From the NCBI GenBank assembly GCA_947303805.1, contig CAMYZE010000002.1, positions 227,477-291,476 on the forward strand: 64,000 nt of DNA, in the 5' to 3' direction. A program made the position numbers and the translations under genes. The DNA comes from an uncultured Clostridia bacterium (GTDB lineage: Bacteria > Bacillota > Clostridia > Lachnospirales > Lachnospiraceae). Below, one piece after another: positions 1-64,000 of this stretch. Position 1 is the first letter of the stretch. Each line of letters starts with the position of its first letter. The notes beneath the pieces were generated by a model. The model searched no databases. It was not told the DNA's origin and was given only the letters and a program-made list of their open reading frames with translations.

Positions 1-1946
1 CTTCCCTTTTTCAGCTCAATTTTTTTATCAAGTTCTATAGTGTAATATCCTGCTAGCAATTTTGATACTTCTTGCCTTAGCTTGAGTGTACCATCTTCGC
101 AATTATTCATTGCAGTATCTTTTGTATATATTTCTACATCAAACAAAGATTCAGTAGAATATAAGCCTATATTTATAGCTTCAAGAAGTTGATTGTTATC
201 AGAACTAACTTGATACACATGGCCAATTTTATTATTTACGCTTACATCTGCTGAAGATGAAAATGTAGTTGTATCATAATGATAATTATACTCATACTTG
301 CCAGATTTTACTGCATCTACCGCATAAAAAACATCACTTAAACTTGTCTCATCATACGAAAGCCAAAAATATCCTCCATCAGAATATGTCCAATCTCCTC
401 CCCAACTATTTCTACATAACCATCCGCCATTATTAGTAGCATGAGAGTCATCGTACTCACAATAAAAATTAGATGCTGGTATATTATCATCCCAACCTAC
501 AATCATAATTGCATGGTTGGCCACAGTCTTATCTTTAGGAGAAAAGAAAGACCATTGAGTATTTGTATAATTTGCGTCATCAAATGTGTGATAATATTGT
601 CTATTTATATTATCATATCGTGATGATATAGCAAAATAAGAAAATCCCACAGCACCATGATCCATTATAGCTTTTTTAATTAAATCCTTATTATTTTTAT
701 TGATATAGTATGCATTTTCCATTTCATAGCTATTGCTATTAAATGCATATTTACCATCAAGTCCATTATTAATTATATCTGAAACTTTACTATATTCTGT
801 GTCGTCATTGACTTTTACCACACCTAAATGATTCGTCATTAAATTAGTAGCTGCAGATAAATTTCCACCTACATCAGCAAATGACTCTGGTTCTTCTCCA
901 TTTTCTCTATAAACCCAATCATTAATTGTGGTATAGTCATTTCCTTCTAAACCTGGCTTATCAAGATTTTCTGAACCATCCGCGGTTACATTTTTTAAAT
1001 TATACGTGAAATAGGCAAGTGCTGCCTCACTTAGTCTTGATTCATCATCATCCGTAGTAAAAATACCTTTTTTTCTTAAGTCGGATTCCATAATACCTAT
1101 GGTAGAAAATGCCCAACAAGTTCCATAAGGGTCTTGATTTCTAATTGGAGGTATTATTGACACACTACCATTGGTTTTAACTCTTGAATCCCAACGAGCA
1201 GGGATTTCTTCTTCATTACCGGCACCTAAAAGTTTCTCTAAAAAATTTTTAGGTTTTTTATCATTAATATATGGTACTGAAAAATCAATATGAATATTTC
1301 CCATAGGATAAACAGGAACTATAAGTTCAGAAGCATCACTTGCTGATGCAATTTCACTCATCGATGCAATACTTGAATATATCTCTTCATTTGCAAATTC
1401 CAAATAATTTACTTCAGATACTGAAGCTATGTCATCTAATACAGCTTCAGATTCTAAAACGTCTTCTTCCACAATAAAATCAGAGTCCGATTGAGTTGCA
1501 ATGTCATCAATTGACTCTTCACTTGTTGTTTCTTCTATTTCATCAATTATCTCCTCTGTTGTCTCTTCAACAATAGATTCTTCAGAGGCAATTACTGAAG
1601 ATTCTTCATTCATAGTTTCTTCACTAAAAGCATTGGTTAATTCCTCTTCAGGCTCCCCTTCAGGTTCCTCTTCAATATCATATTCTTTTGTCTCATCTTC
1701 TACAACTTCAGATTCTAACTCAGAATTTGATTCTTCTTCATTCTCTTTTGTCTCTTCATCATCAAAAACTATTGACTCGTCAGTCAATTTAATGTTGTCA
1801 ACTTCTTCCGCACCATCCTTAAAATCATTAGTAGTTTTTGTCGCAAAAATTTCAATTGTTTCATCGTCTAATGCAAAATTAGTCATTAGGTTTGTCGCAA
1901 TCATTGTGACACAAAGCACAGTTGCTACTAATCTTTTGAATCTCAT
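1..1946 (-). CDS. Papain-like (C1A) surface cysteine protease, 3' end cut by window edge
   Basis: The frame runs off the left edge. The start ATG at 1946 follows a GGAGGAAATGG ribosome site. Residues 1-25 form a signal peptide (MRFKRL then a hydrophobic stretch). Residues about 26-165 are a very acidic, Glu/Ser/Asp-rich region, probably a spacer or propeptide. The peptidase domain spans about residues 235-530. Its catalytic Cys277 lies in GTCWAFS, the His478 in NHAIMIVGWDD and the Asn513 in RNSWGG, so the papain triad is intact. A beta-rich C-terminal part follows, like the lectin-like domain often found after C1A peptidases in Clostridia. It is probably secreted and cell-surface associated, degrading host or dietary protein. 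The gene has its own upstream region with a hairpin at about 1980-2010. Function as a protease is well supported; its substrate is unknown. Confidence 0.85.
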   Translation of the reverse strand, partial: MRFKRLVATVLCVTMIATNLMTNFALDDETIEIFATKTTNDFKDGAEEVDNIKLTDESIVFDDEETKENEEESNSELESEVVEDETKEYDIEEEPEGEPEEELTNAFSEETMNEESSVIASEESIVEETTEEIIDEIEETTSEESIDDIATQSDSDFIVEEDVLESEAVLDDIASVSEVNYLEFANEEIYSSIASMSEIASASDASELIVPVYPMGNIHIDFSVPYINDKKPKNFLEKLLGAGNEEEIPARWDSRVKTNGSVSIIPPIRNQDPYGTCWAFSTIGIMESDLRKKGIFTTDDDESRLSEAALAYFTYNLKNVTADGSENLDKPGLEGNDYTTINDWVYRENGEEPESFADVGGNLSAATNLMTNHLGVVKVNDDTEYSKVSDIINNGLDGKYAFNSNSYEMENAYYINKNNKDLIKKAIMDHGAVGFSYFAISSRYDNINRQYYHTFDDANYTNTQWSFFSPKDKTVANHAIMIVGWDDNIPASNFYCEYDDSHATNNGGWLCRNSWGGDWTYSDGGYFWLSYDETSLSDVFYAVDAVKSGKYEYNYHYDTTTFSSSADVSVNNKIGHVYQVSSDNNQLLEAINIGLYSTESLFDVEIYTKDTAMNNCEDGTLKLRQEVSKLLAGYYTIELDKKIELKKG

Positions 1947-2095
1947 CCATTTCCTCCAACACAAATAAAAAACAGTGCCTATTTCAATGCTTTTGAAAAT
2001 AGGTTTATTGTATATAATAATTTGTAGTAATTATATCATATTTTCCCTAAAAATCTTATATTCATTTATTAAAATTTTATTATAATTAATGCCTA

Positions 2096-2122
2096 AAAAA
2101 TGGCTAAATTAAGCCGTTTTTT
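2096..2122 (-). terminator. Second terminator-like hairpin after groL
   Basis: A short stem (GGCT with AGCC) is flanked by an A run and a T run, so it could work in either direction between groL and the protease gene. It lies just beyond the stronger groL terminator. Confidence 0.45.
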
Positions 2123-2132
2123 TAAATTTGAG

Positions 2133-2163
2133 CAAAAAAAAGAGTAGGCATATTTGCCTACTC
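2133..2163 (-). terminator. groL rho-independent terminator
   Basis: On the minus strand GAGTAGGCA and its complement form a 9-bp stem with a 4-nt loop, followed by a run of eight U. It directly follows the groL stop codon. Confidence 0.85.
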
Positions 2164-2183
2164 AACAACATATTATTAATTAA

Positions 2184-3815
<1,632 letters not shown>

Positions 3816-3837
3816 AATTATTTACCTCCTATATTTC

Positions 3838-3890
3838 GGGCTCGTAAAACTCGCCCATACGACTTAGGGCTCGTGAAACTCGCCCCTACG
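3838..3890. repeat. Two tandem copies of the dispersed GGGCTCG...CTCGCCCCTACG repeat
   Basis: Copies at 3838-3861 and 3867-3890 differ by a few bases. They occupy the groS-groL gap. The same 24-bp unit recurs at many intergenic sites up to 49.6 kb. Confidence 0.85.
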
Positions 3891-3893
3891 GTT

Positions 3894-4178
3894 TTACTCA
3901 ACTACTGCTAGTATGTCGCTTTGCTTGAGAATGACATATTTGACCTTGTCGATTTCTACTTCAGAACCAGAATATTTTGAGTAGATAACATCTTGTCCAA
4001 CTTTTACTTCCATCTTAACTTCATTGCCATCTACTATGCCACCAGGTCCTACTGCTACAACTTTGCCTTGCATAGGCATCTCTTTATCAGAACCTGGAAG
4101 TACTATTCCAGATGCTGTTGTCTGTTCTTGTTTCTTTTGCTCAAGAACTACTTTGTCAAATAATGGTTTTAATTTCAT
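3894..4178 (-). CDS. groS: Co-chaperonin GroES, 94 aa
   Basis: This is the 10-kDa lid of the GroEL chamber. The protein begins MKLKPLFDKVVLEQ and has the typical length. The mobile-loop region (about residues 17-34, with GIVLPGS) and the GPG turn near residue 45 are recognisable. An AGGAGG ribosome site lies upstream of the ATG. It is the first gene of the heat-shock operon, under the consensus promoter and CIRCE operator at 4224-4266. Confidence 0.97.
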   Translation of the reverse strand: MKLKPLFDKVVLEQKKQEQTTASGIVLPGSDKEMPMQGKVVAVGPGGIVDGNEVKMEVKVGQDVIYSKYSGSEVEIDKVKYVILKQSDILAVVE

Positions 4179-4200
4179 ATATATATCCTCCTAAATTAAA

Positions 4201-4226
4201 AATGCCCTTTCTTAACAAAGGGCATT
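4201..4226 (-). terminator. Terminator of the MFS gene, left arm overlapping the groS promoter
   Basis: A 10-bp perfect stem (AATGCCCTTT with AAAGGGCATT, 6-nt loop) is followed by TTTTTAATTT on the minus strand. It ends transcripts arriving from the MFS gene. The upstream arm (4217-4226) overlaps the -10 box of the groS promoter. Transcripts starting at that promoter should lack this arm and escape termination. Confidence 0.7.
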
Positions 4227-4252
4227 ATAACACAATTTGTTAGCAATGTCAA
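4224..4252 (-). promoter_or_regulatory. Sigma-A promoter of groS-groL
   Basis: On the minus strand TTGACA (4252-4247) and TATAAT (4229-4224) are separated by exactly 17 bp, a perfect consensus. The predicted start site is near 4217. The -35 box lies inside the CIRCE element. Confidence 0.85.
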
Positions 4253-4266
4253 GTAGAGAGTGCTAA
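4240..4266 (-). promoter_or_regulatory. CIRCE operator (HrcA binding site)
   Basis: The 9-9-9 structure is present: one arm is the perfect consensus GAGTGCTAA (4258-4266), the other is TTAGCAATG (4240-4248), matching 7 of 9 positions of TTAGCACTC. It overlaps the -35 box of the groS promoter and also the last codons of the upstream MFS gene. This is the classical site for repression by HrcA, whose gene is not in the window. Confidence 0.85.
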
Positions 4267-5433
4267 TTTTTTTACTATATTTCCCAGTATCGCAAATATG
4301 CAACTTATGCTTGCTATTACTATACATCCTATCTCCAGTAAGTCGGTACCACCTATAGAAATCAATTGTCCTCCTACAAAAGTACCAAGTATAAGGCCTG
4401 TGGTAACTGCCATACCAATAAATGTCTGTCCCTTATTTTTATCCTCTTCCTGCATCATATCATCAGATAAATAAACTGATGATGGTATAAGTATTGCAAA
4501 AGTAAACATCTGTAAAACTTGTGCTACATATATGGCTGTCATACTTTCTATATGAAAGACAAAGGCTCTTACTATATAAAAGGCGCATGCAATTAAAATC
4601 ATTTTCTTGACATGTATCTTTTTAAGCATTTTAGATATTAAAAACATAATAGGTATTTCCACCATAGCCGCTATGGCATTCGCAAGTCCAAGATGTGAAC
4701 TATCTCCACCAAGTTCTTCTATAATATTAATCATATATCCGCAGTCAGAGTTTTGGAAGCACATGGCAAATATGACTGCAAACACCATTAGGAAAAATGA
4801 TGGATACTTCATTATTATGTTAGTATGGGAAGAATTTTTACTTTCAATTTTAGTATCTTTTTTTGTTATTATGCTATCGTCTTTTAATCTTGGCATAATA
4901 ATTATGATTATTAATAATAAAACTGACGACACTATCCCATTAACTGATACAAGTCTCGCACCATATTTATGCATAATGTTACCTAATATATATGAAACAA
5001 CTGCAAAAGAAAATGAACCACATCCTCTTGCTATACCATAGTCAACATTATAACCTCTATCTGTATAATAGAAACAACTTGCATTTATAAATGGAGACAT
5101 ATTGTTTGTAGATAAATATATAGTTCCAAAAAGTAATCCACTAGCGATTTTTCTTTGATAAAAAGAATATAGAGCAATAAATAAAATAATAACCGCAAAT
5201 CCAATCCAAGTAAGTATTCTCTTAAAATCAATATTTTTCTTTCTGTCAGCAATGTATCCAAGTGTAGGTTGAGTTATAGCCGCTATTATTCCAAAGACAC
5301 CCATGAGTATACTAATTTGCGATGCTGTATATCCATTTTCAGCTAAAAAATATACAGTATACCCGAGCACACTTACTTGAACTATATAAAATATTGCTGT
5401 CAATAGATAACAAAACATTGAGTACTTTTTCAT
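4249..5433 (-). CDS. MFS transporter (LacY/NupG-like group), 394 aa
   Basis: The protein has about 12 hydrophobic segments and begins MKKYSMFCYLLTAIFYIVQVSVLGYTVYF. A loop with GYIADRKK near residue 60 matches the MFS loop 2-3 motif (GxxxDRxxR/K). It fits the MFS_1-like family of oligosaccharide or nucleoside proton symporters, but the substrate cannot be told from sequence. The last codons overlap the CIRCE element of the next operon. It has its own terminator at 4201-4226. Confidence 0.8.
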   Translation of the reverse strand: MKKYSMFCYLLTAIFYIVQVSVLGYTVYFLAENGYTASQISILMGVFGIIAAITQPTLGYIADRKKNIDFKRILTWIGFAVIILFIALYSFYQRKIASGLLFGTIYLSTNNMSPFINASCFYYTDRGYNVDYGIARGCGSFSFAVVSYILGNIMHKYGARLVSVNGIVSSVLLLIIIIIMPRLKDDSIITKKDTKIESKNSSHTNIIMKYPSFFLMVFAVIFAMCFQNSDCGYMINIIEELGGDSSHLGLANAIAAMVEIPIMFLISKMLKKIHVKKMILIACAFYIVRAFVFHIESMTAIYVAQVLQMFTFAILIPSSVYLSDDMMQEEDKNKGQTFIGMAVTTGLILGTFVGGQLISIGGTDLLEIGCIVIASISCIFAILGNIVKKLALST

Positions 5434-5489
5434 ATTTTATAACCAACCATCCTTATGCACCACCTAAATGTTTTATTGCACTTTCGATT

Positions 5490-5518
5490 AATTTAAAAGC
5501 ACCTCTATTGAGGTGCTT
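5490..5518 (-). terminator. Terminator after the C39-like gene
   Basis: AAGCACCTC and GAGGTGCTT form a 9-bp stem with a 4-nt loop; on the minus strand it is followed by TTTTAAAT. Confidence 0.75.
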
Positions 5519-5530
5519 AATTTAATAGTT

Positions 5531-6319
5531 CTAATTCTTATCAACTATTATAAAGCATTTGTCGTTTTTTTCTTGAGCCAACGGCTCTTTGCTAAATAAA
5601 TTGGCAAAGGTCCATCTTGCCGCAAATTCATTTGCAGTTACTTTATAATAATCATCTGCATTTGATTTAGGATCAGTATTAACCATAATAATCTCATCAT
5701 CTTGAATACTGTCAGTAGATTTATTGTCATATCCAACTACTAAAGACCACTGCCCCGGGTTCTTGCTCCAACCTACAATTACAGGATAACCACTTCCAAG
5801 GGCTTTTTCGATTAAGCTAATTCCAACTTTTTCATTAGCTAAACTAGGAATCTCTTTATAATTCTCTTCAGTCCAATGTTTTATTTTTAAAGTTGTGAGA
5901 ATCTCTTTAACTTGATTTACACAGGTTCCGATATGAAAAGATTCGTGCATGGATTTCATATCTTTAATGATATCCTCAGAAAATATTCCGTCATGTCCAT
6001 AGTATGAAAGTAAAACCAAAATGCATGCGGGACCACTTTCGTCTAAATCACTCTGTTTATAAGCCTTAAATGAACTTGGTAAAGTAATCATATTTGAACT
6101 AACGGGATTAAGCATTTCACTTATCACGTTATTATCATTTGTAGTAGATGCCTGTTTTGGCTTTTTAAAATTAACAATATATATCACAAACAATATGACT
6201 ATGATAAACACTATGTAAAATGCAACCTTAATATTATTATTTTGTTTTTTCTTACCCACAAATAAAGATTTTGTTTTCTTTTTGCTTGTTTTTTTTGCTA
6301 CTTTTTTCATATTACTCAT
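5531..6319 (-). CDS. Membrane-anchored C39-type papain-fold protein, probably catalytically dead
   Basis: The 262-aa protein has a Lys-rich N-terminus, one membrane segment (about residues 31-51) and an extracytoplasmic C39_2-like domain (about residues 80-255). In this fold the catalytic Cys sits in a DCGPA-like motif; here the motif is DESGPAC, with Ser in place of Cys. The later His of the HW.VVVGYD motif is Gln (GQWSLVVGYD). Both catalytic residues thus appear replaced, so a binding or structural role is more likely than proteolysis. It overlaps the preceding EF-G-like gene by 8 bp (a second Met at 6310 is also possible), suggesting translational coupling. The actual role is unknown. Confidence 0.6.
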   Translation of the reverse strand: MSNMKKVAKKTSKKKTKSLFVGKKKQNNNIKVAFYIVFIIVILFVIYIVNFKKPKQASTTNDNNVISEMLNPVSSNMITLPSSFKAYKQSDLDESGPACILVLLSYYGHDGIFSEDIIKDMKSMHESFHIGTCVNQVKEILTTLKIKHWTEENYKEIPSLANEKVGISLIEKALGSGYPVIVGWSKNPGQWSLVVGYDNKSTDSIQDDEIIMVNTDPKSNADDYYKVTANEFAARWTFANLFSKEPLAQEKNDKCFIIVDKN

Positions 6320-8402
6320 CTCTCTCCGCTTCTTTCATTGCTTTCGCTTTTTCTACTTCTTTATCACAGATATCCTTTGGTGCCTCCTCATACCTTGCAA
6401 ACTCATATGAGAATACTCCTGTACCGCCTGTCATAGAACTAAGAGTAGTTGTATACTCATACATCTCCATCTGAGGGACTTCAGCTTCTATCTGAGTCTT
6501 ATTGCTCTGGGTAGGATTCATTCCCAGCACCCTTCCTCTTCTCTTTGTGAGGTCTCCTATTACATCCCCTGTAAACTTGTCATCAACGATTACTCTTACT
6601 GTAACAATTGGTTCAAGTAAGCATGGGCTTGCTTTCATAAACCCATCTTTAAATGCTCCAATGGTAGCAAGTTTAAATGCCATTTCAGATGAGTCGACTT
6701 CATGGAATGATCCATCATAAAGCACTGCCTTTACACCAACTACTGGATATCCAGCAAGCGGGCCTTTTTCACAACATTCTGCAAGTCCTTTTTCAACTGC
6801 TGGGAAATAGTTCTTAGGAACTGCTCCACCTACAACTTCAGTTCCAAAATCAAATGCATTGTCAAAATCATTTGATGGTGAAAATCTCATCTTTACATGG
6901 CCATATTGTCCGTGTCCACCTGACTGCTTTTTATGTTTATATTCAACATCAGAAGTCTTTCTTATAGTTTCTTTAAATGCAACTCTTGGTTCTTCTAAGA
7001 TAATTTCAACTTTATATTCGTTTAATAGACGACTAGCAACCATCTCAAGTTGAAGATTTCCAATACCGTAGAGAAGCATCTGGTGATTTGCTGTGTCATT
7101 TATAGATTTTAAAGTTAAGTCCTCTTCGCAAAGTTTGGCAATCGCTTGGGCAAGTTTATCAATGTCACTCTTCTCTTTTGCTCTATATGACTTGTAGGTA
7201 TATGGCTTAGAAATCTCTGTCTTAGCAAACATAACAGGCAAATTCTTTGTTGCAAGAGAGTCTCCAGTTTTAGTATTTGATAGCTTTGCGAGTGCACCTA
7301 TATCTCCTGCATGAAGTTCAAATACCTCTTGGGCCTTATTGCCAGAAAGAACATATATCTTTCCTATCTTTACATCTTCTTCCTTAGTTACATTATATAG
7401 CAAATCATCAGTCTTTAGAACACCACTACATACTTTTATAAATGAGTATCTACCAATATATGGGTCAACCATTGTCTTAAATACATATGCAGATTTTTGT
7501 TTAGAGAAGTCATAGTTAAGTCCAACCAACTCATTGGTATTCTTATTGATACCATTTAATTCTTTTTGATCTGGTGATGGGAAGTACTTAATTATATCAT
7601 CAAGAGTAGTATAGATACCTTGTGCGAGCATATTTGATCCCATACCCATAAGTACTATTGAACCATTGCATACATTATTTTTAAGAGCTGAACGAATTTC
7701 AAACTCTGAAAACTCTTCGCCGGCAAAAAATCTATTCATCATATCTTCTGATGTCTCTGCAACTGATTCAAGAAGTATAGCTCTATATTTCTCAAGATAT
7801 TCTTTGTTGTAGTCAGGAATATCACACTCTACAGCCTGATCACCCTGCCACTTATATGCTTTTTTAGAAATGATATTGACATAACCAACAAACTTCTCAT
7901 TTTCACGGATAGGAAGATTGATAGGTGCAACCTTTTTTCCAAAAAGTGCTGTGGCATCATCAACTACTTGTCTAAATGATGCATTATTATCATCCATATT
8001 AGTGACATGGATAAATCTTGGAAGTTTGTATTTATCACACATATCCCATGATTTTTTTGTACCAGCTTGGATTCCTGATTTACCATTAACTACTATAACA
8101 GCTGCATCTGCTATACCACAGGCTTCTTCAACTTCCCCAACAAAATCTGAAAATCCTGGAGTATCTATGATATTTATCTTTCTGCTATCCCACTCAAGAG
8201 GAATTATTGATGTCTGGCAAGAAATTTTTCTTTTCTGCTCTTCTTTACCAAAGTCAGAAATCGTATTACCTTCATCAACTGATCCCATCTTGTCAGTAAT
8301 CTTAGCTACTTTTGCAATGGCTTCTACCATCGATGTCTTTCCAGAGCCACTGTGTCCAAGTAAAACTACATTTCTAATTTTGTCGGTAGTATAAATTTTC
8401 AT
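6312..8402 (-). CDS. EF-G paralogue (translational GTPase), 696 aa
   Basis: It has all EF-G domains in order: the GTPase domain (about residues 1-270), the beta-barrel domain II, and domains III-V ending near residue 690. The P-loop is GHSGSGKT rather than the usual GHIDAGKT, the DTPG switch is present, and the NKxD motif reads TNMD. These departures place it among EF-G-like paralogues (fusA2 type) rather than the housekeeping factor. A role in ribosome rescue, recycling or protection is possible but not shown. Domain IV retains the GGAVP..YFPAVEKG pattern. It is followed with an 8-bp overlap by the C39-like gene. Confidence 0.85.
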   Translation of the reverse strand: MKIYTTDKIRNVVLLGHSGSGKTSMVEAIAKVAKITDKMGSVDEGNTISDFGKEEQKRKISCQTSIIPLEWDSRKINIIDTPGFSDFVGEVEEACGIADAAVIVVNGKSGIQAGTKKSWDMCDKYKLPRFIHVTNMDDNNASFRQVVDDATALFGKKVAPINLPIRENEKFVGYVNIISKKAYKWQGDQAVECDIPDYNKEYLEKYRAILLESVAETSEDMMNRFFAGEEFSEFEIRSALKNNVCNGSIVLMGMGSNMLAQGIYTTLDDIIKYFPSPDQKELNGINKNTNELVGLNYDFSKQKSAYVFKTMVDPYIGRYSFIKVCSGVLKTDDLLYNVTKEEDVKIGKIYVLSGNKAQEVFELHAGDIGALAKLSNTKTGDSLATKNLPVMFAKTEISKPYTYKSYRAKEKSDIDKLAQAIAKLCEEDLTLKSINDTANHQMLLYGIGNLQLEMVASRLLNEYKVEIILEEPRVAFKETIRKTSDVEYKHKKQSGGHGQYGHVKMRFSPSNDFDNAFDFGTEVVGGAVPKNYFPAVEKGLAECCEKGPLAGYPVVGVKAVLYDGSFHEVDSSEMAFKLATIGAFKDGFMKASPCLLEPIVTVRVIVDDKFTGDVIGDLTKRRGRVLGMNPTQSNKTQIEAEVPQMEMYEYTTTLSSMTGGTGVFSYEFARYEEAPKDICDKEVEKAKAMKEAERDE

Positions 8403-8419
8403 ATTGCCCTCCTAAAATT

Positions 8420-9229
8420 TTATAATTCTAAAGAGCGAGAATAAGACTGCATAATCGCATCTATAATCGCGCCCCTAAATCCATTTTCTTCAAGAACTCT
8501 CACACCTTCGATAGTTGTGCCAGCAGGACTTGTTACCATATCCTTCAAAACTCCTGGATGTGTTTTATTTTCCGCATACTTATCAAGTGCTAATTTTCCA
8601 GAGCCATACACAGCATTCATGGCAAACTTATATGCCAAGTCTCTTGGAAGTCCACACTCTACGCCGCCATCAGATAGAGCTTCTATCATCATGAAAATCC
8701 ATGCAGGACTTGCACCTGACACTTGAGTAACTGCATTTATATATTTTTCTTCTACTTCAACTACTTCGCCGATAGTTTTTAAGACATTTAAAACTTCTTT
8801 ATAATTTTTATCTTTAATAGCTTCTTTACTTGCTGATACTGCCGATATGCCTGCACCTACAAGACAAGGAGTGTTTGGCATAACTCTTACTATATTTTTA
8901 GTGCCTAATGATTTTTGTAAATACTCTACAGTCTTTCCTGCCATAATTGACACTACTAATTGTTTTTTACCAATAAGTTTTTTTAAGTCTTTTGATATAG
9001 AGTCAAATACCTGTGGCTTCACACATATAAACAAAACATCTTTAGCATTTTTAAGCACATAAGAATTATCTGTTGACACATTGAATCCAAAAGTTGCTTT
9101 TAAATCATCTAACTTTTCTTTACTTCTATTTGAAATAAAAATATCTTTGCAATTCAAAACTTTTGATTTAGCAATTCCTGACAAAATTGCATGAGCCATG
9201 TTTCCTGCGCCAATAAATCCTACTCTCAT
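8420..9229 (-). CDS. proC: Pyrroline-5-carboxylate reductase, 269 aa
   Basis: It catalyses the last step of proline synthesis: NAD(P)H reduction of pyrroline-5-carboxylate. The N-terminal Rossmann motif is MRVGFIGAGNMAHAI. The MPNTPCLVGAG motif and the C-terminal signature around SGASPAWIFMMIEALSDGGV are present. I start it at 9229, where GGGAGAA precedes the ATG and the protein begins as other ProC do. The frame stays open further upstream to 9385, but that part overlaps nth and lacks homology. Confidence 0.95.
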   Translation of the reverse strand: MRVGFIGAGNMAHAILSGIAKSKVLNCKDIFISNRSKEKLDDLKATFGFNVSTDNSYVLKNAKDVLFICVKPQVFDSISKDLKKLIGKKQLVVSIMAGKTVEYLQKSLGTKNIVRVMPNTPCLVGAGISAVSASKEAIKDKNYKEVLNVLKTIGEVVEVEEKYINAVTQVSGASPAWIFMMIEALSDGGVECGLPRDLAYKFAMNAVYGSGKLALDKYAENKTHPGVLKDMVTSPAGTTIEGVRVLEENGFRGAIIDAIMQSYSRSLEL

Positions 9230-9293
9230 ATATTCTCCCAATTTAATTATTATTTTACCACATTTTTTGATAAGTTTTAAGTAAAAAATAAAT

Positions 9294-9320
9294 AAAAAAA
9301 GGCTCTGATTAAGCCTTTTT
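9294..9320 (-). terminator. nth terminator overlapping its stop codon
   Basis: AAAAAGGCT and AGCCTTTTT form a stem with a short loop, ending in a U run on the minus strand. The nth stop codon lies in the stem. Confidence 0.7.
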
Positions 9321-9941
9321 ACACAATTTATAGAGTGGACAAATATCACACTTCGGTCTTCTTGCCATACAAATCTCTCGTCCAAGGGCTATAATATGGG
9401 TATTCCAAAGCTGCCAGTCTTTCTTTGCGACTATTTCTTTAAGTTTTTCCTCTATTTCTCGGACATCTTTTGTGTTTAGATTAAATAAAATGTTTGAAAT
9501 TCTTGCCACATGAGTGTCTACAGCCATAGCCGGTATGCCATATAGATGACTTATAACAACACTTGCTGTCTTTCTACCTACACCTGGAAGTTTTACTAAG
9601 TCGTCAAAATCTTTAGGAATCTTAGAATTAAAATCAGTTATGAGCATCCTTGCGCAAGCAATAATATTTTTTGCTTTATTATGATAAAATCCAACCGAAT
9701 GAATATCCATTTCTAATTCTTTTTGTTTAACATTTGCAAACTTATGTAATGTGTCATACTTCTTATACAAATCACTGGTTACGATATTAACCCGTGCATC
9801 AGTGCATTGAGCTGACATCATAACTGCAAATAAAAATTCATAAGGTTTATTTTTGTGATAATGCAAATAAAGAGGTATTTCTTTTCCATACCTCTTTTTT
9901 AAAATTTTAACTATTTCTTTTGCTTTTTCTTTATTCAACAT
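9309..9941 (-). CDS. nth: Endonuclease III, 210 aa
   Basis: This is a DNA glycosylase/AP lyase that removes oxidised pyrimidines. The helix-hairpin-helix reads LPGVGRKTASVV, with the catalytic Lys in the GRKTA segment. The catalytic Asp is in DTHVARIS. The C-terminal [4Fe-4S] loop is complete: C191, C198, C201, C207 (Cx6Cx2Cx5C). It is encoded between the EamA gene and proC. Confidence 0.96.
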   Translation of the reverse strand: MLNKEKAKEIVKILKKRYGKEIPLYLHYHKNKPYEFLFAVMMSAQCTDARVNIVTSDLYKKYDTLHKFANVKQKELEMDIHSVGFYHNKAKNIIACARMLITDFNSKIPKDFDDLVKLPGVGRKTASVVISHLYGIPAMAVDTHVARISNILFNLNTKDVREIEEKLKEIVAKKDWQLWNTHIIALGREICMARRPKCDICPLYKLCKKA

Positions 9942-9945
9942 ATTT

Positions 9946-10905
9946 CTACCTTCTGAACTTAGATAATAACGAATCGAAGAATGATTGTTTTACTCCTATT
10001 TCTTTGCTTGTTTTGCTCAATTCATTTAAAAGAGTAGAGCCAAGTATTAACACCGCTCCAAGAAACTGTAATGCTGTCATGTTTTCCTTAAGCACAAAAT
10101 AAGATAAGAATAATGCAACCACTGGGTCTATATATGTGAGTATCGCAACTGTCTCAGCTTTAAGTCTTGACACTGCATTAAAATAATGAACATAACAAAA
10201 GCCAGTATGAAAAAAGCTTAATACAAGCATACATAGAATGCCGAGTGCTATTTGGTTGGCAGGAAGGCTTCTGTCAAAAAAGAAACTCTTTTTTTCAATA
10301 AATGTAATGTAGATTACCATAATTATTGTAGAAAAAATAAATTGAAATATTACTTTATCATGCGTTTCAATTTGCTTCAACTTTCTATTAAATGCAACTA
10401 TAAGTGCATAAAAAATTGCACCTAGTGTTCCATAAATACAGCCTAAAACTTCATTGGACCTTATGCCAACATTAATTACATTTGATACAAGTATCACTCC
10501 GATAGTGGCAACTAGTATACATAGACCACTCTTAATGGTAATTTTCTCATTAAACATATATGATGCAATGATTATTAAAAATATTGGCATCATATTGTAG
10601 CACACTGTCCCTATAGCAACTGATGAAACTTTAAATGCTTCAAACTGTAACACCCAATTGAGTGCCATAAAGAAACCGGTAAACACTAAAACTATAAAAT
10701 TATCTATCATGGATCTTATATTTATGTCTTTGCCAGCAAGTTTGATCATCACAATGATAAATATTCCGCCAAGAAGTGCTCTATAAAAAACTATGGCAGC
10801 AGAACTAAGGGGTATGAAGTGAGTAAATAATCCTACCGTACCAAAGGTAGCTGATATAAGTGTAAGTTTTAATCGTTCTTTTTTTATGTTTATACTTTTG
10901 TCCAT
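9946..10905 (-). CDS. EamA-family (DMT) transporter, 319 aa
   Basis: The protein has about ten hydrophobic segments in two repeated EamA halves. GLFTHFIPLSSAAIVFYRA in the first half is typical of the drug/metabolite transporter superfamily. It lies 4 bp upstream of nth and just downstream of ilvA, so amino-acid or metabolite export is possible, but substrate is not readable from sequence. Confidence 0.8.
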   Translation of the reverse strand: MDKSINIKKERLKLTLISATFGTVGLFTHFIPLSSAAIVFYRALLGGIFIIVMIKLAGKDINIRSMIDNFIVLVFTGFFMALNWVLQFEAFKVSSVAIGTVCYNMMPIFLIIIASYMFNEKITIKSGLCILVATIGVILVSNVINVGIRSNEVLGCIYGTLGAIFYALIVAFNRKLKQIETHDKVIFQFIFSTIIMVIYITFIEKKSFFFDRSLPANQIALGILCMLVLSFFHTGFCYVHYFNAVSRLKAETVAILTYIDPVVALFLSYFVLKENMTALQFLGAVLILGSTLLNELSKTSKEIGVKQSFFDSLLSKFRR

Positions 10906-10936
10906 GATTTACTTTAAATTATATACTATCAAATAC

Positions 10937-12139
10937 TTAAATTACATTTACTATTTTAAGTCCTGCTTTGCTAAGCTCTTGTTTTATCACTTCTATTTGT
11001 TCAAAGTTTTTTGTCTCTAAACCAATTGTAAGATAGCAACTAGAGATAGGCATATTTAAATCAGATCTTTCATACCTAACGTTGATTATATTGCCACCAC
11101 ACTTTGAGATTATAGTACTAACTTGCACAAGCTGTCCAGGCTTATCTTCAAGAGCAATTTGCAGATTTACATTACGGCCACTGGCCTTTAAACCTCTTGT
11201 CAAAACTCTTGATAAAATATTTACATCAATATTTCCGCCAGATACTATGCATACTACATTCTTATTATCTACTGGGATTTTATCTGATAATACTGCAGCA
11301 ACCGCTGTAGCCCCAGCGCCTTCAGCTATTAGCTTTTGTCTTTCCATAAGTGTAAGTATAGCCATGGCAATTTCGTCCTCTGACACTGTTACTACTTCAT
11401 CAACATATTCTTTAACTAGTTCAAATGTCAAATCACCAGGGTGCTTAACAGCTATTCCATCAGCAAATGTTGATACAGTGTCAAGTGTTATTTGTTCCTT
11501 CTTTTTTAAACTTTCAAACATAGATGGTGCATTTGCAGCTTGTACACCGTAAACTTTAATTTGTGGCTTTAAACTTTTAACAGTATAAGCTACACCTGAA
11601 ATAAGCCCTCCACCACCTATAGGAACTACAACAGCATCAATATTTTCTAATTGATTTAGTATTTCAAGTCCGATTGTTCCTTGCCCAGCTATCACATCTT
11701 CATCATCAAATGGATGTACAAAAGTATATCCATTTTCTTTTTGAAGTTCTTGAGCTTTATTAAATGCGTCATCATACACACCTGGTACAAGTACAACATC
11801 TGCACCGTAACCTTTTGTAGCTTCCACCTTGCTTATAGGTGCACCATCTGGCATACAAACCACTGACTTAATACCATTTTTCGTAGCTGATAATGCTACA
11901 CCTTGAGCGTGATTTCCTGCACTACATGCAATTACCCCTGCTTTTTTTTGTTCATCAGTAAGTTGGCTTATCTTATAATATGCTCCTCTTACTTTGAAAC
12001 TTCCTGTTACCTGTAAATTTTCCGTCTTCAAATATATATGGGTATTTGGCTTCAAGCTACTACTACTTAACAAATCTGTAGTTCTCGCTATATTTTTTAA
12101 TGTAAATGCAGCATGATATATTTTATCAAGAGTTAACAT
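10937..12139 (-). CDS. ilvA: Threonine ammonia-lyase with ACT domain, 400 aa
   Basis: A PLP enzyme that makes 2-oxobutanoate from threonine, the entry step to isoleucine. The PLP lysine lies in [12 protein letters not shown] (about residues 46-57). The Gly-rich phosphate loop GGGGLISG is near residue 180. Residues about 325-400 form an ACT domain. The length is that of the compact TdcB-like IlvA group with one ACT domain. It is the last gene of the ilv operon and overlaps ilvD by 7 bp. Confidence 0.93.
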
Positions 12140-13794
12140 AAAATTGCCCCCTTATTTGCTGATGATACGTTCTTACTATATCTTGCGAGATATCCTAATT
12201 TTACTTTTGGTTCTAATAGTTTTGTACTCTCTTTTCGTTTTTTAAGTTCATCATCAGTAACTTTTAATTCTATTTTATAACTTGGTATGTCGATGGAAAT
12301 AATATCTCCATCTTGTACATATGCAATATTCCCACCGCTCGCTGCTTCTGGACTTACATGTCCAATAGATGCGCCTCTTGTAGCACCTGAGAACCTACCA
12401 TCAGTAATGAGTGCCACATCTTTATCAAGGCCCATGCCAGCTATGGCAGATGTAGGATTGAGCATCTCTCTCATACCTGGGCCACCTTTTGGTCCTTCAT
12501 ATCTTATGACAACTACATCGCCCTTATTGATTTTTTTATCATAGATTGCTCTTATAGCATCTTCTTCACTATCAAATACTCTTGCTGGGCCAGAGTGCAC
12601 AAGCATCTTTTCATCAACTGCTGACCTCTTAACAACGCAACCATCCGGTGCAAGATTTCCAAAAAGTATAGCTATACCACCTGTACTTGTATAAGGATTA
12701 TCAATGTCCCTTATTACTTCATTATTACAATTCTTTACATCTGATAAATTTTCTTTGATAGTCTTTCCTGTTACAGTCATTGCACTCTCTTTCAATAAAT
12801 TTTTCTTTTGTAGTTCTTTCATCACTGCATATACACCACCAGCTAAATCCAAATCTTCAATGTAAGTTCTACCTGCTGGGGCTAAATGACAAAGATTAGG
12901 AGTCTTCTCGCTAATCTCATTTACATGTTTTAAATCAATAGTTAAATTTAACTCATTTGCAATAGCAGGAAGATGAAGCATAGTATTTGTTGAGCAACCA
13001 AGTGCCATATCTACAGTCAATGCATTTTCAAATGCATCTTTAGTCATTATATCAGAAGGTTTAATATTCTTTTCTACCAGTTCCATTATTTTCATACCTG
13101 CTGTCTTTGCAAGCCTTAATCTTTTTGAAAAAACTGCAGGCACAGTTCCATTGCCACTTAATGCCATACCTATGCTTTCGGTTAAGCAGTTCATAGAATT
13201 TGCAGTATACATACCACTACAACTTCCACAAGTTGGACATACTGTCCTTGTAAATTCATCTAATTCCTTATCATCAATTTTTTTTGCATAGTAAGAGCCT
13301 ACAGCTTCAAACATTGATGAAAGACTCGCTCTACTTCCATCTCTGAATCTACCAGCAAGCATTGGCCCGCCTGAGACAAAAATAGTTGGTATATTTACTC
13401 TTGCTGCTGCCATGAGAAGTCCGGGAACATTTTTGTCACAATTCGGTATCATAACAAGTCCATCAAACTGATGTGCAAGTGCCATACACTCTGTACTATC
13501 TGCAATTAAATCGCGAGTAACAAGTGAATACTTCATACCAATATGTCCCATAGCTATACCATCACATACTGCAATAGCAGGGAAAACTATTGGTGTCCCA
13601 CCACTTAACCTAATTCCAGCTTTTACTGCCTCAGTAATTTTATCCAAGTTCATATGACCTGGCACTATTTCATTATAAGAACTTACAACTCCTATTAGTG
13701 GTCGATTAATTTCTTCATCAGTATATCCAAGTGCATATAGCAAGCTTCTATTTGGTGATCGTTCTGGTCCTTTTTTTATATTATCTGAATTCAT
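12133..13794 (-). CDS. ilvD: Dihydroxy-acid dehydratase, 553 aa
   Basis: An Fe-S enzyme converting dihydroxy acids to the 2-oxo acid precursors of valine and isoleucine. Iron-sulfur ligand motifs are visible: PNCDKNVPG (near residue 115) and [17 protein letters not shown] (near residue 188). The C-terminal [11 protein letters not shown] is also present. I start it at 13794: AAAGGA from a degenerate GGGCTCG repeat precedes this ATG, and the protein then begins [18 protein letters not shown] like other IlvD. Confidence 0.96.
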
Positions 13795-13826
13795 TTTATT
13801 CCTTTCGGGCTTTGCCACTACGGTGG

Positions 13827-14846
13827 TTAGTTTGCAGAATCAAGGTCAACATTTTTTCCCCAAATCATGTTCTCTCTTAATTCTTTACCGACAATTTCCA
13901 TCGGGTGATTCTTTAACATATCTCTTCTTGAATTAAAGAATGCTCTTCCATTACTCTTATTTTCAGCTATCCATCTTCCAGCAAACGAACCATCTTGAAT
14001 GTCTTTTAAAACTTTTCTCATTCTTTCTTTTAAGTCATCATGTGGCAATACCCTTTCGCCTGACACATATTCTCCATACTCCGCCGTGTCAGATACGGAA
14101 TAATTCATCGCTTGTATGCCACCTTTATTAATTAAATCTACTATAAGTTTCATCTCATGCATACATTCAAAGTAAGCATTCTCAGGTGCATAACCAGCCT
14201 CTACTAAAACCTCAAATCCGCATTGCATAAGATCAACTATGCCACCACATAATACACATTGCTCTCCAAAAAGATCTGTCTCTGTCTCATCATGGAATGT
14301 TGTCTCAAGAATTCCAGCTTTAGCACATCCTATACCAGCTATATAAGCAAGAGCTAAATCCATAGCCTTTCCTGTTGCATTTTGTTCAACTGCTACAAGA
14401 CAAGGTACTGCTTTTCCAATTACGAAATTAGAACGAACTGTATGACCTGGTGCCTTAGGTGCTGCCATAAACACATCAACACCTTCTGGTGGAACAATTT
14501 GCTTATAACGAATATTAAACCCATGTGCAAATGCCAAAGCATTTCCTTTTTCAAGATTTGGTAAAATATCTTTCTTATAAACATCAGCTTGAACCTCATC
14601 ATTTATAACGATCATGATGATGTCTCCCCACTTAGCAGCTTCACTTACTGACATTACTTTAATACCTGCATCTGTGGCTTCTTTAATTCTTTTCGAACCT
14701 TCTCTTAACCCCACTGCAACATCCATTCCATTATCTTTAAGATTTAATGCATGGGCATGACCTTGAGAACCATAGCCTATAATTGCTATCTTTTTTCCTT
14801 TTAATAAATTTAAATTACAATCTTTTTCATAATAAACCTTTGCCAT
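13827..14846 (-). CDS. ilvC: Ketol-acid reductoisomerase, 339 aa
   Basis: Isomerises and reduces acetolactate or acetohydroxybutyrate using NAD(P)H and Mg2+. The Rossmann motif [17 protein letters not shown] is near residue 25. The C-terminal knotted domain has the metal-ligand Glu/Asp residues (DLFGEQ near 190, ECMHEMK near 225). The start at 14846 follows AAGGAGA and gives the usual class I length. It is preceded by ilvB. Confidence 0.97.
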
Positions 14847-14902
14847 AATTTTCTCCTTATTATGTATTTTAATTTTCACGAGGGCTCGTAAAGCCCATAC
14901 AT

Positions 14903-16609
14903 TTATTTTATTAAGAAATCAGTTATATCTGATCCTGCACCGACCATCGGTCTAACCATTTCGTCTTTACTAATTACACAGTCAATTACCCAACCAACAT
15001 CTGATTTAACTGCCTCTTCAAGTGCATCTCTAAATTCTTTTTCATTTGTAACTCTTTTGCCTTTAAGACCAAATGACTCTGCAAGTTTTACAAAATCAGG
15101 ACCTCTATCTAGTATTGTTTCTGAATAATGTTTGTTGTATATAATATTTTGCCACTGGCGAACCATACCTAAAACTGAATTATTGAATATGATTGTTATA
15201 ATAGGTAATTTATAATATTCTTCGGTTGCAAGTTCATTTAAATTCATTCTGAAACTTCCGTCTCCAGTGATGTGAATTACAACTTTATCTGGATTTCCAA
15301 CTTTAGCACCTATTGCCGCTCCAAGTCCAAAGCCCATAGTACCAAATCCACCTGATGTAATTAATTGTCCTGGATAATGAAAATTGAAATGCTGTACTGC
15401 CCACATCTGATGTTGACCTACATCAGTTGTCATCATACTATATTTAGGAACTATATCTTTTACAGCCATCGCAATTTGTTTTGGATTTAAGTAGTTATCA
15501 CTAAACTCATATTCAGTCTCTGTTGGAAATGAGAAGACATAGTCAACCCATGCTTTATGTTCACATTTTTCTACTTTATCCATCAGTGCAAGTATAACCT
15601 TCTTCGCATCACCAATTACGTGATATGTAGTTTGTACATTTTTATCGACTTCATTTCTATCTATGTCTATTTGCAAAATGCTAGCCTGCTTTGCAAATGT
15701 ATTTCTATTTAATGCAACTCTATCAGAAAATCTACATCCAATAACGATTAGCAAATCACAATTAGCAACAGCTATATTTGAGCTTTGTGTTCCGTGCATT
15801 CCTATAAGCCCCGTTGCCTTTTCTTTCTCTCCATCATATCCTCCGCAGCCCATAACAGTATATGCAACTGGGCTATCTATCTTATCCGCGAATTCATATA
15901 TCTCCTTATGTGCCCTACTAAGAACTACACCGCCACCACACACGATGAGAGGTCTCTTAGATTCATTTATCATCTTTGCTGCTCTATCTAGGTCTTTTTG
16001 GTCAAGTTCGCTCCATTTATCTGTATAGGTTGGTCTACTTTCATATGTGGCTAGTCGTTTTTTATTAAAATTTTTATCAGGCTTTTTAAACTCATATTCA
16101 GCAGATGCTGCGGTGACATTTTTAAGTATGTCTATAACAACTGGTCCTGGTCTTCCATTTTGTGCTACATAAAATGCTTCTCTTATAATATCTGCAAGTT
16201 TATTTACATCTTTGACGAGATAATTGCATTTTGTTATCGCTTTTGTGATAGAAACTGTATTTACTTCTTGAAATGAGTCTCTATCAAGCAAATCCTCTCC
16301 CACATTACAAGTTATAAATACAACTGGCGATGAATCCATATATGCAGTAGCAATACCAGTAGTTAGATTTGTAGACCCTGGTCCTGATGTAGCAAAGCAC
16401 ACTCCTACTTTTCCTGTACTTCTTGCATAGCCATCAGCTGCATGACTCGCTCCTTGTTCATGCGCTGTCAATATGTGCTTAATTTTATCAGTATACTTGT
16501 ACAATGCATCATAAACATTTAAAATAGTTCCACCTGGATATCCAAATATTGTGTCAACGCCTTGTTCAAGTAAGCATTCAATTACTATTTCTGCTCCCGT
16601 TTTTAACAT
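14903..16609 (-). CDS. ilvB: Acetolactate synthase large subunit, 568 aa
   Basis: A ThDP- and FAD-dependent enzyme condensing pyruvate to acetolactate. The catalytic Glu is in [15 protein letters not shown], and the ThDP motif [14 protein letters not shown] is near residue 435. The start at 16609 has a GGAGAG site 9 nt upstream; an ATG at 16624 is also in frame. It overlaps ilvE slightly. No ilvN-type regulatory subunit follows in the operon, where ilvBN are usually adjacent. Confidence 0.95.
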
Positions 16610-17667
16610 ACTTTTACTCTCCATCCAAATTTATCTTCTAACATGTTATATTGTATACCAGTTAATGTATCATATAATTTTTGACTAAGTTGTCCTATCT
16701 TGCAATCGTTTATTGTGATCGCTTTATCATTATTAACAAGTTTCCCTACTGGTGATACAACGCATGCTGTACCTGTGCCAAAACATTCTTCTAGTTTCCC
16801 GCTTTCTGCAGCTTGCATAAGTTCATCAAGGGATATTTTTCTTTCTTCTACTTCATATCCAAAGTCTTTGCAAAGTTTAATGATTGAATCTCTTGTAACT
16901 CCTGGCAAAATGCTTCCATTCAACATAGGAGTAACTACATTGCCATCAATTTTGAAAAATATATTCATCGAACCTACTTCTTCAATATATTTTCTTTCTA
17001 CACCATCAAGCCACAAAGTTTGTTCACAGCCATGCTCTTCTGCTTTTTCTTGTCCAAGCAGTGACGCTGCATAGTTTCCTCCAGTTTTTGTAAATCCTAC
17101 TCCACCTCTAATAGCTCTCACATATTCATCTTCAACCCATATCGATACCGGACTCATACCATTTGCATAATATGCTCCACTAGGCGATGCAATAATTATA
17201 AAATAATACTTTGCAGATGGATGAACACCAAGTTGAGCATCTATTCCTATAACGAATGGTCTAATATAAAGTGTTGTTCCTTTACTTTTGGGCACCCAAT
17301 CTTTTTCTACTTCTACAAATTTTTTAACAGCTTTTACAAAATCTTCTTCTTTAATTTTAGGCATACATAGTCTTTCGAGAGAATTATTTGCTCGCTTTGC
17401 ATTCATATCTGGTCTAAACAAGAATACTTCGCCATTACTTTTATATGCTTTCATACCTTCAAAAACTTCTTGCCCATAGTGAAATATGTTCGCAGCTGGA
17501 GATATCTGAATATCATGAAGCTCTTCTATTCTTGCATTATGCCATCCAATGTCATCATCATACTCCATCATAAACATGTGGTCTGTAAAAATACTTCCAA
17601 AACCAAGTTTGCTATCATCACCTGGCTTTGACTTTGGATTTTCAGTTAGTTTTAAATCAATATTCAT
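16603..17667 (-). CDS. ilvE: Branched-chain amino acid aminotransferase, 354 aa
   Basis: A PLP class IV aminotransferase performing the final step to Ile, Leu and Val. GQEVFEGMKAYK near residue 75 and the PLP-Lys region GFTKTGGNYAAS near residue 190 are typical of the class IV long form. It is the first gene of the operon ilvE-B-C-D-A. I start it at 17667 (GGGGG ribosome site). The upstream leader at 17684-17854 controls it by attenuation. Confidence 0.93.
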   Translation of the reverse strand: MNIDLKLTENPKSKPGDDSKLGFGSIFTDHMFMMEYDDDIGWHNARIEELHDIQISPAANIFHYGQEVFEGMKAYKSNGEVFLFRPDMNAKRANNSLERLCMPKIKEEDFVKAVKKFVEVEKDWVPKSKGTTLYIRPFVIGIDAQLGVHPSAKYYFIIIASPSGAYYANGMSPVSIWVEDEYVRAIRGGVGFTKTGGNYAASLLGQEKAEEHGCEQTLWLDGVERKYIEEVGSMNIFFKIDGNVVTPMLNGSILPGVTRDSIIKLCKDFGYEVEERKISLDELMQAAESGKLEECFGTGTACVVSPVGKLVNNDKAITINDCKIGQLSQKLYDTLTGIQYNMLEDKFGWRVKVC

Positions 17668-17683
17668 TGATACCCCCATTAAC

Positions 17684-17723
17684 ATAAAAATAGCGACCTG
17701 GCTGTAAAACCTAAGTCGCTATT
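17684..17723 (-). terminator. ilv attenuator terminator
   Basis: On the minus strand AATAGCGAC (17723-17715) pairs with GTCGCTATT (17697-17689), followed by TTTTTATG. Its loop contains TTTTACAGC (about 17707-17699), which can pair with GCTGTAAAA at the end of the leader peptide gene. The hairpin sits between the leader peptide and ilvE. Confidence 0.8.
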
Positions 17724-17755
17724 ATTAATAAATATTATTATTTACAAATAGTTTC

Positions 17756-17854
17756 TTATATTTTTACAGCATTATCATTGCACAACAAAATTCGAGTATC
17801 AATAATGATACTAATAATTATTGTTGATGCACTTTTGCTGTAAAAATTAGACAT
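17756..17854 (-). CDS. ilv operon leader peptide, 32 codons
   Basis: The ATG at 17854 opens a 32-codon frame rich in regulatory codons: three Ile, Ser, three Ile, then Arg-Ile-Leu-Leu, and later Val and a final Ile (8 Ile, 2 Leu, 1 Val, 2 Thr). Segment 1 (TTTTTACAGC, at the start of the peptide gene) is perfectly complementary to segment 2 (GCTGTAAAAA, about 17770-17761, at its end). Segment 2 can also pair with segment 3 in the terminator loop. Ribosome stalling at the Ile codons would cover segment 1, free segment 2 to pair with 3, and block the terminator. The ribosome site is weak (AAGAAAT). The peptide itself has no other expected role. Confidence 0.75.
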   Translation of the reverse strand: MSNFYSKSASTIIISIIIDTRILLCNDNAVKI

Positions 17855-17938
17855 AATATTTCTTGATTAATTTATCATATTGGTAATATATAAGCAATAA
17901 CTTATTTTGCCGAAATTCATATAGCATATAATTTCAGG

Positions 17939-19867
17939 TTATACCCTCTTTATAGCCTTGTGCATATATAGTAACCTTATACTGTTAATTACTGCTATTA
18001 TCATCACTCCCACATCTGAAAATACTGCAAGCCACATATTTGATATTCCAACAATAGATAGTATAAGCACTAGAACTTTTATACCTATAGATATAGTTAT
18101 ATTTTCGTACACAATTCTCATCGTAATTTTGCTGAGTTTATATGCTATAGGCACATTAATAATATCATCATCCATAAGAACTACGTCAGCTAAATCTATA
18201 GCTGCGGCTGAACCCATAGCTCCCATAGCAACACCTACATCTGCTCTAGTTATACAAGGGGCATCATTAATTCCATCACCTACAAATGCTAGCTTTATGG
18301 TCTTAATTGTTTCTTCTAATATACTAAGTTTATCTCCCGGCAAAAGCGCTGCGCGATATTCACTTATTCCAATTTTTTCTGATATATCTCTTGCAATTTC
18401 TTCTCTATCACCAGTAAGCATCATAGTTTTTGTCACTCCCAACTTTTTAAGACTTGCTATTGCTTTTGGTGAGTTTTCTTTAATAACATCATTTATAAGT
18501 ATATGTCCAACATACTGCTTATCAACAGCCACGTGAACTATAGTTCCGATATCTCTACATTCTATATAATCTATACTATTGTCCTTCATTAATTTGTCAT
18601 TTCCAGCTAAGATCACTTTTCCGTCAATCACTCCACTAAGTCCTCTACCTCCAATTTCTTTCACATCTTTTACTATGCTACTATCTATATCTTTTCCATA
18701 ATATTTGAGAATTGACTTTGCTATAGGATGGTTAGAGAAAAATTCTATGTGAGATACCAATCTAAAAAACTCTTCTTCATTTATACTGCAGTGGTGAACT
18801 CCTACTACTTCAAACACACCTTTTGTCATAGTTCCTGTCTTGTCAAATGCAAATGCCTTTACCTTTGAAAGCGCCTCTATATAATTTGAACCTTTAACCA
18901 AGATGCCAAGTTTACTTGCAGCACCAAGAGAAGAAAAGAAAGCAAGCGGTACACTTATAAGTATCGCGCAAGGACAGCTTATAACAAGAACAGTAAGTGC
19001 CCTATATGCCCAAGTTGCGAAATCCGGACTCACCTTAAAAATAAAATACTGAAGAGAAATAGGAATTACAAAAGTTAAAAGTGCTATGAGACAAACTATA
19101 GGTGTATATACTTTTGCAAAACTCGAAATAAAATTTTCAGAACTTGATTTTTTCTCTGTAGCATTTTCTATAAGGTCTATAATCTTACTTGCAGTAGAAT
19201 CCTTAAATTCCTTTGTCGTTTTAATCTTTATAAGATTTTCATTATTTATAAGTCCACTTGATACATTATCTCCTACTGTAACATATCTTGGTATGCTCTC
19301 ACCAGTTAATGCTGATGTATTTAGCATCGTGGCACCATCAATTATTTCACCATCTAGCGGAATCTTTTCAAATGGATTTACAACTATGGTCTCACCAACC
19401 TTAACTTCTGTTGGGTCAACCTTTTCTATTTTTTCATTTCTCAAGACATTCGCAAACTCTGGAGTTATATCAACTAACTTTTTTATACTGTCACGGCTCT
19501 TGTCCATCGAATAATCTTGAAAGAGTTCACCGATTTGATAAAACACCATTACCGCTACTGCCTCTTGATAGTCTCCAAGAATAAATGCACCAATTGTAGC
19601 TATAGACATAAGGACTGTCTCATCCATAGCTTCAAGTTTTATGATTCTTTTAAAAGCATTTATTAAAACTTCGTAACCAGCTATGAGATATGCGACAAGA
19701 TAAAAAGCCAATTTTAATATTGGATTAGAAAATAATATTAGCCCATCCTTTTGATGCTCTAATATAACACCAATAATAACCAAAATAACAGCTACGACAA
19801 TTCTTATAATCGGTTTCTTTATATCTTCTTTATGTTCATCATTGTGATGTTCATTACAATTACACAT
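17939..19867 (-). CDS. Heavy-metal P1B-type ATPase (Zn/Cd/Pb type), 642 aa
   Basis: A membrane pump exporting divalent soft metals at the cost of ATP. The CPC metal site is in ISCPCAILIS, the phosphorylation motif is DKTGTM, the P1B-specific dipeptide is in NHPIAKS, and GDGINDAP is present. About eight membrane segments are visible. The usual N-terminal HMA domain is absent; instead the N-terminus is short and Cys/His-rich (MCNCNEHHNDEHKED). I start it at 19867, 10 nt after AGGAG. It is close to CadA/ZntA, but metal specificity is an inference from the CPC class. Confidence 0.88.
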   Translation of the reverse strand: MCNCNEHHNDEHKEDIKKPIIRIVVAVILVIIGVILEHQKDGLILFSNPILKLAFYLVAYLIAGYEVLINAFKRIIKLEAMDETVLMSIATIGAFILGDYQEAVAVMVFYQIGELFQDYSMDKSRDSIKKLVDITPEFANVLRNEKIEKVDPTEVKVGETIVVNPFEKIPLDGEIIDGATMLNTSALTGESIPRYVTVGDNVSSGLINNENLIKIKTTKEFKDSTASKIIDLIENATEKKSSSENFISSFAKVYTPIVCLIALLTFVIPISLQYFIFKVSPDFATWAYRALTVLVISCPCAILISVPLAFFSSLGAASKLGILVKGSNYIEALSKVKAFAFDKTGTMTKGVFEVVGVHHCSINEEEFFRLVSHIEFFSNHPIAKSILKYYGKDIDSSIVKDVKEIGGRGLSGVIDGKVILAGNDKLMKDNSIDYIECRDIGTIVHVAVDKQYVGHILINDVIKENSPKAIASLKKLGVTKTMMLTGDREEIARDISEKIGISEYRAALLPGDKLSILEETIKTIKLAFVGDGINDAPCITRADVGVAMGAMGSAAAIDLADVVLMDDDIINVPIAYKLSKITMRIVYENITISIGIKVLVLILSIVGISNMWLAVFSDVGVMIIAVINSIRLLYMHKAIKRV

Positions 19868-19934
19868 TTTTTCTTCAACTCCTAAAAGATTCAATATATT
19901 TTTTAATATAATAATTAATTATATAATAAATAAT

Positions 19935-20510
19935 TTAATAATCAAGTAGCCTGCCGTAGTCATTCCATTCACCATACATCTTGTCAAGTAGCGTTTGATC
20001 AATAAGGCGATTTAAAGATTTTTTATAGGTATCTGGATTTGACTTTTTATAAAACGAAATATTGTAAGCTCTAATTCTTTTATATAAATCAGGGAATTCA
20101 TTGAATTTTTCCCAAAGCTTTGCTTTTTTTAAGGCAGTGACTATATCAATGTCAATTTTAAAATGCTGAGTGTCCATATCGGGCAAAACTCTGCGGCCAG
20201 CATCTGTCATAAGTCCGAGTTTTTCAAGTCGCCTAACTCTCTCTTTATTTAGTTCCGTCCAAGGGCTATTTTTTCTTCTCGGACTAAACCTTTGATAGCG
20301 AATGCCATCAATTACTTTTTGAGAGCTGTCTATCCAACCAAAGCAAAGAGCAACTTCTACTGCATCAAGATAATAAAATGTCTTATTATCAAATGGTCTT
20401 CCCTTTTTGACATTTAAATAACACTCAGATTGCTTGTCGTGGTTTTTTATGAGCCAGGTGCGGAATGCTGCGGCGGATTTTATATTTAAAACAGGATTAT
20501 ATTTCATCAT
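19935..20510 (-). CDS. YdeI/OmpD-associated family protein, 191 aa
   Basis: The central part with DAVEVALCFGWIDSS, the RFSPRRKNSPWTELNKERVRRLEKLGLMT segment and the C-terminal helical repeat match the YdeI/OmpD-associated family. Members are small cytoplasmic proteins linked to tolerance of antimicrobial peptides, but the biochemical role is unknown. Its ATG overlaps the stop of the preceding Nudix-like remnant by 4 bp. Confidence 0.75.
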   Translation of the reverse strand: MMKYNPVLNIKSAAAFRTWLIKNHDKQSECYLNVKKGRPFDNKTFYYLDAVEVALCFGWIDSSQKVIDGIRYQRFSPRRKNSPWTELNKERVRRLEKLGLMTDAGRRVLPDMDTQHFKIDIDIVTALKKAKLWEKFNEFPDLYKRIRAYNISFYKKSNPDTYKKSLNRLIDQTLLDKMYGEWNDYGRLLDY

Positions 20511-20782
20511 ACATTTTTATACTTTTCCGCAATAGCTTCTGCCATTAATTCTCGCTCTTTACCAATTAAAGCAGGATTTGCATATTTGTGTAAAACTCCA
20601 AAAGCTTTAAATTTTCCAATCTTAAGATTTTCAAGAACAGTTTTATCGGCTTCCATAAAATCACTTTCATTAATTGCAGATGGGTATACCCACTTGCCTT
20701 TGAATTCTCCATGTCCTCTTTGGGTGATAAACACTTTATCATTCTTTTTTATGATCGCTGCGACGACATTAATTATTTTCAT
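20507..20782 (-). pseudogene. Internally deleted Nudix (MutT-like) remnant, 91 aa
   Basis: The first 32 residues match the start of MutT-like 8-oxo-dGTP pyrophosphatases (VVAAIIKKNDKVFITQRGHGEFKGKW). The catalytic Nudix box that should follow is missing. The text resumes with what looks like the C-terminal strand of the same family (FMEADKTVLENL). A further tail, from KFKAFGVLHKYANP on, looks like the end of another small protein. Without the Nudix box it cannot hydrolyse nucleotides in the usual way. It is probably a decayed or fused gene that is still open. Confidence 0.55.
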
Positions 20783-21422
20783 ATCTATATATTCACACCT
20801 CTAATTTAAACTTAAAAAAATATAGACACTTGTTTATATGTAATAATAGCATATTCATTAAAAATCTACCACTTTTAAAACCCATTTGAGTATTTATTAC
20901 TTTTTTTACGACCAAACTAATGATTTTTTGCCACTTTTTCGACAACTACAGGTAAAAACTTGAAAATTCGTTAAGACTAAATGGCATCGTCAAAAAACGT
21001 TGATTTTTTACAGTTGGTATTGTCAAAAAACATTCATTTTTAGCAGTTTGCATAGTCAAAAAAACGACGATTCTTTGATTGACAAATTGCCAAAAAAGGT
21101 AGTTTTTAGCAAATAATCACTTACCAAACTTTTTAAATAAAAAAAAGGCATTTAGCCTTTTTAATAGATGTTTAGGGTGTGTTAAGAATATGAAAAAAAT
21201 AATAAAGTCTGTCCCTGTTATTTATAGAAAACGATGGTTTTTAGAAAATAATATCTTCCCAAACTTTTTCGATAAAAAAACATTTAGCCTTTTTAATCGG
21301 TTTTTAATGTGTGTTGAAAATGTGAAAAAAATATTGAAGTCCCGGTTATTCTAAAAATTGCATCGATAATTCTTCCGCATCTTTGTTATATTTAATTATA
21401 GTTTCTTTATCTAGCAACCAAT
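20783..21422. repeat. Repeat-rich intergenic DNA with degenerate GTCAAAAAACGTTGA boxes and an 85-bp direct repeat
   Basis: No gene is visible. Degenerate boxes related to GTCAAAAAACGTTGATTTTT occur near 20987, 21028 and 21054. Two direct copies of about 85 bp (about 21124-21210 and 21258-21340) each hold a terminator-like hairpin (AAAAGGC..GCCTTTTT in the first, weaker in the second) followed by GTGTGTT(A/G)A.. AATRTGAAAAAAAT. Confidence 0.6.
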
Positions 21423-21731
21423 TTACCTCTTGTTTAATGAATTTTTAAATTTAATCAAATTAAGAATTTCTCTTTGATCATTTTCTGTCAAAGCGTTAAA
21501 CCCCCTTGCAAAAACCACTTGGTTATCCTCTTTTTCAGTAATGCCAAGTATATAATCACTTGACAAATGATACATTTTGCAAAACTCTAAAGCTTCTTCG
21601 GTGCTGACCTTTCTATTGCCAAGTTCAATTTGTGCAAGTACTGACCTATTAATACCAAGACAGTTTGCAACATAATCCTGTGAAAAGCCTAATTGCTTGC
21701 GTGCTTCTCTTAACTTATCCCCTATATTCAT
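21423..21731 (-). CDS. XRE-family helix-turn-helix regulator, 102 aa
   Basis: Residues about 5-60 form a Cro/C1-type HTH domain (LREARKQLGFSQDYVANCLGINRSVLAQIELGNRKVS). A short C-terminal tail follows. I start it at 21731 because AGGAGG lies just upstream. It sits alone between two repeat-rich stretches near the restriction-modification genes. It could control a lost neighbour: a short open tail (about 21355-21420) follows it in the same direction. Confidence 0.8.
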   Translation of the reverse strand: MNIGDKLREARKQLGFSQDYVANCLGINRSVLAQIELGNRKVSTEEALEFCKMYHLSSDYILGITEKEDNQVVFARGFNALTENDQREILNLIKFKNSLNKR

Positions 21732-22385
21732 GCTATTTCCTCCTGCTGATAATATAACATATTTTGTTCGATTTTGCAACATAATAGTTGTATTTTATAA
21801 CATAATACTTTATTTAATTCACCTTACATTTTCTGTCAAAAATGTTGGTATATTCAATAAATAATGTCAATAATGTTGATCTTTGGCAACTAGGATGGTC
21901 AAAAACGTTGATTTCTGGCATTTATGCTATTCAACCGTAGACATGTCTACGGTTTACCCATCCATTTGTCCAATATAAAATCCAGTAATTTCTCACTGGA
22001 TTATGTACAATTGCCATATAGGTAAATGTTTGCATCTTAAAGTTTTGATTTTTAGCCATATTTTCAGAATGGTCAAAAAACGTTGATTTTTTGTGGTTGG
22101 GATGGTCGAAAAACAATGACTATGGACATTTCTGCTATTCAACCGTAGACATTTCTACGGTTGACCCATAAATTTGCCCAATATAAAATCCAGTGGTTTT
22201 TCACTGGATTATGCACAATTACCACATTACTCAAATGTTTTAGTAGCTATGATTTGTTAATTAAAAGAGTTATTTTAATACTCGAAATGGTCAAAACATT
22301 AATTTTTCATGTTTTATATGCATGATTAATTATATAATATTGTAAATACAAAGTTACTGTAATTTACATTATAGCATTCTTGCTT
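21732..22385. repeat. Intergenic DNA with two direct copies of a double-hairpin unit and further GTCAAAAA boxes
   Basis: No gene is seen. Two copies of a roughly 130-bp unit (about 21896-22025 and 22106-22235) lie 210 bp apart. Each holds a palindrome AACCGTAGACAT..TACGGTT (21933-21954 perfect, 22141-22162) and a second hairpin AATCCAGT..ACTGGATT (21979-22002, 22187-22210). Boxes related to GTCAAAAACGTTGATT occur near 21835, 21870, 21897, 22072, 22110 and 22287. Confidence 0.7.
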
Positions 22386-23096
22386 TTAAAACAACCAATA
22401 CCTAAATGAATATTCTGCTATTTCTTTCATAATGTCAAACATCTCATCAACCGTCCAGTCTTCTTCTCTAAAATACATAGAAACCGGCGAAAACCCACCA
22501 TGATCAGTATCATTATCCTTTTTATTTACAAAAATTTTATTAATGTCATAAAACTCATTTAAGCAATAAACTTTCGCCAATACTGTTTTTTCATTTGGCG
22601 AAAAATCGCAGCCGTGTCCGAAGCAAACAAATGGTGTAATATTTTCATAATGCAAATATGCTTTAATTGCAGTCAAATTTTTACCAAGCCTTTCAATAGC
22701 ATTTCCTGTTGATTGTTTATTTTTACCTTCAGCTTGTCTTTCTTTATTAGTTCCTTGTCTCTTAACTTCAGCAATTACTAAAGGATAATTGATATCTGTA
22801 TCTTTATTATGCAAGTATATAATGCCACCATCTGGTTCTATCTTCCTATCATCAAAGTCATAAAATTCTGTCCGTTTATTCTTTAATTTAATAAATTTAA
22901 TCATATCAGAAATCTTAATAGCATTTTCAAAAGTCAATTCATAATTAGGGTAATCTGATGATATATTAAACCTTTTATTCAAATACTTAATCACTTTAAG
23001 TCCAGCTTGGCGTATATTGCTATCATCCTTTTTTGAATTTTTATTTTTTGGCTTATGTTGGTTCTTCCTTTTTCTTAACAATTCATGTTGACTCAT
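22386..23096 (-). CDS. EcoRI-like type II restriction endonuclease, 236 aa
   Basis: The core matches EcoRI closely: PDGGI with D89, IAEVKRQG with E110 and K112, then GNAIERLGKN (N132, R136). These correspond to EcoRI D91, E111, K113, N141 and R145, the catalytic and GAATTC-recognition residues. The C-terminal part (SMYFREEDWTVDEMFDIMKEIAEYSFR) also follows EcoRI. Recognition of GAATTC is therefore likely, as inference. GAGG precedes the ATG. The cognate methylase lies 9 bp upstream. Confidence 0.85.
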   Translation of the reverse strand: MSQHELLRKRKNQHKPKNKNSKKDDSNIRQAGLKVIKYLNKRFNISSDYPNYELTFENAIKISDMIKFIKLKNKRTEFYDFDDRKIEPDGGIIYLHNKDTDINYPLVIAEVKRQGTNKERQAEGKNKQSTGNAIERLGKNLTAIKAYLHYENITPFVCFGHGCDFSPNEKTVLAKVYCLNEFYDINKIFVNKKDNDTDHGGFSPVSMYFREEDWTVDEMFDIMKEIAEYSFRYWLF

Positions 23097-23105
23097 AATA
23101 TACCT

Positions 23106-24149
23106 CTAATTATACTCTTTTGTTTTAACTAAATATAAATACTCTTTTACATGAATGTTCCTACTGCGTAGGTTTCTCGAACCCCTAAATGTATTATAGT
23201 TTTTTTCATATACTTTTATGCTTCCTATTTTATTAAGAATACTTAACATCTCTTTTTTACTAATGTATCCATCTGAATTAAATGATATCAAAATATATTT
23301 TGCTTTAGCATTTATGCATAATTGTTCAAACGCATTTTTAGCTTCTTTTGATTTATTATACATAGATCTATTCCAGTCTACCGGTATTCCGGAAATTTCA
23401 CTAATATTTTTAGGCTCTATATAGTCATTAATTAAATTAAGCATAAAATAATTTGACCCATAAGGATGTTGATTATACGGTGGATCTAAATACATTACAT
23501 CAACCAATTCCAATTCATTTATTAATGTATTTGCGTCTTCTTTAAATATCTCCAAGTCACAATTGAAATTGCTAAATATAGGAAAAGGTAGTTCAATTTC
23601 CTTTTTAATTCTAGATAATGCATTCTCATCGTTTCCACCAAACTGACCAATTCCAGTTTTACTATTTTTATAAAAGCCCTTAAAAACACCAGAAGTATTA
23701 TTTTTAACCGATGCTTCAGTTAATAAAGGTGCTATAAAGTAAACTCTGTATTTATCTGGTATTTCATTAATTAATTGCCGGCAAGTATCTATAAACATTG
23801 CATTTCTTGTTGTAAAAAAGCATCTTTCACCTTTTTTTATTTTATTTGAATCTTTTGGCGCATATAATTTAGATATAAATCCCTTTTTCAGTGTTACATT
23901 TAATTTATCAATTAAAAAATTGTGCCATTTTTTAAGCTTATTCAATTCTAAATCTTTTGTATTTGATAAATAACATTTATTTAATGTATATGAATAACCC
24001 TCTAAATCATTTGCAATCAACTTTTTTGCAAATCTTTTAAAATACCTAGACACTATTCCAGAACCTGAAAACATATCTGCTATTATCAATTTATCTTTTC
24101 TGTAATCATTAATTATCCATTCAAATGCCTCATTAATAAAGCCAAGCAA
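23106..24149 (-). CDS. EcoRI-type adenine-specific DNA methyltransferase, start uncertain
   Basis: SAM-dependent N6-adenine methylase protecting the host from the adjacent nuclease. The FSGSG motif I and catalytic DPPYNQHPYGSNY are present (D12-class pattern). The conserved N-terminal motif YIGNKRSLL lies upstream of the first standard start codon (TTG at 24149, inside that motif). The frame is open to 24248 but holds no ATG, GTG or TTG there. A GGAG site at 24230-24233 is followed in frame by ATT (24224) and ATA (24221). Either a rare AUU/AUA start is used or one base is missing from an A run after an out-of-frame ATG at 24235. The ends given use the TTG. Confidence 0.75.
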   Translation of the reverse strand: MLGFINEAFEWIINDYRKDKLIIADMFSGSGIVSRYFKRFAKKLIANDLEGYSYTLNKCYLSNTKDLELNKLKKWHNFLIDKLNVTLKKGFISKLYAPKDSNKIKKGERCFFTTRNAMFIDTCRQLINEIPDKYRVYFIAPLLTEASVKNNTSGVFKGFYKNSKTGIGQFGGNDENALSRIKKEIELPFPIFSNFNCDLEIFKEDANTLINELELVDVMYLDPPYNQHPYGSNYFMLNLINDYIEPKNISEISGIPVDWNRSMYNKSKEAKNAFEQLCINAKAKYILISFNSDGYISKKEMLSILNKIGSIKVYEKNYNTFRGSRNLRSRNIHVKEYLYLVKTKEYN

Positions 24150-24337
24150 TGATCTTTTATTTCCAATATAAGTAATGATTTGTTCAGATAAATATTTATC
24201 ATTTTCTATTATTTGTTTTATAATACAAACTCCATTTTTATTAGCTTTTTATAACAAACTACAAAATTAAATACTATATATTATATTCAATATTTTGAAT
24301 ATATTCAAGTATTAAAATATTGTCTAAAATTAAGCAT

Positions 24338-24556
24338 ATGATTGATTACTCACCATTTTGGAAAACTTTAGAAAAATCAAAGGAAAATTGGTATTCTCTC
24401 ACTAAAGAACACCACATTTCTTTTAATACTTTAAGCAGAATTAAGAATAAAAAAGATATAACTACTAAGACAATTAACGACTTCTGTAGAATATTTAAAT
24501 GTGAAGTAAAAGATATTATAAAATATATTCCATCCAATAAAGACCAAAAATTATAG
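24338..24556 (+). CDS. Small XRE/YozG-type HTH regulator, 72 aa
   Basis: Residues about 5-65 form a compact Cro/C1 HTH domain with IDYSPFWKTLEKSKENWYSLTKEHHISFNTLSRIK and DFCRIFKCEVKDIIKYIP. It is divergent from the methylase and could be a controller of the restriction-modification operon, though many such proteins are solitary. A TTG at 24320 is an alternative start. It ends at a shared terminator with lysS. Confidence 0.75.
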   Translation: MIDYSPFWKTLEKSKENWYSLTKEHHISFNTLSRIKNKKDITTKTINDFCRIFKCEVKDIIKYIPSNKDQKL

Positions 24557-24561
24557 CAATA

Positions 24562-24597
24562 AAAAAACCAGCGAACTCACATTCACTGGTTTTTTAT
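24562..24597. terminator. Bidirectional terminator between the HTH gene and lysS
   Basis: AAAAAACCAG and CTGGTTTTTT form a 10-bp stem around a 14-nt loop. Both strands end in U runs, so it can serve the plus-strand HTH gene and minus-strand lysS. Confidence 0.8.
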
Positions 24598-24602
24598 ATA
24601 TA

Positions 24603-26102
24603 TTATTCTAACGTTTTCAACGTCGGGAACAACAACACATCCCTTATCGCCTGGCTATTGGTCATCAGCATCACAAGTCTATCGATACCATATCCTATAC
24701 CACCTGTTGGAGGCATACCGATCTTAAGTGCTGTTAAGAAATCCTCGTCTATACTATTTGCCTCCTCGTCACCGAGTGCTTTTAATTTTTCTTGAGCCTC
24801 AAATCTTTCTCTTTGGTCTATAGGGTCATTTAACTCTGAGTAGGCATTTGCCATCTCATAGCCATTGATATAGAGTTCAAATCTCTCAGTGAGTTCTGGA
24901 TTACTTGGTTTCTTTTTAGTAAGTGGAGACACCTCTATAGGATGGTCTATAACAAATGTTGGCTGTATGAGTTCTTTTTCAACGAACTCATCAAAGAAAA
25001 GATTTAATATGTCGCCCTTTTTATGGTGCTCTAAAAATTCTACATTTTTCTCTTTTGCAATCTTCTTTGCTTCTTCATCATCTTTTATGGTTGTAAAATC
25101 TACACCACTGTATTTGTTAACAGCATCAATCATAGAGATTTTTGCAAAAGGTTTTTCTAAATCTATCACATTGTCACCATATTGAAGTTTTAAACTTCCT
25201 ACAACTTTTTCAGCAACATGTTTAAACATAGATTCAGTCAATTCCATCATTCCCTCATAATCAGTATATGCTTGATAAAGTTCCATGAGCGTAAACTCTG
25301 GATTATGCTTTGTGTCTGTTCCTTCATTTCTAAACACACGGCCTATCTCATAAACTCTCTCAAGTCCACCAACTATAAGTCTCTTAAGATATAGTTCAAG
25401 TGATATACGAAGTTTTCTATCTTCATCGAGAGCATTGAAATGAGTTTCAAATGGTCTTGCATTTGCTCCGCCAGCATTTTCTACAAGCATAGGAGTCTCT
25501 ACTTCTATAAAATCTCTACCATCTAAAAAGTTTCTAATTTCTTTTATAATCTTTGACCTCATTATAAAAGTCTTCTTAACTTCAGGATTCATTATAAGGT
25601 CTATATATCTCTGACGATATCTCAAATCTCTATCTTGGAAACCGTGGAATTTTTCAGGAAGCACAGCGATAGACTTAGATAGCAATGCTACCTCTTTAGC
25701 ATGCACGGAAATTTCTCCTGTCTGAGTTTTGAAAACAAAACCTTTGACTCCTATTATGTCTCCGATATCAAACTTCTTAAAATCTTTATATGCATCTTCT
25801 CCAATGTCATCACGAGCTACATATAATTGAATGTTTCCATCTCTATCTTGTATATTAGCAAATGAAGCCTTCCCCATAACTCTTTTAAGCATAAGACGAC
25901 CTGCAAGTGATACAGTCTTTTCATTAAATGCATCAAAATTATCCTTTATTTCCATACTATGATTTGTAACATCATATTTGGTGATTTCAAAAGGATTCTT
26001 TCCTGCTGCAAGCATCTCATTTAATTTGTCTAGTTTTGCCTTTTCGAGTTTATTGATGTCCTCTTGGGTTTGTTCTTTTACTTCATTAACATTTTCTGAC
26101 AT
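24603..26102 (-). CDS. lysS: Lysyl-tRNA synthetase, class II, 499 aa
   Basis: Charges tRNA-Lys. The OB-fold anticodon-binding domain (about residues 55-165) is followed by the class II catalytic domain. Motif 2 reads [18 protein letters not shown] and motif 3 is [13 protein letters not shown] start it at 26102, after AAAGGAT supplied by the end of a GGGCTCG repeat. It is downstream of greA, separated by three tandem repeat copies. Confidence 0.97.
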
Positions 26103-26114
26103 ATTTATCCTTTC

Positions 26115-26192
26115 GGGCTCGTATAACTCGCCCATACAGAGGGCTCGCAGTGCTCGCCCCTACGATACGGGCGGATGATATCCGCCCCTACG
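26115..26192. repeat. Three tandem dispersed repeats, one a near-perfect hairpin
   Basis: Units at 26115-26137, 26141-26164 and 26169-26192. The third has the perfect stem GGGCGGAT..ATCCGCCC. They fill the greA-lysS gap and belong to the same family as the other intergenic copies. Confidence 0.85.
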
Positions 26193-26193
26193 A

Positions 26194-26685
26194 TTATGAT
26201 ACTTTTAGGACTTGGACTTTGAGGCTACCACGAGCTAGCTTCACTTCTATTTCGTCACCTTTTTTCTTTCCAAGAAGTGCAGAACCAAGTGGTGACTCAT
26301 TTGATATTTTTCCATTCAAACTATCTGCCTCTGTGGCTCCTACGATGTCATATTCTATTTCTTCATTCATTTTGACATCAAGAAGTTTTACATGGCTACT
26401 AATACCAATAGTACCCTTCTTTAAATCAGCCTTATCTACAACTTCTGCATTTTTAAGGATGTTCTCAATTTCTTCTATCCTTGCTTCTATATCTCGCTGT
26501 TCATCTTTAGCTGCGTCATACTCAGCATTTTCAGATAGATCTCCTTGTTCTCTTGCTTCTTTTATTTTTTGAGCAATCTCTTCCCTTTTTTGGCCTTTTA
26601 AGTATAATAGTTCTTCCTCATACTTCTTAAGGCCTTCTTTTGAAAGCTGTTGCCTTTTTTCTACTACTACATTATTTTCTTCCAT
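26194..26685 (-). CDS. greA: Transcription elongation factor GreA, 163 aa
   Basis: Stimulates RNA cleavage by backtracked RNA polymerase. The N-terminal coiled coil carries the acidic tip (DLSENAEYDAAKDEQ). The C-terminal FKBP-like domain ends with SPLGSALLGKKKGDEI. The start at 26685 follows AAGGAGAACAAC. It is the first gene of greA-lysS, driven by the promoter at 26792-26820. Confidence 0.95.
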   Translation of the reverse strand: MEENNVVVEKRQQLSKEGLKKYEEELLYLKGQKREEIAQKIKEAREQGDLSENAEYDAAKDEQRDIEARIEEIENILKNAEVVDKADLKKGTIGISSHVKLLDVKMNEEIEYDIVGATEADSLNGKISNESPLGSALLGKKKGDEIEVKLARGSLKVQVLKVS

Positions 26686-26791
26686 GTTGTTCTCCTTATT
26701 GGTCACGTATAACTCGCCCCTACGATTGACATTACTACTACAATGCCGATTACCACTATGAGTTATAGTTGCCCTTTTCTATTGACGATAG

Positions 26792-26820
26792 ATTATATAA
26801 AATTATTTAAATTTTGTCTA
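26792..26820 (-). promoter_or_regulatory. Sigma-A promoter of greA-lysS
   Basis: On the minus strand TAGACA (26820-26815), a 17-bp spacer and TATAAT (26797-26792). Five of six and six of six consensus bases match. Confidence 0.7.
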
Positions 26821-26824
26821 CTTT

Positions 26825-27277
26825 TTATGGTATCTTTTTAGGTCTTATTATACTATCATTATAGGCCTTTGCTGCATTAAAATCTTCCATATCTTTATAC
26901 ATCTTAAATTCCCTATCTGACACTATTTTAAAGGCATATTGTAACGATTTATCAACTATTTTAGAGTCTATATCAGCCACCTTATATTCAAAATTAAAGA
27001 TGAATATGCAACCATTTAACCTATTGGTAGCCTTTAATATGCTATAAGCGCTATCAGGAACTATACTTATTTCATCGCCACCTGAATACAGTGTATCCAA
27101 ACATCTTATCTTTACACTCTTATTCTTAACCATTCTATAATAATATAGCTTAAGCAGTGCTTGCCTAGGATACATATTTGTATTGACCAAATTAAAACTT
27201 ATTGATACATTTTCCTTCACAATATATGTAAAAATATTGCTTTTAGTAAATGGATCAATTACTGCATTGGTAAGCAC
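26825..27277 (-). CDS. Hypothetical exported protein with damaged or missing N-terminus
   Basis: I do not recognise the family. The frame is open upstream of the only usable start (GTG at 27277) to about 27390 and would encode a continuous, well-formed sequence (LVFATSNPGNTRVIQGDKGLDITINL). This looks like the end of a signal peptide and the start of the mature protein. A signal-peptide n- and h-region is readable only in the other frame, in the tail of tyrS. One extra T in the T7 run near 27375-27381 would join the two. The body is beta-rich with many Ile, Tyr and Asn. Probably a frameshifted secreted or cell-surface protein. Confidence 0.45.
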   Translation of the reverse strand: MLTNAVIDPFTKSNIFTYIVKENVSISFNLVNTNMYPRQALLKLYYYRMVKNKSVKIRCLDTLYSGGDEISIVPDSAYSILKATNRLNGCIFIFNFEYKVADIDSKIVDKSLQYAFKIVSDREFKMYKDMEDFNAAKAYNDSIIRPKKIP

Positions 27278-27372
27278 ATAGTCATTATCTTTAAGATTAA
27301 TGGTTATGTCTAGACCTTTATCTCCTTGTATAACCCTAGTATTACCTGGATTTGAAGTTGCAAATACTAGGT

Positions 27373-28623
27373 TTAAACAAAAAAACTTGCAACTAAAGTA
27401 GATAAAATAACCCTAATAAAGTTTTTCTTTCCTCTTTTTATAACCACACCTTTATCTTTTAATTTATCTTTATCAATTGTAGCTTTTATATCCGTTACTT
27501 TTTCCTCGTCTACCATGACACCGCCCTGTTCAATGTTTCTTCTTGCATCTCCATTTGAAGTACAGAGTTTTGAAAGCACGAGTGCTTTAACTATATCTAT
27601 CTTTCCATCTACCAAATCAGTTTCCTTAACTTCAAGCTTTGGTATATCAGCAGCATCCATGTTGCCACTGAATGCAGACTTAGCAGCAGCATCGCATTTA
27701 TTTGCTTCTTCCTCACCGTGAACTAGTTTTGTAAGTTCATATGCAAGTATTGTTTTTGCCTTATTTAACTCCGCACCCTTCCAATGTTCCATCTCTCTTA
27801 TTTGTTCCATTGGTAAGAATGTAAGCATCTTTATACATTTAATTACATCTGCATCATCCACATCTCTCCAATATTGATAGAAATCATAAGGTTTTGTTTT
27901 ATTTGGGTCAAGCCATACAGCGCCACCAGCAGTCTTACCCATCTTCTTTCCATCAGACTTTGTGAGAAGTGTAATAGTCATAGCATGAGCATCTTTGCCT
28001 AGTTTTCTTCTTATAAGTTCTGTACCTGCAAGCATATTTGACCACTGGTCATCTCCGCCAAACTGCATATTACAACCATACTTTTGGAATAAGCTATAAA
28101 AATCAAATGCCTGCATTATCATATAGTTAAATTCTAAAAATGTTAGACCTTGTTCCATTCTCATTTTATAGCACTCAGCTGTGAGCATTCTATTCACACT
28201 AAAGTGAGGTCCAACATCTCTTAAAAATTCTATGTAATTCAAATTTCTAAGCCAATCAGCATTATTGACCATCATGGCTTTCCCTTCGCCAAACTCAATA
28301 AATCTTGACATCTGCTTTTTAAAACATACACAATTGTGGTCTATATCTTCTACTGTGAGAACTTTACGAAGGTCAGTTCTTCCCGATGGGTCACCAATCA
28401 TACCAGTTCCACCACCAACAAGTGCTATAGGGCGATTACCTGCTGCTTGAAGTCGCTTCATAAGGCAAAGTGCCATAAAATGACCCACATGAAGCGAATC
28501 GGCTGTAGGGTCGAAACCTATGTAAAAGACTGCCTTTCCCTCATTGATCATTTTTTTAATTTCTTCTTCGTTGGTTACTTGGGCTATCAAGCCTCTTTCA
28601 ACTAATTCTTCATATAATTGCAT
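27373..28623 (-). CDS. tyrS: Tyrosyl-tRNA synthetase, 416 aa
   Basis: Class I synthetase charging tRNA-Tyr. The HIGH-type motif is HVGH (near residue 44) and the KMSKS loop reads KMGKT (near 230). The C-terminal S4 domain carries RRNIEQGGVMVDEEKV. The last nine residues after GKKNFIRVIL look like a signal-peptide core rather than a synthetase end, see the next gene. The ribosome site lies beside a GGGCTCG repeat at 28636-28659. Confidence 0.95.
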   Translation of the reverse strand: MQLYEELVERGLIAQVTNEEEIKKMINEGKAVFYIGFDPTADSLHVGHFMALCLMKRLQAAGNRPIALVGGGTGMIGDPSGRTDLRKVLTVEDIDHNCVCFKKQMSRFIEFGEGKAMMVNNADWLRNLNYIEFLRDVGPHFSVNRMLTAECYKMRMEQGLTFLEFNYMIMQAFDFYSLFQKYGCNMQFGGDDQWSNMLAGTELIRRKLGKDAHAMTITLLTKSDGKKMGKTAGGAVWLDPNKTKPYDFYQYWRDVDDADVIKCIKMLTFLPMEQIREMEHWKGAELNKAKTILAYELTKLVHGEEEANKCDAAAKSAFSGNMDAADIPKLEVKETDLVDGKIDIVKALVLSKLCTSNGDARRNIEQGGVMVDEEKVTDIKATIDKDKLKDKGVVIKRGKKNFIRVILSTLVASFFV

Positions 28624-28660
28624 ACATACTCCTTTGGGCTCGCAAAACTCGCTCCTACGA

Positions 28661-30067
28661 CTAGAACCGGAAATAAATGAATGGATTGAATCCTGATGTG
28701 AGCATCTCTATAACTGCATATAAAAATAAAGTAATTATTAATATATCTACTATAATAAATCCAAATCTAGATTTATATAAAAAGTTTTTAATTTTCGAAA
28801 AGAAAGGTGTTAAGTATAAAAGTGAAGTAACAAAGCAAACCATAAAATATGGATTATAGACTTCATTTACTAATTCTCTTGTGGAATAGTTATAAAGTGG
28901 TGTACTAAATGCACCAGTTAAGAATAATCTAATTTGATCAAGGTTTTCTAATCTAAAAAGTATCATACCTATGTTCCAAACTACAAAAACATATATTATT
29001 CCTATAGTCTGCGGAACTTCTATTTTAAACTTTGATCTAACTATTCTTTCTATTACTAGAAACAATGCATTATATAATCCCCAAAATAAGAAATTAAAAC
29101 TTGCGCCGTGCCAAAAACCAGAAAGTGCAAACACAATAGTTAAATTTATGCAGGTAATTAAAAGTCCCTTTCTACTTCCACCAAGTGGTATATAGACATA
29201 ATCTCTAAAGAATGATGAAAGTGTAATGTGCCATCTAGTCCAAAACTCCGAAATGCTTGTTGACAAAAATGGCATATTGAAGTTTTCTGGGAATGTAAAT
29301 CCAAAAATCTTTCCTATACCTATAGCCATATCTGAATATGCCCAGAAGTCAAGATATATTTGCATACTATAGCATATAATTACAAATGTAGATAAAAGTG
29401 GTCCCATATCATAATATCCAAGTTCTTTAAATGCAAGGTCGGCTATTCGTCCCAAGGCATTTGCCAGCACAATCTTTTTAGTAAAGCCCACCATAAATCT
29501 CATAATACCATCTGAAAATGATGTAAATATGGTTCTTCTTTTCTTTAGTTCAAGTTCAATTGTACTATATCTAACTATAGGTCCAGCTATAAGCTGAGGG
29601 AATAGCATTGTGAATAATGCAAAATCGATTATACTATTACTTGACTTGACTGTCCTACTATGTACGTCCGCAAGGTACGAGAGCACCTGGAATGTATAAA
29701 ACGAAATACCTATAGGTAGTTTAATATTTGTTGCATTTTCAGCACCAAATAAGAAACCTGTAAATAAATTCATATACTTATAGACAATAAGAAAACCAAC
29801 ATTTATAAGTATTGAAATTATAAATACGAAAGATCTTAAATATTTATTTTCAACAGTATCAACAATTTTTGAAAAAATAAAATTTAAAACAATAGAACCA
29901 AGCAATATTGGTAAAAAGTCTATACTGCCATATGCATAAAATATTATAGAGAAAATAAGTAAACATATGTTTTCAGATTTAATGTTTCCAAAAAGGTTGG
30001 TGAGCAAATAACAAAGTAGGCATATAGGTAGAAACAAAAATAAGAATATCGGAGAAGAAAATACCAT
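28661..30067 (-). CDS. MBOAT-family O-acyltransferase (AlgI/DltB-like), 468 aa
   Basis: A polytopic membrane enzyme that passes acyl groups across the membrane to an extracellular polymer. The signature FWTRWHITLSSFFRDYVYIPLGG lies near residue 270 and the catalytic His is in SGFWHGAS. It is immediately followed (stop and start adjacent) upstream by the DHHW-family partner gene. The pair resembles AlgI with AlgJ/AlgX, so O-acetylation of an exopolysaccharide or wall glycan is likely. The polymer itself is unknown. Confidence 0.88.
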   Translation of the reverse strand: MVFSSPIFLFLFLPICLLCYLLTNLFGNIKSENICLLIFSIIFYAYGSIDFLPILLGSIVLNFIFSKIVDTVENKYLRSFVFIISILINVGFLIVYKYMNLFTGFLFGAENATNIKLPIGISFYTFQVLSYLADVHSRTVKSSNSIIDFALFTMLFPQLIAGPIVRYSTIELELKKRRTIFTSFSDGIMRFMVGFTKKIVLANALGRIADLAFKELGYYDMGPLLSTFVIICYSMQIYLDFWAYSDMAIGIGKIFGFTFPENFNMPFLSTSISEFWTRWHITLSSFFRDYVYIPLGGSRKGLLITCINLTIVFALSGFWHGASFNFLFWGLYNALFLVIERIVRSKFKIEVPQTIGIIYVFVVWNIGMILFRLENLDQIRLFLTGAFSTPLYNYSTRELVNEVYNPYFMVCFVTSLLYLTPFFSKIKNFLYKSRFGFIIVDILIITLFLYAVIEMLTSGFNPFIYFRF

Positions 30068-31213
30068 CTATATTTCCTCCTCATGTTCAAGTAAATAGTC
30101 TAAAAACCCAAATGTGGCATTATAGACATTCAACTCATTTATCTCAAGTATAAATACATCGGTTTTATGTAAATGATCTATCAAGTGAAACTTATCGTTT
30201 AACTCATCATACGATTCAAATGCGCTATGATTTTTATATTTATTGTAAATCAAGTTTTTGTTTTCTATGTGATAAACTTCGCCATACACACTAAGTGTAG
30301 TTTGAGGGAGTAATAGCCCTCCGAGGAAACTTCCACCTTGTATTGTGAAGTTTAAATTGTCGTTATCATAGTTATTATAATCAATTATAGGTGCATAAAA
30401 TTGTTCATTTGGCTTATCATATATATTCAATACATTAAATAAATCTGCATCAGGGTAAACTGCTACATCGGAAGGTGATGCTTTTATAGTAATACTTGGA
30501 AGATGTATTCCCAATGTCTTTCTCATATGTTCATGAAATGCTAAGCCTATGAGATTTGCCTTATAAACTGACCAGTGGTGGCTACTATTATAAAATAGAG
30601 GCACCTCTCCACCTATAATTCTTGAAGGATTACTATCTATATAATTTATAGAATCAAAATAGTTTAAATTTGTATTGTTTAAAGCAATTTTAAGTTTATT
30701 GTATGGAAGCATGTCATCATAGTTTGTGCCGTGTTTCTCATATAACATTATCACATCATCTGCAAACGGAAGAATCCCTTTGTAATATCTTGGCTTAGTA
30801 GGTGTGATAACAATTATTAGTTTTTTATCTTTACGCTTACAAATATCATTAAACTTACTTAATTTTTCAATCAATGCATCAATCTCAGCATTACTTACGC
30901 TGTGAAGTTTGTGAAAGTAATAATTTAATGTCTCTGTAGAAAATAATGTATCGCCAACTTTTGTAATACTTGTATTTGGTGATATGTCAAAAAGCGAATA
31001 TAGCAACTGGTTTTTTGTTCTTACAAGTAGCGATCTTCCAGGAAAGTTTTGAATGATATAATCATCAATTCTTTCAAAACTAAACTGTACTTTTTCTTCC
31101 GCACCTGAAAGATTATTTTCTATACCCAAAAAAGTAGCAACCCACGGATACGCTATTACTACTAAAAAGAAAAAGGTTAATAATACATTTTCAATTATTT
31201 TTTTTAATTTCAT
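30068..31213 (-). CDS. DHHW-family (AlgX/AlgJ-like) SGNH protein, 381 aa
   Basis: One N-terminal membrane segment (about residues 9-28) anchors an extracytoplasmic domain. The HHW motif is in NSSHHWSVYKAN near residue 215. The later GGSFLGG could hold the nucleophilic Ser of the SGNH-like fold. Such proteins take acyl groups from an MBOAT partner and place them on polysaccharide. The gene order thyA, this gene, MBOAT suggests cotranscription with thyA, with only 3 bp between the first two. Confidence 0.75.
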   Translation of the reverse strand: MKLKKIIENVLLTFFFLVVIAYPWVATFLGIENNLSGAEEKVQFSFERIDDYIIQNFPGRSLLVRTKNQLLYSLFDISPNTSITKVGDTLFSTETLNYYFHKLHSVSNAEIDALIEKLSKFNDICKRKDKKLIIVITPTKPRYYKGILPFADDVIMLYEKHGTNYDDMLPYNKLKIALNNTNLNYFDSINYIDSNPSRIIGGEVPLFYNSSHHWSVYKANLIGLAFHEHMRKTLGIHLPSITIKASPSDVAVYPDADLFNVLNIYDKPNEQFYAPIIDYNNYDNDNLNFTIQGGSFLGGLLLPQTTLSVYGEVYHIENKNLIYNKYKNHSAFESYDELNDKFHLIDHLHKTDVFILEINELNVYNATFGFLDYLLEHEEEI

Positions 31214-31216
31214 TAA

Positions 31217-32065
31217 CTATATTGCTACCGGTATATTTTTTATCTGCTCATTTTTCTGATAATCTTCTATAATTAAGTCGTCTTTTACAAAATCATAAAA
31301 TCCTTTTTTATCAGGGTTTAAGCTTACCTTTGGTGCAGGGAACTGAGGTCTTTTTAACATTTCCTCAACTATTGGCACATGTTTATCATAAATATGACAA
31401 TCAGATATCATGTGGACAAGTTCTCCTGGTATCATATCGCACTCTCTCGCAAACATCATTATAAGTAATGCATATTGACACACATTCCAGTTATTTGCAA
31501 CTAATACATCACTTGACCGCTGATTTAAGAGCCCATTTAATATAAGTTTATCGCTATTCTTATCCTTTGTAACGTTAAAGGTCATAGAGTACGCACAAGG
31601 ATAAAGGTTCATCTCATTTAAATCTTGATGGACATAGATATTTGTCATTATTCTTCTTGAATAAGGATTGTTCTTAAGGTCAAAAATAACTCTGTCAACC
31701 TGGTCAAACTCACCCTCTTTATATTTATGTTTTACTTTTAATTGATAACCATATGCTTTACCTATGGTGTGGTCCTCTCCGGCCCACTCGTCCCATATGT
31801 GAGAACCTAAGTCTCTTATGTCATTTGACTTTTTCTGCCATATCCACAAAATCTCATCGAAGCAACTCTTTAAGCCAGTAGGTCTAAGAGTGATTGCCGG
31901 AAATTCATCTCTCAAATCATAGCGATTGCATACACCAAACTTTTTTATCGTATAGGCAGGTGTGCCATCTTCCCAATGTGGTCTTACCTTTTCACCTTTA
32001 GTGTCAGTTCCATTATCTAAGATATCTCTACACATATTAATAAATATTGTATCAGCCTTACTCAT
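31217..32065 (-). CDS. thyA: Thymidylate synthase, 282 aa
   Basis: Methylates dUMP to dTMP with methylene-tetrahydrofolate. The catalytic Cys is in LYPCAYSMTF, the dUMP-binding motif is QRSSDV, and RRIMT with IYDKH are present. It is a divergent type rather than the E. coli type but keeps the key residues. I start it at 32065 because GGAGG lies 5 nt upstream; an ATG at 32083 is in frame. Confidence 0.93.
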   Translation of the reverse strand: MSKADTIFINMCRDILDNGTDTKGEKVRPHWEDGTPAYTIKKFGVCNRYDLRDEFPAITLRPTGLKSCFDEILWIWQKKSNDIRDLGSHIWDEWAGEDHTIGKAYGYQLKVKHKYKEGEFDQVDRVIFDLKNNPYSRRIMTNIYVHQDLNEMNLYPCAYSMTFNVTKDKNSDKLILNGLLNQRSSDVLVANNWNVCQYALLIMMFARECDMIPGELVHMISDCHIYDKHVPIVEEMLKRPQFPAPKVSLNPDKKGFYDFVKDDLIIEDYQKNEQIKNIPVAI

Positions 32066-32164
32066 AGACTCCTCCATACTCACAACAAAAACATAGGGTT
32101 GTCAGCCCATAATTCTTTATATTTTATCATAATAAAGCCAATAAAACAACTATATAAACAAAAT

Positions 32165-32183
32165 GGGCGGTTGTTATCCGCCC
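32165..32183. repeat. Hairpin repeat upstream of thyA
   Basis: GGGCGG..CCGCCC, the same palindrome type as at 26169-26187, lies between thyA and the lipoprotein gene and could also serve as a weak terminator. Confidence 0.6.
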
Positions 32184-32214
32184 ATATAATTTATAATTAA
32201 ACAGAATTCACAAA

Positions 32215-33249
32215 TTAATAATTCATTTCTGTTATAACTTTTTTCCCATTCTTTTTAGTAAGTTTTATATTGATTTCAGTTTGCTTGTCTGAACCTGTGT
32301 CAAATTTCACAGTTAGTTTTCTGCCATCATCTATTGCCTCCAAAGTATCAAGCATTGACTCTGTCACATCTTGAGCATTGATAATAGCATCGGCACCAAT
32401 ATCAGCAGTCTTTTCATCCATCTTCTTAATCAAGTCACTCGTCATATATTTTTTCTTGAGATTTTCCAATCTTTCTACCATATCATTTAGCACATCATCT
32501 TGTCTAATCTCATAGAAATATGCACTGTAAAAATTATATAAGAACTCTGCATCACTAATGTCACTTGACAATATTACTGGCCAGCCATAATCTTTGATGC
32601 CAGAAAGTTTTAAATTGTTTGCCCTTGCATACATCATTGCATAATCAAGTCTAAGTTTCTCTTCTTCCTCTGCTGCTGGATGATTTGAAACTTTTTTTGC
32701 AAGTTCCTCATCTCCTCCACAAATCTCAACAAGGCTTGTCCAATTATTTGATCCATCTTCAGCAAATTCTTTACTTATAACTGTTATCTTGCCATCTTCA
32801 TCTTTCAAATGATAGCAGCCAGGATTTGAACTGCCATTTTTTGTGTTAAAAATAGTCCCATACATCTGATATCCGTAAATCCAAAAATCACCATATACTT
32901 TAATATCTTTTTTGTCTGCATCATCAATTTTTACTATACGAGGAGTAGGTATCTCAACTGCAGATTGATCACCAAACAAATCCTCTGACATTAAAACCAT
33001 ATCATCAGTTATTGCCTTCATATAGTCATCATCTTCAGTATAGACAAATTTAACATTTGGATCAAAGCCAAACTCTCTCTCTGACATTTTATTTACAGTT
33101 TCTTTTGTTGACTTCTCATCATTTGAAGTTACTGTCGTCTCTTCTTGATTATTTTCTTTAGCATTATCAACAGTGGCTGTTGATTTAATGCAAGAACAAA
33201 TGCTTCCCACTAATAATAGTACTGATAAAACTAATAATATCTTTTTCAT
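32215..33249 (-). CDS. Hypothetical lipoprotein, 344 aa
   Basis: The start MKKILLVLSVLLLVGSICSC gives a lipoprotein signal peptide with the lipidated Cys probably at residue 20. A short Asn/Thr/Glu linker follows, then a globular extracellular domain I do not recognise. Its end (GRKLTVKFDTGSDKQTEINIKLTKKNGKKVI) is beta-rich. The start at 33249 has GATAGGAG upstream. A terminator separates it from uraA, so it is probably a separate unit. Confidence 0.7.
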   Translation of the reverse strand: MKKILLVLSVLLLVGSICSCIKSTATVDNAKENNQEETTVTSNDEKSTKETVNKMSEREFGFDPNVKFVYTEDDDYMKAITDDMVLMSEDLFGDQSAVEIPTPRIVKIDDADKKDIKVYGDFWIYGYQMYGTIFNTKNGSSNPGCYHLKDEDGKITVISKEFAEDGSNNWTSLVEICGGDEELAKKVSNHPAAEEEEKLRLDYAMMYARANNLKLSGIKDYGWPVILSSDISDAEFLYNFYSAYFYEIRQDDVLNDMVERLENLKKKYMTSDLIKKMDEKTADIGADAIINAQDVTESMLDTLEAIDDGRKLTVKFDTGSDKQTEINIKLTKKNGKKVITEMNY

Positions 33250-33310
33250 AACACTCCTATCGGGCACATTGTTATACCCATTTATATCATTATACCATGT
33301 TTTAAAGAAT

Positions 33311-33338
33311 AAAAAAAGAGCGAGCACTAGGCTCGCTC
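33311..33338 (-). terminator. Terminator at the end of the uracil gene cluster
   Basis: GAGCGAGC (33318-33325) and GCTCGCTC (33331-33338) form a perfect 8-bp stem followed by seven U on the minus strand, 18 bp after the uraA stop. Confidence 0.88.
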
Positions 33339-33355
33339 AATTTATTTATAAAGTA

Positions 33356-34627
33356 TTAGTCCTCAAATACATAATCTTTTCCAGGAAGTATAGCGTTAAG
33401 TACGATACCAATAACAGCTGCACATGCAAGGCCACCAAAGCTTAATGTGATAGAACCAAGGTTAAGTTGGAATGGGCTTGAGTTGAATGCAAGACCTGAT
33501 ACCATGATAAGAGCAGCGATGATAACGTTTCTTTGATTTGCGAAATCAACCTTATGCTCTACAAGAGTTCTAAGACCGATAGCAGAAATCATACCATAAA
33601 GGATGAATGAAATACCACCGATAACTTCATCTGGAATAGTGTTGATAAATCCATCAACTGGACGAATTACTGAAAGAATGATAGCTACTACTGCAGCAAT
33701 TCTTAATACGAAAGGATCGTAAACTCCTGTAAGAGCTACAACACCAGTATTCTCAGAATAAGTTGTGTTAGCTGGTCCACCAAGTAAGCCTGCAAGTGAT
33801 GTACCGATACCATCACCAAGGAGAGTTCTTGAAAGTCCTGGATCCTTGATAAAGTTCTTTCCACAAGTAGCACCGATAGCTGCTATGTCACCAACGTGCT
33901 CAATAATTGCTGCGAGAGCAACTACGATACAAGTAACGATTGCACCGGCCTCAAATTTTGGGAAGTGGAAAGGAGGTAATGCTATAACTCCGTCAGTTTC
34001 AAATGGCTTTGTCCATCCAAGAGCAAATGCAACAACATAAGATACTATTATACCTATAAGGATAGGTAGTATCTTAACCATTCCTTTACCAAAGATGTTA
34101 CATACAATGATTACAAGAATTGCAACGATTGAAATAATCCACTTTGGTTGTCCAGAAGAGATTGAACCATTGATACAGTTATTAAGTGCTGATGGAGCAA
34201 GTATAAGTCCGATAAGAACTATGATTGGTCCTGTAACTACTGGTGGGAATAATGTCATAACTCTCTTTGCACCAAGTGCATAGATAAGTGCTGCAAGGAT
34301 TACATATACAAGTCCTGCACAAAGAATACCACCTGTAGCATATGGAAGAAGTGCTGGGTCACCATTTGGTGCGATTGAAGCAAATGCTCCAAGGAATGCA
34401 AATGAAGATCCAAGGAAAACAGGTACTTTACCTTTAGTTATAAAGTGGAACCAGAGTGTTGCGATACCTGCGCAAAAAAGTGTAACAGAAACTGAAAGTC
34501 CTGTAAGAAGTGGAACTAAAACAGTAGCGCCGAACATTGCAAATACGTGTTGAATACCAAGAATAATTGCTTGTGGCCATCCTAACTGCTTCCTAGCGTC
34601 ATAAATGCCTGTTTGAGTTGCTGCCAT
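33356..34627 (-). CDS. uraA: NCS2-family uracil permease (UraA type), 423 aa
   Basis: A 14-segment membrane symporter for nucleobases. ITKGKVPVFLGSSFAFL (near residue 65), the acidic substrate region (AAIIEHVGDIAAIG, about 240) and GGISFILYGMISAIGLRTLVEHKVDF (about 340) follow the UraA pattern more than the xanthine/uric acid branch. It is the last gene of the Mo-hydroxylase cluster, which suggests that the pathway substrate enters here. There is a 169-bp leader with an imperfect 9-bp hairpin but no recognised riboswitch, so it may also have its own promoter. Confidence 0.88.
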   Translation of the reverse strand: MAATQTGIYDARKQLGWPQAIILGIQHVFAMFGATVLVPLLTGLSVSVTLFCAGIATLWFHFITKGKVPVFLGSSFAFLGAFASIAPNGDPALLPYATGGILCAGLVYVILAALIYALGAKRVMTLFPPVVTGPIIVLIGLILAPSALNNCINGSISSGQPKWIISIVAILVIIVCNIFGKGMVKILPILIGIIVSYVVAFALGWTKPFETDGVIALPPFHFPKFEAGAIVTCIVVALAAIIEHVGDIAAIGATCGKNFIKDPGLSRTLLGDGIGTSLAGLLGGPANTTYSENTGVVALTGVYDPFVLRIAAVVAIILSVIRPVDGFINTIPDEVIGGISFILYGMISAIGLRTLVEHKVDFANQRNVIIAALIMVSGLAFNSSPFQLNLGSITLSFGGLACAAVIGIVLNAILPGKDYVFED

Positions 34628-34796
34628 ATAATTTTCCTCCTCGTTTTTAAGCGTCGACCGCTCTAAATTTTTTTAGTGATAAAATAACTCACATCTTTAC
34701 CACTATATTATGTATAAATTATACTATAATACTACAAGAAAATAAAGATTTTTGTAAGATTTTTTTAACATTTAATTACTAAATCTACTACTATAT

Positions 34797-37148
34797 CTAG
34801 TTTTTCTTGTTGTTTATAGCCTCAAGCACCATATCTGGTGTTATTGGCATCTGGTTAAATCTTACACCAAGTGCATTTGCTATTGCATTTGCTATAGCTG
34901 GGGCACCAGGAACCATCGCAGGCTCACCGATACCACGAGCTCCAAATGGTCCTGTCTCTTCAGGGAACTCTACTACATATGATTCAAGTACATCTGGCAT
35001 CTCATATGCAGTTGGAATCTTGTAATCAAGGAATGAACCATTCATAAGTTTTCCATCTTTGAGTATCATAGCCTCATAAAGTGCTGTACCAAGTGATTGG
35101 ATCATAGCACCTTCAACTTGAGCTGCATAGAGTTCTGTATTTATAACTTTACCAGGGTCAAAGCAAGAAATCATTTGTAGAACTTTTACATGACCAGTTT
35201 GAGTATCAATTTCAATCTCAACACCAGTACATCCTATAGTCCAGAATGCAACACCTTTTTCTGATTGGCTATCAGCAGGATTGTATGCCATGTTATTTGG
35301 CAATGTAAATGTACCTATACCAATAGCAGGACCACCAATACCAGAACCATCATCAAGAGGCATACCAAGTGCAAATGTCTTCATATCAACTTTCATATCT
35401 CTATGATACTTACTTGCAACTACCCAAGTGCAATCGTGTTCATCATCTCTTTCAAGATACATATCACGAGCTGGATATCCAAGTTTCATCTGAGCGAGAT
35501 CAAAAATTTTCTTTCTCAAATCTTCTGCAGCAAGTTTTACTGCATTACCTGCACAGTAAGTAGTTCTACTTGCAACAGTCTGCCACTCATATGGGTTCAT
35601 ATTAGTGTCACCTGATTTAAGAGTAATTCTATTTGGATTTACATTTAATACTTCTGCAGCTATCTGAGTAAGAGCAGTATTTGATCCTTGACCAATTTCC
35701 TCTGCACTAGTGTGAACATAGAATGTGCCATCTTCATTCATCCTTATGATTGAAGCTGAACCGGCATCAGTAGGCTGAGATGGTGATTTCCATCCTGCAG
35801 CTACCCCCATACATCTTATCTTGTGTTCAGAAACTTTCTTTGGAGTTGGATCGTATTTGAGTTTATCAAGAACAGTCTCAAGACATGGTTGATATCCTGA
35901 AACTTTCATTACTTCACCCATGCCAGTCTTGTCGCCTGGACGAAGACCATTGATTCTTCTTATCTCAATTGGTGATATACCTATCTCATTTGCAACTACA
36001 TCTAAATTTTGTTCTATACAGAAGTGGATTTCGCACATACCAAATCCTCTATAAGGTCCACCTACTGGATGATTTGTATATAAACAATATGAGTTAGTTG
36101 TAATATTATCGATATTATATGGTCCAGCACTTGCAAATCCTGCTGCCTTAGCAATATTTACACCATACTCATTATAAGCTCCGCCATCCCAGTAGAAATT
36201 ATTTTCAACCGCTAAAATCTTTCCAGTCTTATCTACACCAGTTTTTATCTTAGCGAGCATTCCTTGACGAACATATGCATCACGGAATTCTTCTTCACGA
36301 GTATATGTGAACTTAACTGGGCGACCAACATTTAATTGCGCAAGAGGAATTATAATTCCTTCTATTGTAGTTCCAGCCTTAGCACCAAATCCACCACCGA
36401 CAAATTCAGATATAATATGAATCTTATGAAGTGGAATGTCAAATGAGTCAGAAAGAGCATTTCTAACTGCATAAGGTGATTGGCAAGATGCCCAAACTGT
36501 AAGATTACCACTTTGATCAAACTTAACAGTTGCAGTGTGTGTCTCTATAGGGCAGTGTTGAACGTGAGGTACATAGTACTCATGTTCAACTATCTTGTCA
36601 CATTTTTTAAATGCAGCGTCAGTATCGCCCTTCTTTAAGAAGTGCTTGTGAGAAATATTTGTACCTGGAACTGGGTGGAAGATAGGAGCTACACGATAAG
36701 TCTCAAGTTCTGGATGAACTAGTGGAGCATCTGGTTTTAATGCATCCATTGGACTTAATACTGCAGGTAACTCTTCGTAATCAATCTTTACAAGTTTGCA
36801 AGCTTCATGTGCTATCTCAGGAGTCTCAGCGCAAACTGCCACAACAGCTTCTCCTCTATACTTTGCTGTCTCATGAGCGAGGAAGTTTTTATCAGCAAGA
36901 TATAGTCCTCCTCTTTTAGCATAGTAGTCTCCAGTAATAACATTTTTAACACCTGGAAGTTTCTCTGCTTCCTTAGTATCAATTTTTAAAATCTTTGCAT
37001 GAGGATATGGGCTTCTTACAACATCGCAGTAGAGCATTCTTGGCATATTGATATCTGCCGCATACTTTGCCGCACCTGTAACTTTTGCCACACCATCAAC
37101 TCTTGGAAGGTACTTACCTATCGCTGTATATTGACCATCTATTGTCAT
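34797..37148 (-). CDS. Molybdenum hydroxylase, Mo-binding large subunit, 783 aa
   Basis: Large subunit of a xanthine-dehydrogenase/CO-dehydrogenase family enzyme that inserts a water-derived hydroxyl next to a ring nitrogen. GGGFGAKAG (near residue 255), PYRGFGMCEIHFCIEQ and the catalytic Glu in GARGIGEPAMVPGAPAIANA near the C-terminus are present. FAD, Fe-S and Mo subunits are separate genes in order M-S-L. By family it could hydroxylate purines, pyrimidines or N-heterocycles. The neighbours (uracil permease, cyclic amide hydrolase, malonate enzymes) favour uracil to barbiturate, by inference. Confidence 0.92.
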   Translation of the reverse strand: MTIDGQYTAIGKYLPRVDGVAKVTGAAKYAADINMPRMLYCDVVRSPYPHAKILKIDTKEAEKLPGVKNVITGDYYAKRGGLYLADKNFLAHETAKYRGEAVVAVCAETPEIAHEACKLVKIDYEELPAVLSPMDALKPDAPLVHPELETYRVAPIFHPVPGTNISHKHFLKKGDTDAAFKKCDKIVEHEYYVPHVQHCPIETHTATVKFDQSGNLTVWASCQSPYAVRNALSDSFDIPLHKIHIISEFVGGGFGAKAGTTIEGIIIPLAQLNVGRPVKFTYTREEEFRDAYVRQGMLAKIKTGVDKTGKILAVENNFYWDGGAYNEYGVNIAKAAGFASAGPYNIDNITTNSYCLYTNHPVGGPYRGFGMCEIHFCIEQNLDVVANEIGISPIEIRRINGLRPGDKTGMGEVMKVSGYQPCLETVLDKLKYDPTPKKVSEHKIRCMGVAAGWKSPSQPTDAGSASIIRMNEDGTFYVHTSAEEIGQGSNTALTQIAAEVLNVNPNRITLKSGDTNMNPYEWQTVASRTTYCAGNAVKLAAEDLRKKIFDLAQMKLGYPARDMYLERDDEHDCTWVVASKYHRDMKVDMKTFALGMPLDDGSGIGGPAIGIGTFTLPNNMAYNPADSQSEKGVAFWTIGCTGVEIEIDTQTGHVKVLQMISCFDPGKVINTELYAAQVEGAMIQSLGTALYEAMILKDGKLMNGSFLDYKIPTAYEMPDVLESYVVEFPEETGPFGARGIGEPAMVPGAPAIANAIANALGVRFNQMPITPDMVLEAINNKKN

Positions 37149-37150
37149 AC

Positions 37151-37627
37151 TTATTTACCTCCCCTCTTATTTACTACATCTTCAACTGCTTCTATTATTC
37201 TCTTATATCCAGTACATCTACACAAGTTTCCTGCAAGAGCAACTTCTATCTCTTCGCGAGTAGGTTTTTTATTCTCTTCAAGGAATGCAGTGGTAGACAT
37301 AATGAATCCTGGGGTACAATATCCACACTGAAGTGCCACATGATCAATGAATGCCTGTTGAATATCTGTAAGCTTTCCACCTTTTGCAAGACCTTCAACA
37401 GTCAAAACATTCTTTCCATCTAATTCTGGAGCAAGCATAAGACATGAATTTACAGCAAGACCATCAACTATTATAGTGCATGCGCCACATTCTCCTGCTC
37501 CACAGCCCTCTTTTGCACCAGTTAAATCAAGTTGTTCACGAATTACTCGAAGGGCTGTATGATTTGGTTGAACTTCGAGTTCTATTAGTTCACCATTAAG
37601 AGTAAACTTTACATTTATCTTCTTCAT
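37151..37627 (-). CDS. Molybdenum hydroxylase, [2Fe-2S] small subunit, 158 aa
   Basis: Two [2Fe-2S] clusters are encoded: an N-terminal plant-ferredoxin type (GCGAGECGACT, near residue 40, with a further Cys in VNSCL) and a C-terminal helical type (QCGYCTPGFI near 100, GNLCRCTGY near 133). It carries electrons from the Mo site to FAD. It abuts the large subunit with 2 bp between. Confidence 0.95.
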   Translation of the reverse strand: MKKINVKFTLNGELIELEVQPNHTALRVIREQLDLTGAKEGCGAGECGACTIIVDGLAVNSCLMLAPELDGKNVLTVEGLAKGGKLTDIQQAFIDHVALQCGYCTPGFIMSTTAFLEENKKPTREEIEVALAGNLCRCTGYKRIIEAVEDVVNKRGGK

Positions 37628-37639
37628 ATTCCCTCCTTT

Positions 37640-38470
37640 CTAACCAAGTGCCTTTAGGCTATTTTCTAATATACTTTGTGAAACTGAAACTCTATATTCT
37701 TTAGTAGCACGAAGATCAGATATAGGTGATATCTCAGTAGTTAAAATTTTCTTAGCCTCTTCAATTACCTTATCATCAATCTTTTTGCCTTTTAAGAACT
37801 CTTCTGTTTTTACCAATCTTATAGGTGTAGGTGCTACAGAACCGTAAGCAATTCTATACTCATCACCAACCTTTAGAATAGTAGCAACAATATTTGAAAG
37901 ATCTACTTCATGGCGTCTTGCATTCTTAGTATAAATACCTTTACACTCTACATAAGGGAATTTAACTCCAAGTACTAACTCATCTCTTTCAAGAACTGTC
38001 TTTCTAACAAATGTTATAAACTCACGGACAGGGGCTTCTCTTTTTCCCTTTGGTCCTTCAATCACCACAGTTGCATCAAGACAATACATAGGAGTAAGAC
38101 TATCACCAAGAGGTGATGCAGTACATAGATTTCCGACAGAAGTTGCTTTGTTTCTGACTTGCTTAGACCCTACATGTCCGCAAGCATCTGCATAAAATGG
38201 ATAAAACTCTTTAACGTTTTTATCGTTTTGAATTTCATGCATCGTAGCATTTGCACCTACAAAAAGGCCTTCTTTCTTGTCGAACTTGATGCCGTTTAAT
38301 TCGTCAATATGCTTGATATCAATTATAAATTCAGGATCTATAATCTCATCACGAAGACGAACTACTACGTCAGTTCCACCAGCAAGAATAGTTGCTTTTT
38401 CTTTATAAGTGGCAAGAAGATTTAATGCTTCTTTCACTGTCTTAGGTGCAACATATTCAAACTCTCTCAT
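37640..38470 (-). CDS. Molybdenum hydroxylase, FAD-binding medium subunit, 276 aa
   Basis: FAD domain of the CO-dehydrogenase medium-subunit type. The flavin motifs are AGGTDVVVRLRDE (near residue 30) and SVGNLCTASPLGDSLTPMYCLDA (near 110). It delivers electrons to NAD+ or another acceptor. It starts after GGAGAGATTGA and is preceded by a terminator-like hairpin at 38523-38551. Confidence 0.94.
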   Translation of the reverse strand: MREFEYVAPKTVKEALNLLATYKEKATILAGGTDVVVRLRDEIIDPEFIIDIKHIDELNGIKFDKKEGLFVGANATMHEIQNDKNVKEFYPFYADACGHVGSKQVRNKATSVGNLCTASPLGDSLTPMYCLDATVVIEGPKGKREAPVREFITFVRKTVLERDELVLGVKFPYVECKGIYTKNARRHEVDLSNIVATILKVGDEYRIAYGSVAPTPIRLVKTEEFLKGKKIDDKVIEEAKKILTTEISPISDLRATKEYRVSVSQSILENSLKALG

Positions 38471-38522
38471 TCAATCTCTCCTTTCGTTATTTTTTTATAA
38501 AAATATCGTTTGTTTAACTTAA

Positions 38523-38551
38523 AAAGCAAGCCACATTAAGTGACTTGCTTT
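38523..38551 (-). terminator. Internal terminator-like hairpin in the operon
   Basis: AAAGCAAG-TCAC and GTGG-CTTGCTTT form an 11-12 bp stem with one mismatch, followed by TTTTTAAG on the minus strand. It lies between the cyclase gene and the Mo-hydroxylase genes and may lower or regulate their transcription. Confidence 0.65.
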
Positions 38552-38561
38552 AAAATAAAAA

Positions 38562-39368
38562 TTATACGCCTTCAAATCCATCAAATGCAACTATACGAGT
38601 GAATGCAGACTCAATGTCAACACCCTTCCAAGGGAAGCAACCGATAACTACTCTCTTATTTGAAAGTTTATCAATCTCACCACCTACACATTCTGCATGG
38701 ATTATCTCTCCATATTTCTTAGGGAACATTTGAATGTGCATTGCTTGATATTGCTCTGGCCATGGATAAACCTCATTTAAAGATTTTCCATATTTCTTCT
38801 TCATATACTCGTCGCACTTCTTAGCATCCATTGGACACCAATCACGAATCTTTGTATTCATTGGGTGGTCTGCAGATCCGCAGTCAACACCGATCCAACG
38901 AAGTTTCTTTTGATGACACCAGTCAACAAAAGAAAGCGATGGGCCTGGGTGACGAACCATGTATCTTTGCTCATCAGCAGCTGGTTCTTCCCAACCATAT
39001 TTGTGATATCCTGTATTGATTATAAGGATATCTCCTTCTTTTACTTCTACTCTCTTCTCGATATCTTTCTCGCTGTAGATTGACCAGTCCTCAGCACCAA
39101 ACTCATCAGAAAGATCTACAACTACGCCTGGATGGCAAAGTTTATCGAGTGGAAGTCCTGCGATATCTCCGCCTGATGTATCAAAGTGTCTTGGTCCATC
39201 AAGGTGAGTTCCTACATGGTTACTAGTATGGATAATTTGTCCATTAGCACCATTTGAAGAAAGTCTCTTAAAATACTCAACTCTAAGTGGTTGATATGTT
39301 GGCCAAGGTGGTGTTGTAACACCTGTACCAATTGTTAAATCATACATTTTGATTTGATCCCATTTCAT
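38562..39368 (-). CDS. Cyclase-family metal-dependent hydrolase, 268 aa (candidate barbiturate hydrolase)
   Basis: Belongs to the cyclase / kynurenine formamidase / isatin hydrolase family, whose members open amide and cyclic amide bonds with a divalent metal. The metal motif is HVGTHLDGPRHF (about residues 51-62), matching HxGTHxDxPxH. The neighbourhood suggests that it opens the ring made by the Mo hydroxylase. If barbiturate is the substrate, it would yield ureidomalonate and would be a barbiturase unrelated to the known AtzD-like barbiturase family, none of which is in the window. Substrate is inference; the family call is firm. Confidence 0.85.
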   Translation of the reverse strand: MKWDQIKMYDLTIGTGVTTPPWPTYQPLRVEYFKRLSSNGANGQIIHTSNHVGTHLDGPRHFDTSGGDIAGLPLDKLCHPGVVVDLSDEFGAEDWSIYSEKDIEKRVEVKEGDILIINTGYHKYGWEEPAADEQRYMVRHPGPSLSFVDWCHQKKLRWIGVDCGSADHPMNTKIRDWCPMDAKKCDEYMKKKYGKSLNEVYPWPEQYQAMHIQMFPKKYGEIIHAECVGGEIDKLSNKRVVIGCFPWKGVDIESAFTRIVAFDGFEGV

Positions 39369-39405
39369 AAGTATATCCTCCTATTTAAATAATTTTAATT
39401 TTTTA

Positions 39406-39456
39406 GGGCTCGTATAACTCGCCCATACAAAAGGCTCGCAAAGCTTCGCCCCTACG
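39406..39456. repeat. Two dispersed GGGCTCG repeats
   Basis: Copies at 39406-39428 and 39432-39456 between the DUF1116 and cyclase genes. Confidence 0.8.
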
Positions 39457-39459
39457 AGT

Positions 39460-40734
39460 TTATGACATGTAAGTTGCTTGGAAATCTTTTAGTGCATCTT
39501 CAAAACACTTCATTGGTGGGTGAACTATACCAGCACCAACTTGTCCAACACCAGGCTTCTTAGCAGCAACACCAGTGTTGATAACAGGTCTGATTTGAGT
39601 CTTGATAACTTTTCTAATATCAATACCTGTAGCTGAACCACGGAAGTTAAGTGCAGGAATCTTATAAGTATTTCCTTCGCCTTCTGTGATTTCATACATT
39701 TGTCTACTATAATTAAGAGCATCTTCTGGAGTTCCTCCAACGAATTGAACAATTGCTGGAGCAGCACCCATACAGAATCCACCAATACCGCAAGTCTCAG
39801 TGATACAAGAATCACCAACGTCTGGATTAGCATCTGCCTCTGTAAATCCTGGGAAGTATAATCCTTCAACGATCTCTGCTGGACCTGTGAACCATTTCTT
39901 TTGTCCAAGTCCTGCTATTCTTATACCAAACTCATAACCGTTACGAGCCATAGTTGCTACAATTGTAGATCCCTTTGTCTTTGGATTTACATCACAGAAT
40001 GTAGCATCCATTGTACACTTAGCTGCAGGCATAGTTAAGTTAAGGAAGAAGTGGTCATTGCTATCGATAAACTTAAGAGCCTTTACTTTTTGCTCTTCAG
40101 TAAAATGAGTTTGAACTATAGCTGGTGCAATCTTTCTGAAGAATAAAGATGTACCTGCTTTATTTCTATTGTGACCATCATCACCCATTTGAAGAACTTC
40201 TGAAATCATAGCCTTCAAATCAATCTCTCCACAAATTGCAAGAGCTTCTTTTACGATTGGGTAAAGCTCATCTTGTAACCATTTGAGTCTGTCAATAACT
40301 TCTGGTTGATAAGCACCAAATCTTAAAACTTTTCCAAGACCTTCATTGAAAGTACAGAATGCTTTGTTGCCATATTCCTTGTTCTCAACAATAAATACTG
40401 GCATATGATAAGATACGATACCTGCCATAGGTCCTACTGCTTGATGGTGATGACAAGGGTCAAATGTAATCTTACCAGATGCAGCAAGCTGCTCAGCTTC
40501 CTTATCATCCTTTGCAAGACCTTCATACATAAGAGCACCAATAACAGCACCCTTTTGTGGCCCACTCATATGTTCCCAATCTACAGGAGGTCCTGAGTGT
40601 AAAATTGTGGTAGGAGTCATGCCTGGAATATCTTCTCCAGCTGTTCCCATTCCAATAAGAGTTGGTTTAGCACTAAGAATAATTTTTAACACTTCCGCAT
40701 TAGCCGCATTAATTTCTTCTTTTGTAATAGCCAT
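39460..40734 (-). CDS. DUF1116 protein (YlbE/AllG-like), 424 aa
   Basis: Matches the DUF1116 family with SGPPVDWEHMSGPQKGAVIGALMYEG and ITFDPCHHHQAVGPMAGIVS near the N-terminus and SCITETCGIGGFCMGAAPAIV later. In E. coli the DUF1116 protein works with FdrA in oxamate carbamoyltransferase, which phosphorolyses oxalurate to oxamate and carbamoyl phosphate. Here it stands beside fdrA in a cluster that ends in malonate chemistry. The one-carbon-longer analogue ureidomalonate is the natural guess for its substrate. No AllH/YlbF-like gene is visible, so the complex may be simpler than in E. coli. Confidence 0.85.
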   Translation of the reverse strand: MAITKEEINAANAEVLKIILSAKPTLIGMGTAGEDIPGMTPTTILHSGPPVDWEHMSGPQKGAVIGALMYEGLAKDDKEAEQLAASGKITFDPCHHHQAVGPMAGIVSYHMPVFIVENKEYGNKAFCTFNEGLGKVLRFGAYQPEVIDRLKWLQDELYPIVKEALAICGEIDLKAMISEVLQMGDDGHNRNKAGTSLFFRKIAPAIVQTHFTEEQKVKALKFIDSNDHFFLNLTMPAAKCTMDATFCDVNPKTKGSTIVATMARNGYEFGIRIAGLGQKKWFTGPAEIVEGLYFPGFTEADANPDVGDSCITETCGIGGFCMGAAPAIVQFVGGTPEDALNYSRQMYEITEGEGNTYKIPALNFRGSATGIDIRKVIKTQIRPVINTGVAAKKPGVGQVGAGIVHPPMKCFEDALKDFQATYMS

Positions 40735-40776
40735 AATTTTCTCTCCTTTATTTTTTTTGATTAATTTTATTTTATT

Positions 40777-40800
40777 GGGCTCGTGTAACTCGTCCCTACT
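40777..40800. repeat. Dispersed GGGCTCG repeat
   Basis: One copy (ending CGTCCCTACT) between the DUF1116 gene and the small FdrA-tail gene. Confidence 0.7.
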
Positions 40801-40802
40801 AG

Positions 40803-40976
40803 TTACAATAAGTCATCAAGTAAGTTTGCAAGTTCTTGATTTCCACCAGCTACAGGTTTCCAATCAACATGTACTGAAGGAATATTTTGTTTTTTGTTAT
40901 CATTATAAAAACTTTGGATGCCGAAATTTACTATTTGAATTTTCTTTTTAAATAATTCATTTAATTTTCCTGCCAT
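40803..40976 (-). CDS. Small protein resembling the detached C-terminal tail of FdrA, 57 aa
   Basis: The ATG at 40976 follows AAAGGAGAATAAA. The protein (MAGKLNELFKKKIQIVNFG, then VHVDWKPVAGGNQELANLL) resembles, from memory, the C-terminal tail of longer FdrA proteins. The adjacent FdrA here is short (520 aa) and ends before such a tail. A GGGCTCG repeat lies exactly between the two genes and supplies the ribosome site. The simplest view is that fdrA has been split into two genes. It probably remains a subunit of the carbamoyltransferase complex. Confidence 0.6.
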   Translation of the reverse strand: MAGKLNELFKKKIQIVNFGIQSFYNDNKKQNIPSVHVDWKPVAGGNQELANLLDDLL

Positions 40977-40990
40977 TTTATTCTCCTTTC

Positions 40991-41013
40991 GGGCTCGCAA
41001 TGCTCGCCCCTAT
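40991..41013. repeat. Dispersed GGGCTCG repeat between fdrA and its tail gene
   Basis: The copy ends in CGAAAGGAG on the minus strand, i.e. it carries the ribosome site used by the small gene at 40976. Confidence 0.8.
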
Positions 41014-41017
41014 GGTG

Positions 41018-42580
41018 CTATTTTAATTTATCAATTATTTTCTTTACGAGTCTGCATGCTTGTGCATTTGTAGGCATCACGATTGCTCCAGCCTCTTTAA
41101 GTGTATCACGAGTCTTAGATAATCCTTGTGGATCACCCTCTGTACCACAAACTGTAGCAACAACTATAACATCACGTCCTGCTTTCTTAGCAGCCTCTTT
41201 ACCTTTTTTAATAGCATCTGAAAGATCTGCTGCTGGATCTTCGTGTGAACCGTAACCGATAACACAATCAACTAAGATTACTGCACAAGTGTCATCATTT
41301 GCCTCTTTTATAACTCTCTCAGCACGAAGTGATGGATCAATCATTGGGTGAGGACGTCCAACTGTAAATTCATCATCACCAAAGTCAAGTGCTGTGTGTT
41401 CTTTACTTACATCTTTATTTGGAAGTTTGTCTCCATCTTGAAGTGGAATATTAGAATAAATATGTCCACAAGTTGAAAGTAAATACTTCATTGACTCATC
41501 ACAGATTGTACCACCTGTGTAGAGTGCTCTCATATATTTCTGAGTTGGTTTTAAATTCTTAACTGCATCATCAACTAATTTATTTACTTCTGCATCACTC
41601 ATATCAAAGCCATCAAATGTGACAGGTTTCTCACCTTTTGAAAGTGCAACTGCTTTTCTCGCTGCATCTTCAAGTGAAACTGCAGATATAAGTCCCATAG
41701 ACTCTGGTTCCTTTGGATCTCCACCAATGAAACAAACTACTGTTGGTTTTCCGCCTTCCTTTGCCATCTTTAAAACTTCTGTCTGAACTGCTGGATAAGG
41801 TGGCTTAGAAACGAGAACTATAACCTTAGTCTCAGGATCATCGATCAATGCTTTTAAGCAATGTTTAAACATAAGACCGCCGATATCCTTCTTAAGATCT
41901 CTTCCGCCAGTACCAAGAACTTGTGAAACACCTCCGCCGAGTGAGTCAATTATAGAAGAAACTTCTTGAGTACCTGTACCTGATGCGCAGACCATACCAA
42001 TATTTCCTGGTCTAACTACATTTGCAAATGCAAGTGGAACATGGTTTACAATTGCTGTTCCACAATCTGGTCCCATCATGAGAAGTCCTTTCTCTACTGC
42101 CATCTCTTTTAATTCTTTCTCTTCTTCAATAGTTACATTATCTGAGAAGAGCATTACATTGATGTCATGCTTTAAACAATCTTTAGCAACACTATATGCA
42201 TGTCCACCTTTGCCTGGCACTGATACAACTGCCATGTTGGTTCCTGGTTGAGCCTTTATCGCTCCATCAAGTGATGCAGGATAATAGTTAGAAGCTGCGT
42301 CTTCCTTCTTCTCATTTAACTTCTCTTCAACTTTTGCAAGTACTGCTTTCCAAACTTCTTCATCACGAACATTAGCAGCTACAAAAAAGTCATTTGGAGT
42401 AGTCTTCTCTACTTCTGGTGAGTTAAGATTAGGATTGTTGCGATTTAACTCACGATTTAAATCTGTACCCATTCCCACGAGTGCTTCAGTAACACCATCA
42501 AGTTTCTTAACTGCATTTGATATAATCATAAGTGAAACTGAATCATAATATGCACCGGGTGTAATTTGAGCCTTTACCAT
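41018..42580 (-). CDS. fdrA: FdrA-like acyl-CoA synthetase-fold protein, 520 aa (candidate carbamoyltransferase subunit)
   Basis: Shares the succinyl-CoA synthetase alpha-type fold: a CoA-binding-like segment near residue 115-200 (AVVSVPGKGGHAYSVAKDCL, MGPDCGTAI), NIGMVCASGTGTQEVSS and later the ligase-like domain (ALYTGGTICDESMKYLL). FdrA of E. coli is a subunit of oxamate carbamoyltransferase. In this operon it would take the carbamoyl group from a ureido acid to phosphate, giving carbamoyl phosphate usable for ATP. No carbamate kinase gene is in the window. Compared with 550-aa relatives the C-terminal tail is missing and encoded separately at 40803-40976. Confidence 0.87.
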   Translation of the reverse strand: MVKAQITPGAYYDSVSLMIISNAVKKLDGVTEALVGMGTDLNRELNRNNPNLNSPEVEKTTPNDFFVAANVRDEEVWKAVLAKVEEKLNEKKEDAASNYYPASLDGAIKAQPGTNMAVVSVPGKGGHAYSVAKDCLKHDINVMLFSDNVTIEEEKELKEMAVEKGLLMMGPDCGTAIVNHVPLAFANVVRPGNIGMVCASGTGTQEVSSIIDSLGGGVSQVLGTGGRDLKKDIGGLMFKHCLKALIDDPETKVIVLVSKPPYPAVQTEVLKMAKEGGKPTVVCFIGGDPKEPESMGLISAVSLEDAARKAVALSKGEKPVTFDGFDMSDAEVNKLVDDAVKNLKPTQKYMRALYTGGTICDESMKYLLSTCGHIYSNIPLQDGDKLPNKDVSKEHTALDFGDDEFTVGRPHPMIDPSLRAERVIKEANDDTCAVILVDCVIGYGSHEDPAADLSDAIKKGKEAAKKAGRDVIVVATVCGTEGDPQGLSKTRDTLKEAGAIVMPTNAQACRLVKKIIDKLK

Positions 42581-42606
42581 ATTTCCCTCCTATATTTATT
42601 TTATAA

Positions 42607-44079
42607 TTAATTTTTATTGCCAAGTTTTGGAACTTTTCTAAAATGTGAATGTTGTTCAAATCCATATGCTATCTCAAGTAATGTCCCTTCAGTATATGGC
42701 TTACCAAGAATTTCCATTCCCACAGGTACCCCTATAGGAGCAAATTCATCTGGCGTTGAGAAACCGCCAGGGACAACTACTGCCGGAAAACCTGTGACTG
42801 AACCAATAGCACCATTTCTTTGAGCCTGAGTCTTACCTACTTTGCAAACAAGTTGCTGTTGATGAGGGTAAATAATTGCGTCTACCCCATACTTATCATA
42901 AAGTGCCTTCACATCTTTTATAAGTTGTAATCTCTTCTCTGCTCTTTCTTTGTAAGCAGAAGAATTGATATCTATCTTATTTGCATCTTCAAGATTTGGA
43001 ATTATATCTGGAGTGCAAAGCCCACATGATATAAGTTGGTCAAATGTTTGATATTTACAGTTATGCTCTTTCAAATATTTTTCTAACTCATATTTAAAAT
43101 CCCAAAGATGTAAACTTATATCATTTACGAGATGACCAATGTCAAACTTCTCACTTATATCTACTAACTCTGCTCCATTATCTTTCAATACCTTGAAGCA
43201 ATTTTCCATGCACTTATTTACTTCTTTATGGACATCTTCATTTCCCATAAAACTTCTAAGGATGCCAAGTTTCTTTCCTTTTAGTCCATCAATTTTCAAA
43301 AACTTTGTGTAATCACCTTTAGAATTTTTTGCCCCATCTATAGTTACTTCATCTTCAGGGTCAGAACCTATCATCTCATTGAAAGTTTTTACTGCATCCG
43401 TAAGTGTTCTCGCAAGTGCTCCTGCAGTATCCTGAGTAAGTGAATAAGGAACTATTCCCATACGGCTTACAAGACCTATAGTTGGTCTTATACCGCAGAG
43501 ACTATTAGCCGAACTTGGACTTCTGACTGAATTTATAGTGTCTGTACCGATACCGATGAGTCCAAAGTTTGCTGCAAGTCCTGCACCTGTGCCACCACTA
43601 CTTCCGCCACTACTTCTACTATGGTCATAAGGATTATGTGTCTGTCCTAAGATAGAACTTACGTTTTCACCCCACACCGCGAACTCGTGAAGATTAGTTT
43701 TTGCCACTATCACTGCTCCTGCCTTTCTTAGTTTATCAACTACGAAAGCATCTTTGTGAGTTTCAAATCCTTCAAGAGTTTTTGAACCTGCAGTTGTAGG
43801 CATATCATATGTTTCAAAATTATCTTTCACAAGAAGTGGACATCCGAAAAGTGGTAACTTATCTATGATTGATTTATCTTCAACAATTTTTTTATCGCAT
43901 TCTTCTGCTTCCTTAATTGCATTTGGATTTATTAAAATTATTGCATTGATTTTATCATTTTGTTTGTCATAAAGATTTATTCTATCAATATAGGCCTGCA
44001 TAACTTCTTTGCAAGTGGTTGCGCCGGATTTTAAATCGTTATGAAACTTTTCAATTGTTAGTTCTAATATATCGTACAT
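42607..44079 (-). CDS. Amidase-signature family amidase, 490 aa (candidate malonamate amidase)
   Basis: The Ser-cisSer-Lys triad is readable: Lys in LVKDNF (about residue 83), the Ser pair region SRSSGGSSGGTGAG (about 155-168) and the nucleophile Ser in TDTINSVRSP (about 180). The nucleophile loop reads INS instead of the common GGS, which may reflect a special substrate. Family members include malonamidase E2, allophanate hydrolase and glutamyl-tRNA amidotransferase A. In context it would release NH3 from malonamate to give malonate, or could act directly on ureidomalonate. Confidence 0.88.
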   Translation of the reverse strand: MYDILELTIEKFHNDLKSGATTCKEVMQAYIDRINLYDKQNDKINAIILINPNAIKEAEECDKKIVEDKSIIDKLPLFGCPLLVKDNFETYDMPTTAGSKTLEGFETHKDAFVVDKLRKAGAVIVAKTNLHEFAVWGENVSSILGQTHNPYDHSRSSGGSSGGTGAGLAANFGLIGIGTDTINSVRSPSSANSLCGIRPTIGLVSRMGIVPYSLTQDTAGALARTLTDAVKTFNEMIGSDPEDEVTIDGAKNSKGDYTKFLKIDGLKGKKLGILRSFMGNEDVHKEVNKCMENCFKVLKDNGAELVDISEKFDIGHLVNDISLHLWDFKYELEKYLKEHNCKYQTFDQLISCGLCTPDIIPNLEDANKIDINSSAYKERAEKRLQLIKDVKALYDKYGVDAIIYPHQQQLVCKVGKTQAQRNGAIGSVTGFPAVVVPGGFSTPDEFAPIGVPVGMEILGKPYTEGTLLEIAYGFEQHSHFRKVPKLGNKN

Positions 44080-44095
44080 AGTTTTCCTCCTATGC

Positions 44096-44119
44096 GGGCT
44101 CGTGGAACTCGCCCCTATG
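44096..44119. repeat. Dispersed GGGCTCG repeat
   Basis: Single copy between the decarboxylase beta subunit gene and the amidase gene. Confidence 0.75.
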
Positions 44120-44132
44120 GTAATCGTTTCAA

Positions 44133-45329
44133 TTACTTAGTTCCGAAGAATAAGAGTAACATTCCTGCTGCAACTGCTGAACCTATAACACCTGCTACAT
44201 TTGGACCCATAGCGTGCATCAATAAGAAATTAGTTGGATTATATTTTACTCCTTCTTTTTGAACAACTCTTGCTGCCATTGGAACTGCAGAAACTCCTGC
44301 TGCACCTATCATTGGATTTATCTTACCTTTAGTGAAGAAACACATAATCTTACCAATGATAACACCTGCTGCAGTACCGATTGAAAATGCTATAAGACCA
44401 AGAACTATGATCTTTATAGTATCAGGTGTAAGGAAGTGATCTGCTGAAGCCTTAGCTCCTACTGTTACTCCGAGGAATATAGAAACTATATACATGAGAG
44501 CATCTTGTATTGCTTTTACAAGAAGTGGAACTCTTCCTGACTCTTTAAGAAGGTTCCCAAGCATAAGCATACCAATAAGTGATGTAGCATCTGGAAGTAA
44601 CAGACAAGTAAATATAGTAACAACTATAGGGAATATAATCTTCTCAGTCTGAGAAACCTCTCTAAGTTGTTCCATTTTAATAACTCTTTCTTTCTCTGTA
44701 GTTAAAATTCTAATTATTGGTGGCTGAATCATTGGCACAAGTGCCATATATGAATAAGCTGCCACAGCAATAGAACCTAATAGTTGTGGTGCGAGCTTAG
44801 ATGTAAGATAAAGTGCTGTAGGTCCATCTGCTCCACCGATTATACCTATAGACGCTGCTTCTGGTCCTGTGAATCCAAGAAATATGGCACCTATAAATGT
44901 AAAGAATATTCCAAACTGAGCTGCTGCACCAAGAAGTAACGATCTTGGATTAGCAATAAGTGGACCAAAATCTGTACCAGCACCTATACACAAGAAAATA
45001 AGTGGGGGATAGATACCTAAGTCGATACCTTGGAATAAATAGTAAAGAAGCCCTCCCTTTACTGTTCCAAGTGGTCCATTCATGAGGCCCGCGATTGGTA
45101 TATTGACTAAAAGCATACCGAATGCTATAGATATAAGTAAGTATGGCTCGTATTCTTTTGCAATAGCAAGATATAGTAAAATACAAGCTATAATAATCAT
45201 TATTACATTGCCAAATGGTAAAAGCACACCTTCTTTAAATATTGGATTAAAGAAATCATAAAAACCAGTGCCCTGCCAGAAGGTTACCAATGTATCAATT
45301 ATGTTGTTTGCTAAAAATAGTCCTTGCAT
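44133..45329 (-). CDS. Na+-pumping decarboxylase beta subunit (OadB/MmdB/MadB family), 398 aa
   Basis: The membrane subunit that decarboxylates carboxybiotin and couples it to Na+ export. The conserved [17 protein letters not shown], holding the key Asp, lies near residue 170. Around ten membrane segments are visible. The first seven residues (MQGLFLA) and 22 bases around its start are identical to those of the gamma subunit gene at 46171. It closes the decarboxylase block mmdA-oadG-BCCP-oadB. Confidence 0.93.
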
Positions 45330-45363
45330 ATATAACTCCTTCTATAATATAAATTGAATACTA

Positions 45364-45753
45364 TTAACCAATATCAAGTAATACGTCTCCTGCAGCTACT
45401 TTAGCTCCTGCTGATACATGGATAGCCTTTACAGTTCCTGAAGCGTTTGCTGGAATATCATTTTCCATCTTCATTGCCTCTATTACTGCCACTACATCTC
45501 CTGAGTTTACACTATCTCCAACTTTAACTTTGATAGTTTGTACTGTGCCTTGAAGAGGTGCAACTACAGAACCTGCTCCTGCTGCTGGCTTTGGTCCTGA
45601 TGATGCTGCAGGCGCTGGCGCAGGTGTTGCTGCTGGTGCTGGCGCCGCTGCTCTTGGCGCTGCCGCTGGTGCTGCAGATACCATTGAACCACCCAACTCC
45701 TCTACTTCTACTTCGTGCATAACTCCATCAACTTTTATATTAAACTTTTTCAT
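45364..45753 (-). CDS. Biotin carboxyl carrier protein of the decarboxylase, 129 aa
   Basis: A short N-terminal segment, an Ala/Pro-rich flexible linker (about residues 25-60) and a biotinyl domain with EAMKMENDI; Lys95 is the biotin site. It shuttles CO2 from the carboxyltransferase to the beta subunit. Confidence 0.95.
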   Translation of the reverse strand: MKKFNIKVDGVMHEVEVEELGGSMVSAAPAAAPRAAAPAPAATPAPAPAASSGPKPAAGAGSVVAPLQGTVQTIKVKVGDSVNSGDVVAVIEAMKMENDIPANASGTVKAIHVSAGAKVAAGDVLLDIG

Positions 45754-45777
45754 TTCATTTTCCTCCTAATTTTTATT

Positions 45778-45801
45778 GGGCTCGTTCAACTCGCCCTTAC
45801 G
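45778..45801. repeat. Dispersed GGGCTCG repeat
   Basis: Single copy between the gamma subunit and biotin-protein genes. Confidence 0.75.
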
Positions 45802-46171
45802 ATGGTTTAATTTGTGCGAGTAGCCCTCTCTCCGTCCATGCCGTACTACTTTGAGGGATTCTTCTTATTTTTGTAATTCGCACATTGTCTACCGATGTTC
45901 CTAAATACGCTGCGATTGCTGCTGCGATTGCTACAACTGTGTCATCACTGCCCTTCTTATTTTTTACTGGTGCAGAAGTTGCAGTGTTACTTACAGCACC
46001 ATTAGCTTTTTTTGGTTTAGCACTTCCCTTTATGAAAAATGCTGTTATGTCTATCAAGTATGAAATGACAAGGAGAACCAAGAACACTATGGCCATTGCA
46101 AAAATCGAAATGAATAATGCCTGACCAATATCTACTTTATCACCATACATCGCTAAAAATAGTCCTTGCAT
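45797..46171 (-). CDS. Decarboxylase gamma/delta subunit (OadG family), 124 aa
   Basis: One N-terminal membrane segment (about residues 17-42) and a soluble tail; DDTVVAIAAAIAAYLG and the Trp/Arg-containing end ESTAWTERG-like (SSTAWTERGLLAQIKPS) match OadG proteins that bind Zn and hold the complex together. Its start region is a 22-nt copy of that of the beta subunit gene. Confidence 0.85.
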   Translation of the reverse strand: MQGLFLAMYGDKVDIGQALFISIFAMAIVFLVLLVISYLIDITAFFIKGSAKPKKANGAVSNTATSAPVKNKKGSDDTVVAIAAAIAAYLGTSVDNVRITKIRRIPQSSTAWTERGLLAQIKPS

Positions 46172-46186
46172 ATGTTCCTCCTTTCA

Positions 46187-47731
46187 TTACAATGGAATAT
46201 TTCCATGTTTCTTATTTGCTTTATGTACAACTTTTGATTCGAGTGAATCAAATGCCGCAATTAACATCTTCCTTGTAGTGGCTGGTTCTATAACATCATC
46301 TACATATCCACGACTTGCAGCCACATATGGATTCATCATCATATTATCATATTCTGCGATTTTCTTTGCTCTTTCTTCTTGTGGATTACTTGCTGCCTTT
46401 ATGTCTTTTGCGAATATGATGTTTGCAGCTCCTTCAGCTCCCATAACTGCTATCTGTGCCTCAGGCCAAGCATAAACTATATCAGCTCCAAGATGTTTTG
46501 AGCACATACCTATGTATGCTCCACCATATGCTTTACGAGTTATAACTGTAACCATAGGAACTGATGCTTCTGAATAAGCGAAGAGCATTTTTGCTCCGTG
46601 ACGAATGATTCCGCCGTGCTCTTGTTGAGTGCCAGGCAAGAAGCCAGGAACATCTTCAAGAGTGAGTATAGGTATATTAAAGCAATCACATGTTCTTATA
46701 AATCTAGCTGCTTTATCTGATGCATTTATATCAAGACATCCTGCCATAAACTTTGGTTGACTTGCGATGATTCCCACTGATCTACCACCAAGGCGAATGA
46801 AACCAGTTAAAATATTTTTTGCATACTCTGGTTGAGTTTCAAAAAATACATTGTTATCTGCAACTGATCTTATAACATCTTTCATGTCATAAGCTTTATT
46901 TGGATTTTCTGGAACAATGTCATTAAGTTCTGGACTAAGTCTATTTAAATCATCATTACATGCAAACTCTTCTGACTTTTCCATATTATTTTGTGGTAAA
47001 TATGAAAGTAAAGTTCTTATTTGATCTATACAAGCATCTTCATTTGCTGCATGAAAATGTGCAACACCTGAAATCGAATTGTGAGCCATAGCACCACCGA
47101 GTGCCTCAGCTGTAACATCTTCTCCAGTAACTGTCTTTATAACTTGTGGACCTGTAATAAACATTTGCGATGTGTTCTCTACCATGAAAATAAAATCAGT
47201 AATTGCTGGACTATATACTGCACCGCCGGCACAAGGTCCCATGATAACTGAAATCTGTGGTATAACACCTGATGCCAAGGTATTATTATAGAAGATTCTT
47301 CCATAACCAGAGAGTGCATCCACACCTTCTTGAATTCTTGCTCCACCTGAGTCATTGATACAAATCATCGGTGCTCCAACTTTAAGAGCAGCCTCTTGAC
47401 ATTTTACTATCTTATCAGCATGCATCTCACCAAGAGAACCACCTATAACTGTGAAATCTTGAGCTGATGCATATACAAGTCTACCATTAATCTGTCCATA
47501 TCCAGTTACGACACCTTCGGCTGGACTTTCTTTTTTATCCATACCAAAATTTGTACATCTGTGTTTTACAAAAAGACCTATCTCTACAAATGTACCAGCA
47601 TCGAAAAGTTTTTCTAATCTTTCTCTTGCTGTCATCTTGCCTTGAGCATGTTGCTTCTCAATGGCTGCATCTCCGCCACCTTTACGAAGTTTAGCTTTAA
47701 GTTCATTTAATTCAGTTAACTTCCTTGACAT
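46187..47731 (-). CDS. Biotin-dependent carboxyltransferase (MmdA/PccB family), 514 aa
   Basis: Moves the carboxyl group from an acyl-CoA to biotin. The crotonase-like halves carry GGSLGEMHADKI, GGARIQEGVDALSGYGRIF and, in the C-terminal half, GGIIRHGAKMLFAYSEASVPMVTVITRKAYGG. The sequence alone fits methylmalonyl-CoA decarboxylase alpha. The adjacent MdcA-type transferase makes malonyl-CoA the more likely substrate, giving acetyl-CoA and CO2. Confidence 0.9.
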   Translation of the reverse strand: MSRKLTELNELKAKLRKGGGDAAIEKQHAQGKMTARERLEKLFDAGTFVEIGLFVKHRCTNFGMDKKESPAEGVVTGYGQINGRLVYASAQDFTVIGGSLGEMHADKIVKCQEAALKVGAPMICINDSGGARIQEGVDALSGYGRIFYNNTLASGVIPQISVIMGPCAGGAVYSPAITDFIFMVENTSQMFITGPQVIKTVTGEDVTAEALGGAMAHNSISGVAHFHAANEDACIDQIRTLLSYLPQNNMEKSEEFACNDDLNRLSPELNDIVPENPNKAYDMKDVIRSVADNNVFFETQPEYAKNILTGFIRLGGRSVGIIASQPKFMAGCLDINASDKAARFIRTCDCFNIPILTLEDVPGFLPGTQQEHGGIIRHGAKMLFAYSEASVPMVTVITRKAYGGAYIGMCSKHLGADIVYAWPEAQIAVMGAEGAANIIFAKDIKAASNPQEERAKKIAEYDNMMMNPYVAASRGYVDDVIEPATTRKMLIAAFDSLESKVVHKANKKHGNIPL

Positions 47732-47746
47732 TTAATACTACCCCCT

Positions 47747-49387
47747 TTATTTTACTAAGAATTTTTCTGGAATGTCATAAAGTCCACCAGAAATATCTCT
47801 TATCTCTTGTAAATTTTTTGCTGCAAGCAATTCTTTATTTGCTCTACTCTTATCTATACCGAGTGTCTCAGGGAATGCTACCTTTCCTTCATTTATTAAT
47901 TCTTGTCTTCTAACATCACTACAGAAACTTTCTATTGGTATTCCTCTAGATACAGCCGCAATCATTTCTCTTCTTTCTTCATTGGTCTTAGCCATATAAG
48001 TATAAGCTATGCCTTGCTCTGTAACTACATGAGTTACATCTTCTCCATAAATCATAACAGGAGTAATTGGCATTCCTGTTTCTTTTCCTACTCTTACTGC
48101 GTCAAGTTCTGGAACTATAGAAGGAATAACTTTTCCTTCTTTATTTTTATAACTTGTAGAAATGATTTGTACTACAAGTTTTCTTCCACCTCTAAGTGGT
48201 CTGCTTGGATCTTTCATTGCTGCCCAGGCTGGAGTAGAGTGACGTCTTCCACCTGAATCGTGTCCCATATTAGGCGCTCCACCAAATCCCGATACACGGT
48301 TTCCTGTAACAGTAGATGAGTTGCCAAAGTAATCAAGTTGAAGAGTAGCACCAAGGAATAAATCCATAGCATAGAGTCCTGCAAGTTGAGCAAATGGACG
48401 ATTAGATCTCATTATACCATCTCGACCTGTGAAGAAAATGTCTGGGCGAGCAGCTGTATATCTACTCATACCAGTCTCTCCTCCGAAGGCATAAACTGAT
48501 TCAACCCATCCTGCTTCTATCGCAGGAATGAGAGTTGGATGTGGATTTAAAACCCAGTTCCTACAAATTTTTCCTTTAAGTCCGAGTTCTTCACCATAAG
48601 TAGGAAGTATAAGTTCTATAGCTCCACCATTATATCCAATACCATGGTTAAGTGATATAACATTATGCTTTTGATATATTCCTTTTATAATCATCATCGC
48701 CTCAAGTATGTGATGATCTTTTATCTTGTCTGGTTCTCTTGTGAAGAGTGGTTCCATAGGGAATGGCTCATCGGCTTCAACAATTGCATCAACCCAGTCA
48801 CCAGGGATATCAACGCGCGGAACTTTATCTACAATTTTATTTACTTGAGCAATTACAATTCCATCTTTAAATGCAGTTGCCTCTACTAAAGTCGGTGTCT
48901 CTTCAGTGTTTGCACCAGTATATAAGTTTCCATCTTTATCAGCTGCATCAGCAGCAACAAGACAAATATTTGGAATTAAATCTACAAAGAGTCTTGCATA
49001 GAGTTCAAAGTAAGTATGAATCGCTCCAACTTTACATACACCACTATTCATCATCTGACTAAGTCTTAAACTTTGAGTTCCTGCAAATGCAAAATTGATC
49101 AGTGATGCAATTCCTTTTTCAAATAAATCAAGATGCTCATCTCTTGAAATTGATGGAATAATTAAATGAATATCATTTACCTGTTTTGAATCAACTTTAG
49201 TCATCGCTTTAGCAAGAAATGATGCTTGTTTCTGGTTATCTCCCTCTAAAATTAAATTATCGCCAGGCTTAATCACACGATTAAGAACCTCGACGATATC
49301 CGAAGTGTTAATAACTTTTCCATTCAAATATTTAGTAACAGAATTAAGTCTCTCGGCTTTCTTCTTCCTATTCTTATCCCATTCCAT
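47747..49387 (-). CDS. mdcA: Malonate decarboxylase alpha-type CoA/ACP transferase (MdcA/MadA family), 546 aa
   Basis: Closely follows MdcA through most of its length: LEGDNQKQASFLAKAM (about residue 48), IHLIIPSISRDEHLDLFEKGIA, GAIHTYFELYARLFVDLIPN, ALNPHP-like WVLNPHPTLIPAIEAGWVESV and GFGGAPNMGHDSGGRRH. MdcA swaps acetyl and malonyl between thioester carriers. No acyl carrier protein (MdcC/MadE) or its prosthetic-group synthase is near, so CoA is the likely carrier: acetyl-CoA + malonate to malonyl-CoA + acetate. It is the first gene of the operon. This gene is what points the whole cluster to malonate. Confidence 0.92.
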   Translation of the reverse strand: MEWDKNRKKKAERLNSVTKYLNGKVINTSDIVEVLNRVIKPGDNLILEGDNQKQASFLAKAMTKVDSKQVNDIHLIIPSISRDEHLDLFEKGIASLINFAFAGTQSLRLSQMMNSGVCKVGAIHTYFELYARLFVDLIPNICLVAADAADKDGNLYTGANTEETPTLVEATAFKDGIVIAQVNKIVDKVPRVDIPGDWVDAIVEADEPFPMEPLFTREPDKIKDHHILEAMMIIKGIYQKHNVISLNHGIGYNGGAIELILPTYGEELGLKGKICRNWVLNPHPTLIPAIEAGWVESVYAFGGETGMSRYTAARPDIFFTGRDGIMRSNRPFAQLAGLYAMDLFLGATLQLDYFGNSSTVTGNRVSGFGGAPNMGHDSGGRRHSTPAWAAMKDPSRPLRGGRKLVVQIISTSYKNKEGKVIPSIVPELDAVRVGKETGMPITPVMIYGEDVTHVVTEQGIAYTYMAKTNEERREMIAAVSRGIPIESFCSDVRRQELINEGKVAFPETLGIDKSRANKELLAAKNLQEIRDISGGLYDIPEKFLVK

Positions 49388-49446
49388 AGGATTCCCTCCA
49401 ATGTAAAAATGAAATTTTTATTAAGTTTTTCTTTTATTTTCTATAA

Positions 49447-49513
49447 ATTATATCATAGTAATTCTATAATTATAATACACATAATACTTATACTTCTATA
49501 ACATTTTTGTTAT
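49447..49513 (-). promoter_or_regulatory. Candidate LysR-activated promoter of the uracil/malonate operon
   Basis: On the minus strand a TATAAT -10 box (49452-49447) has no good -35. An interrupted palindrome ATAAC-N6-GTTAT (49498-49513) lies about 50-65 bp upstream of the expected start, where LysR-type activators usually bind. Confidence 0.5.
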
Positions 49514-49519
49514 GATTTC

Positions 49520-49548
49520 TTGACATTCCCCCTCACCTGCTATATACT
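49520..49548 (+). promoter_or_regulatory. Sigma-A promoter of the lysR gene
   Basis: TTGACA (49520-49525), a 17-bp spacer and TATACT (49543-49548). It lies next to the palindrome at 49498-49513, as expected for autoregulation. Confidence 0.7.
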
Positions 49549-49554
49549 ATAAAT

Positions 49555-49583
49555 CGTAGGGTGAGTTTCACGAGCCCGAAAGG
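49555..49583. repeat. Dispersed GGGCTCG repeat supplying the lysR ribosome site
   Basis: Inverse copy CGTAGGGTGAGTTTCACGAG followed by CCCGAAAGG, 5 nt before the lysR ATG. Confidence 0.8.
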
Positions 49584-49588
49584 ATACT

Positions 49589-50470
49589 ATGAATTTAACA
49601 GAACTAATATATTTCAACGAGGTAGCCAATACTTCACATTTCACAAAGGCCGCAGAGAACTTAAATGTCTCTCAGCCCGCACTTTCAAGGACTATAAAAC
49701 ACCTTGAAAATGAATTAAAAGTTCCTCTTTTCATAAAAAAAGGAAGAAATGTCACTTTAAGTAACTATGGGGAAGCTCTTTATAAGCATTCCCAGTCAAT
49801 TTTAGATGAAATTAAAGGCATAAGTTCAGAAATAAATGATTTAAAAGAAATAACAAATAATACTGTATCTATACTAGTAAATTCAGCTTCTTCTCAGATG
49901 AGAAAACTTTTAGTTGACTTTCAAAAAGCGAATAAGAATGTCAATCTAAAAGTCACTCAACTTGATAAAACCGAATATAAAGACAAAAAAAAGGAGTTTG
50001 ATTTGATAATTCATTCTGGCACTCATTTCATACCAAGCAATAATCAAAAAGATTTGCTTGAAGAACATCTTATGCTTACTATTCCAAAGACTCATAAATT
50101 ATCTAAAAAGAGTTCGGTAGATTTAAGAGATATTGCAAATGAAAATTTAATCTCACTAAGCGAGAATAAAGATTTACGAGAAATCAATGACTACTACTGC
50201 ACGCTCGCGGGATTTAAACCAAAATTTTGTTTTGAAAATAACTCACCTTATGTTATAAAAGAATATATAAAGACAGGACTTGGCTTTGCCATCATTCCTT
50301 CTATCACTTGGAAAGAAATAAAATCAAATGAAAAAATCAAACTTGTTAATGTCCATAATCCAAATTGTAAAAGATATATAATACTTGAATGGAAAAAAGG
50401 CGGGTATATGTCAAAGGTTGCAACTGCGCTTAAAGATTATATTATTAAAAACTTTAAAAAATATGTGTAA
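49589..50470 (+). CDS. LysR-family transcriptional regulator, 293 aa
   Basis: N-terminal winged HTH (about residues 1-60: FTKAAENLNVSQPALSRTIKHLENELKVPLF) and a C-terminal periplasmic-binding-like effector domain. It is divergent from the 14-gene cluster with 200 bp between. It is the probable activator of the pathway, with an intermediate such as uracil, barbiturate or malonate as effector; malonate clusters elsewhere often use LysR or GntR proteins. Confidence 0.9.
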   Translation: MNLTELIYFNEVANTSHFTKAAENLNVSQPALSRTIKHLENELKVPLFIKKGRNVTLSNYGEALYKHSQSILDEIKGISSEINDLKEITNNTVSILVNSASSQMRKLLVDFQKANKNVNLKVTQLDKTEYKDKKKEFDLIIHSGTHFIPSNNQKDLLEEHLMLTIPKTHKLSKKSSVDLRDIANENLISLSENKDLREINDYYCTLAGFKPKFCFENNSPYVIKEYIKTGLGFAIIPSITWKEIKSNEKIKLVNVHNPNCKRYIILEWKKGGYMSKVATALKDYIIKNFKKYV

Positions 50471-50496
50471 AAAATAAAGGGTTATTGGCACTTTTT

Positions 50497-50946
50497 TTAA
50501 AACTGATTCTCTTCCATCCTAAAAATCAACCATTGGTTATGCTGCTTTGCACCAAGTTTTTCATAAAAATCAATACTTGGTTTATTCCAATTAAGGCACT
50601 GCCATTCAAAGCGACCAAGATTTTCTTTTTTGCATATATCTCTTAATTCATTAATCAATTCTAATCCATTACCTTTACCTCGATATTCTGGTAATACAAA
50701 TAAATCTTCAAGATAAAGTCCAGCCTTGCCTGTAAATGTTGAGTAGTTATAAAAATATAGTGCATAGCCGACTTCTTTGCCATTTTCCAATACAAATATA
50801 ACATTTGCTTTTTTCTTTTCAAATATCCATTCTTTTATCAGTTCAGGTGTCGCTGTCACTAAGTCGGACATTTTTTCATATTTGGCAAGTTCTTTTATGA
50901 AATACAATATTAACTCTATATCTTTTTCGGTTGCTTCTCTAATCAT
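50497..50946 (-). CDS. GNAT-family N-acetyltransferase, 149 aa
   Basis: The acetyl-CoA loop is in VLPEYRGKGNGLELINELRD and the C-terminal part (FEWQCLNWNKPSIDFYEKLGAK) is like diamine/thialysine acetyltransferases of the SSAT group. I start it at 50946, 8 nt after GGAG. Substrate unknown; small amines are plausible. Confidence 0.85.
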   Translation of the reverse strand: MIREATEKDIELILYFIKELAKYEKMSDLVTATPELIKEWIFEKKKANVIFVLENGKEVGYALYFYNYSTFTGKAGLYLEDLFVLPEYRGKGNGLELINELRDICKKENLGRFEWQCLNWNKPSIDFYEKLGAKQHNQWLIFRMEENQF

Positions 50947-50966
50947 TTGGCATTCTCCGTCCACTT

Positions 50967-51401
50967 TTACTTTTCTTTATTTTGTGCAAAAACACATTTG
51001 AAACCTAGTGCATATAAATCATATGTATGATGTGACGAATAGTCTATAAGACCTTTACCATACTGATACTTTTTAGTGCGGTCAATAGTTATCTGACTTT
51101 TGCTAGAATCTTTTTGACCATCAATAAAGTTGCCATCATTTACAAAATGATAATTCCCTTGACTAAACAACACCATTTCTTTATCAACTTCTGCATACTG
51201 TTCAAAAGTTTCATCATCAAAATAAATCCATATAGTATCAATTAATTCATCTGCACCACCAGATGGCTGCTTGTCAATTCCAACAAATATTGCAGAAACA
51301 TTTTTTCCTTTGCTTTCTTTATTTACAACATTGGTATTCGCACATGATACTGTAGAAATTACTAGTACACAGCCCAAAAATAAACTTATTATTCTTTTCA
51401 T
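50967..51401 (-). CDS. Hypothetical lipoprotein, 144 aa
   Basis: MKRIISLFLGCVLVISTVSCANT is a lipoprotein signal with the lipidated Cys in VSC at residue 20. The mature part (IFVGIDKQPSGGADELIDTIWIYFDDETFEQYAEV) is not a family I recognise. It sits just upstream of the acetyltransferase on the same strand. Confidence 0.65.
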   Translation of the reverse strand: MKRIISLFLGCVLVISTVSCANTNVVNKESKGKNVSAIFVGIDKQPSGGADELIDTIWIYFDDETFEQYAEVDKEMVLFSQGNYHFVNDGNFIDGQKDSSKSQITIDRTKKYQYGKGLIDYSSHHTYDLYALGFKCVFAQNKEK

Positions 51402-51585
51402 TTTTATATCTCCTTCAATATTTCGCTAAGTGGTTTTCTGCTACTATGATTAGAAAGTGGTGCAAGCCTGCCTGATTCTAATATTTGATTAAGCTTTTCT
51501 TTTTCAACTTTTCTTCCATTTTTTATATACTTCTTTTATATCCCCAGGAGCATTTGGCAACAATATTAATTCTTTAGTTTTTTTA

Positions 51586-52281
51586 TCAATCAATAATTCT
51601 TCCATCGCACGAAATAGTAACTACTTGCCACTCTATTAGTTTGCCACATTTTTTTAATGCATTTTCCAATGCTACTTTAAGTCCACCACAACATGGCACT
51701 TCCATACGAACTAATGTAACACTTTTTATATTGCTATTTGATAAAATTTCAGTGAGTTTCTCACTATAATCCACACCATCAAGTTTAGGACATCCAATCA
51801 GTGTGATTTTGCCTCTCATAAACTCTTTATGAATATTTGCATATGCATAGGCTGTACAATCAGCAGCAATTAATATTTTTGCATCATCAAAAAAATCTGC
51901 TTTTGCAGGCACTAGCTTTATTTGACACGGCCATTGTCTTAGTTCTGATGATATGTCAATTTGAACACTTTTTGGACTATCTTTATCAGTTTTATCAAAT
52001 TCCCTTGTCCTAGTTCCTGGGCAACCTTGAAATGTTGCTGTAGAATTCTTTTTACTCTCTTTTACAGCATTTTCATCATATGCAGGCGCTTCTCTCTCTT
52101 CAAATGTTATTGCTCCTACAGGGCAATTTGGTAGGCAATCGCCTAAGCCATCACAAAAATTCTCACGAACTAATTTCGCTTTTCCATTAATAATTTCAAT
52201 GGCACCTTCGTGGCAGGCTTTTGCACACAAACCACAACCATTACATTTTTCTTCATCAATTTTAATAATTTTTCTAACCAT
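51586..52281 (-). CDS. Two-[4Fe-4S] ferredoxin-domain protein, 231 aa
   Basis: Residues about 8-60 hold two ferredoxin motifs: CNGCGLCAKAC and a second one with CDGLGDCLPNCP. The C-terminal domain (about 90-231) contains conserved Cys in AADCTAYAYANIH, GCPKLD and VPCCGGL. This arrangement is known from iron-sulfur proteins found beside redox enzymes in anaerobes. Its electron partner is not evident here. A possible nitroreductase fragment lies just downstream (51410-51560). Confidence 0.8.
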   Translation of the reverse strand: MVRKIIKIDEEKCNGCGLCAKACHEGAIEIINGKAKLVRENFCDGLGDCLPNCPVGAITFEEREAPAYDENAVKESKKNSTATFQGCPGTRTREFDKTDKDSPKSVQIDISSELRQWPCQIKLVPAKADFFDDAKILIAADCTAYAYANIHKEFMRGKITLIGCPKLDGVDYSEKLTEILSNSNIKSVTLVRMEVPCCGGLKVALENALKKCGKLIEWQVVTISCDGRIID

Positions 52282-52300
52282 ACTACACCTACTTAATATA

Positions 52301-52340
52301 ATAAATGGGACGAATAAATGGTATGCCGCCCCTTTTATTT
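52301..52340. repeat. Shortened copy of the GGGACGGAG inverted-repeat element
   Basis: Only the ends (AATAAATGGGACG and CCCCTTTTATTT) remain, separated by about 15 bp. It lies between the ferredoxin gene and the toxin-antitoxin pair. Confidence 0.45.
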
Positions 52341-52641
52341 AGAATAATAATTCTATGAAGTCTCTTTTTGCATATATAAATCTATCAACATAAATTATAT
52401 TATCTTTTACATAGTAAAATACATAATAATTATCAACTCTAATATATCTATATTTAGTTTCTATATTTTCCTTATAGAGTCTAGTTCCTGTATATGGAAA
52501 TTTTTTCAATTTTTGAATTTCTTCATTTGCCTTGTTTTTTAGATTATTTGATGCATCTTCATTTTTAAGAACATCTTTAATATATATTAAAGCTTCTGCG
52601 AAATCATCCATATATAGATTTGAATAATTAATATCGTACAT
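52339..52641 (-). CDS. ParE/RelE-type toxin, 100 aa
   Basis: A plasmid-stabilisation/ParE-fold protein: YMDDFAEALIYIKDVL at the N-terminus and RYIRVDNYYVFYYVKDNIIYVDRFIYAKRD at the end. It directly follows a Phd-type antitoxin gene, sharing one base. Whether it cleaves mRNA or inhibits gyrase cannot be told. Confidence 0.85.
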   Translation of the reverse strand: MYDINYSNLYMDDFAEALIYIKDVLKNEDASNNLKNKANEEIQKLKKFPYTGTRLYKENIETKYRYIRVDNYYVFYYVKDNIIYVDRFIYAKRDFIELLF

Positions 52642-52883
52642 TAAAGCCCGAACCTTTCATTAAAAGTTTTTTCATCCACATAACCTGACTTTTCTCCTTT
52701 CTGCAATTCAGCAAGTAAAGTTGCAAATGCTTTTGATTGTTGATATTCTTCAATATCTTTTATATCAACTATTGCATACACGCCTTTTCCGTTTTTGGTT
52801 AAATAGACAGGTTGTCCTTCTTTTACTTCATCCAAAATGTTATTATAATTTCTAAGCTCTGAAATTGGTTGTATATTTATCAT
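52641..52883 (-). CDS. Phd/YefM-type antitoxin, 80 aa
   Basis: ISELRNYNNILDEVKEGQPVYLTKNGKGVYAIVDIKDIEEY is the Phd/YefM DNA-binding domain. The C-terminal tail neutralises the ParE-type toxin encoded next. Likely autoregulated. Confidence 0.88.
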   Translation of the reverse strand: MINIQPISELRNYNNILDEVKEGQPVYLTKNGKGVYAIVDIKDIEEYQQSKAFATLLAELQKGEKSGYVDEKTFNERFGL

Positions 52884-53026
52884 AAAATTCCTCCTAAAAT
52901 TTTACGCATTATGTTACAATAAATATAGCAGATTTTATCATTTTTCGCAATACAGTTTAATCAATAAGTAGATATGGTATAAGTAGATATCTCCTTTATC
53001 TAAATACAGATCAATTTCAAAGTTGG

Positions 53027-53674
53027 CTAATTATTATCAATTATAAAACTTATCATCTTTCTCAATTGACTTAGAGGATGCTTAGGTATAAAACTATCCC
53101 AAGCCTCTCTTTCACTAATATGAATTCCAGCACTCTTCTTTTTAGTTTTATAAGGTGTGTAAAACTCATTTTTTAAATTATCCTTGCCAATAAGCCCATC
53201 TATCATCAAATGCACTAATGATTCTCTCATTCCTGTCATACCACATTCTGAAAAGTCTGCATTGATGTAGCCATAGTATTTTGGATATTTTATATTCATA
53301 TTTAAAGTATAAGAAATGCCTCTTGGTGTCTTACCATCTTCAGCAACTACGAAAATTTTAACGATCGAATATGCAAATGGCAACTTCTTTTTAGTTTCAC
53401 CAAATTTCACTTCTAACAAAGATTGCGTGTCACTTATACCACTCAAAGTTGATTTAATTACTTCTTCTTCACCAGCAGCAAAAAGCGTTGTCTCTTCGGG
53501 AACACTTGACTCTATAATAAGTGCTTTGCACATATCATCTTGATATGTATAGCCAGCTGGATCAATAATAAAATCTTGTATTAAATTGTTATCTTTTAAA
53601 AACTTGATAAGTTTTTTGTCTTCTTTGTATTGACTTGGGATGGCAATGTACTTGCCATTCGTTTTTAATTTCAT
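53027..53674 (-). CDS. Hypothetical protein, 215 aa
   Basis: I do not recognise the family. It is soluble, of mixed alpha/beta character, with no signal or membrane segment. A central IVKIFVVAEDGKTPRGISYTLNMNIKYPKYYGYINADFSE region looks beta-rich. The start follows a GAGG site. It is the first intact gene downstream of a gene fragment and an inverted-repeat element. Confidence 0.55.
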   Translation of the reverse strand: MKLKTNGKYIAIPSQYKEDKKLIKFLKDNNLIQDFIIDPAGYTYQDDMCKALIIESSVPEETTLFAAGEEEVIKSTLSGISDTQSLLEVKFGETKKKLPFAYSIVKIFVVAEDGKTPRGISYTLNMNIKYPKYYGYINADFSECGMTGMRESLVHLMIDGLIGKDNLKNEFYTPYKTKKKSAGIHISEREAWDSFIPKHPLSQLRKMISFIIDNN

Positions 53675-53719
53675 TATTTACCTCACATTTTAGTATATTA
53701 AATTTTTAATATATTTATT

Positions 53720-53889
53720 TTATCCTTTTTCGCTCGGCCAAATCGAAAATAGCTTGTTCCAATCCGATTCCATAATTTCTTTTGTTACTTTTTCAAAAAT
53801 CTTTAAATGGCTTTTATTTGCTGCCACAAATACAAAATCTCTTAAGGTGCCTCTATGGAACGATAAAACAATAATGCTTTCGTCAAACT
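53720..53889 (-). pseudogene. 3' gene fragment cut by an inverted-repeat element
   Basis: On the minus strand an open frame begins exactly at the element end and encodes FDESIIVLSFHRGTLRDFV, VAANKSHLKIFEKVTKEIME and SDWNKLFSIWPSEKG, then stops at 53720. It reads like the C-terminus of a real protein that I cannot name. Beyond the element, AAAGGAG and a short possible start region remain at about 54020-54035. Confidence 0.5.
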
Positions 53890-53994
53890 AAATAAATGGG
53901 ACGGAGATAATTATTGTCGCTTGAGAATTAATTTTTAAGTTTTTTGAAAAAAACCAAAAAACTTAACAATAGTTAGTCTCCGTCCCTTTTATTT
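53890..53994. repeat. GGGACGGAG inverted-repeat element, copy 1 (105 bp)
   Basis: Terminal 17-bp inverted repeats (AAATAAATGGGACGGAG against CTCCGTCCCTTTTATTT, one mismatch) enclose a second arm pair (AAGTTTTTT.. AAAAAACTT). The whole can fold into one long hairpin. No coding capacity; looks like a non-autonomous mobile element. Confidence 0.8.
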
Positions 53995-54085
53995 CTAAAT
54001 CATACATTTTTCTTTTTCAATTTTACTCCTTTAAGTTTGTTGACCTGCTTATAATTAATCTCAAAAATATTATATCATTGTATTT

Positions 54086-54128
54086 GCGACAAATTTATCT
54101 CATAAAAATAGCTCATCAAAATGAGCTA
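54086..54128 (-). promoter_or_regulatory. Terminator plus palindromic promoter element, copy 1
   Basis: On the minus strand the hairpin TAGCTCAT..ATGAGCTA with TTTTTATG (54128-54103) ends the 75-aa gene. It is followed directly by GAGATAAATTTGTCGC (54101-54086) and a TATAAT about 13 bp further. The same arrangement recurs at 55464 and 61835. Confidence 0.6.
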
Positions 54129-54171
54129 CCCTGCCAACCGAAATTTTAGTTGCTGATTGTCTTATCATTAC

Positions 54172-54399
54172 TTATATTTTTTTACTTCCTACTTTTGTAG
54201 GTTTACCAAATGAATACTCGACTCTTTCACCACCAATTTTGCTAATTTTATTGAAAGAATATTCAACTCGGTCATTGCCCACCTTAGAGATTTTGTTAAA
54301 TGAATATTCTACTCGTTTGTCTCCTATTTTTGATAATTTCCCAAATGAATATTCAGCTCGCCCGCCATAATACTTCACAATTAATTCTTCATCAGTCAT
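54172..54399 (-). CDS. Small protein made of four 15-residue repeats, 75 aa
   Basis: After a short head (MTDEELIVKYYGG) the protein consists of four tandem units of 15 residues with the pattern R-[AV]-E-Y-S-F-x-K-x-[ST]-K-[IV]-G-x-x. The regular Tyr/Phe and Gly spacing suggests a small beta-structure. A strong AGGAGG-type site and its own terminator argue for real expression. I know of no function. It lies downstream of the DnaB-like gene. Confidence 0.65.
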   Translation of the reverse strand: MTDEELIVKYYGGRAEYSFGKLSKIGDKRVEYSFNKISKVGNDRVEYSFNKISKIGGERVEYSFGKPTKVGSKKI

Positions 54400-54526
54400 A
54401 ATGTTTTCCTCCTTTTAAAATAAATATTATATTAATTAAAACAAAATCACATTTTATAATATATTTACTAATCTTTGGGGTTATATATTTCATATTTCAT
54501 TTTAAAAATTGCTAATATCTTTAGTT

Positions 54527-55414
54527 TTAATGATACTTTTCTTCAATAAACTCCGAATTATTATTGTTATATTTATATTTAATTATATTTGTATTGCCAT
54601 TCAAATTTTTGATAATGTGCAAATCTATATAATTTTGATTTTCATTTAAAGTATTTTGTAACATAAATAGAACAACATCGGAATCTTGAACCAAAATGTT
54701 CAATGTATCTGAATCATCTGGCTTAAATATACTTTTATCTTCTTCACGATTAAAAAACTGAGTTATGACAACAATTGGAACATCTAAATCTCTTGCAAAA
54801 GATTTAAGTTCTAATGATAATTTATCCCATTCTTCGTCCTTATAAGAATATCTTCCCAATCTTAGTCTATTATCATTAAAACTTATACTTTGTAAATCAT
54901 CAATAATAACTAAATCAAGTTTATTTGCTTGTTTTAGTTTAATACATTGACTTTTAAGTTCACTTAATGTGATTTTTACATTCTCATAAATATAAAAGTC
55001 TCTTTTTGAAACCTCTTCTATTTTTCCAATTACTTTATCAGACAATTTACCAGATTCAAATATAGAATTAGGGAATTCACACGTGTTGGCCAAAACCCTT
55101 TTTGCAAGTTGAGCTGTTGATAATCCAAGTGAAAAGTACAAAATACTATGGTTGTTTTTGCAGATATTATTAGATACGTTAACTATAAAAGACGTTTTCC
55201 CAATGCCTGGTCGTCCACACAACAAAATTAAGTTCTTTCTTTGAAAGCCTTGAATAATCGCGTCGAGTTGCTCAAAGCCTGTTCTTATACCAATTACTCC
55301 GTCTTTTGCATCCAATGCCATTTCATAGTTTTCAATTAAATTTTTTGCAACTGTCCCAATTCTTGCCACACCACCAAACTCATTAAAATTCTCATTTACT
55401 ACTTTCCCTTCCAT
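54527..55414 (-). CDS. DnaB-helicase C-terminal-domain-like ATPase, 295 aa
   Basis: RecA-fold ATPase with GIRTGFEQLDAIIQGFQRKNLILLCGRPGIGKTS (Walker A), ILYFSLGLSTAQLAKRV and LVIIDDLQSI (Walker B) in the DnaB order. The DnaB N-terminal primase-interaction domain is missing. The start at 55414 follows GGAGG. It may be a replication protein of an integrated element or a stand-alone ATPase. Immediately upstream are an extended -10 promoter (TGCTATAAT) and the palindromic element at 55464-55479. Confidence 0.75.
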   Translation of the reverse strand: MEGKVVNENFNEFGGVARIGTVAKNLIENYEMALDAKDGVIGIRTGFEQLDAIIQGFQRKNLILLCGRPGIGKTSFIVNVSNNICKNNHSILYFSLGLSTAQLAKRVLANTCEFPNSIFESGKLSDKVIGKIEEVSKRDFYIYENVKITLSELKSQCIKLKQANKLDLVIIDDLQSISFNDNRLRLGRYSYKDEEWDKLSLELKSFARDLDVPIVVITQFFNREEDKSIFKPDDSDTLNILVQDSDVVLFMLQNTLNENQNYIDLHIIKNLNGNTNIIKYKYNNNNSEFIEEKYH

Positions 55415-55446
55415 AGTTATTTCCTCCAAATAATTATTTAAATGGG

Positions 55447-55503
55447 ATTATAGCAAATCATATGAGATAAATTTGTCGCATAAATAATCCGCCTTGATGG
55501 CGG
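55447..55503 (-). promoter_or_regulatory. Terminator, palindromic element and extended -10 promoter of the DnaB-like gene
   Basis: In minus-strand order: hairpin CCGCC-N5-GGCGG (55503-55489) ending the upstream gene, GCGACAAATTTATCTC (55479-55464), then TGCTATAAT with -10 at 55452-55447, and the ribosome site of the DnaB-like gene. Confidence 0.6.
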
Positions 55504-55515
55504 AATTAACTGAAC

Positions 55516-56109
55516 CTATTTATTCTTTTTTAGTTGCTTCTTTCCATACCACCAGATTAGAAAATCTATCTTTTTAATGTCGCTCACTCTTCTAAGTTCT
55601 GGACTATCGGCAAAAATGCTATTATATTCCTTTACTAAATATCGTTGTTCTTTAATCTTTTTAACAAGATTATCATATATTTCACAGTCATTATGTATCT
55701 TTTTTTCACCCTTGAATTTTCTTTTACTTAAGTTTAGTTGCTTGGCTACAACACTATCATATATTGGGCACTTTTTCGGATACAAAGTATGCAACATTTT
55801 TGATACAAATGATAATTCAACTTTGTCCACTTTTTTATATAATTCAAGTAATACTTCCTCAAGTATATCTTTTATAGATAATTTATTATTTTTAACTCTT
55901 AGTTTACGGTACTTATTAAATGTATTAAAATATACGTTTTTCCATTCATCATCTCTATGTGGATTGATTCTATAAAATGTGCAATAGTCCTTTTTAAAGT
56001 CAGTATCAAACTTTGTTTTATCTATTCTTTCCATGATAGATAAATAGTTCTCAATTGATTTCTTAAATTTTTCATCACTTTTCGCTTTTTTAATCTTAAT
56101 ATTTAACAT
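55516..56109 (-). CDS. Hypothetical protein with HhH-glycosylase-like segment, 197 aa
   Basis: Basic, mostly helical, no signal. The segment SFVSKMLHTLYPKKCPIYDSVVAKQL (about residues 100-125) resembles the helix region of base-excision glycosylase-fold proteins (pattern FxSKxLHxLxPxxxPIYDSxV), but a full glycosylase active site is not visible. It ends at a strong hairpin. Such proteins are often seen in mobile or defence regions. Function unknown. Confidence 0.6.
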   Translation of the reverse strand: MLNIKIKKAKSDEKFKKSIENYLSIMERIDKTKFDTDFKKDYCTFYRINPHRDDEWKNVYFNTFNKYRKLRVKNNKLSIKDILEEVLLELYKKVDKVELSFVSKMLHTLYPKKCPIYDSVVAKQLNLSKRKFKGEKKIHNDCEIYDNLVKKIKEQRYLVKEYNSIFADSPELRRVSDIKKIDFLIWWYGKKQLKKNK

Positions 56110-56147
56110 TATATTATTTGACCTTTTATTTAAATTATATTATGATG

Positions 56148-56267
56148 AATAAAAGGGACGGAGATAATTATTGTCGCTTGATGATTAATTTTTAAGTTTT
56201 TTCAAAAAAGCCAAAAAAACTTAACAATAATATTCTCCGTCCCTTTTATATACGTCCCTTTTATTTT
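56148..56267. repeat. GGGACGGAG inverted-repeat element, copy 2, with a partial extra end
   Basis: Full element at about 56148-56250 (AATAAAAGGGACGGAG..CTCCGTCCCTTTTAT). A second partial right end (GTCCCTTTTATTTTA) follows at about 56253-56267, overlapping the stop of the next small gene. Confidence 0.8.
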
Positions 56268-56433
56268 ATTCGCCCCTCATCATTTTCTTGTATTCTTCTT
56301 TATAATCATAGTCTTTTGGTAAATTAACTTTTGTGTTTCTTACTATCGTTTTTAAATTATTCCATGCTTTTTCTTTTTTATTAGCACTCAAAATTATAGG
56401 ACCTTCTTGATTAGATATTGTGGCTTCATTCAT
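56266..56433 (-). CDS. Small hypothetical protein, 55 aa
   Basis: The ATG at 56433 follows GGGAGGTGTACT. The protein (MNEATISNQEGPIILSANKK, then TKVNLPKDYDYKEEYKKMMRGE) is charged and looks like a small antitoxin or adaptor by composition, but there is no toxin gene beside it and I do not recognise the family. Its stop lies at the end of the inverted-repeat element. Confidence 0.5.
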   Translation of the reverse strand: MNEATISNQEGPIILSANKKEKAWNNLKTIVRNTKVNLPKDYDYKEEYKKMMRGE

Positions 56434-56546
56434 AGTACACCTCCCATATTACAATTGAAACATAATTGCAGGATTCTGTCATTACCACTGTTTACTGTTA
56501 AAGAAATAAAGCACAAATGTAATGTTTAATCATGGTAATTGTTTCA

Positions 56547-57587
56547 TCAACTTTTTATCACATCAATTATTATTTTGTCAACAACTTCAATCAATTCTAA
56601 AAGCATTATACTATATTCTTTAAAAGTTTTTGCTATAATTGTAAAATTAGCTATAGATAAATCTGCATTACCACGTAATCGATTTACTATAACGTCTTTA
56701 ATATTTATATTTAACATTTTTTCTCTAAATTTAGCTCGTATTTTATTGAATAGTTCTAATTCCTTACCTCTTAATTTGCTATATGGAATATATGGATTTC
56801 TTTCAAAATGAAGAGCCAAAGAATTAATTGTACTTTCAAAATGAACTGTAAAATCATATCCTTTTTTAGTAAAATTCCAAGATAATTTATATAACTGATA
56901 ATAAATACCTGCAGATTTATCAGACTTACCTCTTGCACAATAAAATGGAAATTTTTCATCTTCAATATATCTATTAAACTTATATACTACATAATCTATT
57001 AGTTCTGAATAGTTTTCTTTTGAAATGTCTTTACGTTCTTCTTCTTTACTTTCATATCTATATTTATCTCGCATTATATAATAATCACAAAAATCATTAA
57101 TTAATGGCAACTTTGTAAATTCATTGTTAGTGAACAATTTATCAAGTTTATGATATCTAATATGTTTAAAATTATGATCAGATAGGTCAATTGATGAATT
57201 ATCTTTGGTAAGATAGATATAATCTCTATTTTTGCACATAGGGAATTCCTTATCTAATGCCTCAACATATCTTTTAGTCTGTTCATAGCCTTCATTAGAA
57301 TACACTTTATTCTCTATGCATATTATTCTTTCAGGTTTTTCTTCATCACTAATTCGAATTAAAATATCAATGAAGTTATTTCTACCATTTACTTTGATAG
57401 GATACTCTCTATCAACATAAACCTTTTTTGTTTCACAAACTTTGTCTATCCCAATCTCTTCACAAAACTTATTGAGAAATTTAATGCCAATTTCTTGGTC
57501 TTGATAGTCAAAGTAATAACTCAATAAATTAGATACAGGTAATTCTTTGTTTTGTATGCCTAATATTTCAAAAGCATTGTCTTTCAT
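56547..57587 (-). CDS. PD-(D/E)XK nuclease superfamily protein, 346 aa
   Basis: The N-terminal half has the PDDEXK_4 pattern: a conserved Glu-rich first helix, NNFIDILIRI with the Asp, then IICIENKVYSNEGYEQTKRYVEAL with the Glu and Lys. This family holds uncharacterised nucleases common in defence islands. The C-terminal half is unassigned. GAGT-type ribosome site; no obvious operon partner. Confidence 0.75.
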   Translation of the reverse strand: MKDNAFEILGIQNKELPVSNLLSYYFDYQDQEIGIKFLNKFCEEIGIDKVCETKKVYVDREYPIKVNGRNNFIDILIRISDEEKPERIICIENKVYSNEGYEQTKRYVEALDKEFPMCKNRDYIYLTKDNSSIDLSDHNFKHIRYHKLDKLFTNNEFTKLPLINDFCDYYIMRDKYRYESKEEERKDISKENYSELIDYVVYKFNRYIEDEKFPFYCARGKSDKSAGIYYQLYKLSWNFTKKGYDFTVHFESTINSLALHFERNPYIPYSKLRGKELELFNKIRAKFREKMLNINIKDVIVNRLRGNADLSIANFTIIAKTFKEYSIMLLELIEVVDKIIIDVIKS

Positions 57588-57687
57588 TTATTTACTCCTT
57601 AGCATGACTTTTGATGGCATAGTTACTTTGTACATTGCTGCCACTTTAAAATAATTACAAATGTCATCTATATTTACTATGCCACCT

Positions 57688-57873
57688 TCAACCCTTGCAC
57701 TGACTTATCAATAAATACGCCCATAAGTAGATTTGTTTTAGTTTGGAATAATTCTTTATTATAAGTTCAGGCAAATCTTTATCCAATATATCTTGAACTA
57801 CACTTTTTACTTTTTCTCGCATATTTCCATCTTTGTACCAGTCAACTGGAAGAAGAGTGTCTCTATTATCAAG
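57688..57873 (-). pseudogene. Remnant of a type I restriction R subunit (hsdR) 3' end
   Basis: On the minus strand the frame reads LDNRDTLLPVDWYKDGNMR and EKVKSVVQDILDKDLPE, the pattern of the extreme C-terminus of HsdR proteins (PVDWxK..xREKxKxxVRxxLxxxLP). After that the frame seems shifted. There is no start codon and no upstream part; copy 3 of the inverted-repeat element abuts its 5' side. The rest of the 57588-58026 interval holds no intact gene. Confidence 0.5.
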
Positions 57874-57972
57874 ATAAATGGGGCGGAGATTATTGTTGTT
57901 ACTTGATGATTAAATTTTTGTTTTTTTGAAAAAACCAAAAACTGAACAATAATGTTCTCCGTCACTTTTATC
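57873..57972. repeat. GGGACGGAG inverted-repeat element, copy 3
   Basis: Ends GATAAATGGGGCGGAG and CTCCGTCACTTTTATC are inverted repeats with three mismatches. The inner arms are diverged compared with copies 1 and 2, so this is an older copy. Confidence 0.75.
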
Positions 57973-58026
57973 ACGCTATTTTCATTTAATATACTTATCG
58001 CGTTCTTTATAGGATATATATTAAAC

Positions 58027-58566
58027 TTATTTAAATTTTTTCATTATTTCATTGATGCGATTTTCAATGAGATATTTTGACATGTCTTTCTTCTTTGTTG
58101 ATCCTCTTGACAATACAATATTTTTGTCATCATCAAATCTTAATCCAAACATTTTATCAAGTTTTGAAGGATCTTTCTTTTGCTTTATGTTCTTCAAAAA
58201 TCTATTCATTTCTTTATTTTTAAGTGCCAAAATAATAGTGCCCCATTTTGTATTTTTTGCCTTTAACATTCGCTTATTTGTACAATATATACCAACTAGC
58301 ATAAACCAATCAGCATTATCATGCATACCAAATCTATTAAACCATAAGAAATATGGCATATCTTTCCTTTCATTCACATATGTTCTAGACATCTTTACTT
58401 GTACAGTTAAGACTTTATGTTTGTTCTTTTTAAATTTATATAACAATAAGTCTATTCCTTTTTCTTGTGCTGATGTAGGTACAAAAACTGATACATTTTT
58501 TAAATGTTTTCTTAAATAATCTGCCACTTCAAATTCGCCATATTGCATTGTAAACTTAGGTTCCAT
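58027..58566 (-). CDS. Restriction-endonuclease-fold-like protein, 179 aa
   Basis: The pattern MQYGEFEVADYL, then EKGIDLLLYKF and VLTVQVKMSR gives Glu, Asp and QxK in the order of a PD-(D/E)XK fold (similar to DUF4365-type proteins). The rest is basic. It is the second of two neighbouring genes of this kind. Function unknown; DNA cleavage or sensing is possible. Confidence 0.55.
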   Translation of the reverse strand: MEPKFTMQYGEFEVADYLRKHLKNVSVFVPTSAQEKGIDLLLYKFKKNKHKVLTVQVKMSRTYVNERKDMPYFLWFNRFGMHDNADWFMLVGIYCTNKRMLKAKNTKWGTIILALKNKEMNRFLKNIKQKKDPSKLDKMFGLRFDDDKNIVLSRGSTKKKDMSKYLIENRINEIMKKFK

Positions 58567-58616
58567 TTCAACTCTCCTACTAAAATATAATTAAAATAAT
58601 CTTATTCAAAATCATT

Positions 58617-59069
58617 TCATAAAAACATTTTGAAGTTCCTTTCAGAAAACTTATCAAATTTTTCTTTCATCCTACCATTTGGGGAGCAAAATATTACAGT
58701 TCGATGCCCCTTATTTTTCTCACTTTTATTTTCACGCGAATTATTGATAAACTCTTTAAAACTAAGTATCCAGGTTTTTTGTAATTTTTCAGATCTAAAA
58801 ATATAATAAAATCTCTCATTATTATTATCATTCAACTGTGCGTCAACCTTAATATTAGCAAATGTTCCAATATTTTTAGCATCCTTGCTTCTCGCTTTAA
58901 TTTGAAGTTTAATAAAAGTTACATCGTCCTTTTTTATAATTGCATCTACTCCATGATCATCCACTAATGGAGTATATACATCAAAACCTTCTGTCAACAA
59001 CTCTCCTATTATATTGTACTCCATTCTTTTTCCAAAGCTTGATGAATCCCTATACTTTTTATTTATCAT
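58617..59069 (-). CDS. DUF4365-like PD-(D/E)XK-fold protein, 150 aa
   Basis: FGKRMEYNIIGELLTEGFDVYTPLVDDHGVDAIIKKD followed by FIKLQIKAR has the Glu, Asp and QxK positions of the family. The start at 59069 follows GGGAGAG. It precedes the 179-aa gene of similar fold by 50 bp, so the two probably act together. Confidence 0.6.
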   Translation of the reverse strand: MINKKYRDSSSFGKRMEYNIIGELLTEGFDVYTPLVDDHGVDAIIKKDDVTFIKLQIKARSKDAKNIGTFANIKVDAQLNDNNNERFYYIFRSEKLQKTWILSFKEFINNSRENKSEKNKGHRTVIFCSPNGRMKEKFDKFSERNFKMFL

Positions 59070-59166
59070 AGCTTGTCTCTCCCTTATCATAAAATCTTAC
59101 TTGCCACTTAATTATACCACATCTCTTTACAATTAAAATAAGCTTAAACTTTGATGTTAAATTTTA

Positions 59167-59215
59167 CTTTTTTGAATAATAGCAAAACGAACAATAATAG
59201 TTAGCCTCCGCACCT
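59167..59215. repeat. Half copy of the GGGACGGAG element
   Basis: Only the right half is left (TTTTTTGAATAATAGC.. AACAATAATAGTTAGCCTCC), lacking its partner arm. Confidence 0.45.
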
Positions 59216-59246
59216 TGTACTCTTTTTTTTATTCCTATCGGTATAA

Positions 59247-59609
59247 TTACTTTCTTAATACCTTTTCTAGCTTTTTGTCAAATGTCTCTACTTCCTCGTT
59301 TAATATTTGTTTTCGTGCTAGCAAATAACAATCAACTAAATCTAATTTAATACTTTTGTAGTTTTCTAATGTTTTTATAAATAACTCATTTTCTTCAAAA
59401 ACCACTTCATTAGATAAAGCTATCAATGTATCAACTATTTCTGCTCTTGATACATGGTATGTACCACTCAATACATAAACAACCTCTGACAACACCAATA
59501 ATGATACATGTGGTGATTTTCTAATGATTTTTTCCGCTTTATTGTATAACTCATCGTCATCATGCATGAGATATCTTAAAACTATATTTGCATCACATAT
59601 TGTTTTCAT
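59247..59609 (-). CDS. PIN-domain (VapC-like) toxin, 120 aa
   Basis: Acidic PIN residues are in CDANIVLRYL, LSEVVYVLSG and LDLVDCYLLARK, so a metal-dependent RNase is likely. The ATG at 59609 overlaps the antitoxin end by 17 bp. The C-terminus (EVETFDKKLEKVL) is typical. Confidence 0.88.
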   Translation of the reverse strand: MKTICDANIVLRYLMHDDDELYNKAEKIIRKSPHVSLLVLSEVVYVLSGTYHVSRAEIVDTLIALSNEVVFEENELFIKTLENYKSIKLDLVDCYLLARKQILNEEVETFDKKLEKVLRK

Positions 59610-59859
59610 ATTCTTCAACTATTCCTTTTTCAAATGCTCGTTCTTCTTCAGGCCACTTAGACTTATCTGCATATTTTGATAACATTCCACCTGCAAGCAT
59701 AGGCTTTTTAGATACAACAAATGGCATTCTTTGCTCAACCAAACTTTGCTTTGCAAATAGCCTAACGGCAGATGCAAATGTTATTCCCATATCCCTATAC
59801 AATTTTTCGACCTTATCTTTAAGGCTTTTTTCCATTCTAACTTGTAATACTGTTTCCAT
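59593..59859 (-). CDS. RelB/DinJ-family antitoxin, 88 aa
   Basis: A ribbon-helix-helix N-terminus (METVLQVRMEKSLKDKVEKLYRDMGITFASAVRLFAKQSL) typical of RelB/DinJ. The C-terminus would bind the toxin. It starts at 59859. This antitoxin class usually pairs with RelE/YafQ toxins, yet here the partner is a PIN protein. Confidence 0.85.
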   Translation of the reverse strand: METVLQVRMEKSLKDKVEKLYRDMGITFASAVRLFAKQSLVEQRMPFVVSKKPMLAGGMLSKYADKSKWPEEERAFEKGIVEEYENNM

Positions 59860-60006
59860 AATATACCTCTTACATTTGTAATACTTTTGTAAAATTATAC
59901 TGTGGATATCAAATCTTGTCAATATCTCAATAAAGCTTTTTAATAAATTTTTACAGGCAAATTTGTTAAAACCCACGATAATTACACTTTATTTATGTAA
60001 AGGACT

Positions 60007-60903
60007 CTATTTTAGTGCATACTCTAACAGCCTATCCGACAACTGCTCCCCATCCAACTGCCTAAAAAACATATCATCTGTCACTATAGATTTCTTAAAA
60101 TACATTTCATCTCTATGAGAATCTTAATAAGTTGTAGCATTTAAAGCCCCTAATAATGTGCCACCATAGTTTTGGTTATCTTCCATTTCATACAAATAAT
60201 TTAAAATACTATGTCTTTCCTCTTGTTTTTCAACTGCACTTTCTGTCATGTCAGCAGTTATTGGGAAGGCTGTATTAACAAACATAGTAAACTGCTCCTG
60301 AGTAAATTTAGTTAATGCAAAAGTATTAATTCTCTTATCAAACACACTAATGGCATCTGCATACCCTTTCAAAACTTGCTTTGCCATATGCAGTTTTTAC
60401 TCCAATCCAGATACATGCTTAATATATACTCTATTCTCCGCTTTACTAAAAACTGAATGAAACTGATTTTCACAAACAACTCTCATCGGACTTATTGTTG
60501 CCTGCAAAGGGAATTTTCCATTATGTGCATTTCTAAATATTACATAATTCTTGTATTCGTCTTTTAGATACATTGAAGACTCAAGTTCTGCAATAATATA
60601 AATTATTCCATTCTTAGTCATTCCAGCTTTTCTAAACTTTATATCATTTGAAATATAATTTATAAATTCAAACGCATACGTATTTTGACATATCTTGTAT
60701 CTATTGCTTACAACACCTAATATGTCACCAGTATCTTCTCTAACATTAGCCTGCACACCTGGAACCAACTCTGGCATGCCATTATACATATAAAAGCAAT
60801 TCTCGCCTTTAACTGTGAAATCTAACCCCGACATCTGCAAAACTTGGTCGACATTAGTAGCTCTTTCAACATTTTCCCCTATGTTTTCCAATATTGATAA
60901 CAT
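60007..60903 (-). pseudogene. DUF932 phage/plasmid-like gene broken by two in-frame TAA codons
   Basis: The first part (60397-60903) matches the DUF932 family: ENCFYMYNGMPELVPGVQANVREDTGDILGVVSNRYKI and SPMRVVCENQFHSVFSKAENR. It stops at TAA 60399-60397, but the same frame continues at once (KLHMAKQVLKGYADAI). It stops again with TAA near 60126-60124 and continues to 60009 (DSHRDEMYFKKSIVTDDMFF). All parts join without frameshift, so two nonsense changes broke one gene of about 298 codons. The family is typical of phages, plasmids and integrative elements. Confidence 0.7.
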
Positions 60904-60950
60904 ACTATACCTCTATAATATTTATTTATAATTTTTACATGAAAAAAATA

Positions 60951-61709
60951 TTATTTTAATATTCTTTTAATATCATTAGCATAGTTTTTTTGTTTAGTTA
61001 TTCTAATATAAAGCAATACTTTGTTAATAGCACCTTCTAATTCCCTAATATCTGATTTCTTATTCTTAGCAATATATTCAATTACTTTTTCATCTATAGC
61101 ATTTCTTTTGCCTAAGTTTCTCAGATGATTCTTTAATATTTGTATCCTATCACTATAGTTTAATTGTTTCAATTCCAAAGTCAAACCCCATGAAAATCGA
61201 GACATTAATCTCTTGTCAATATATCGAGATAACCTATTTTGGCTTAAATTTGACGAAAACACTATTAATTTATCCTTAGTATAAATATCATTAAACATAT
61301 TTATTATCTCTTCTTGAGTTTGTTGTTTGCCATTCAAAATATCAATATCATCTATTAATAGCACATCAAAACTTCGATACTTATTTTTAAATTTATTGGC
61401 TTTACTATCCCTAATACCATTTACGAATTCTTGAACGAAATCAACGCAAGGAATATACTTAACTTTCTTTCTTGGATTTTTAGCCTTGATTTCATTTTCG
61501 ATTGTTTTCAAAAAATGTGTTTTACCACTACCGGTTTTTCCATATATGAAAACAGGACTATAACCTTTGTCTAATTTTTTCACTATCTCCTTACTAGCAT
61601 CATATACTATGCTGTTGAAATTTCCTTTCACCGTATTCTTAAAAGTATATTTATTTTGTTTTTTCGTTGCTTTGTTGATATTTAATTTTGTAATTACTTT
61701 TTTCTTCAT
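60951..61709 (-). CDS. DnaA-like AAA+ ATPase lacking the origin-binding domain, 252 aa
   Basis: The AAA+ core follows DnaA/Hda: Walker A GKTGSGKTH (residues 57-65), VDFVQEFVNGIRD, Walker B VLLIDDIDIL with the Hxx-like KQQTQEE, SSNLSQNRLSRYIDKRLMSRFSWG and the lid helices. Domains I and IV (DNA-binding) of DnaA are absent. It could load a helicase for a mobile replicon, perhaps the DnaB-like protein 6 kb away, or regulate host DnaA. The palindromic element at 61835-61850 lies in its promoter region. Confidence 0.8.
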   Translation of the reverse strand: MKKKVITKLNINKATKKQNKYTFKNTVKGNFNSIVYDASKEIVKKLDKGYSPVFIYGKTGSGKTHFLKTIENEIKAKNPRKKVKYIPCVDFVQEFVNGIRDSKANKFKNKYRSFDVLLIDDIDILNGKQQTQEEIINMFNDIYTKDKLIVFSSNLSQNRLSRYIDKRLMSRFSWGLTLELKQLNYSDRIQILKNHLRNLGKRNAIDEKVIEYIAKNKKSDIRELEGAINKVLLYIRITKQKNYANDIKRILK

Positions 61710-61834
61710 TCTTTCCCAACCCCTAATATCTATAATATACTAAGATAACTTTTAGTATGCTCTGAATCAGTTTTTCTTTAGTTCATCACATACATTTTAC
61801 GGCACCTTAATATAGGCATTTTACACCATAATAT

Positions 61835-61876
61835 GCGACAAATTTGTCTCATAAAAATAGCGACTGTCATAGTCGC
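61835..61876 (-). promoter_or_regulatory. Terminator plus palindromic promoter element of the DnaA-like gene
   Basis: In minus-strand order: hairpin GCGACT..AGTCGC with TATTTTTAT (61876-61855) after the PIN gene, then GAGACAAATTTGTCGC (61850-61835), containing the perfect 12-bp palindrome GACAAATTTGTC, then an A/T-rich promoter region. Confidence 0.6.
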
Positions 61877-61911
61877 CAATTTTAACAATTATATTAATAA
61901 CTACATACTAG

Positions 61912-62403
61912 CTATTTTAAACTATTAACTATATAATCATATATATCTTTACTAATCCTTATTTTTGTTTCATGCAATTTGTTTAATATATCAATGATTT
62001 CTTGTTTTGTTTTAAGACCTTTTTTATTAAGTTCTATTAAAACTGTTCCGATTCTAATAGTAATGATTTTTTCATTCTTTGCTAACTTTATTCCAGCAGA
62101 ATCTTCAATTAACAATAAATTAGAATTAATCTGCTTGCACAATGCTATTGCCTCAGCTTCTCCTCTGTGTATACCAATAATTCTAGTATAATTATCAACC
62201 AAATCTGTATCAAGTATATCATATACTTTTATAAATGTTGTGTTAAGTAAAACTTTAATCTCTTCTTGGTATTTATCATCTTTTGTCAATTCATTATACA
62301 CCCATCGTGGTATACACACTTCTTCAAACAATAAATTTAAAATATCTATTTCATTTATTTTTATTAAATATAGTATCGGTGTTGTATCTGCAACAACTAT
62401 CAT
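61912..62403 (-). CDS. DUF3368 PIN-like toxin, 163 aa
   Basis: Begins MIVVADTTPILYLIKINEIDIL, with the acidic PIN residues in ADTTP, HRGEAEAIAL and IEDSAG. DUF3368 proteins pair with UPF0175-type antitoxins, as here; the antitoxin gene lies directly upstream and shares one base. Confidence 0.82.
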   Translation of the reverse strand: MIVVADTTPILYLIKINEIDILNLLFEEVCIPRWVYNELTKDDKYQEEIKVLLNTTFIKVYDILDTDLVDNYTRIIGIHRGEAEAIALCKQINSNLLLIEDSAGIKLAKNEKIITIRIGTVLIELNKKGLKTKQEIIDILNKLHETKIRISKDIYDYIVNSLK

Positions 62404-62666
62404 TATAATATAGCCTCCAGTTCCTGTAATTCCGAATCATAGTCTTTGGTATCACCAACTATAAGAGGTAACTCCATATCACCATATATATCTATAAGTT
62501 CATATATGCTAATATCCATTTTCTCGGCTATATCGCCAAGACTTCTTTTCCCTATTTTATAATCATTATAATAATAAAATGACACTATTCTCTTCAAGTC
62601 TTCAGTTGTCAATCTTTTTAAGTCTTCAGCCACATCATTAGGAACAAGTAATTTTACTTCACTCAT
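62403..62666 (-). CDS. UPF0175-type antitoxin, 87 aa
   Basis: VPNDVAEDLKRLTTEDLKRIVSFYYYNDYKIGKRSLGDIAEKMDISIYELIDIYGDM is an HTH domain of the UPF0175 kind. It lies immediately before the DUF3368 toxin gene. Likely both antitoxin and autorepressor. Confidence 0.82.
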   Translation of the reverse strand: MSEVKLLVPNDVAEDLKRLTTEDLKRIVSFYYYNDYKIGKRSLGDIAEKMDISIYELIDIYGDMELPLIVGDTKDYDSELQELEAIL

Positions 62667-62716
62667 ATTAGCACCTCCTTATAGTTTAATTATACTATAA
62701 AAACACAAAAAATGCA

Positions 62717-63745
62717 TTATTTATATCTCTGACTCATATCCTTTAACTGCTTCTTTATGCTATCCACCACCCTCTTAGGTGCCTTCACTGTCACATTCTC
62801 GCCATATTGCATAGCCCAAAATCTTATGGCATTTTCATTGACTTTTACATCGGCAATTATCACATTCTCAGTACTTCCTTTTTTTAATATAATGTCGCTG
62901 CCGAACCAATCTATCACATCTTTTAATATATTGCGATTAAACTCTAATCGGACATTCTCACTCTCGCCAGACATCATATGTATGTGTTCTTTCATATGCT
63001 TTTGCAGATTAAAATTCTCAAATGCTTTACATTTTTCAAGCCTTTCATTAAGGATTTTTGCATTTATTATTCTATCCATTCTTAAAGGTGTTATTTCATC
63101 TTCGTGCTTATCATATAAGCACAATAAATAGTATCTGCCATTTGATGCAACCATTTGATATGGGCTCACTACATATTTTTTTACTTCTTCCTTATCATTT
63201 TTCTTATATACTAACTTCTTTTCTAAATCATATGTATAATAATTGAATTCAATCTTTCTTGATTTAGAAATAGCCTCTGCTATTATTTCAATATTTAAAA
63301 ATAGATCTTCATTTTTAATTCTGTCATTTTCCGATATACTAACTTTGCCTAAACTTGATTTAAAATATTTACTTGATAATCCTTCAAGCTTTTTAATCAA
63401 CTGTTTCTTTTGTCTACTTGATAGTAGTTTTGAAAATATGATACCATCTATTAAAAACTTTAATTCAGATTCATCGAAATCATGCTCATAATAAAAATTA
63501 GTTCTAACTATAGTTTGGTTTTTACCCTTACCTTTTTTATTTTCTTCATAGCCAATATCATATCCTGCTTCTATCAAGTTATCTATATTCCTAGTTATGG
63601 ATTTTCTTTCTACATCCATATCATATTCATCATTTAGCAACCTAATAATATCACTCTGAGTAAGTCTATGCCTTACATCTGAATGTCTTTCTAATATCTG
63701 AAGAATATTTAATATCAACACATTTTTTGACTGTTTCTCGAACAT
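62717..63745 (-). CDS. WYL-domain transcriptional regulator, 342 aa
   Basis: N-terminal winged HTH (about residues 10-90; LTQSDIIRLLNDEYDMDVERKSITRNIDNLIEAGYDIG) and a central WYL domain (about 150-235) in which the signature reads RYYLLCLY. A C-terminal WCX-like region follows. WYL proteins sense ligands such as nucleotides and often control defence or DNA-repair genes. No obvious target beyond the neighbouring accessory genes. Confidence 0.85.
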   Translation of the reverse strand: MFEKQSKNVLILNILQILERHSDVRHRLTQSDIIRLLNDEYDMDVERKSITRNIDNLIEAGYDIGYEENKKGKGKNQTIVRTNFYYEHDFDESELKFLIDGIIFSKLLSSRQKKQLIKKLEGLSSKYFKSSLGKVSISENDRIKNEDLFLNIEIIAEAISKSRKIEFNYYTYDLEKKLVYKKNDKEEVKKYVVSPYQMVASNGRYYLLCLYDKHEDEITPLRMDRIINAKILNERLEKCKAFENFNLQKHMKEHIHMMSGESENVRLEFNRNILKDVIDWFGSDIILKKGSTENVIIADVKVNENAIRFWAMQYGENVTVKAPKRVVDSIKKQLKDMSQRYK

Positions 63746-63828
63746 TTGTTTCCTCTTCTAAATATTTATTTGATATAAATTTACAATATTTATAATAATA
63801 TATTTCTTCATAAAACGCAAAATTTTTT

Positions 63829-63855
63829 CAAAAAAAAATGAGTCAATTGACTCAT
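63829..63855 (-). terminator. tRNA-Asn terminator
   Basis: Perfect 18-bp palindrome ATGAGTCAATTGACTCAT (63838-63855) followed by a run of U on the minus strand, 11 bp after the tRNA gene. Confidence 0.85.
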
Positions 63856-63865
63856 TAATTCGACG

Positions 63866-63939
63866 CTCCCCGAGTAGGACTTGAACCTACGACCTACCGG
63901 TTAACAGCCGGTCGCTCTAACCAACTGAGCTATCGAGGA
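63866..63939 (-). tRNA. tRNA-Asn (anticodon GUU)
   Basis: The minus-strand sequence folds into a full cloverleaf. Acceptor TCCTCGA pairs with TCGGGGA (one G-U pair), discriminator G. The anticodon stem ACCGG/CCGGT encloses the 7-nt loop CTGTTAA with GTT at its centre. The T arm contains GGTTCAAGTCC. The CCA end is not encoded. Confidence 0.95.
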
Positions 63940-64000
63940 ATATTTACTTTGTCCAACAAAAATTGCATACAAGAAATGAAACTTAAATCATGAGAATAAT

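Follow-up and report, generated by a model that had tools for sequence, protein, structure and literature searches.

A fourteen-gene cluster of a Lachnospiraceae bacterium points to a probable anaerobic oxidative route from uracil through malonate to acetate

The window analysed here, a 64,000-nucleotide stretch from the genome of an uncultured Lachnospiraceae bacterium (the host), contains fourteen open reading frames that all lie on the minus strand and run from position 49387 down to 33356, with intergenic gaps of 2 to 169 bases. Families were called from Pfam and NCBIfam profile matches with the cut-offs of the models, and coordinates, strand and calls agree with the initial annotation, so that its observation of fourteen same-strand genes with named families is confirmed. 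The features, from the upstream end, are:

49589..50470, plus strand: LysR-family regulator, divergent, at the upstream end of the cluster (PF00126/PF03466)
47747..49387, minus strand: MdcA-type acetyl-CoA:malonate CoA-transferase, predicted malonate activation (TIGR01110 806.7 bits, cut-off 789.15; PDB MdcA 5vit, E 3.7e-214)
46187..47731, minus strand: predicted carboxyltransferase subunit, MmdA type, of a biotin-dependent (methyl)malonyl-CoA decarboxylase (Carboxyl_trans 672.8 bits; TIGR01117 890.4, below the cut-off of 998.8)
45797..46171, minus strand: small subunit, OadG type, of a Na+-pumping decarboxylase (TIGR01195 46.7, cut-off 36.05)
45364..45753, minus strand: biotin carrier protein with an AMKM motif at residue 93 (Biotin_lipoyl 72.3 bits; motif)
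44133..45329, minus strand: OadB-type membrane carboxybiotin decarboxylase, predicted Na+ exporter (TIGR01109 498.4, cut-off 190.6)
42607..44079, minus strand: amidase-signature hydrolase with a GGSSGG motif, predicted malonamate amidase (PF01425 295.6)
41018..42580, minus strand: FdrA/AllF, predicted carbamoyltransferase subunit (NF004760 480.3, cut-off 433; PDB FdrA 3dmy, E 1.5e-77)
40803..40976, minus strand: 57-residue tail protein (tblastn match between fdrA and allG elsewhere; ATG at 40976 read from the sequence)
39460..40734, minus strand: AllG (formerly DUF1116), predicted carbamoyltransferase subunit (PF06545 319.1 bits, cut-off 27)
38562..39368, minus strand: metal hydrolase of the cyclase family, predicted to open the ring of barbiturate (PF04199 115.6 bits, cut-off 23.1; HVGTHLDGPRH at residue 51)
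37640..38470, minus strand: Mo hydroxylase FAD subunit (FAD_binding_5 160.5; CO_deh_flav_C 70.2)
37151..37627, minus strand: Mo hydroxylase 2Fe-2S subunit (Fer2_2 114.7)
34797..37148, minus strand: Mo hydroxylase large (molybdopterin) subunit with GIGE at residue 739, predicted uracil dehydrogenase (MoCoBD_1 247.9; MoCoBD_2 213.8)
33356..34627, minus strand: NCS2 (UraA-type) permease, predicted uracil carrier (TIGR00801 321.5, cut-off 291.8; PDB UraA 3qe7, E 9e-69)
33318..33338, minus strand: terminator-like hairpin after uraA (pattern scan)

The hairpin is weak by itself, since the region holds 9 terminator-like sites against a shuffle mean of 8.5; promoter-like sites in the region number 46, fewer than the shuffle mean of 59.4, and none was used.

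The order of these genes is not a matter of chance, because all fourteen are collinear at 67-97% identity in another genome (L027), where a LysR gene (87% identical) also lies beside mdcA. A core of permease, Mo hydroxylase, cyclase, AllG, tail protein and FdrA is retained in L015 and L028, and tblastn places a counterpart of the tail protein between fdrA and allG in L015, L027, L028 and others. The stretches of L015 and L028 lack mdcA, mmdA and oadB, as might be expected if two unrelated operons, one for malonate and one for ureide use, had come to lie side by side by accident. This explanation is hardly credible in view of the mmdA/oadB or mdc genes that lie next to the core in members of other families within the phylum (L063, L077, L083, L088, L089, L098 and L106).

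Related forms of this gene set are found across many other members of the host's phylum. The cyclase profile matches in 40 of 398 phylum genomes, and AllG is present in 39 of these 40 and in 19 of the 358 genomes that have no cyclase match (Fisher 2e-38, a statistic that ignores kinship). Among 37 related stretches, most of them located via the cyclase, whose presence there is thus no evidence, we count fdrA in 29, allG in 29, the large Mo subunit in 26, uraA in 22, allH in 21, carbamate kinase and a CN-hydrolase in 17 each, a class III CoA-transferase in 8 and oadB in 7. The recurrent neighbours of the cyclase are FdrA/AllG/AllH, Mo hydroxylase, UraA-type permease, carbamate kinase, an amidase-like hydrolase, CoA-transferase and Na+-decarboxylase subunits. 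A tally of neighbours took in 54 of 97 unlabelled reading frames and lists 25 of 129 families. One locus (L063) carries nearly the full set, including carbamate kinase and mmdA/oadB. Of the 34 loci with both cyclase and AllG, just 8 have decarboxylase genes within the sequence retrieved. In 28 of these 34, FdrA/AllG is accompanied by a candidate for the amide step, drawn from four families unrelated to one another; such filling of the amide-hydrolysis and CoA-activation steps by unrelated families from locus to locus is expected if the chemistry is fixed.

We propose that the UraA-type permease would take up uracil, which the Mo hydroxylase would oxidise to barbiturate and the cyclase-family metal hydrolase would open to ureidomalonate. 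FdrA/AllG, with phosphate, would then cleave ureidomalonate to malonamate and carbamoyl phosphate; the amidase would release malonate, and MdcA together with the biotin-dependent Na+-pump decarboxylase would convert it to acetate and CO2. Carbamoyl phosphate would yield one ATP via a carbamate kinase encoded on another contig, and the Na+ gradient built up at the decarboxylase would constitute a second saving of energy. The predicted balance is uracil + 6 H2O -> acetate- + 2 HCO3- + 2 NH4+ + H2 + H+, in which the reducing equivalents could be taken up by three [FeFe] hydrogenases of the host that score over the cut-off. From the gene families, their order and their recurrence, we put the probability that the cluster encodes this pathway with its two energy savings at about 0.7.

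At the entry of the pathway, Glu243 and Glu292 of the permease align with glutamates 241 and 290 of E. coli UraA, described as contacts of uracil (PMC5539350), and both are kept in 16 of 16 permeases that are at least 44% identical and cover those sites. His245 of UraA is replaced by Asp, as in an aligned uric acid-xanthine permease, and the score against the uracil permease equivalog NF007995 (329.6) stays below the cut-off of 477. UapA is described with Gln408 at the position of the second glutamate (PMC4837479), and PDB chain 31ey, named a uric acid-xanthine permease, aligns with Glu at that position; on such comparisons the second glutamate does not cleanly distinguish uracil carriers. No NCBIfam equivalog model matches the Mo hydroxylase above its cut-off, and the host genome carries a Mo cofactor gene (Mob_synth_C). 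In the cyclase, H51, H55, D57 and H61 are invariant across four aligned sequences, and HVGTHLDGPRH matches the metal-binding motif of the PF04199 family. Among solved structures, the protein resembles kynurenine formamidase and isatin hydrolase only distantly (best E 2e-7), and its named homologues, by sequence match only, include proteins of Alkaliphilus metalliredigens (66% identity) and Moorella thermoacetica (64%). A remote version of the cluster (L095; cyclase 48%, permease 31% and Mo subunits 30-37% identical) includes a cytosine deaminase (NF006685 568.1, cut-off 483) and a cytosine permease (NF008241 400, cut-off 326), a pair that supports the predicted entry through uracil.

The carbamoyl transfer has its closest described parallel in E. 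coli AllFGH, an oxamic transcarbamylase that acts on oxalurate (PMC11326118). FdrA/AllF and AllG are shared, as is the predicted phosphorolysis of an acylurea to an amide and carbamoyl phosphate; the substrate predicted for the cluster is one CH2 longer, and searches of the host for AllH came back empty. PF11392 gave 0 matches in the host genome, a 98.55% complete draft, with a positive E. coli control, and a query with the L015 protein, run without a positive control, likewise found none there. When allH was left out, allFG brought oxamate in E. coli back to only 7% of the wild-type amount (PMC11326118). The allFGHK genes of nitrifiers have been assigned to oxalurate, not to pyrimidines (PMC12625717). 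The initial annotation had called the pathway a candidate complete one; at this step the word is too strong. Carbamate kinase lies outside the host's cluster: the one match over the cut-off is on contig C9, adjacent to recA/recX, and might belong with the purine cluster L125, whereas 17 of the 37 related stretches include the gene.

Could the cluster instead degrade a ureide of the oxalurate type, with hydantoin or parabanate passing through oxalurate and oxamate to oxalate? The activity of E. coli AllFGH would speak for this, as would the class III CoA-transferase of L063, which matches best an oxalate CoA-transferase model (NF008511, 391.7, below the cut-off of 522). The biotin decarboxylase and Mdc genes, on the other hand, fit a 1,3-diacid. 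A contrast set of ten AllG loci, taken from further members of the host's family, has AllC/D/E in 9 of 10 and cyclase, large Mo subunit or uraA in 0 of 10, while AllC/D/E occur in 0 of the 37 related stretches. In an AllG tree that includes one very long row (L025), 9 of the 10 allantoin-group rows form their own group (100/98), and the branch that parts all ten from the rest, and with them the cluster's AllG from the allantoin-type AllG of its own family, reaches only 69/63. We have set the oxalurate or allantoin reading aside as very improbable, because malonate-type genes stand in the stead of AllC/D/E.

A second question is whether the amidase could act as a ureidomalonase, splitting ureidomalonate into urea and malonate, with FdrA/AllG in another role. 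The amidase family is broad, and in the aerobic oxidative route ureidomalonate is split by a hydrolytic ureidomalonase. We nevertheless judge this distinctly improbable, given how often FdrA/AllG and carbamate kinase recur in the related stretches and a separate candidate for the amide step accompanies FdrA/AllG. The nearest solved structure to the amidase is peptide amidase 1m21, with malonamidase E2 (1obk, E 7.6e-18) more distant.

At the exit, malonate decarboxylases are known in an MdcA type and in the Na+-pumping type of Malonomonas rubra. The cluster shares with these MdcA, the biotin carrier and the OadB-type Na+ subunit; since it has an MmdA-type carboxyltransferase in place of MdcD/MdcE, and none of the fourteen genes encodes an acyl carrier protein, decarboxylation would take place on the CoA ester. 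Its OadB scores 175.4 against the malonate-specific TIGR03136, far below the cut-off of 596.9, which is not reached in L063 or L077 either. Unlike the cluster, L077 and L083 carry the form with an acyl carrier protein. In L077, mdcA (890.4, cut-off 789.15), the acyl carrier protein (TIGR03130 91.2, cut-off 84.1), and the beta (TIGR03133 314.3, cut-off 278.15) and gamma (TIGR03134 267.6, cut-off 237.15) subunits all exceed their cut-offs, the latter two models describing the biotin-independent enzyme. Against another acyl-carrier model (NF002293) the score is 73.5, below the cut-off of 115. L083 matches these subunits. The malonate decarboxylase subunits of L077, acyl carrier protein included, support malonate as the probable exit.

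MmdA could equally accept methylmalonyl-CoA, and thymine may therefore also be a substrate, which the same enzymes could carry to propionyl-CoA. A rival reading takes thymine as the main substrate, by way of 5-methylbarbiturate, ureidomethylmalonate, methylmalonamate, methylmalonate and methylmalonyl-CoA. The carboxyltransferase is indeed nearest to the methylmalonyl-CoA decarboxylase family (TIGR01117) and, in the PDB, to propionyl-CoA carboxylase, and the cyclase/AllG module is present twice in two genomes (G472 with L064 and L097; G539 with L073 and L098), where the copies could divide uracil and thymine. Against this, the window's MdcA exceeds the malonate equivalog cut-off, the malonate decarboxylase subunits of L077 and L083 point the same way, and the cytosine deaminase of L095 yields uracil; we regard thymine as an unlikely main substrate. 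The uracil-to-malonate route proposed in the initial annotation thus gains support from the gene sets of many other genomes as well as from the putative entry in L095 and exit in L077.

The aerobic oxidative pyrimidine pathway of actinobacteria consists of uracil dehydrogenase, barbiturase and ureidomalonase. It shares the proposed intermediates barbiturate, ureidomalonate and malonate with the route described here, whereas the cluster would open the ring with a PF04199 cyclase, replace hydrolysis to urea by phosphorolysis to carbamoyl phosphate, and drive a Na+ pump by malonate decarboxylation. No barbiturase of the AtzD/TrzD type is found among the fourteen genes, and PF09663 gave 0 matches in the host genome, as it did in the control genomes. 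The reductive uric acid pathway of anaerobes likewise breaks down a nucleobase anaerobically with a Mo hydroxylase and carbamate kinase, but it is reductive, directed at purines and based on SsnA, YgfK and hydantoinase (PMC12507026); the host has a separate cluster of this kind (L125). A reductive pyrimidine reading for the host was rejected, as its sole dihydropyrimidinase-type gene over the cut-off sits in a purine cluster (Se-dependent xanthine dehydrogenase, YgfK, SsnA). A paper of 2025 names four routes of pyrimidine breakdown, the oxidative, the reductive, Rut and URC, without an anaerobic, energy-saving oxidative one (PMC12507026), and our search of the open-access literature found no description of such a fermentation. 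The cluster is likely to represent an anaerobic form of oxidative pyrimidine breakdown that is both new and widespread.

If this is correct, candidate genes become available for a uracil dehydrogenase, for a barbiturase of a second kind, for a carbamoyltransferase acting on ureidomalonate and for a number of malonamate hydrolases, and FdrA/AllG in the absence of allantoin genes is accounted for. Uracil and cytosine from RNA would then be a growth substrate for anaerobes of the rumen and other habitats, and cultured strains among the named homologue sources may be testable.

A side branch (L015, L070, L071, L079, L082, L085, L089 and L106) carries a GNAT-fold protein, placed by fold comparison only, as its family profile gave 0 matches to PDB sequences; a thiolase pair lies beside it in 6 of these 8 loci. 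We tentatively speculate that many Bacillota ferment uracil and cytosine in a way so far undescribed, with oxidation and opening of the ring, a phosphate-dependent cut that yields ATP, and malonate as the hub, and that in this branch the GNAT-fold protein might replace both amidase and CoA-transferase by running backwards, turning malonamate and CoA into malonyl-CoA and ammonia and so keeping the energy of the last amide bond, while the thiolase pair might condense malonyl-CoA with acetyl-CoA towards butyrate. The sources named for homologues of the GNAT partner, by sequence match only, include Flavonifractor sp. DFI.6.63 and an Oscillospiraceae bacterium.

The fourteen same-strand genes and the families named for them in the initial annotation are borne out: fourteen minus-strand open reading frames, spaced 2-169 bases apart, occupy positions 33356-49387 of the window, and their family matches agree. 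From the upstream end the order is mdcA, mmdA, oadG, biotin carrier, oadB, amidase, fdrA, the gene of a 57-aa tail protein, allG, cyclase, the FAD, FeS and large subunits of a Mo hydroxylase, and uraA; a terminator-like hairpin lies 3' of uraA, at the cluster's downstream end. The proteins carry AMKM (biotin), GGSSGG (amidase), HVGTHLDGPRH (cyclase) and GIGE (Mo subunit), which we take to be motifs typical of the respective families. From its genes, the cluster is predicted, with a probability of roughly 0.7, to encode an anaerobic oxidative pathway from uracil to malonate.

The two ends of this predicted route can be seen in other genomes. Cytosine deaminase yields uracil, and L095, one of the fetched stretches, encodes this enzyme together with a cytosine permease, each scoring above its curated cut-off; the two genes have a Mo hydroxylase on one side (on the contiguous L100) and AllG, FdrA, permease, cyclase and carbamate kinase on the other. 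This version of the set is remote, with identities of 48% for the cyclase, 31% for the permease and 30-37% for the Mo large subunit. A cytosine deaminase-like gene adjoins the cyclase in L068, below cut-off (409.6 of 438). At the other end, the core in L077 adjoins an OadB Na+ subunit as well as MdcA and the acyl carrier, beta and gamma subunits of malonate decarboxylase, the latter four passing the cut-offs of TIGR01110, TIGR03130, TIGR03133 and TIGR03134; this arrangement is matched in L083. The beta and gamma matches are to models whose names refer to the biotin-independent enzyme, and L077 falls short of the cut-offs of NF002293 (a second model for the acyl carrier) and TIGR03136 (malonate-specific Na+ subunit). 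With a Mo hydroxylase, a ring-opening hydrolase and FdrA/AllG standing between these two ends, the simplest chain would be uracil, barbiturate, ureidomalonate, malonamate, malonate. FdrA/AllG would then split the acylurea between the ring hydrolase and the malonate end.

Two glutamates of UraA contact uracil, according to PMC5539350, and E243 and E292 of the window permease occupy their positions; among permeases at least 44% identical whose sequence spans these sites, 16 of 16 have both. UapA has Gln408 at the second site (PMC4837479), yet PDB chain 31ey, named a uric acid-xanthine permease, has Glu there, so that this glutamate is not decisive. UraA His245 is Asp in the window permease and the 16 aligned permeases. 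On this point our confidence in the uracil pathway was lowered from 0.75 to 0.72, the difference going to its rivals.

Searches of the host genome found no AllH; in E. coli, allFG alone gave oxamate at 7% of wild type (PMC11326118). In the libraries searched, neither the Mo hydroxylase nor the cyclase has a close characterised relative. In open-access literature with few subscription papers covered, no paper among the matches listed describes an anaerobic route through barbiturate or ureidomalonate, and the pathway's absence from print is provisional.

A scan of genome contigs gave two named loci. In L027, which belongs to a Lachnospiraceae MAG of water deer rumen, all 14 genes and the LysR gene next to the cluster keep the window's order at 67-97% identity; the other, L028, is from Tissierellales. 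In the host's family AllG occurs in 12 of 200 genomes, host included. One further member, G024, unites permease (36%), Mo hydroxylase, cyclase, AllG, tail, FdrA and AllH in L015. The other ten AllG loci (L016-L025) have AllC, AllD and AllE matches near AllG in 9 of 10 and carbamate kinase in 9 of 10, whereas cyclase, Mo large subunit and uraA lie near AllG in 0 of 10; judged by gene content, they form an internal contrast of allantoin type to window type. In L016-L024, FdrA and AllG share one open frame of ~1000 aa (domains checked in L016).

The co-occurrence that had been proposed as a check is found. At E<=1e-60 the cyclase profile matches 40 of 398 genomes of the phylum and 4 of 392 of the order, each count including the host; AllG (E<=1e-20) matches 58 of the 398, and 39 hold both, although the Fisher p of 2e-38 overstates the evidence because the genomes are related. 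Outside the host, the phylum search gave 46 further cyclase places, of which 37 were retrieved for comparison, and the order search gave 4, of which 3 were retrieved.

Gene tally in 37 related stretches (L015, L027, L028, L063-L096; window excluded; tblastn E<=1e-8); absences are soft because several stretches stop at contig ends
fdrA, 29; allG, 29; Mo large subunit, 26
uraA, 22; PucR regulator, 22; allH, 21
carbamate kinase (included in the proposed check), 17; CN-hydrolase, 17
CoA-transferase III, 8; XdhC, 8; oadB, 7; fam19, 7; thiolase, 6
amidase, 5 (copies in L091, L094 and L096 only 27-29% identical)
mmdA, 4; mdcA, 4; M42, 3
AllC/D/E, 0

One run of ~17 kb in L063 holds a permease end, Mo hydroxylase, oadB, biotin carrier, oadG, mmdA, CN-hydrolase, carbamate kinase, cyclase, CoA-transferase III, AllG, tail, FdrA, AllH and PucR.

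The host genome (1.9 Mb, 17 contigs, 98.55% complete) has a Mo cofactor gene. Three [FeFe] hydrogenases pass their cut-off, as does a single carbamate kinase, whose gene adjoins recA/recX. On the window's contig, ~100 kb away, lies a purine cluster (L125, G000:C2:106000-125999) with adenine deaminase, Se-dependent xanthine dehydrogenase, YgfK, hydantoinase and SsnA over cut-offs and a guanine deaminase-like gene below; the set resembles the reductive uric acid set of PMC12507026. With both clusters in one genome, the host appears to be specialised on nucleobases, and its carbamate kinase may serve both.

Variant modules occur elsewhere. A GNAT-fold family without Pfam match (L015:17436-18098, L070:17096-17893, L089:13677-14432, L106:13694-14356 and others) is present in 8 of 34 loci with cyclase and AllG, all eight without amidase-type hydrolases and CoA-transferases. 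The same clusters hold a thiolase paired with a rubredoxin-like zinc OB protein, the thiolases being 68-71% identical to that of L015:

L015:15763-17418, thiolase/zinc OB pair
L070:17925-19458, thiolase/zinc OB pair
L082:986-2475, thiolase/zinc OB pair
L085:2482-4011, thiolase/zinc OB pair
L104:7313-8846, thiolase/zinc OB pair

A second cyclase type (43-47% identical) stands beside its own AllG/FdrA in L097, L098, L099 and L105. Genomes G472 and G539 have both types, which may divide uracil and thymine between them, or the second may serve another ureide. Between oadB and cyclase, an M42-type metallopeptidase (L077:6338-7375, L083:8473-9498) takes the place that the amidase-type gene has in other loci.
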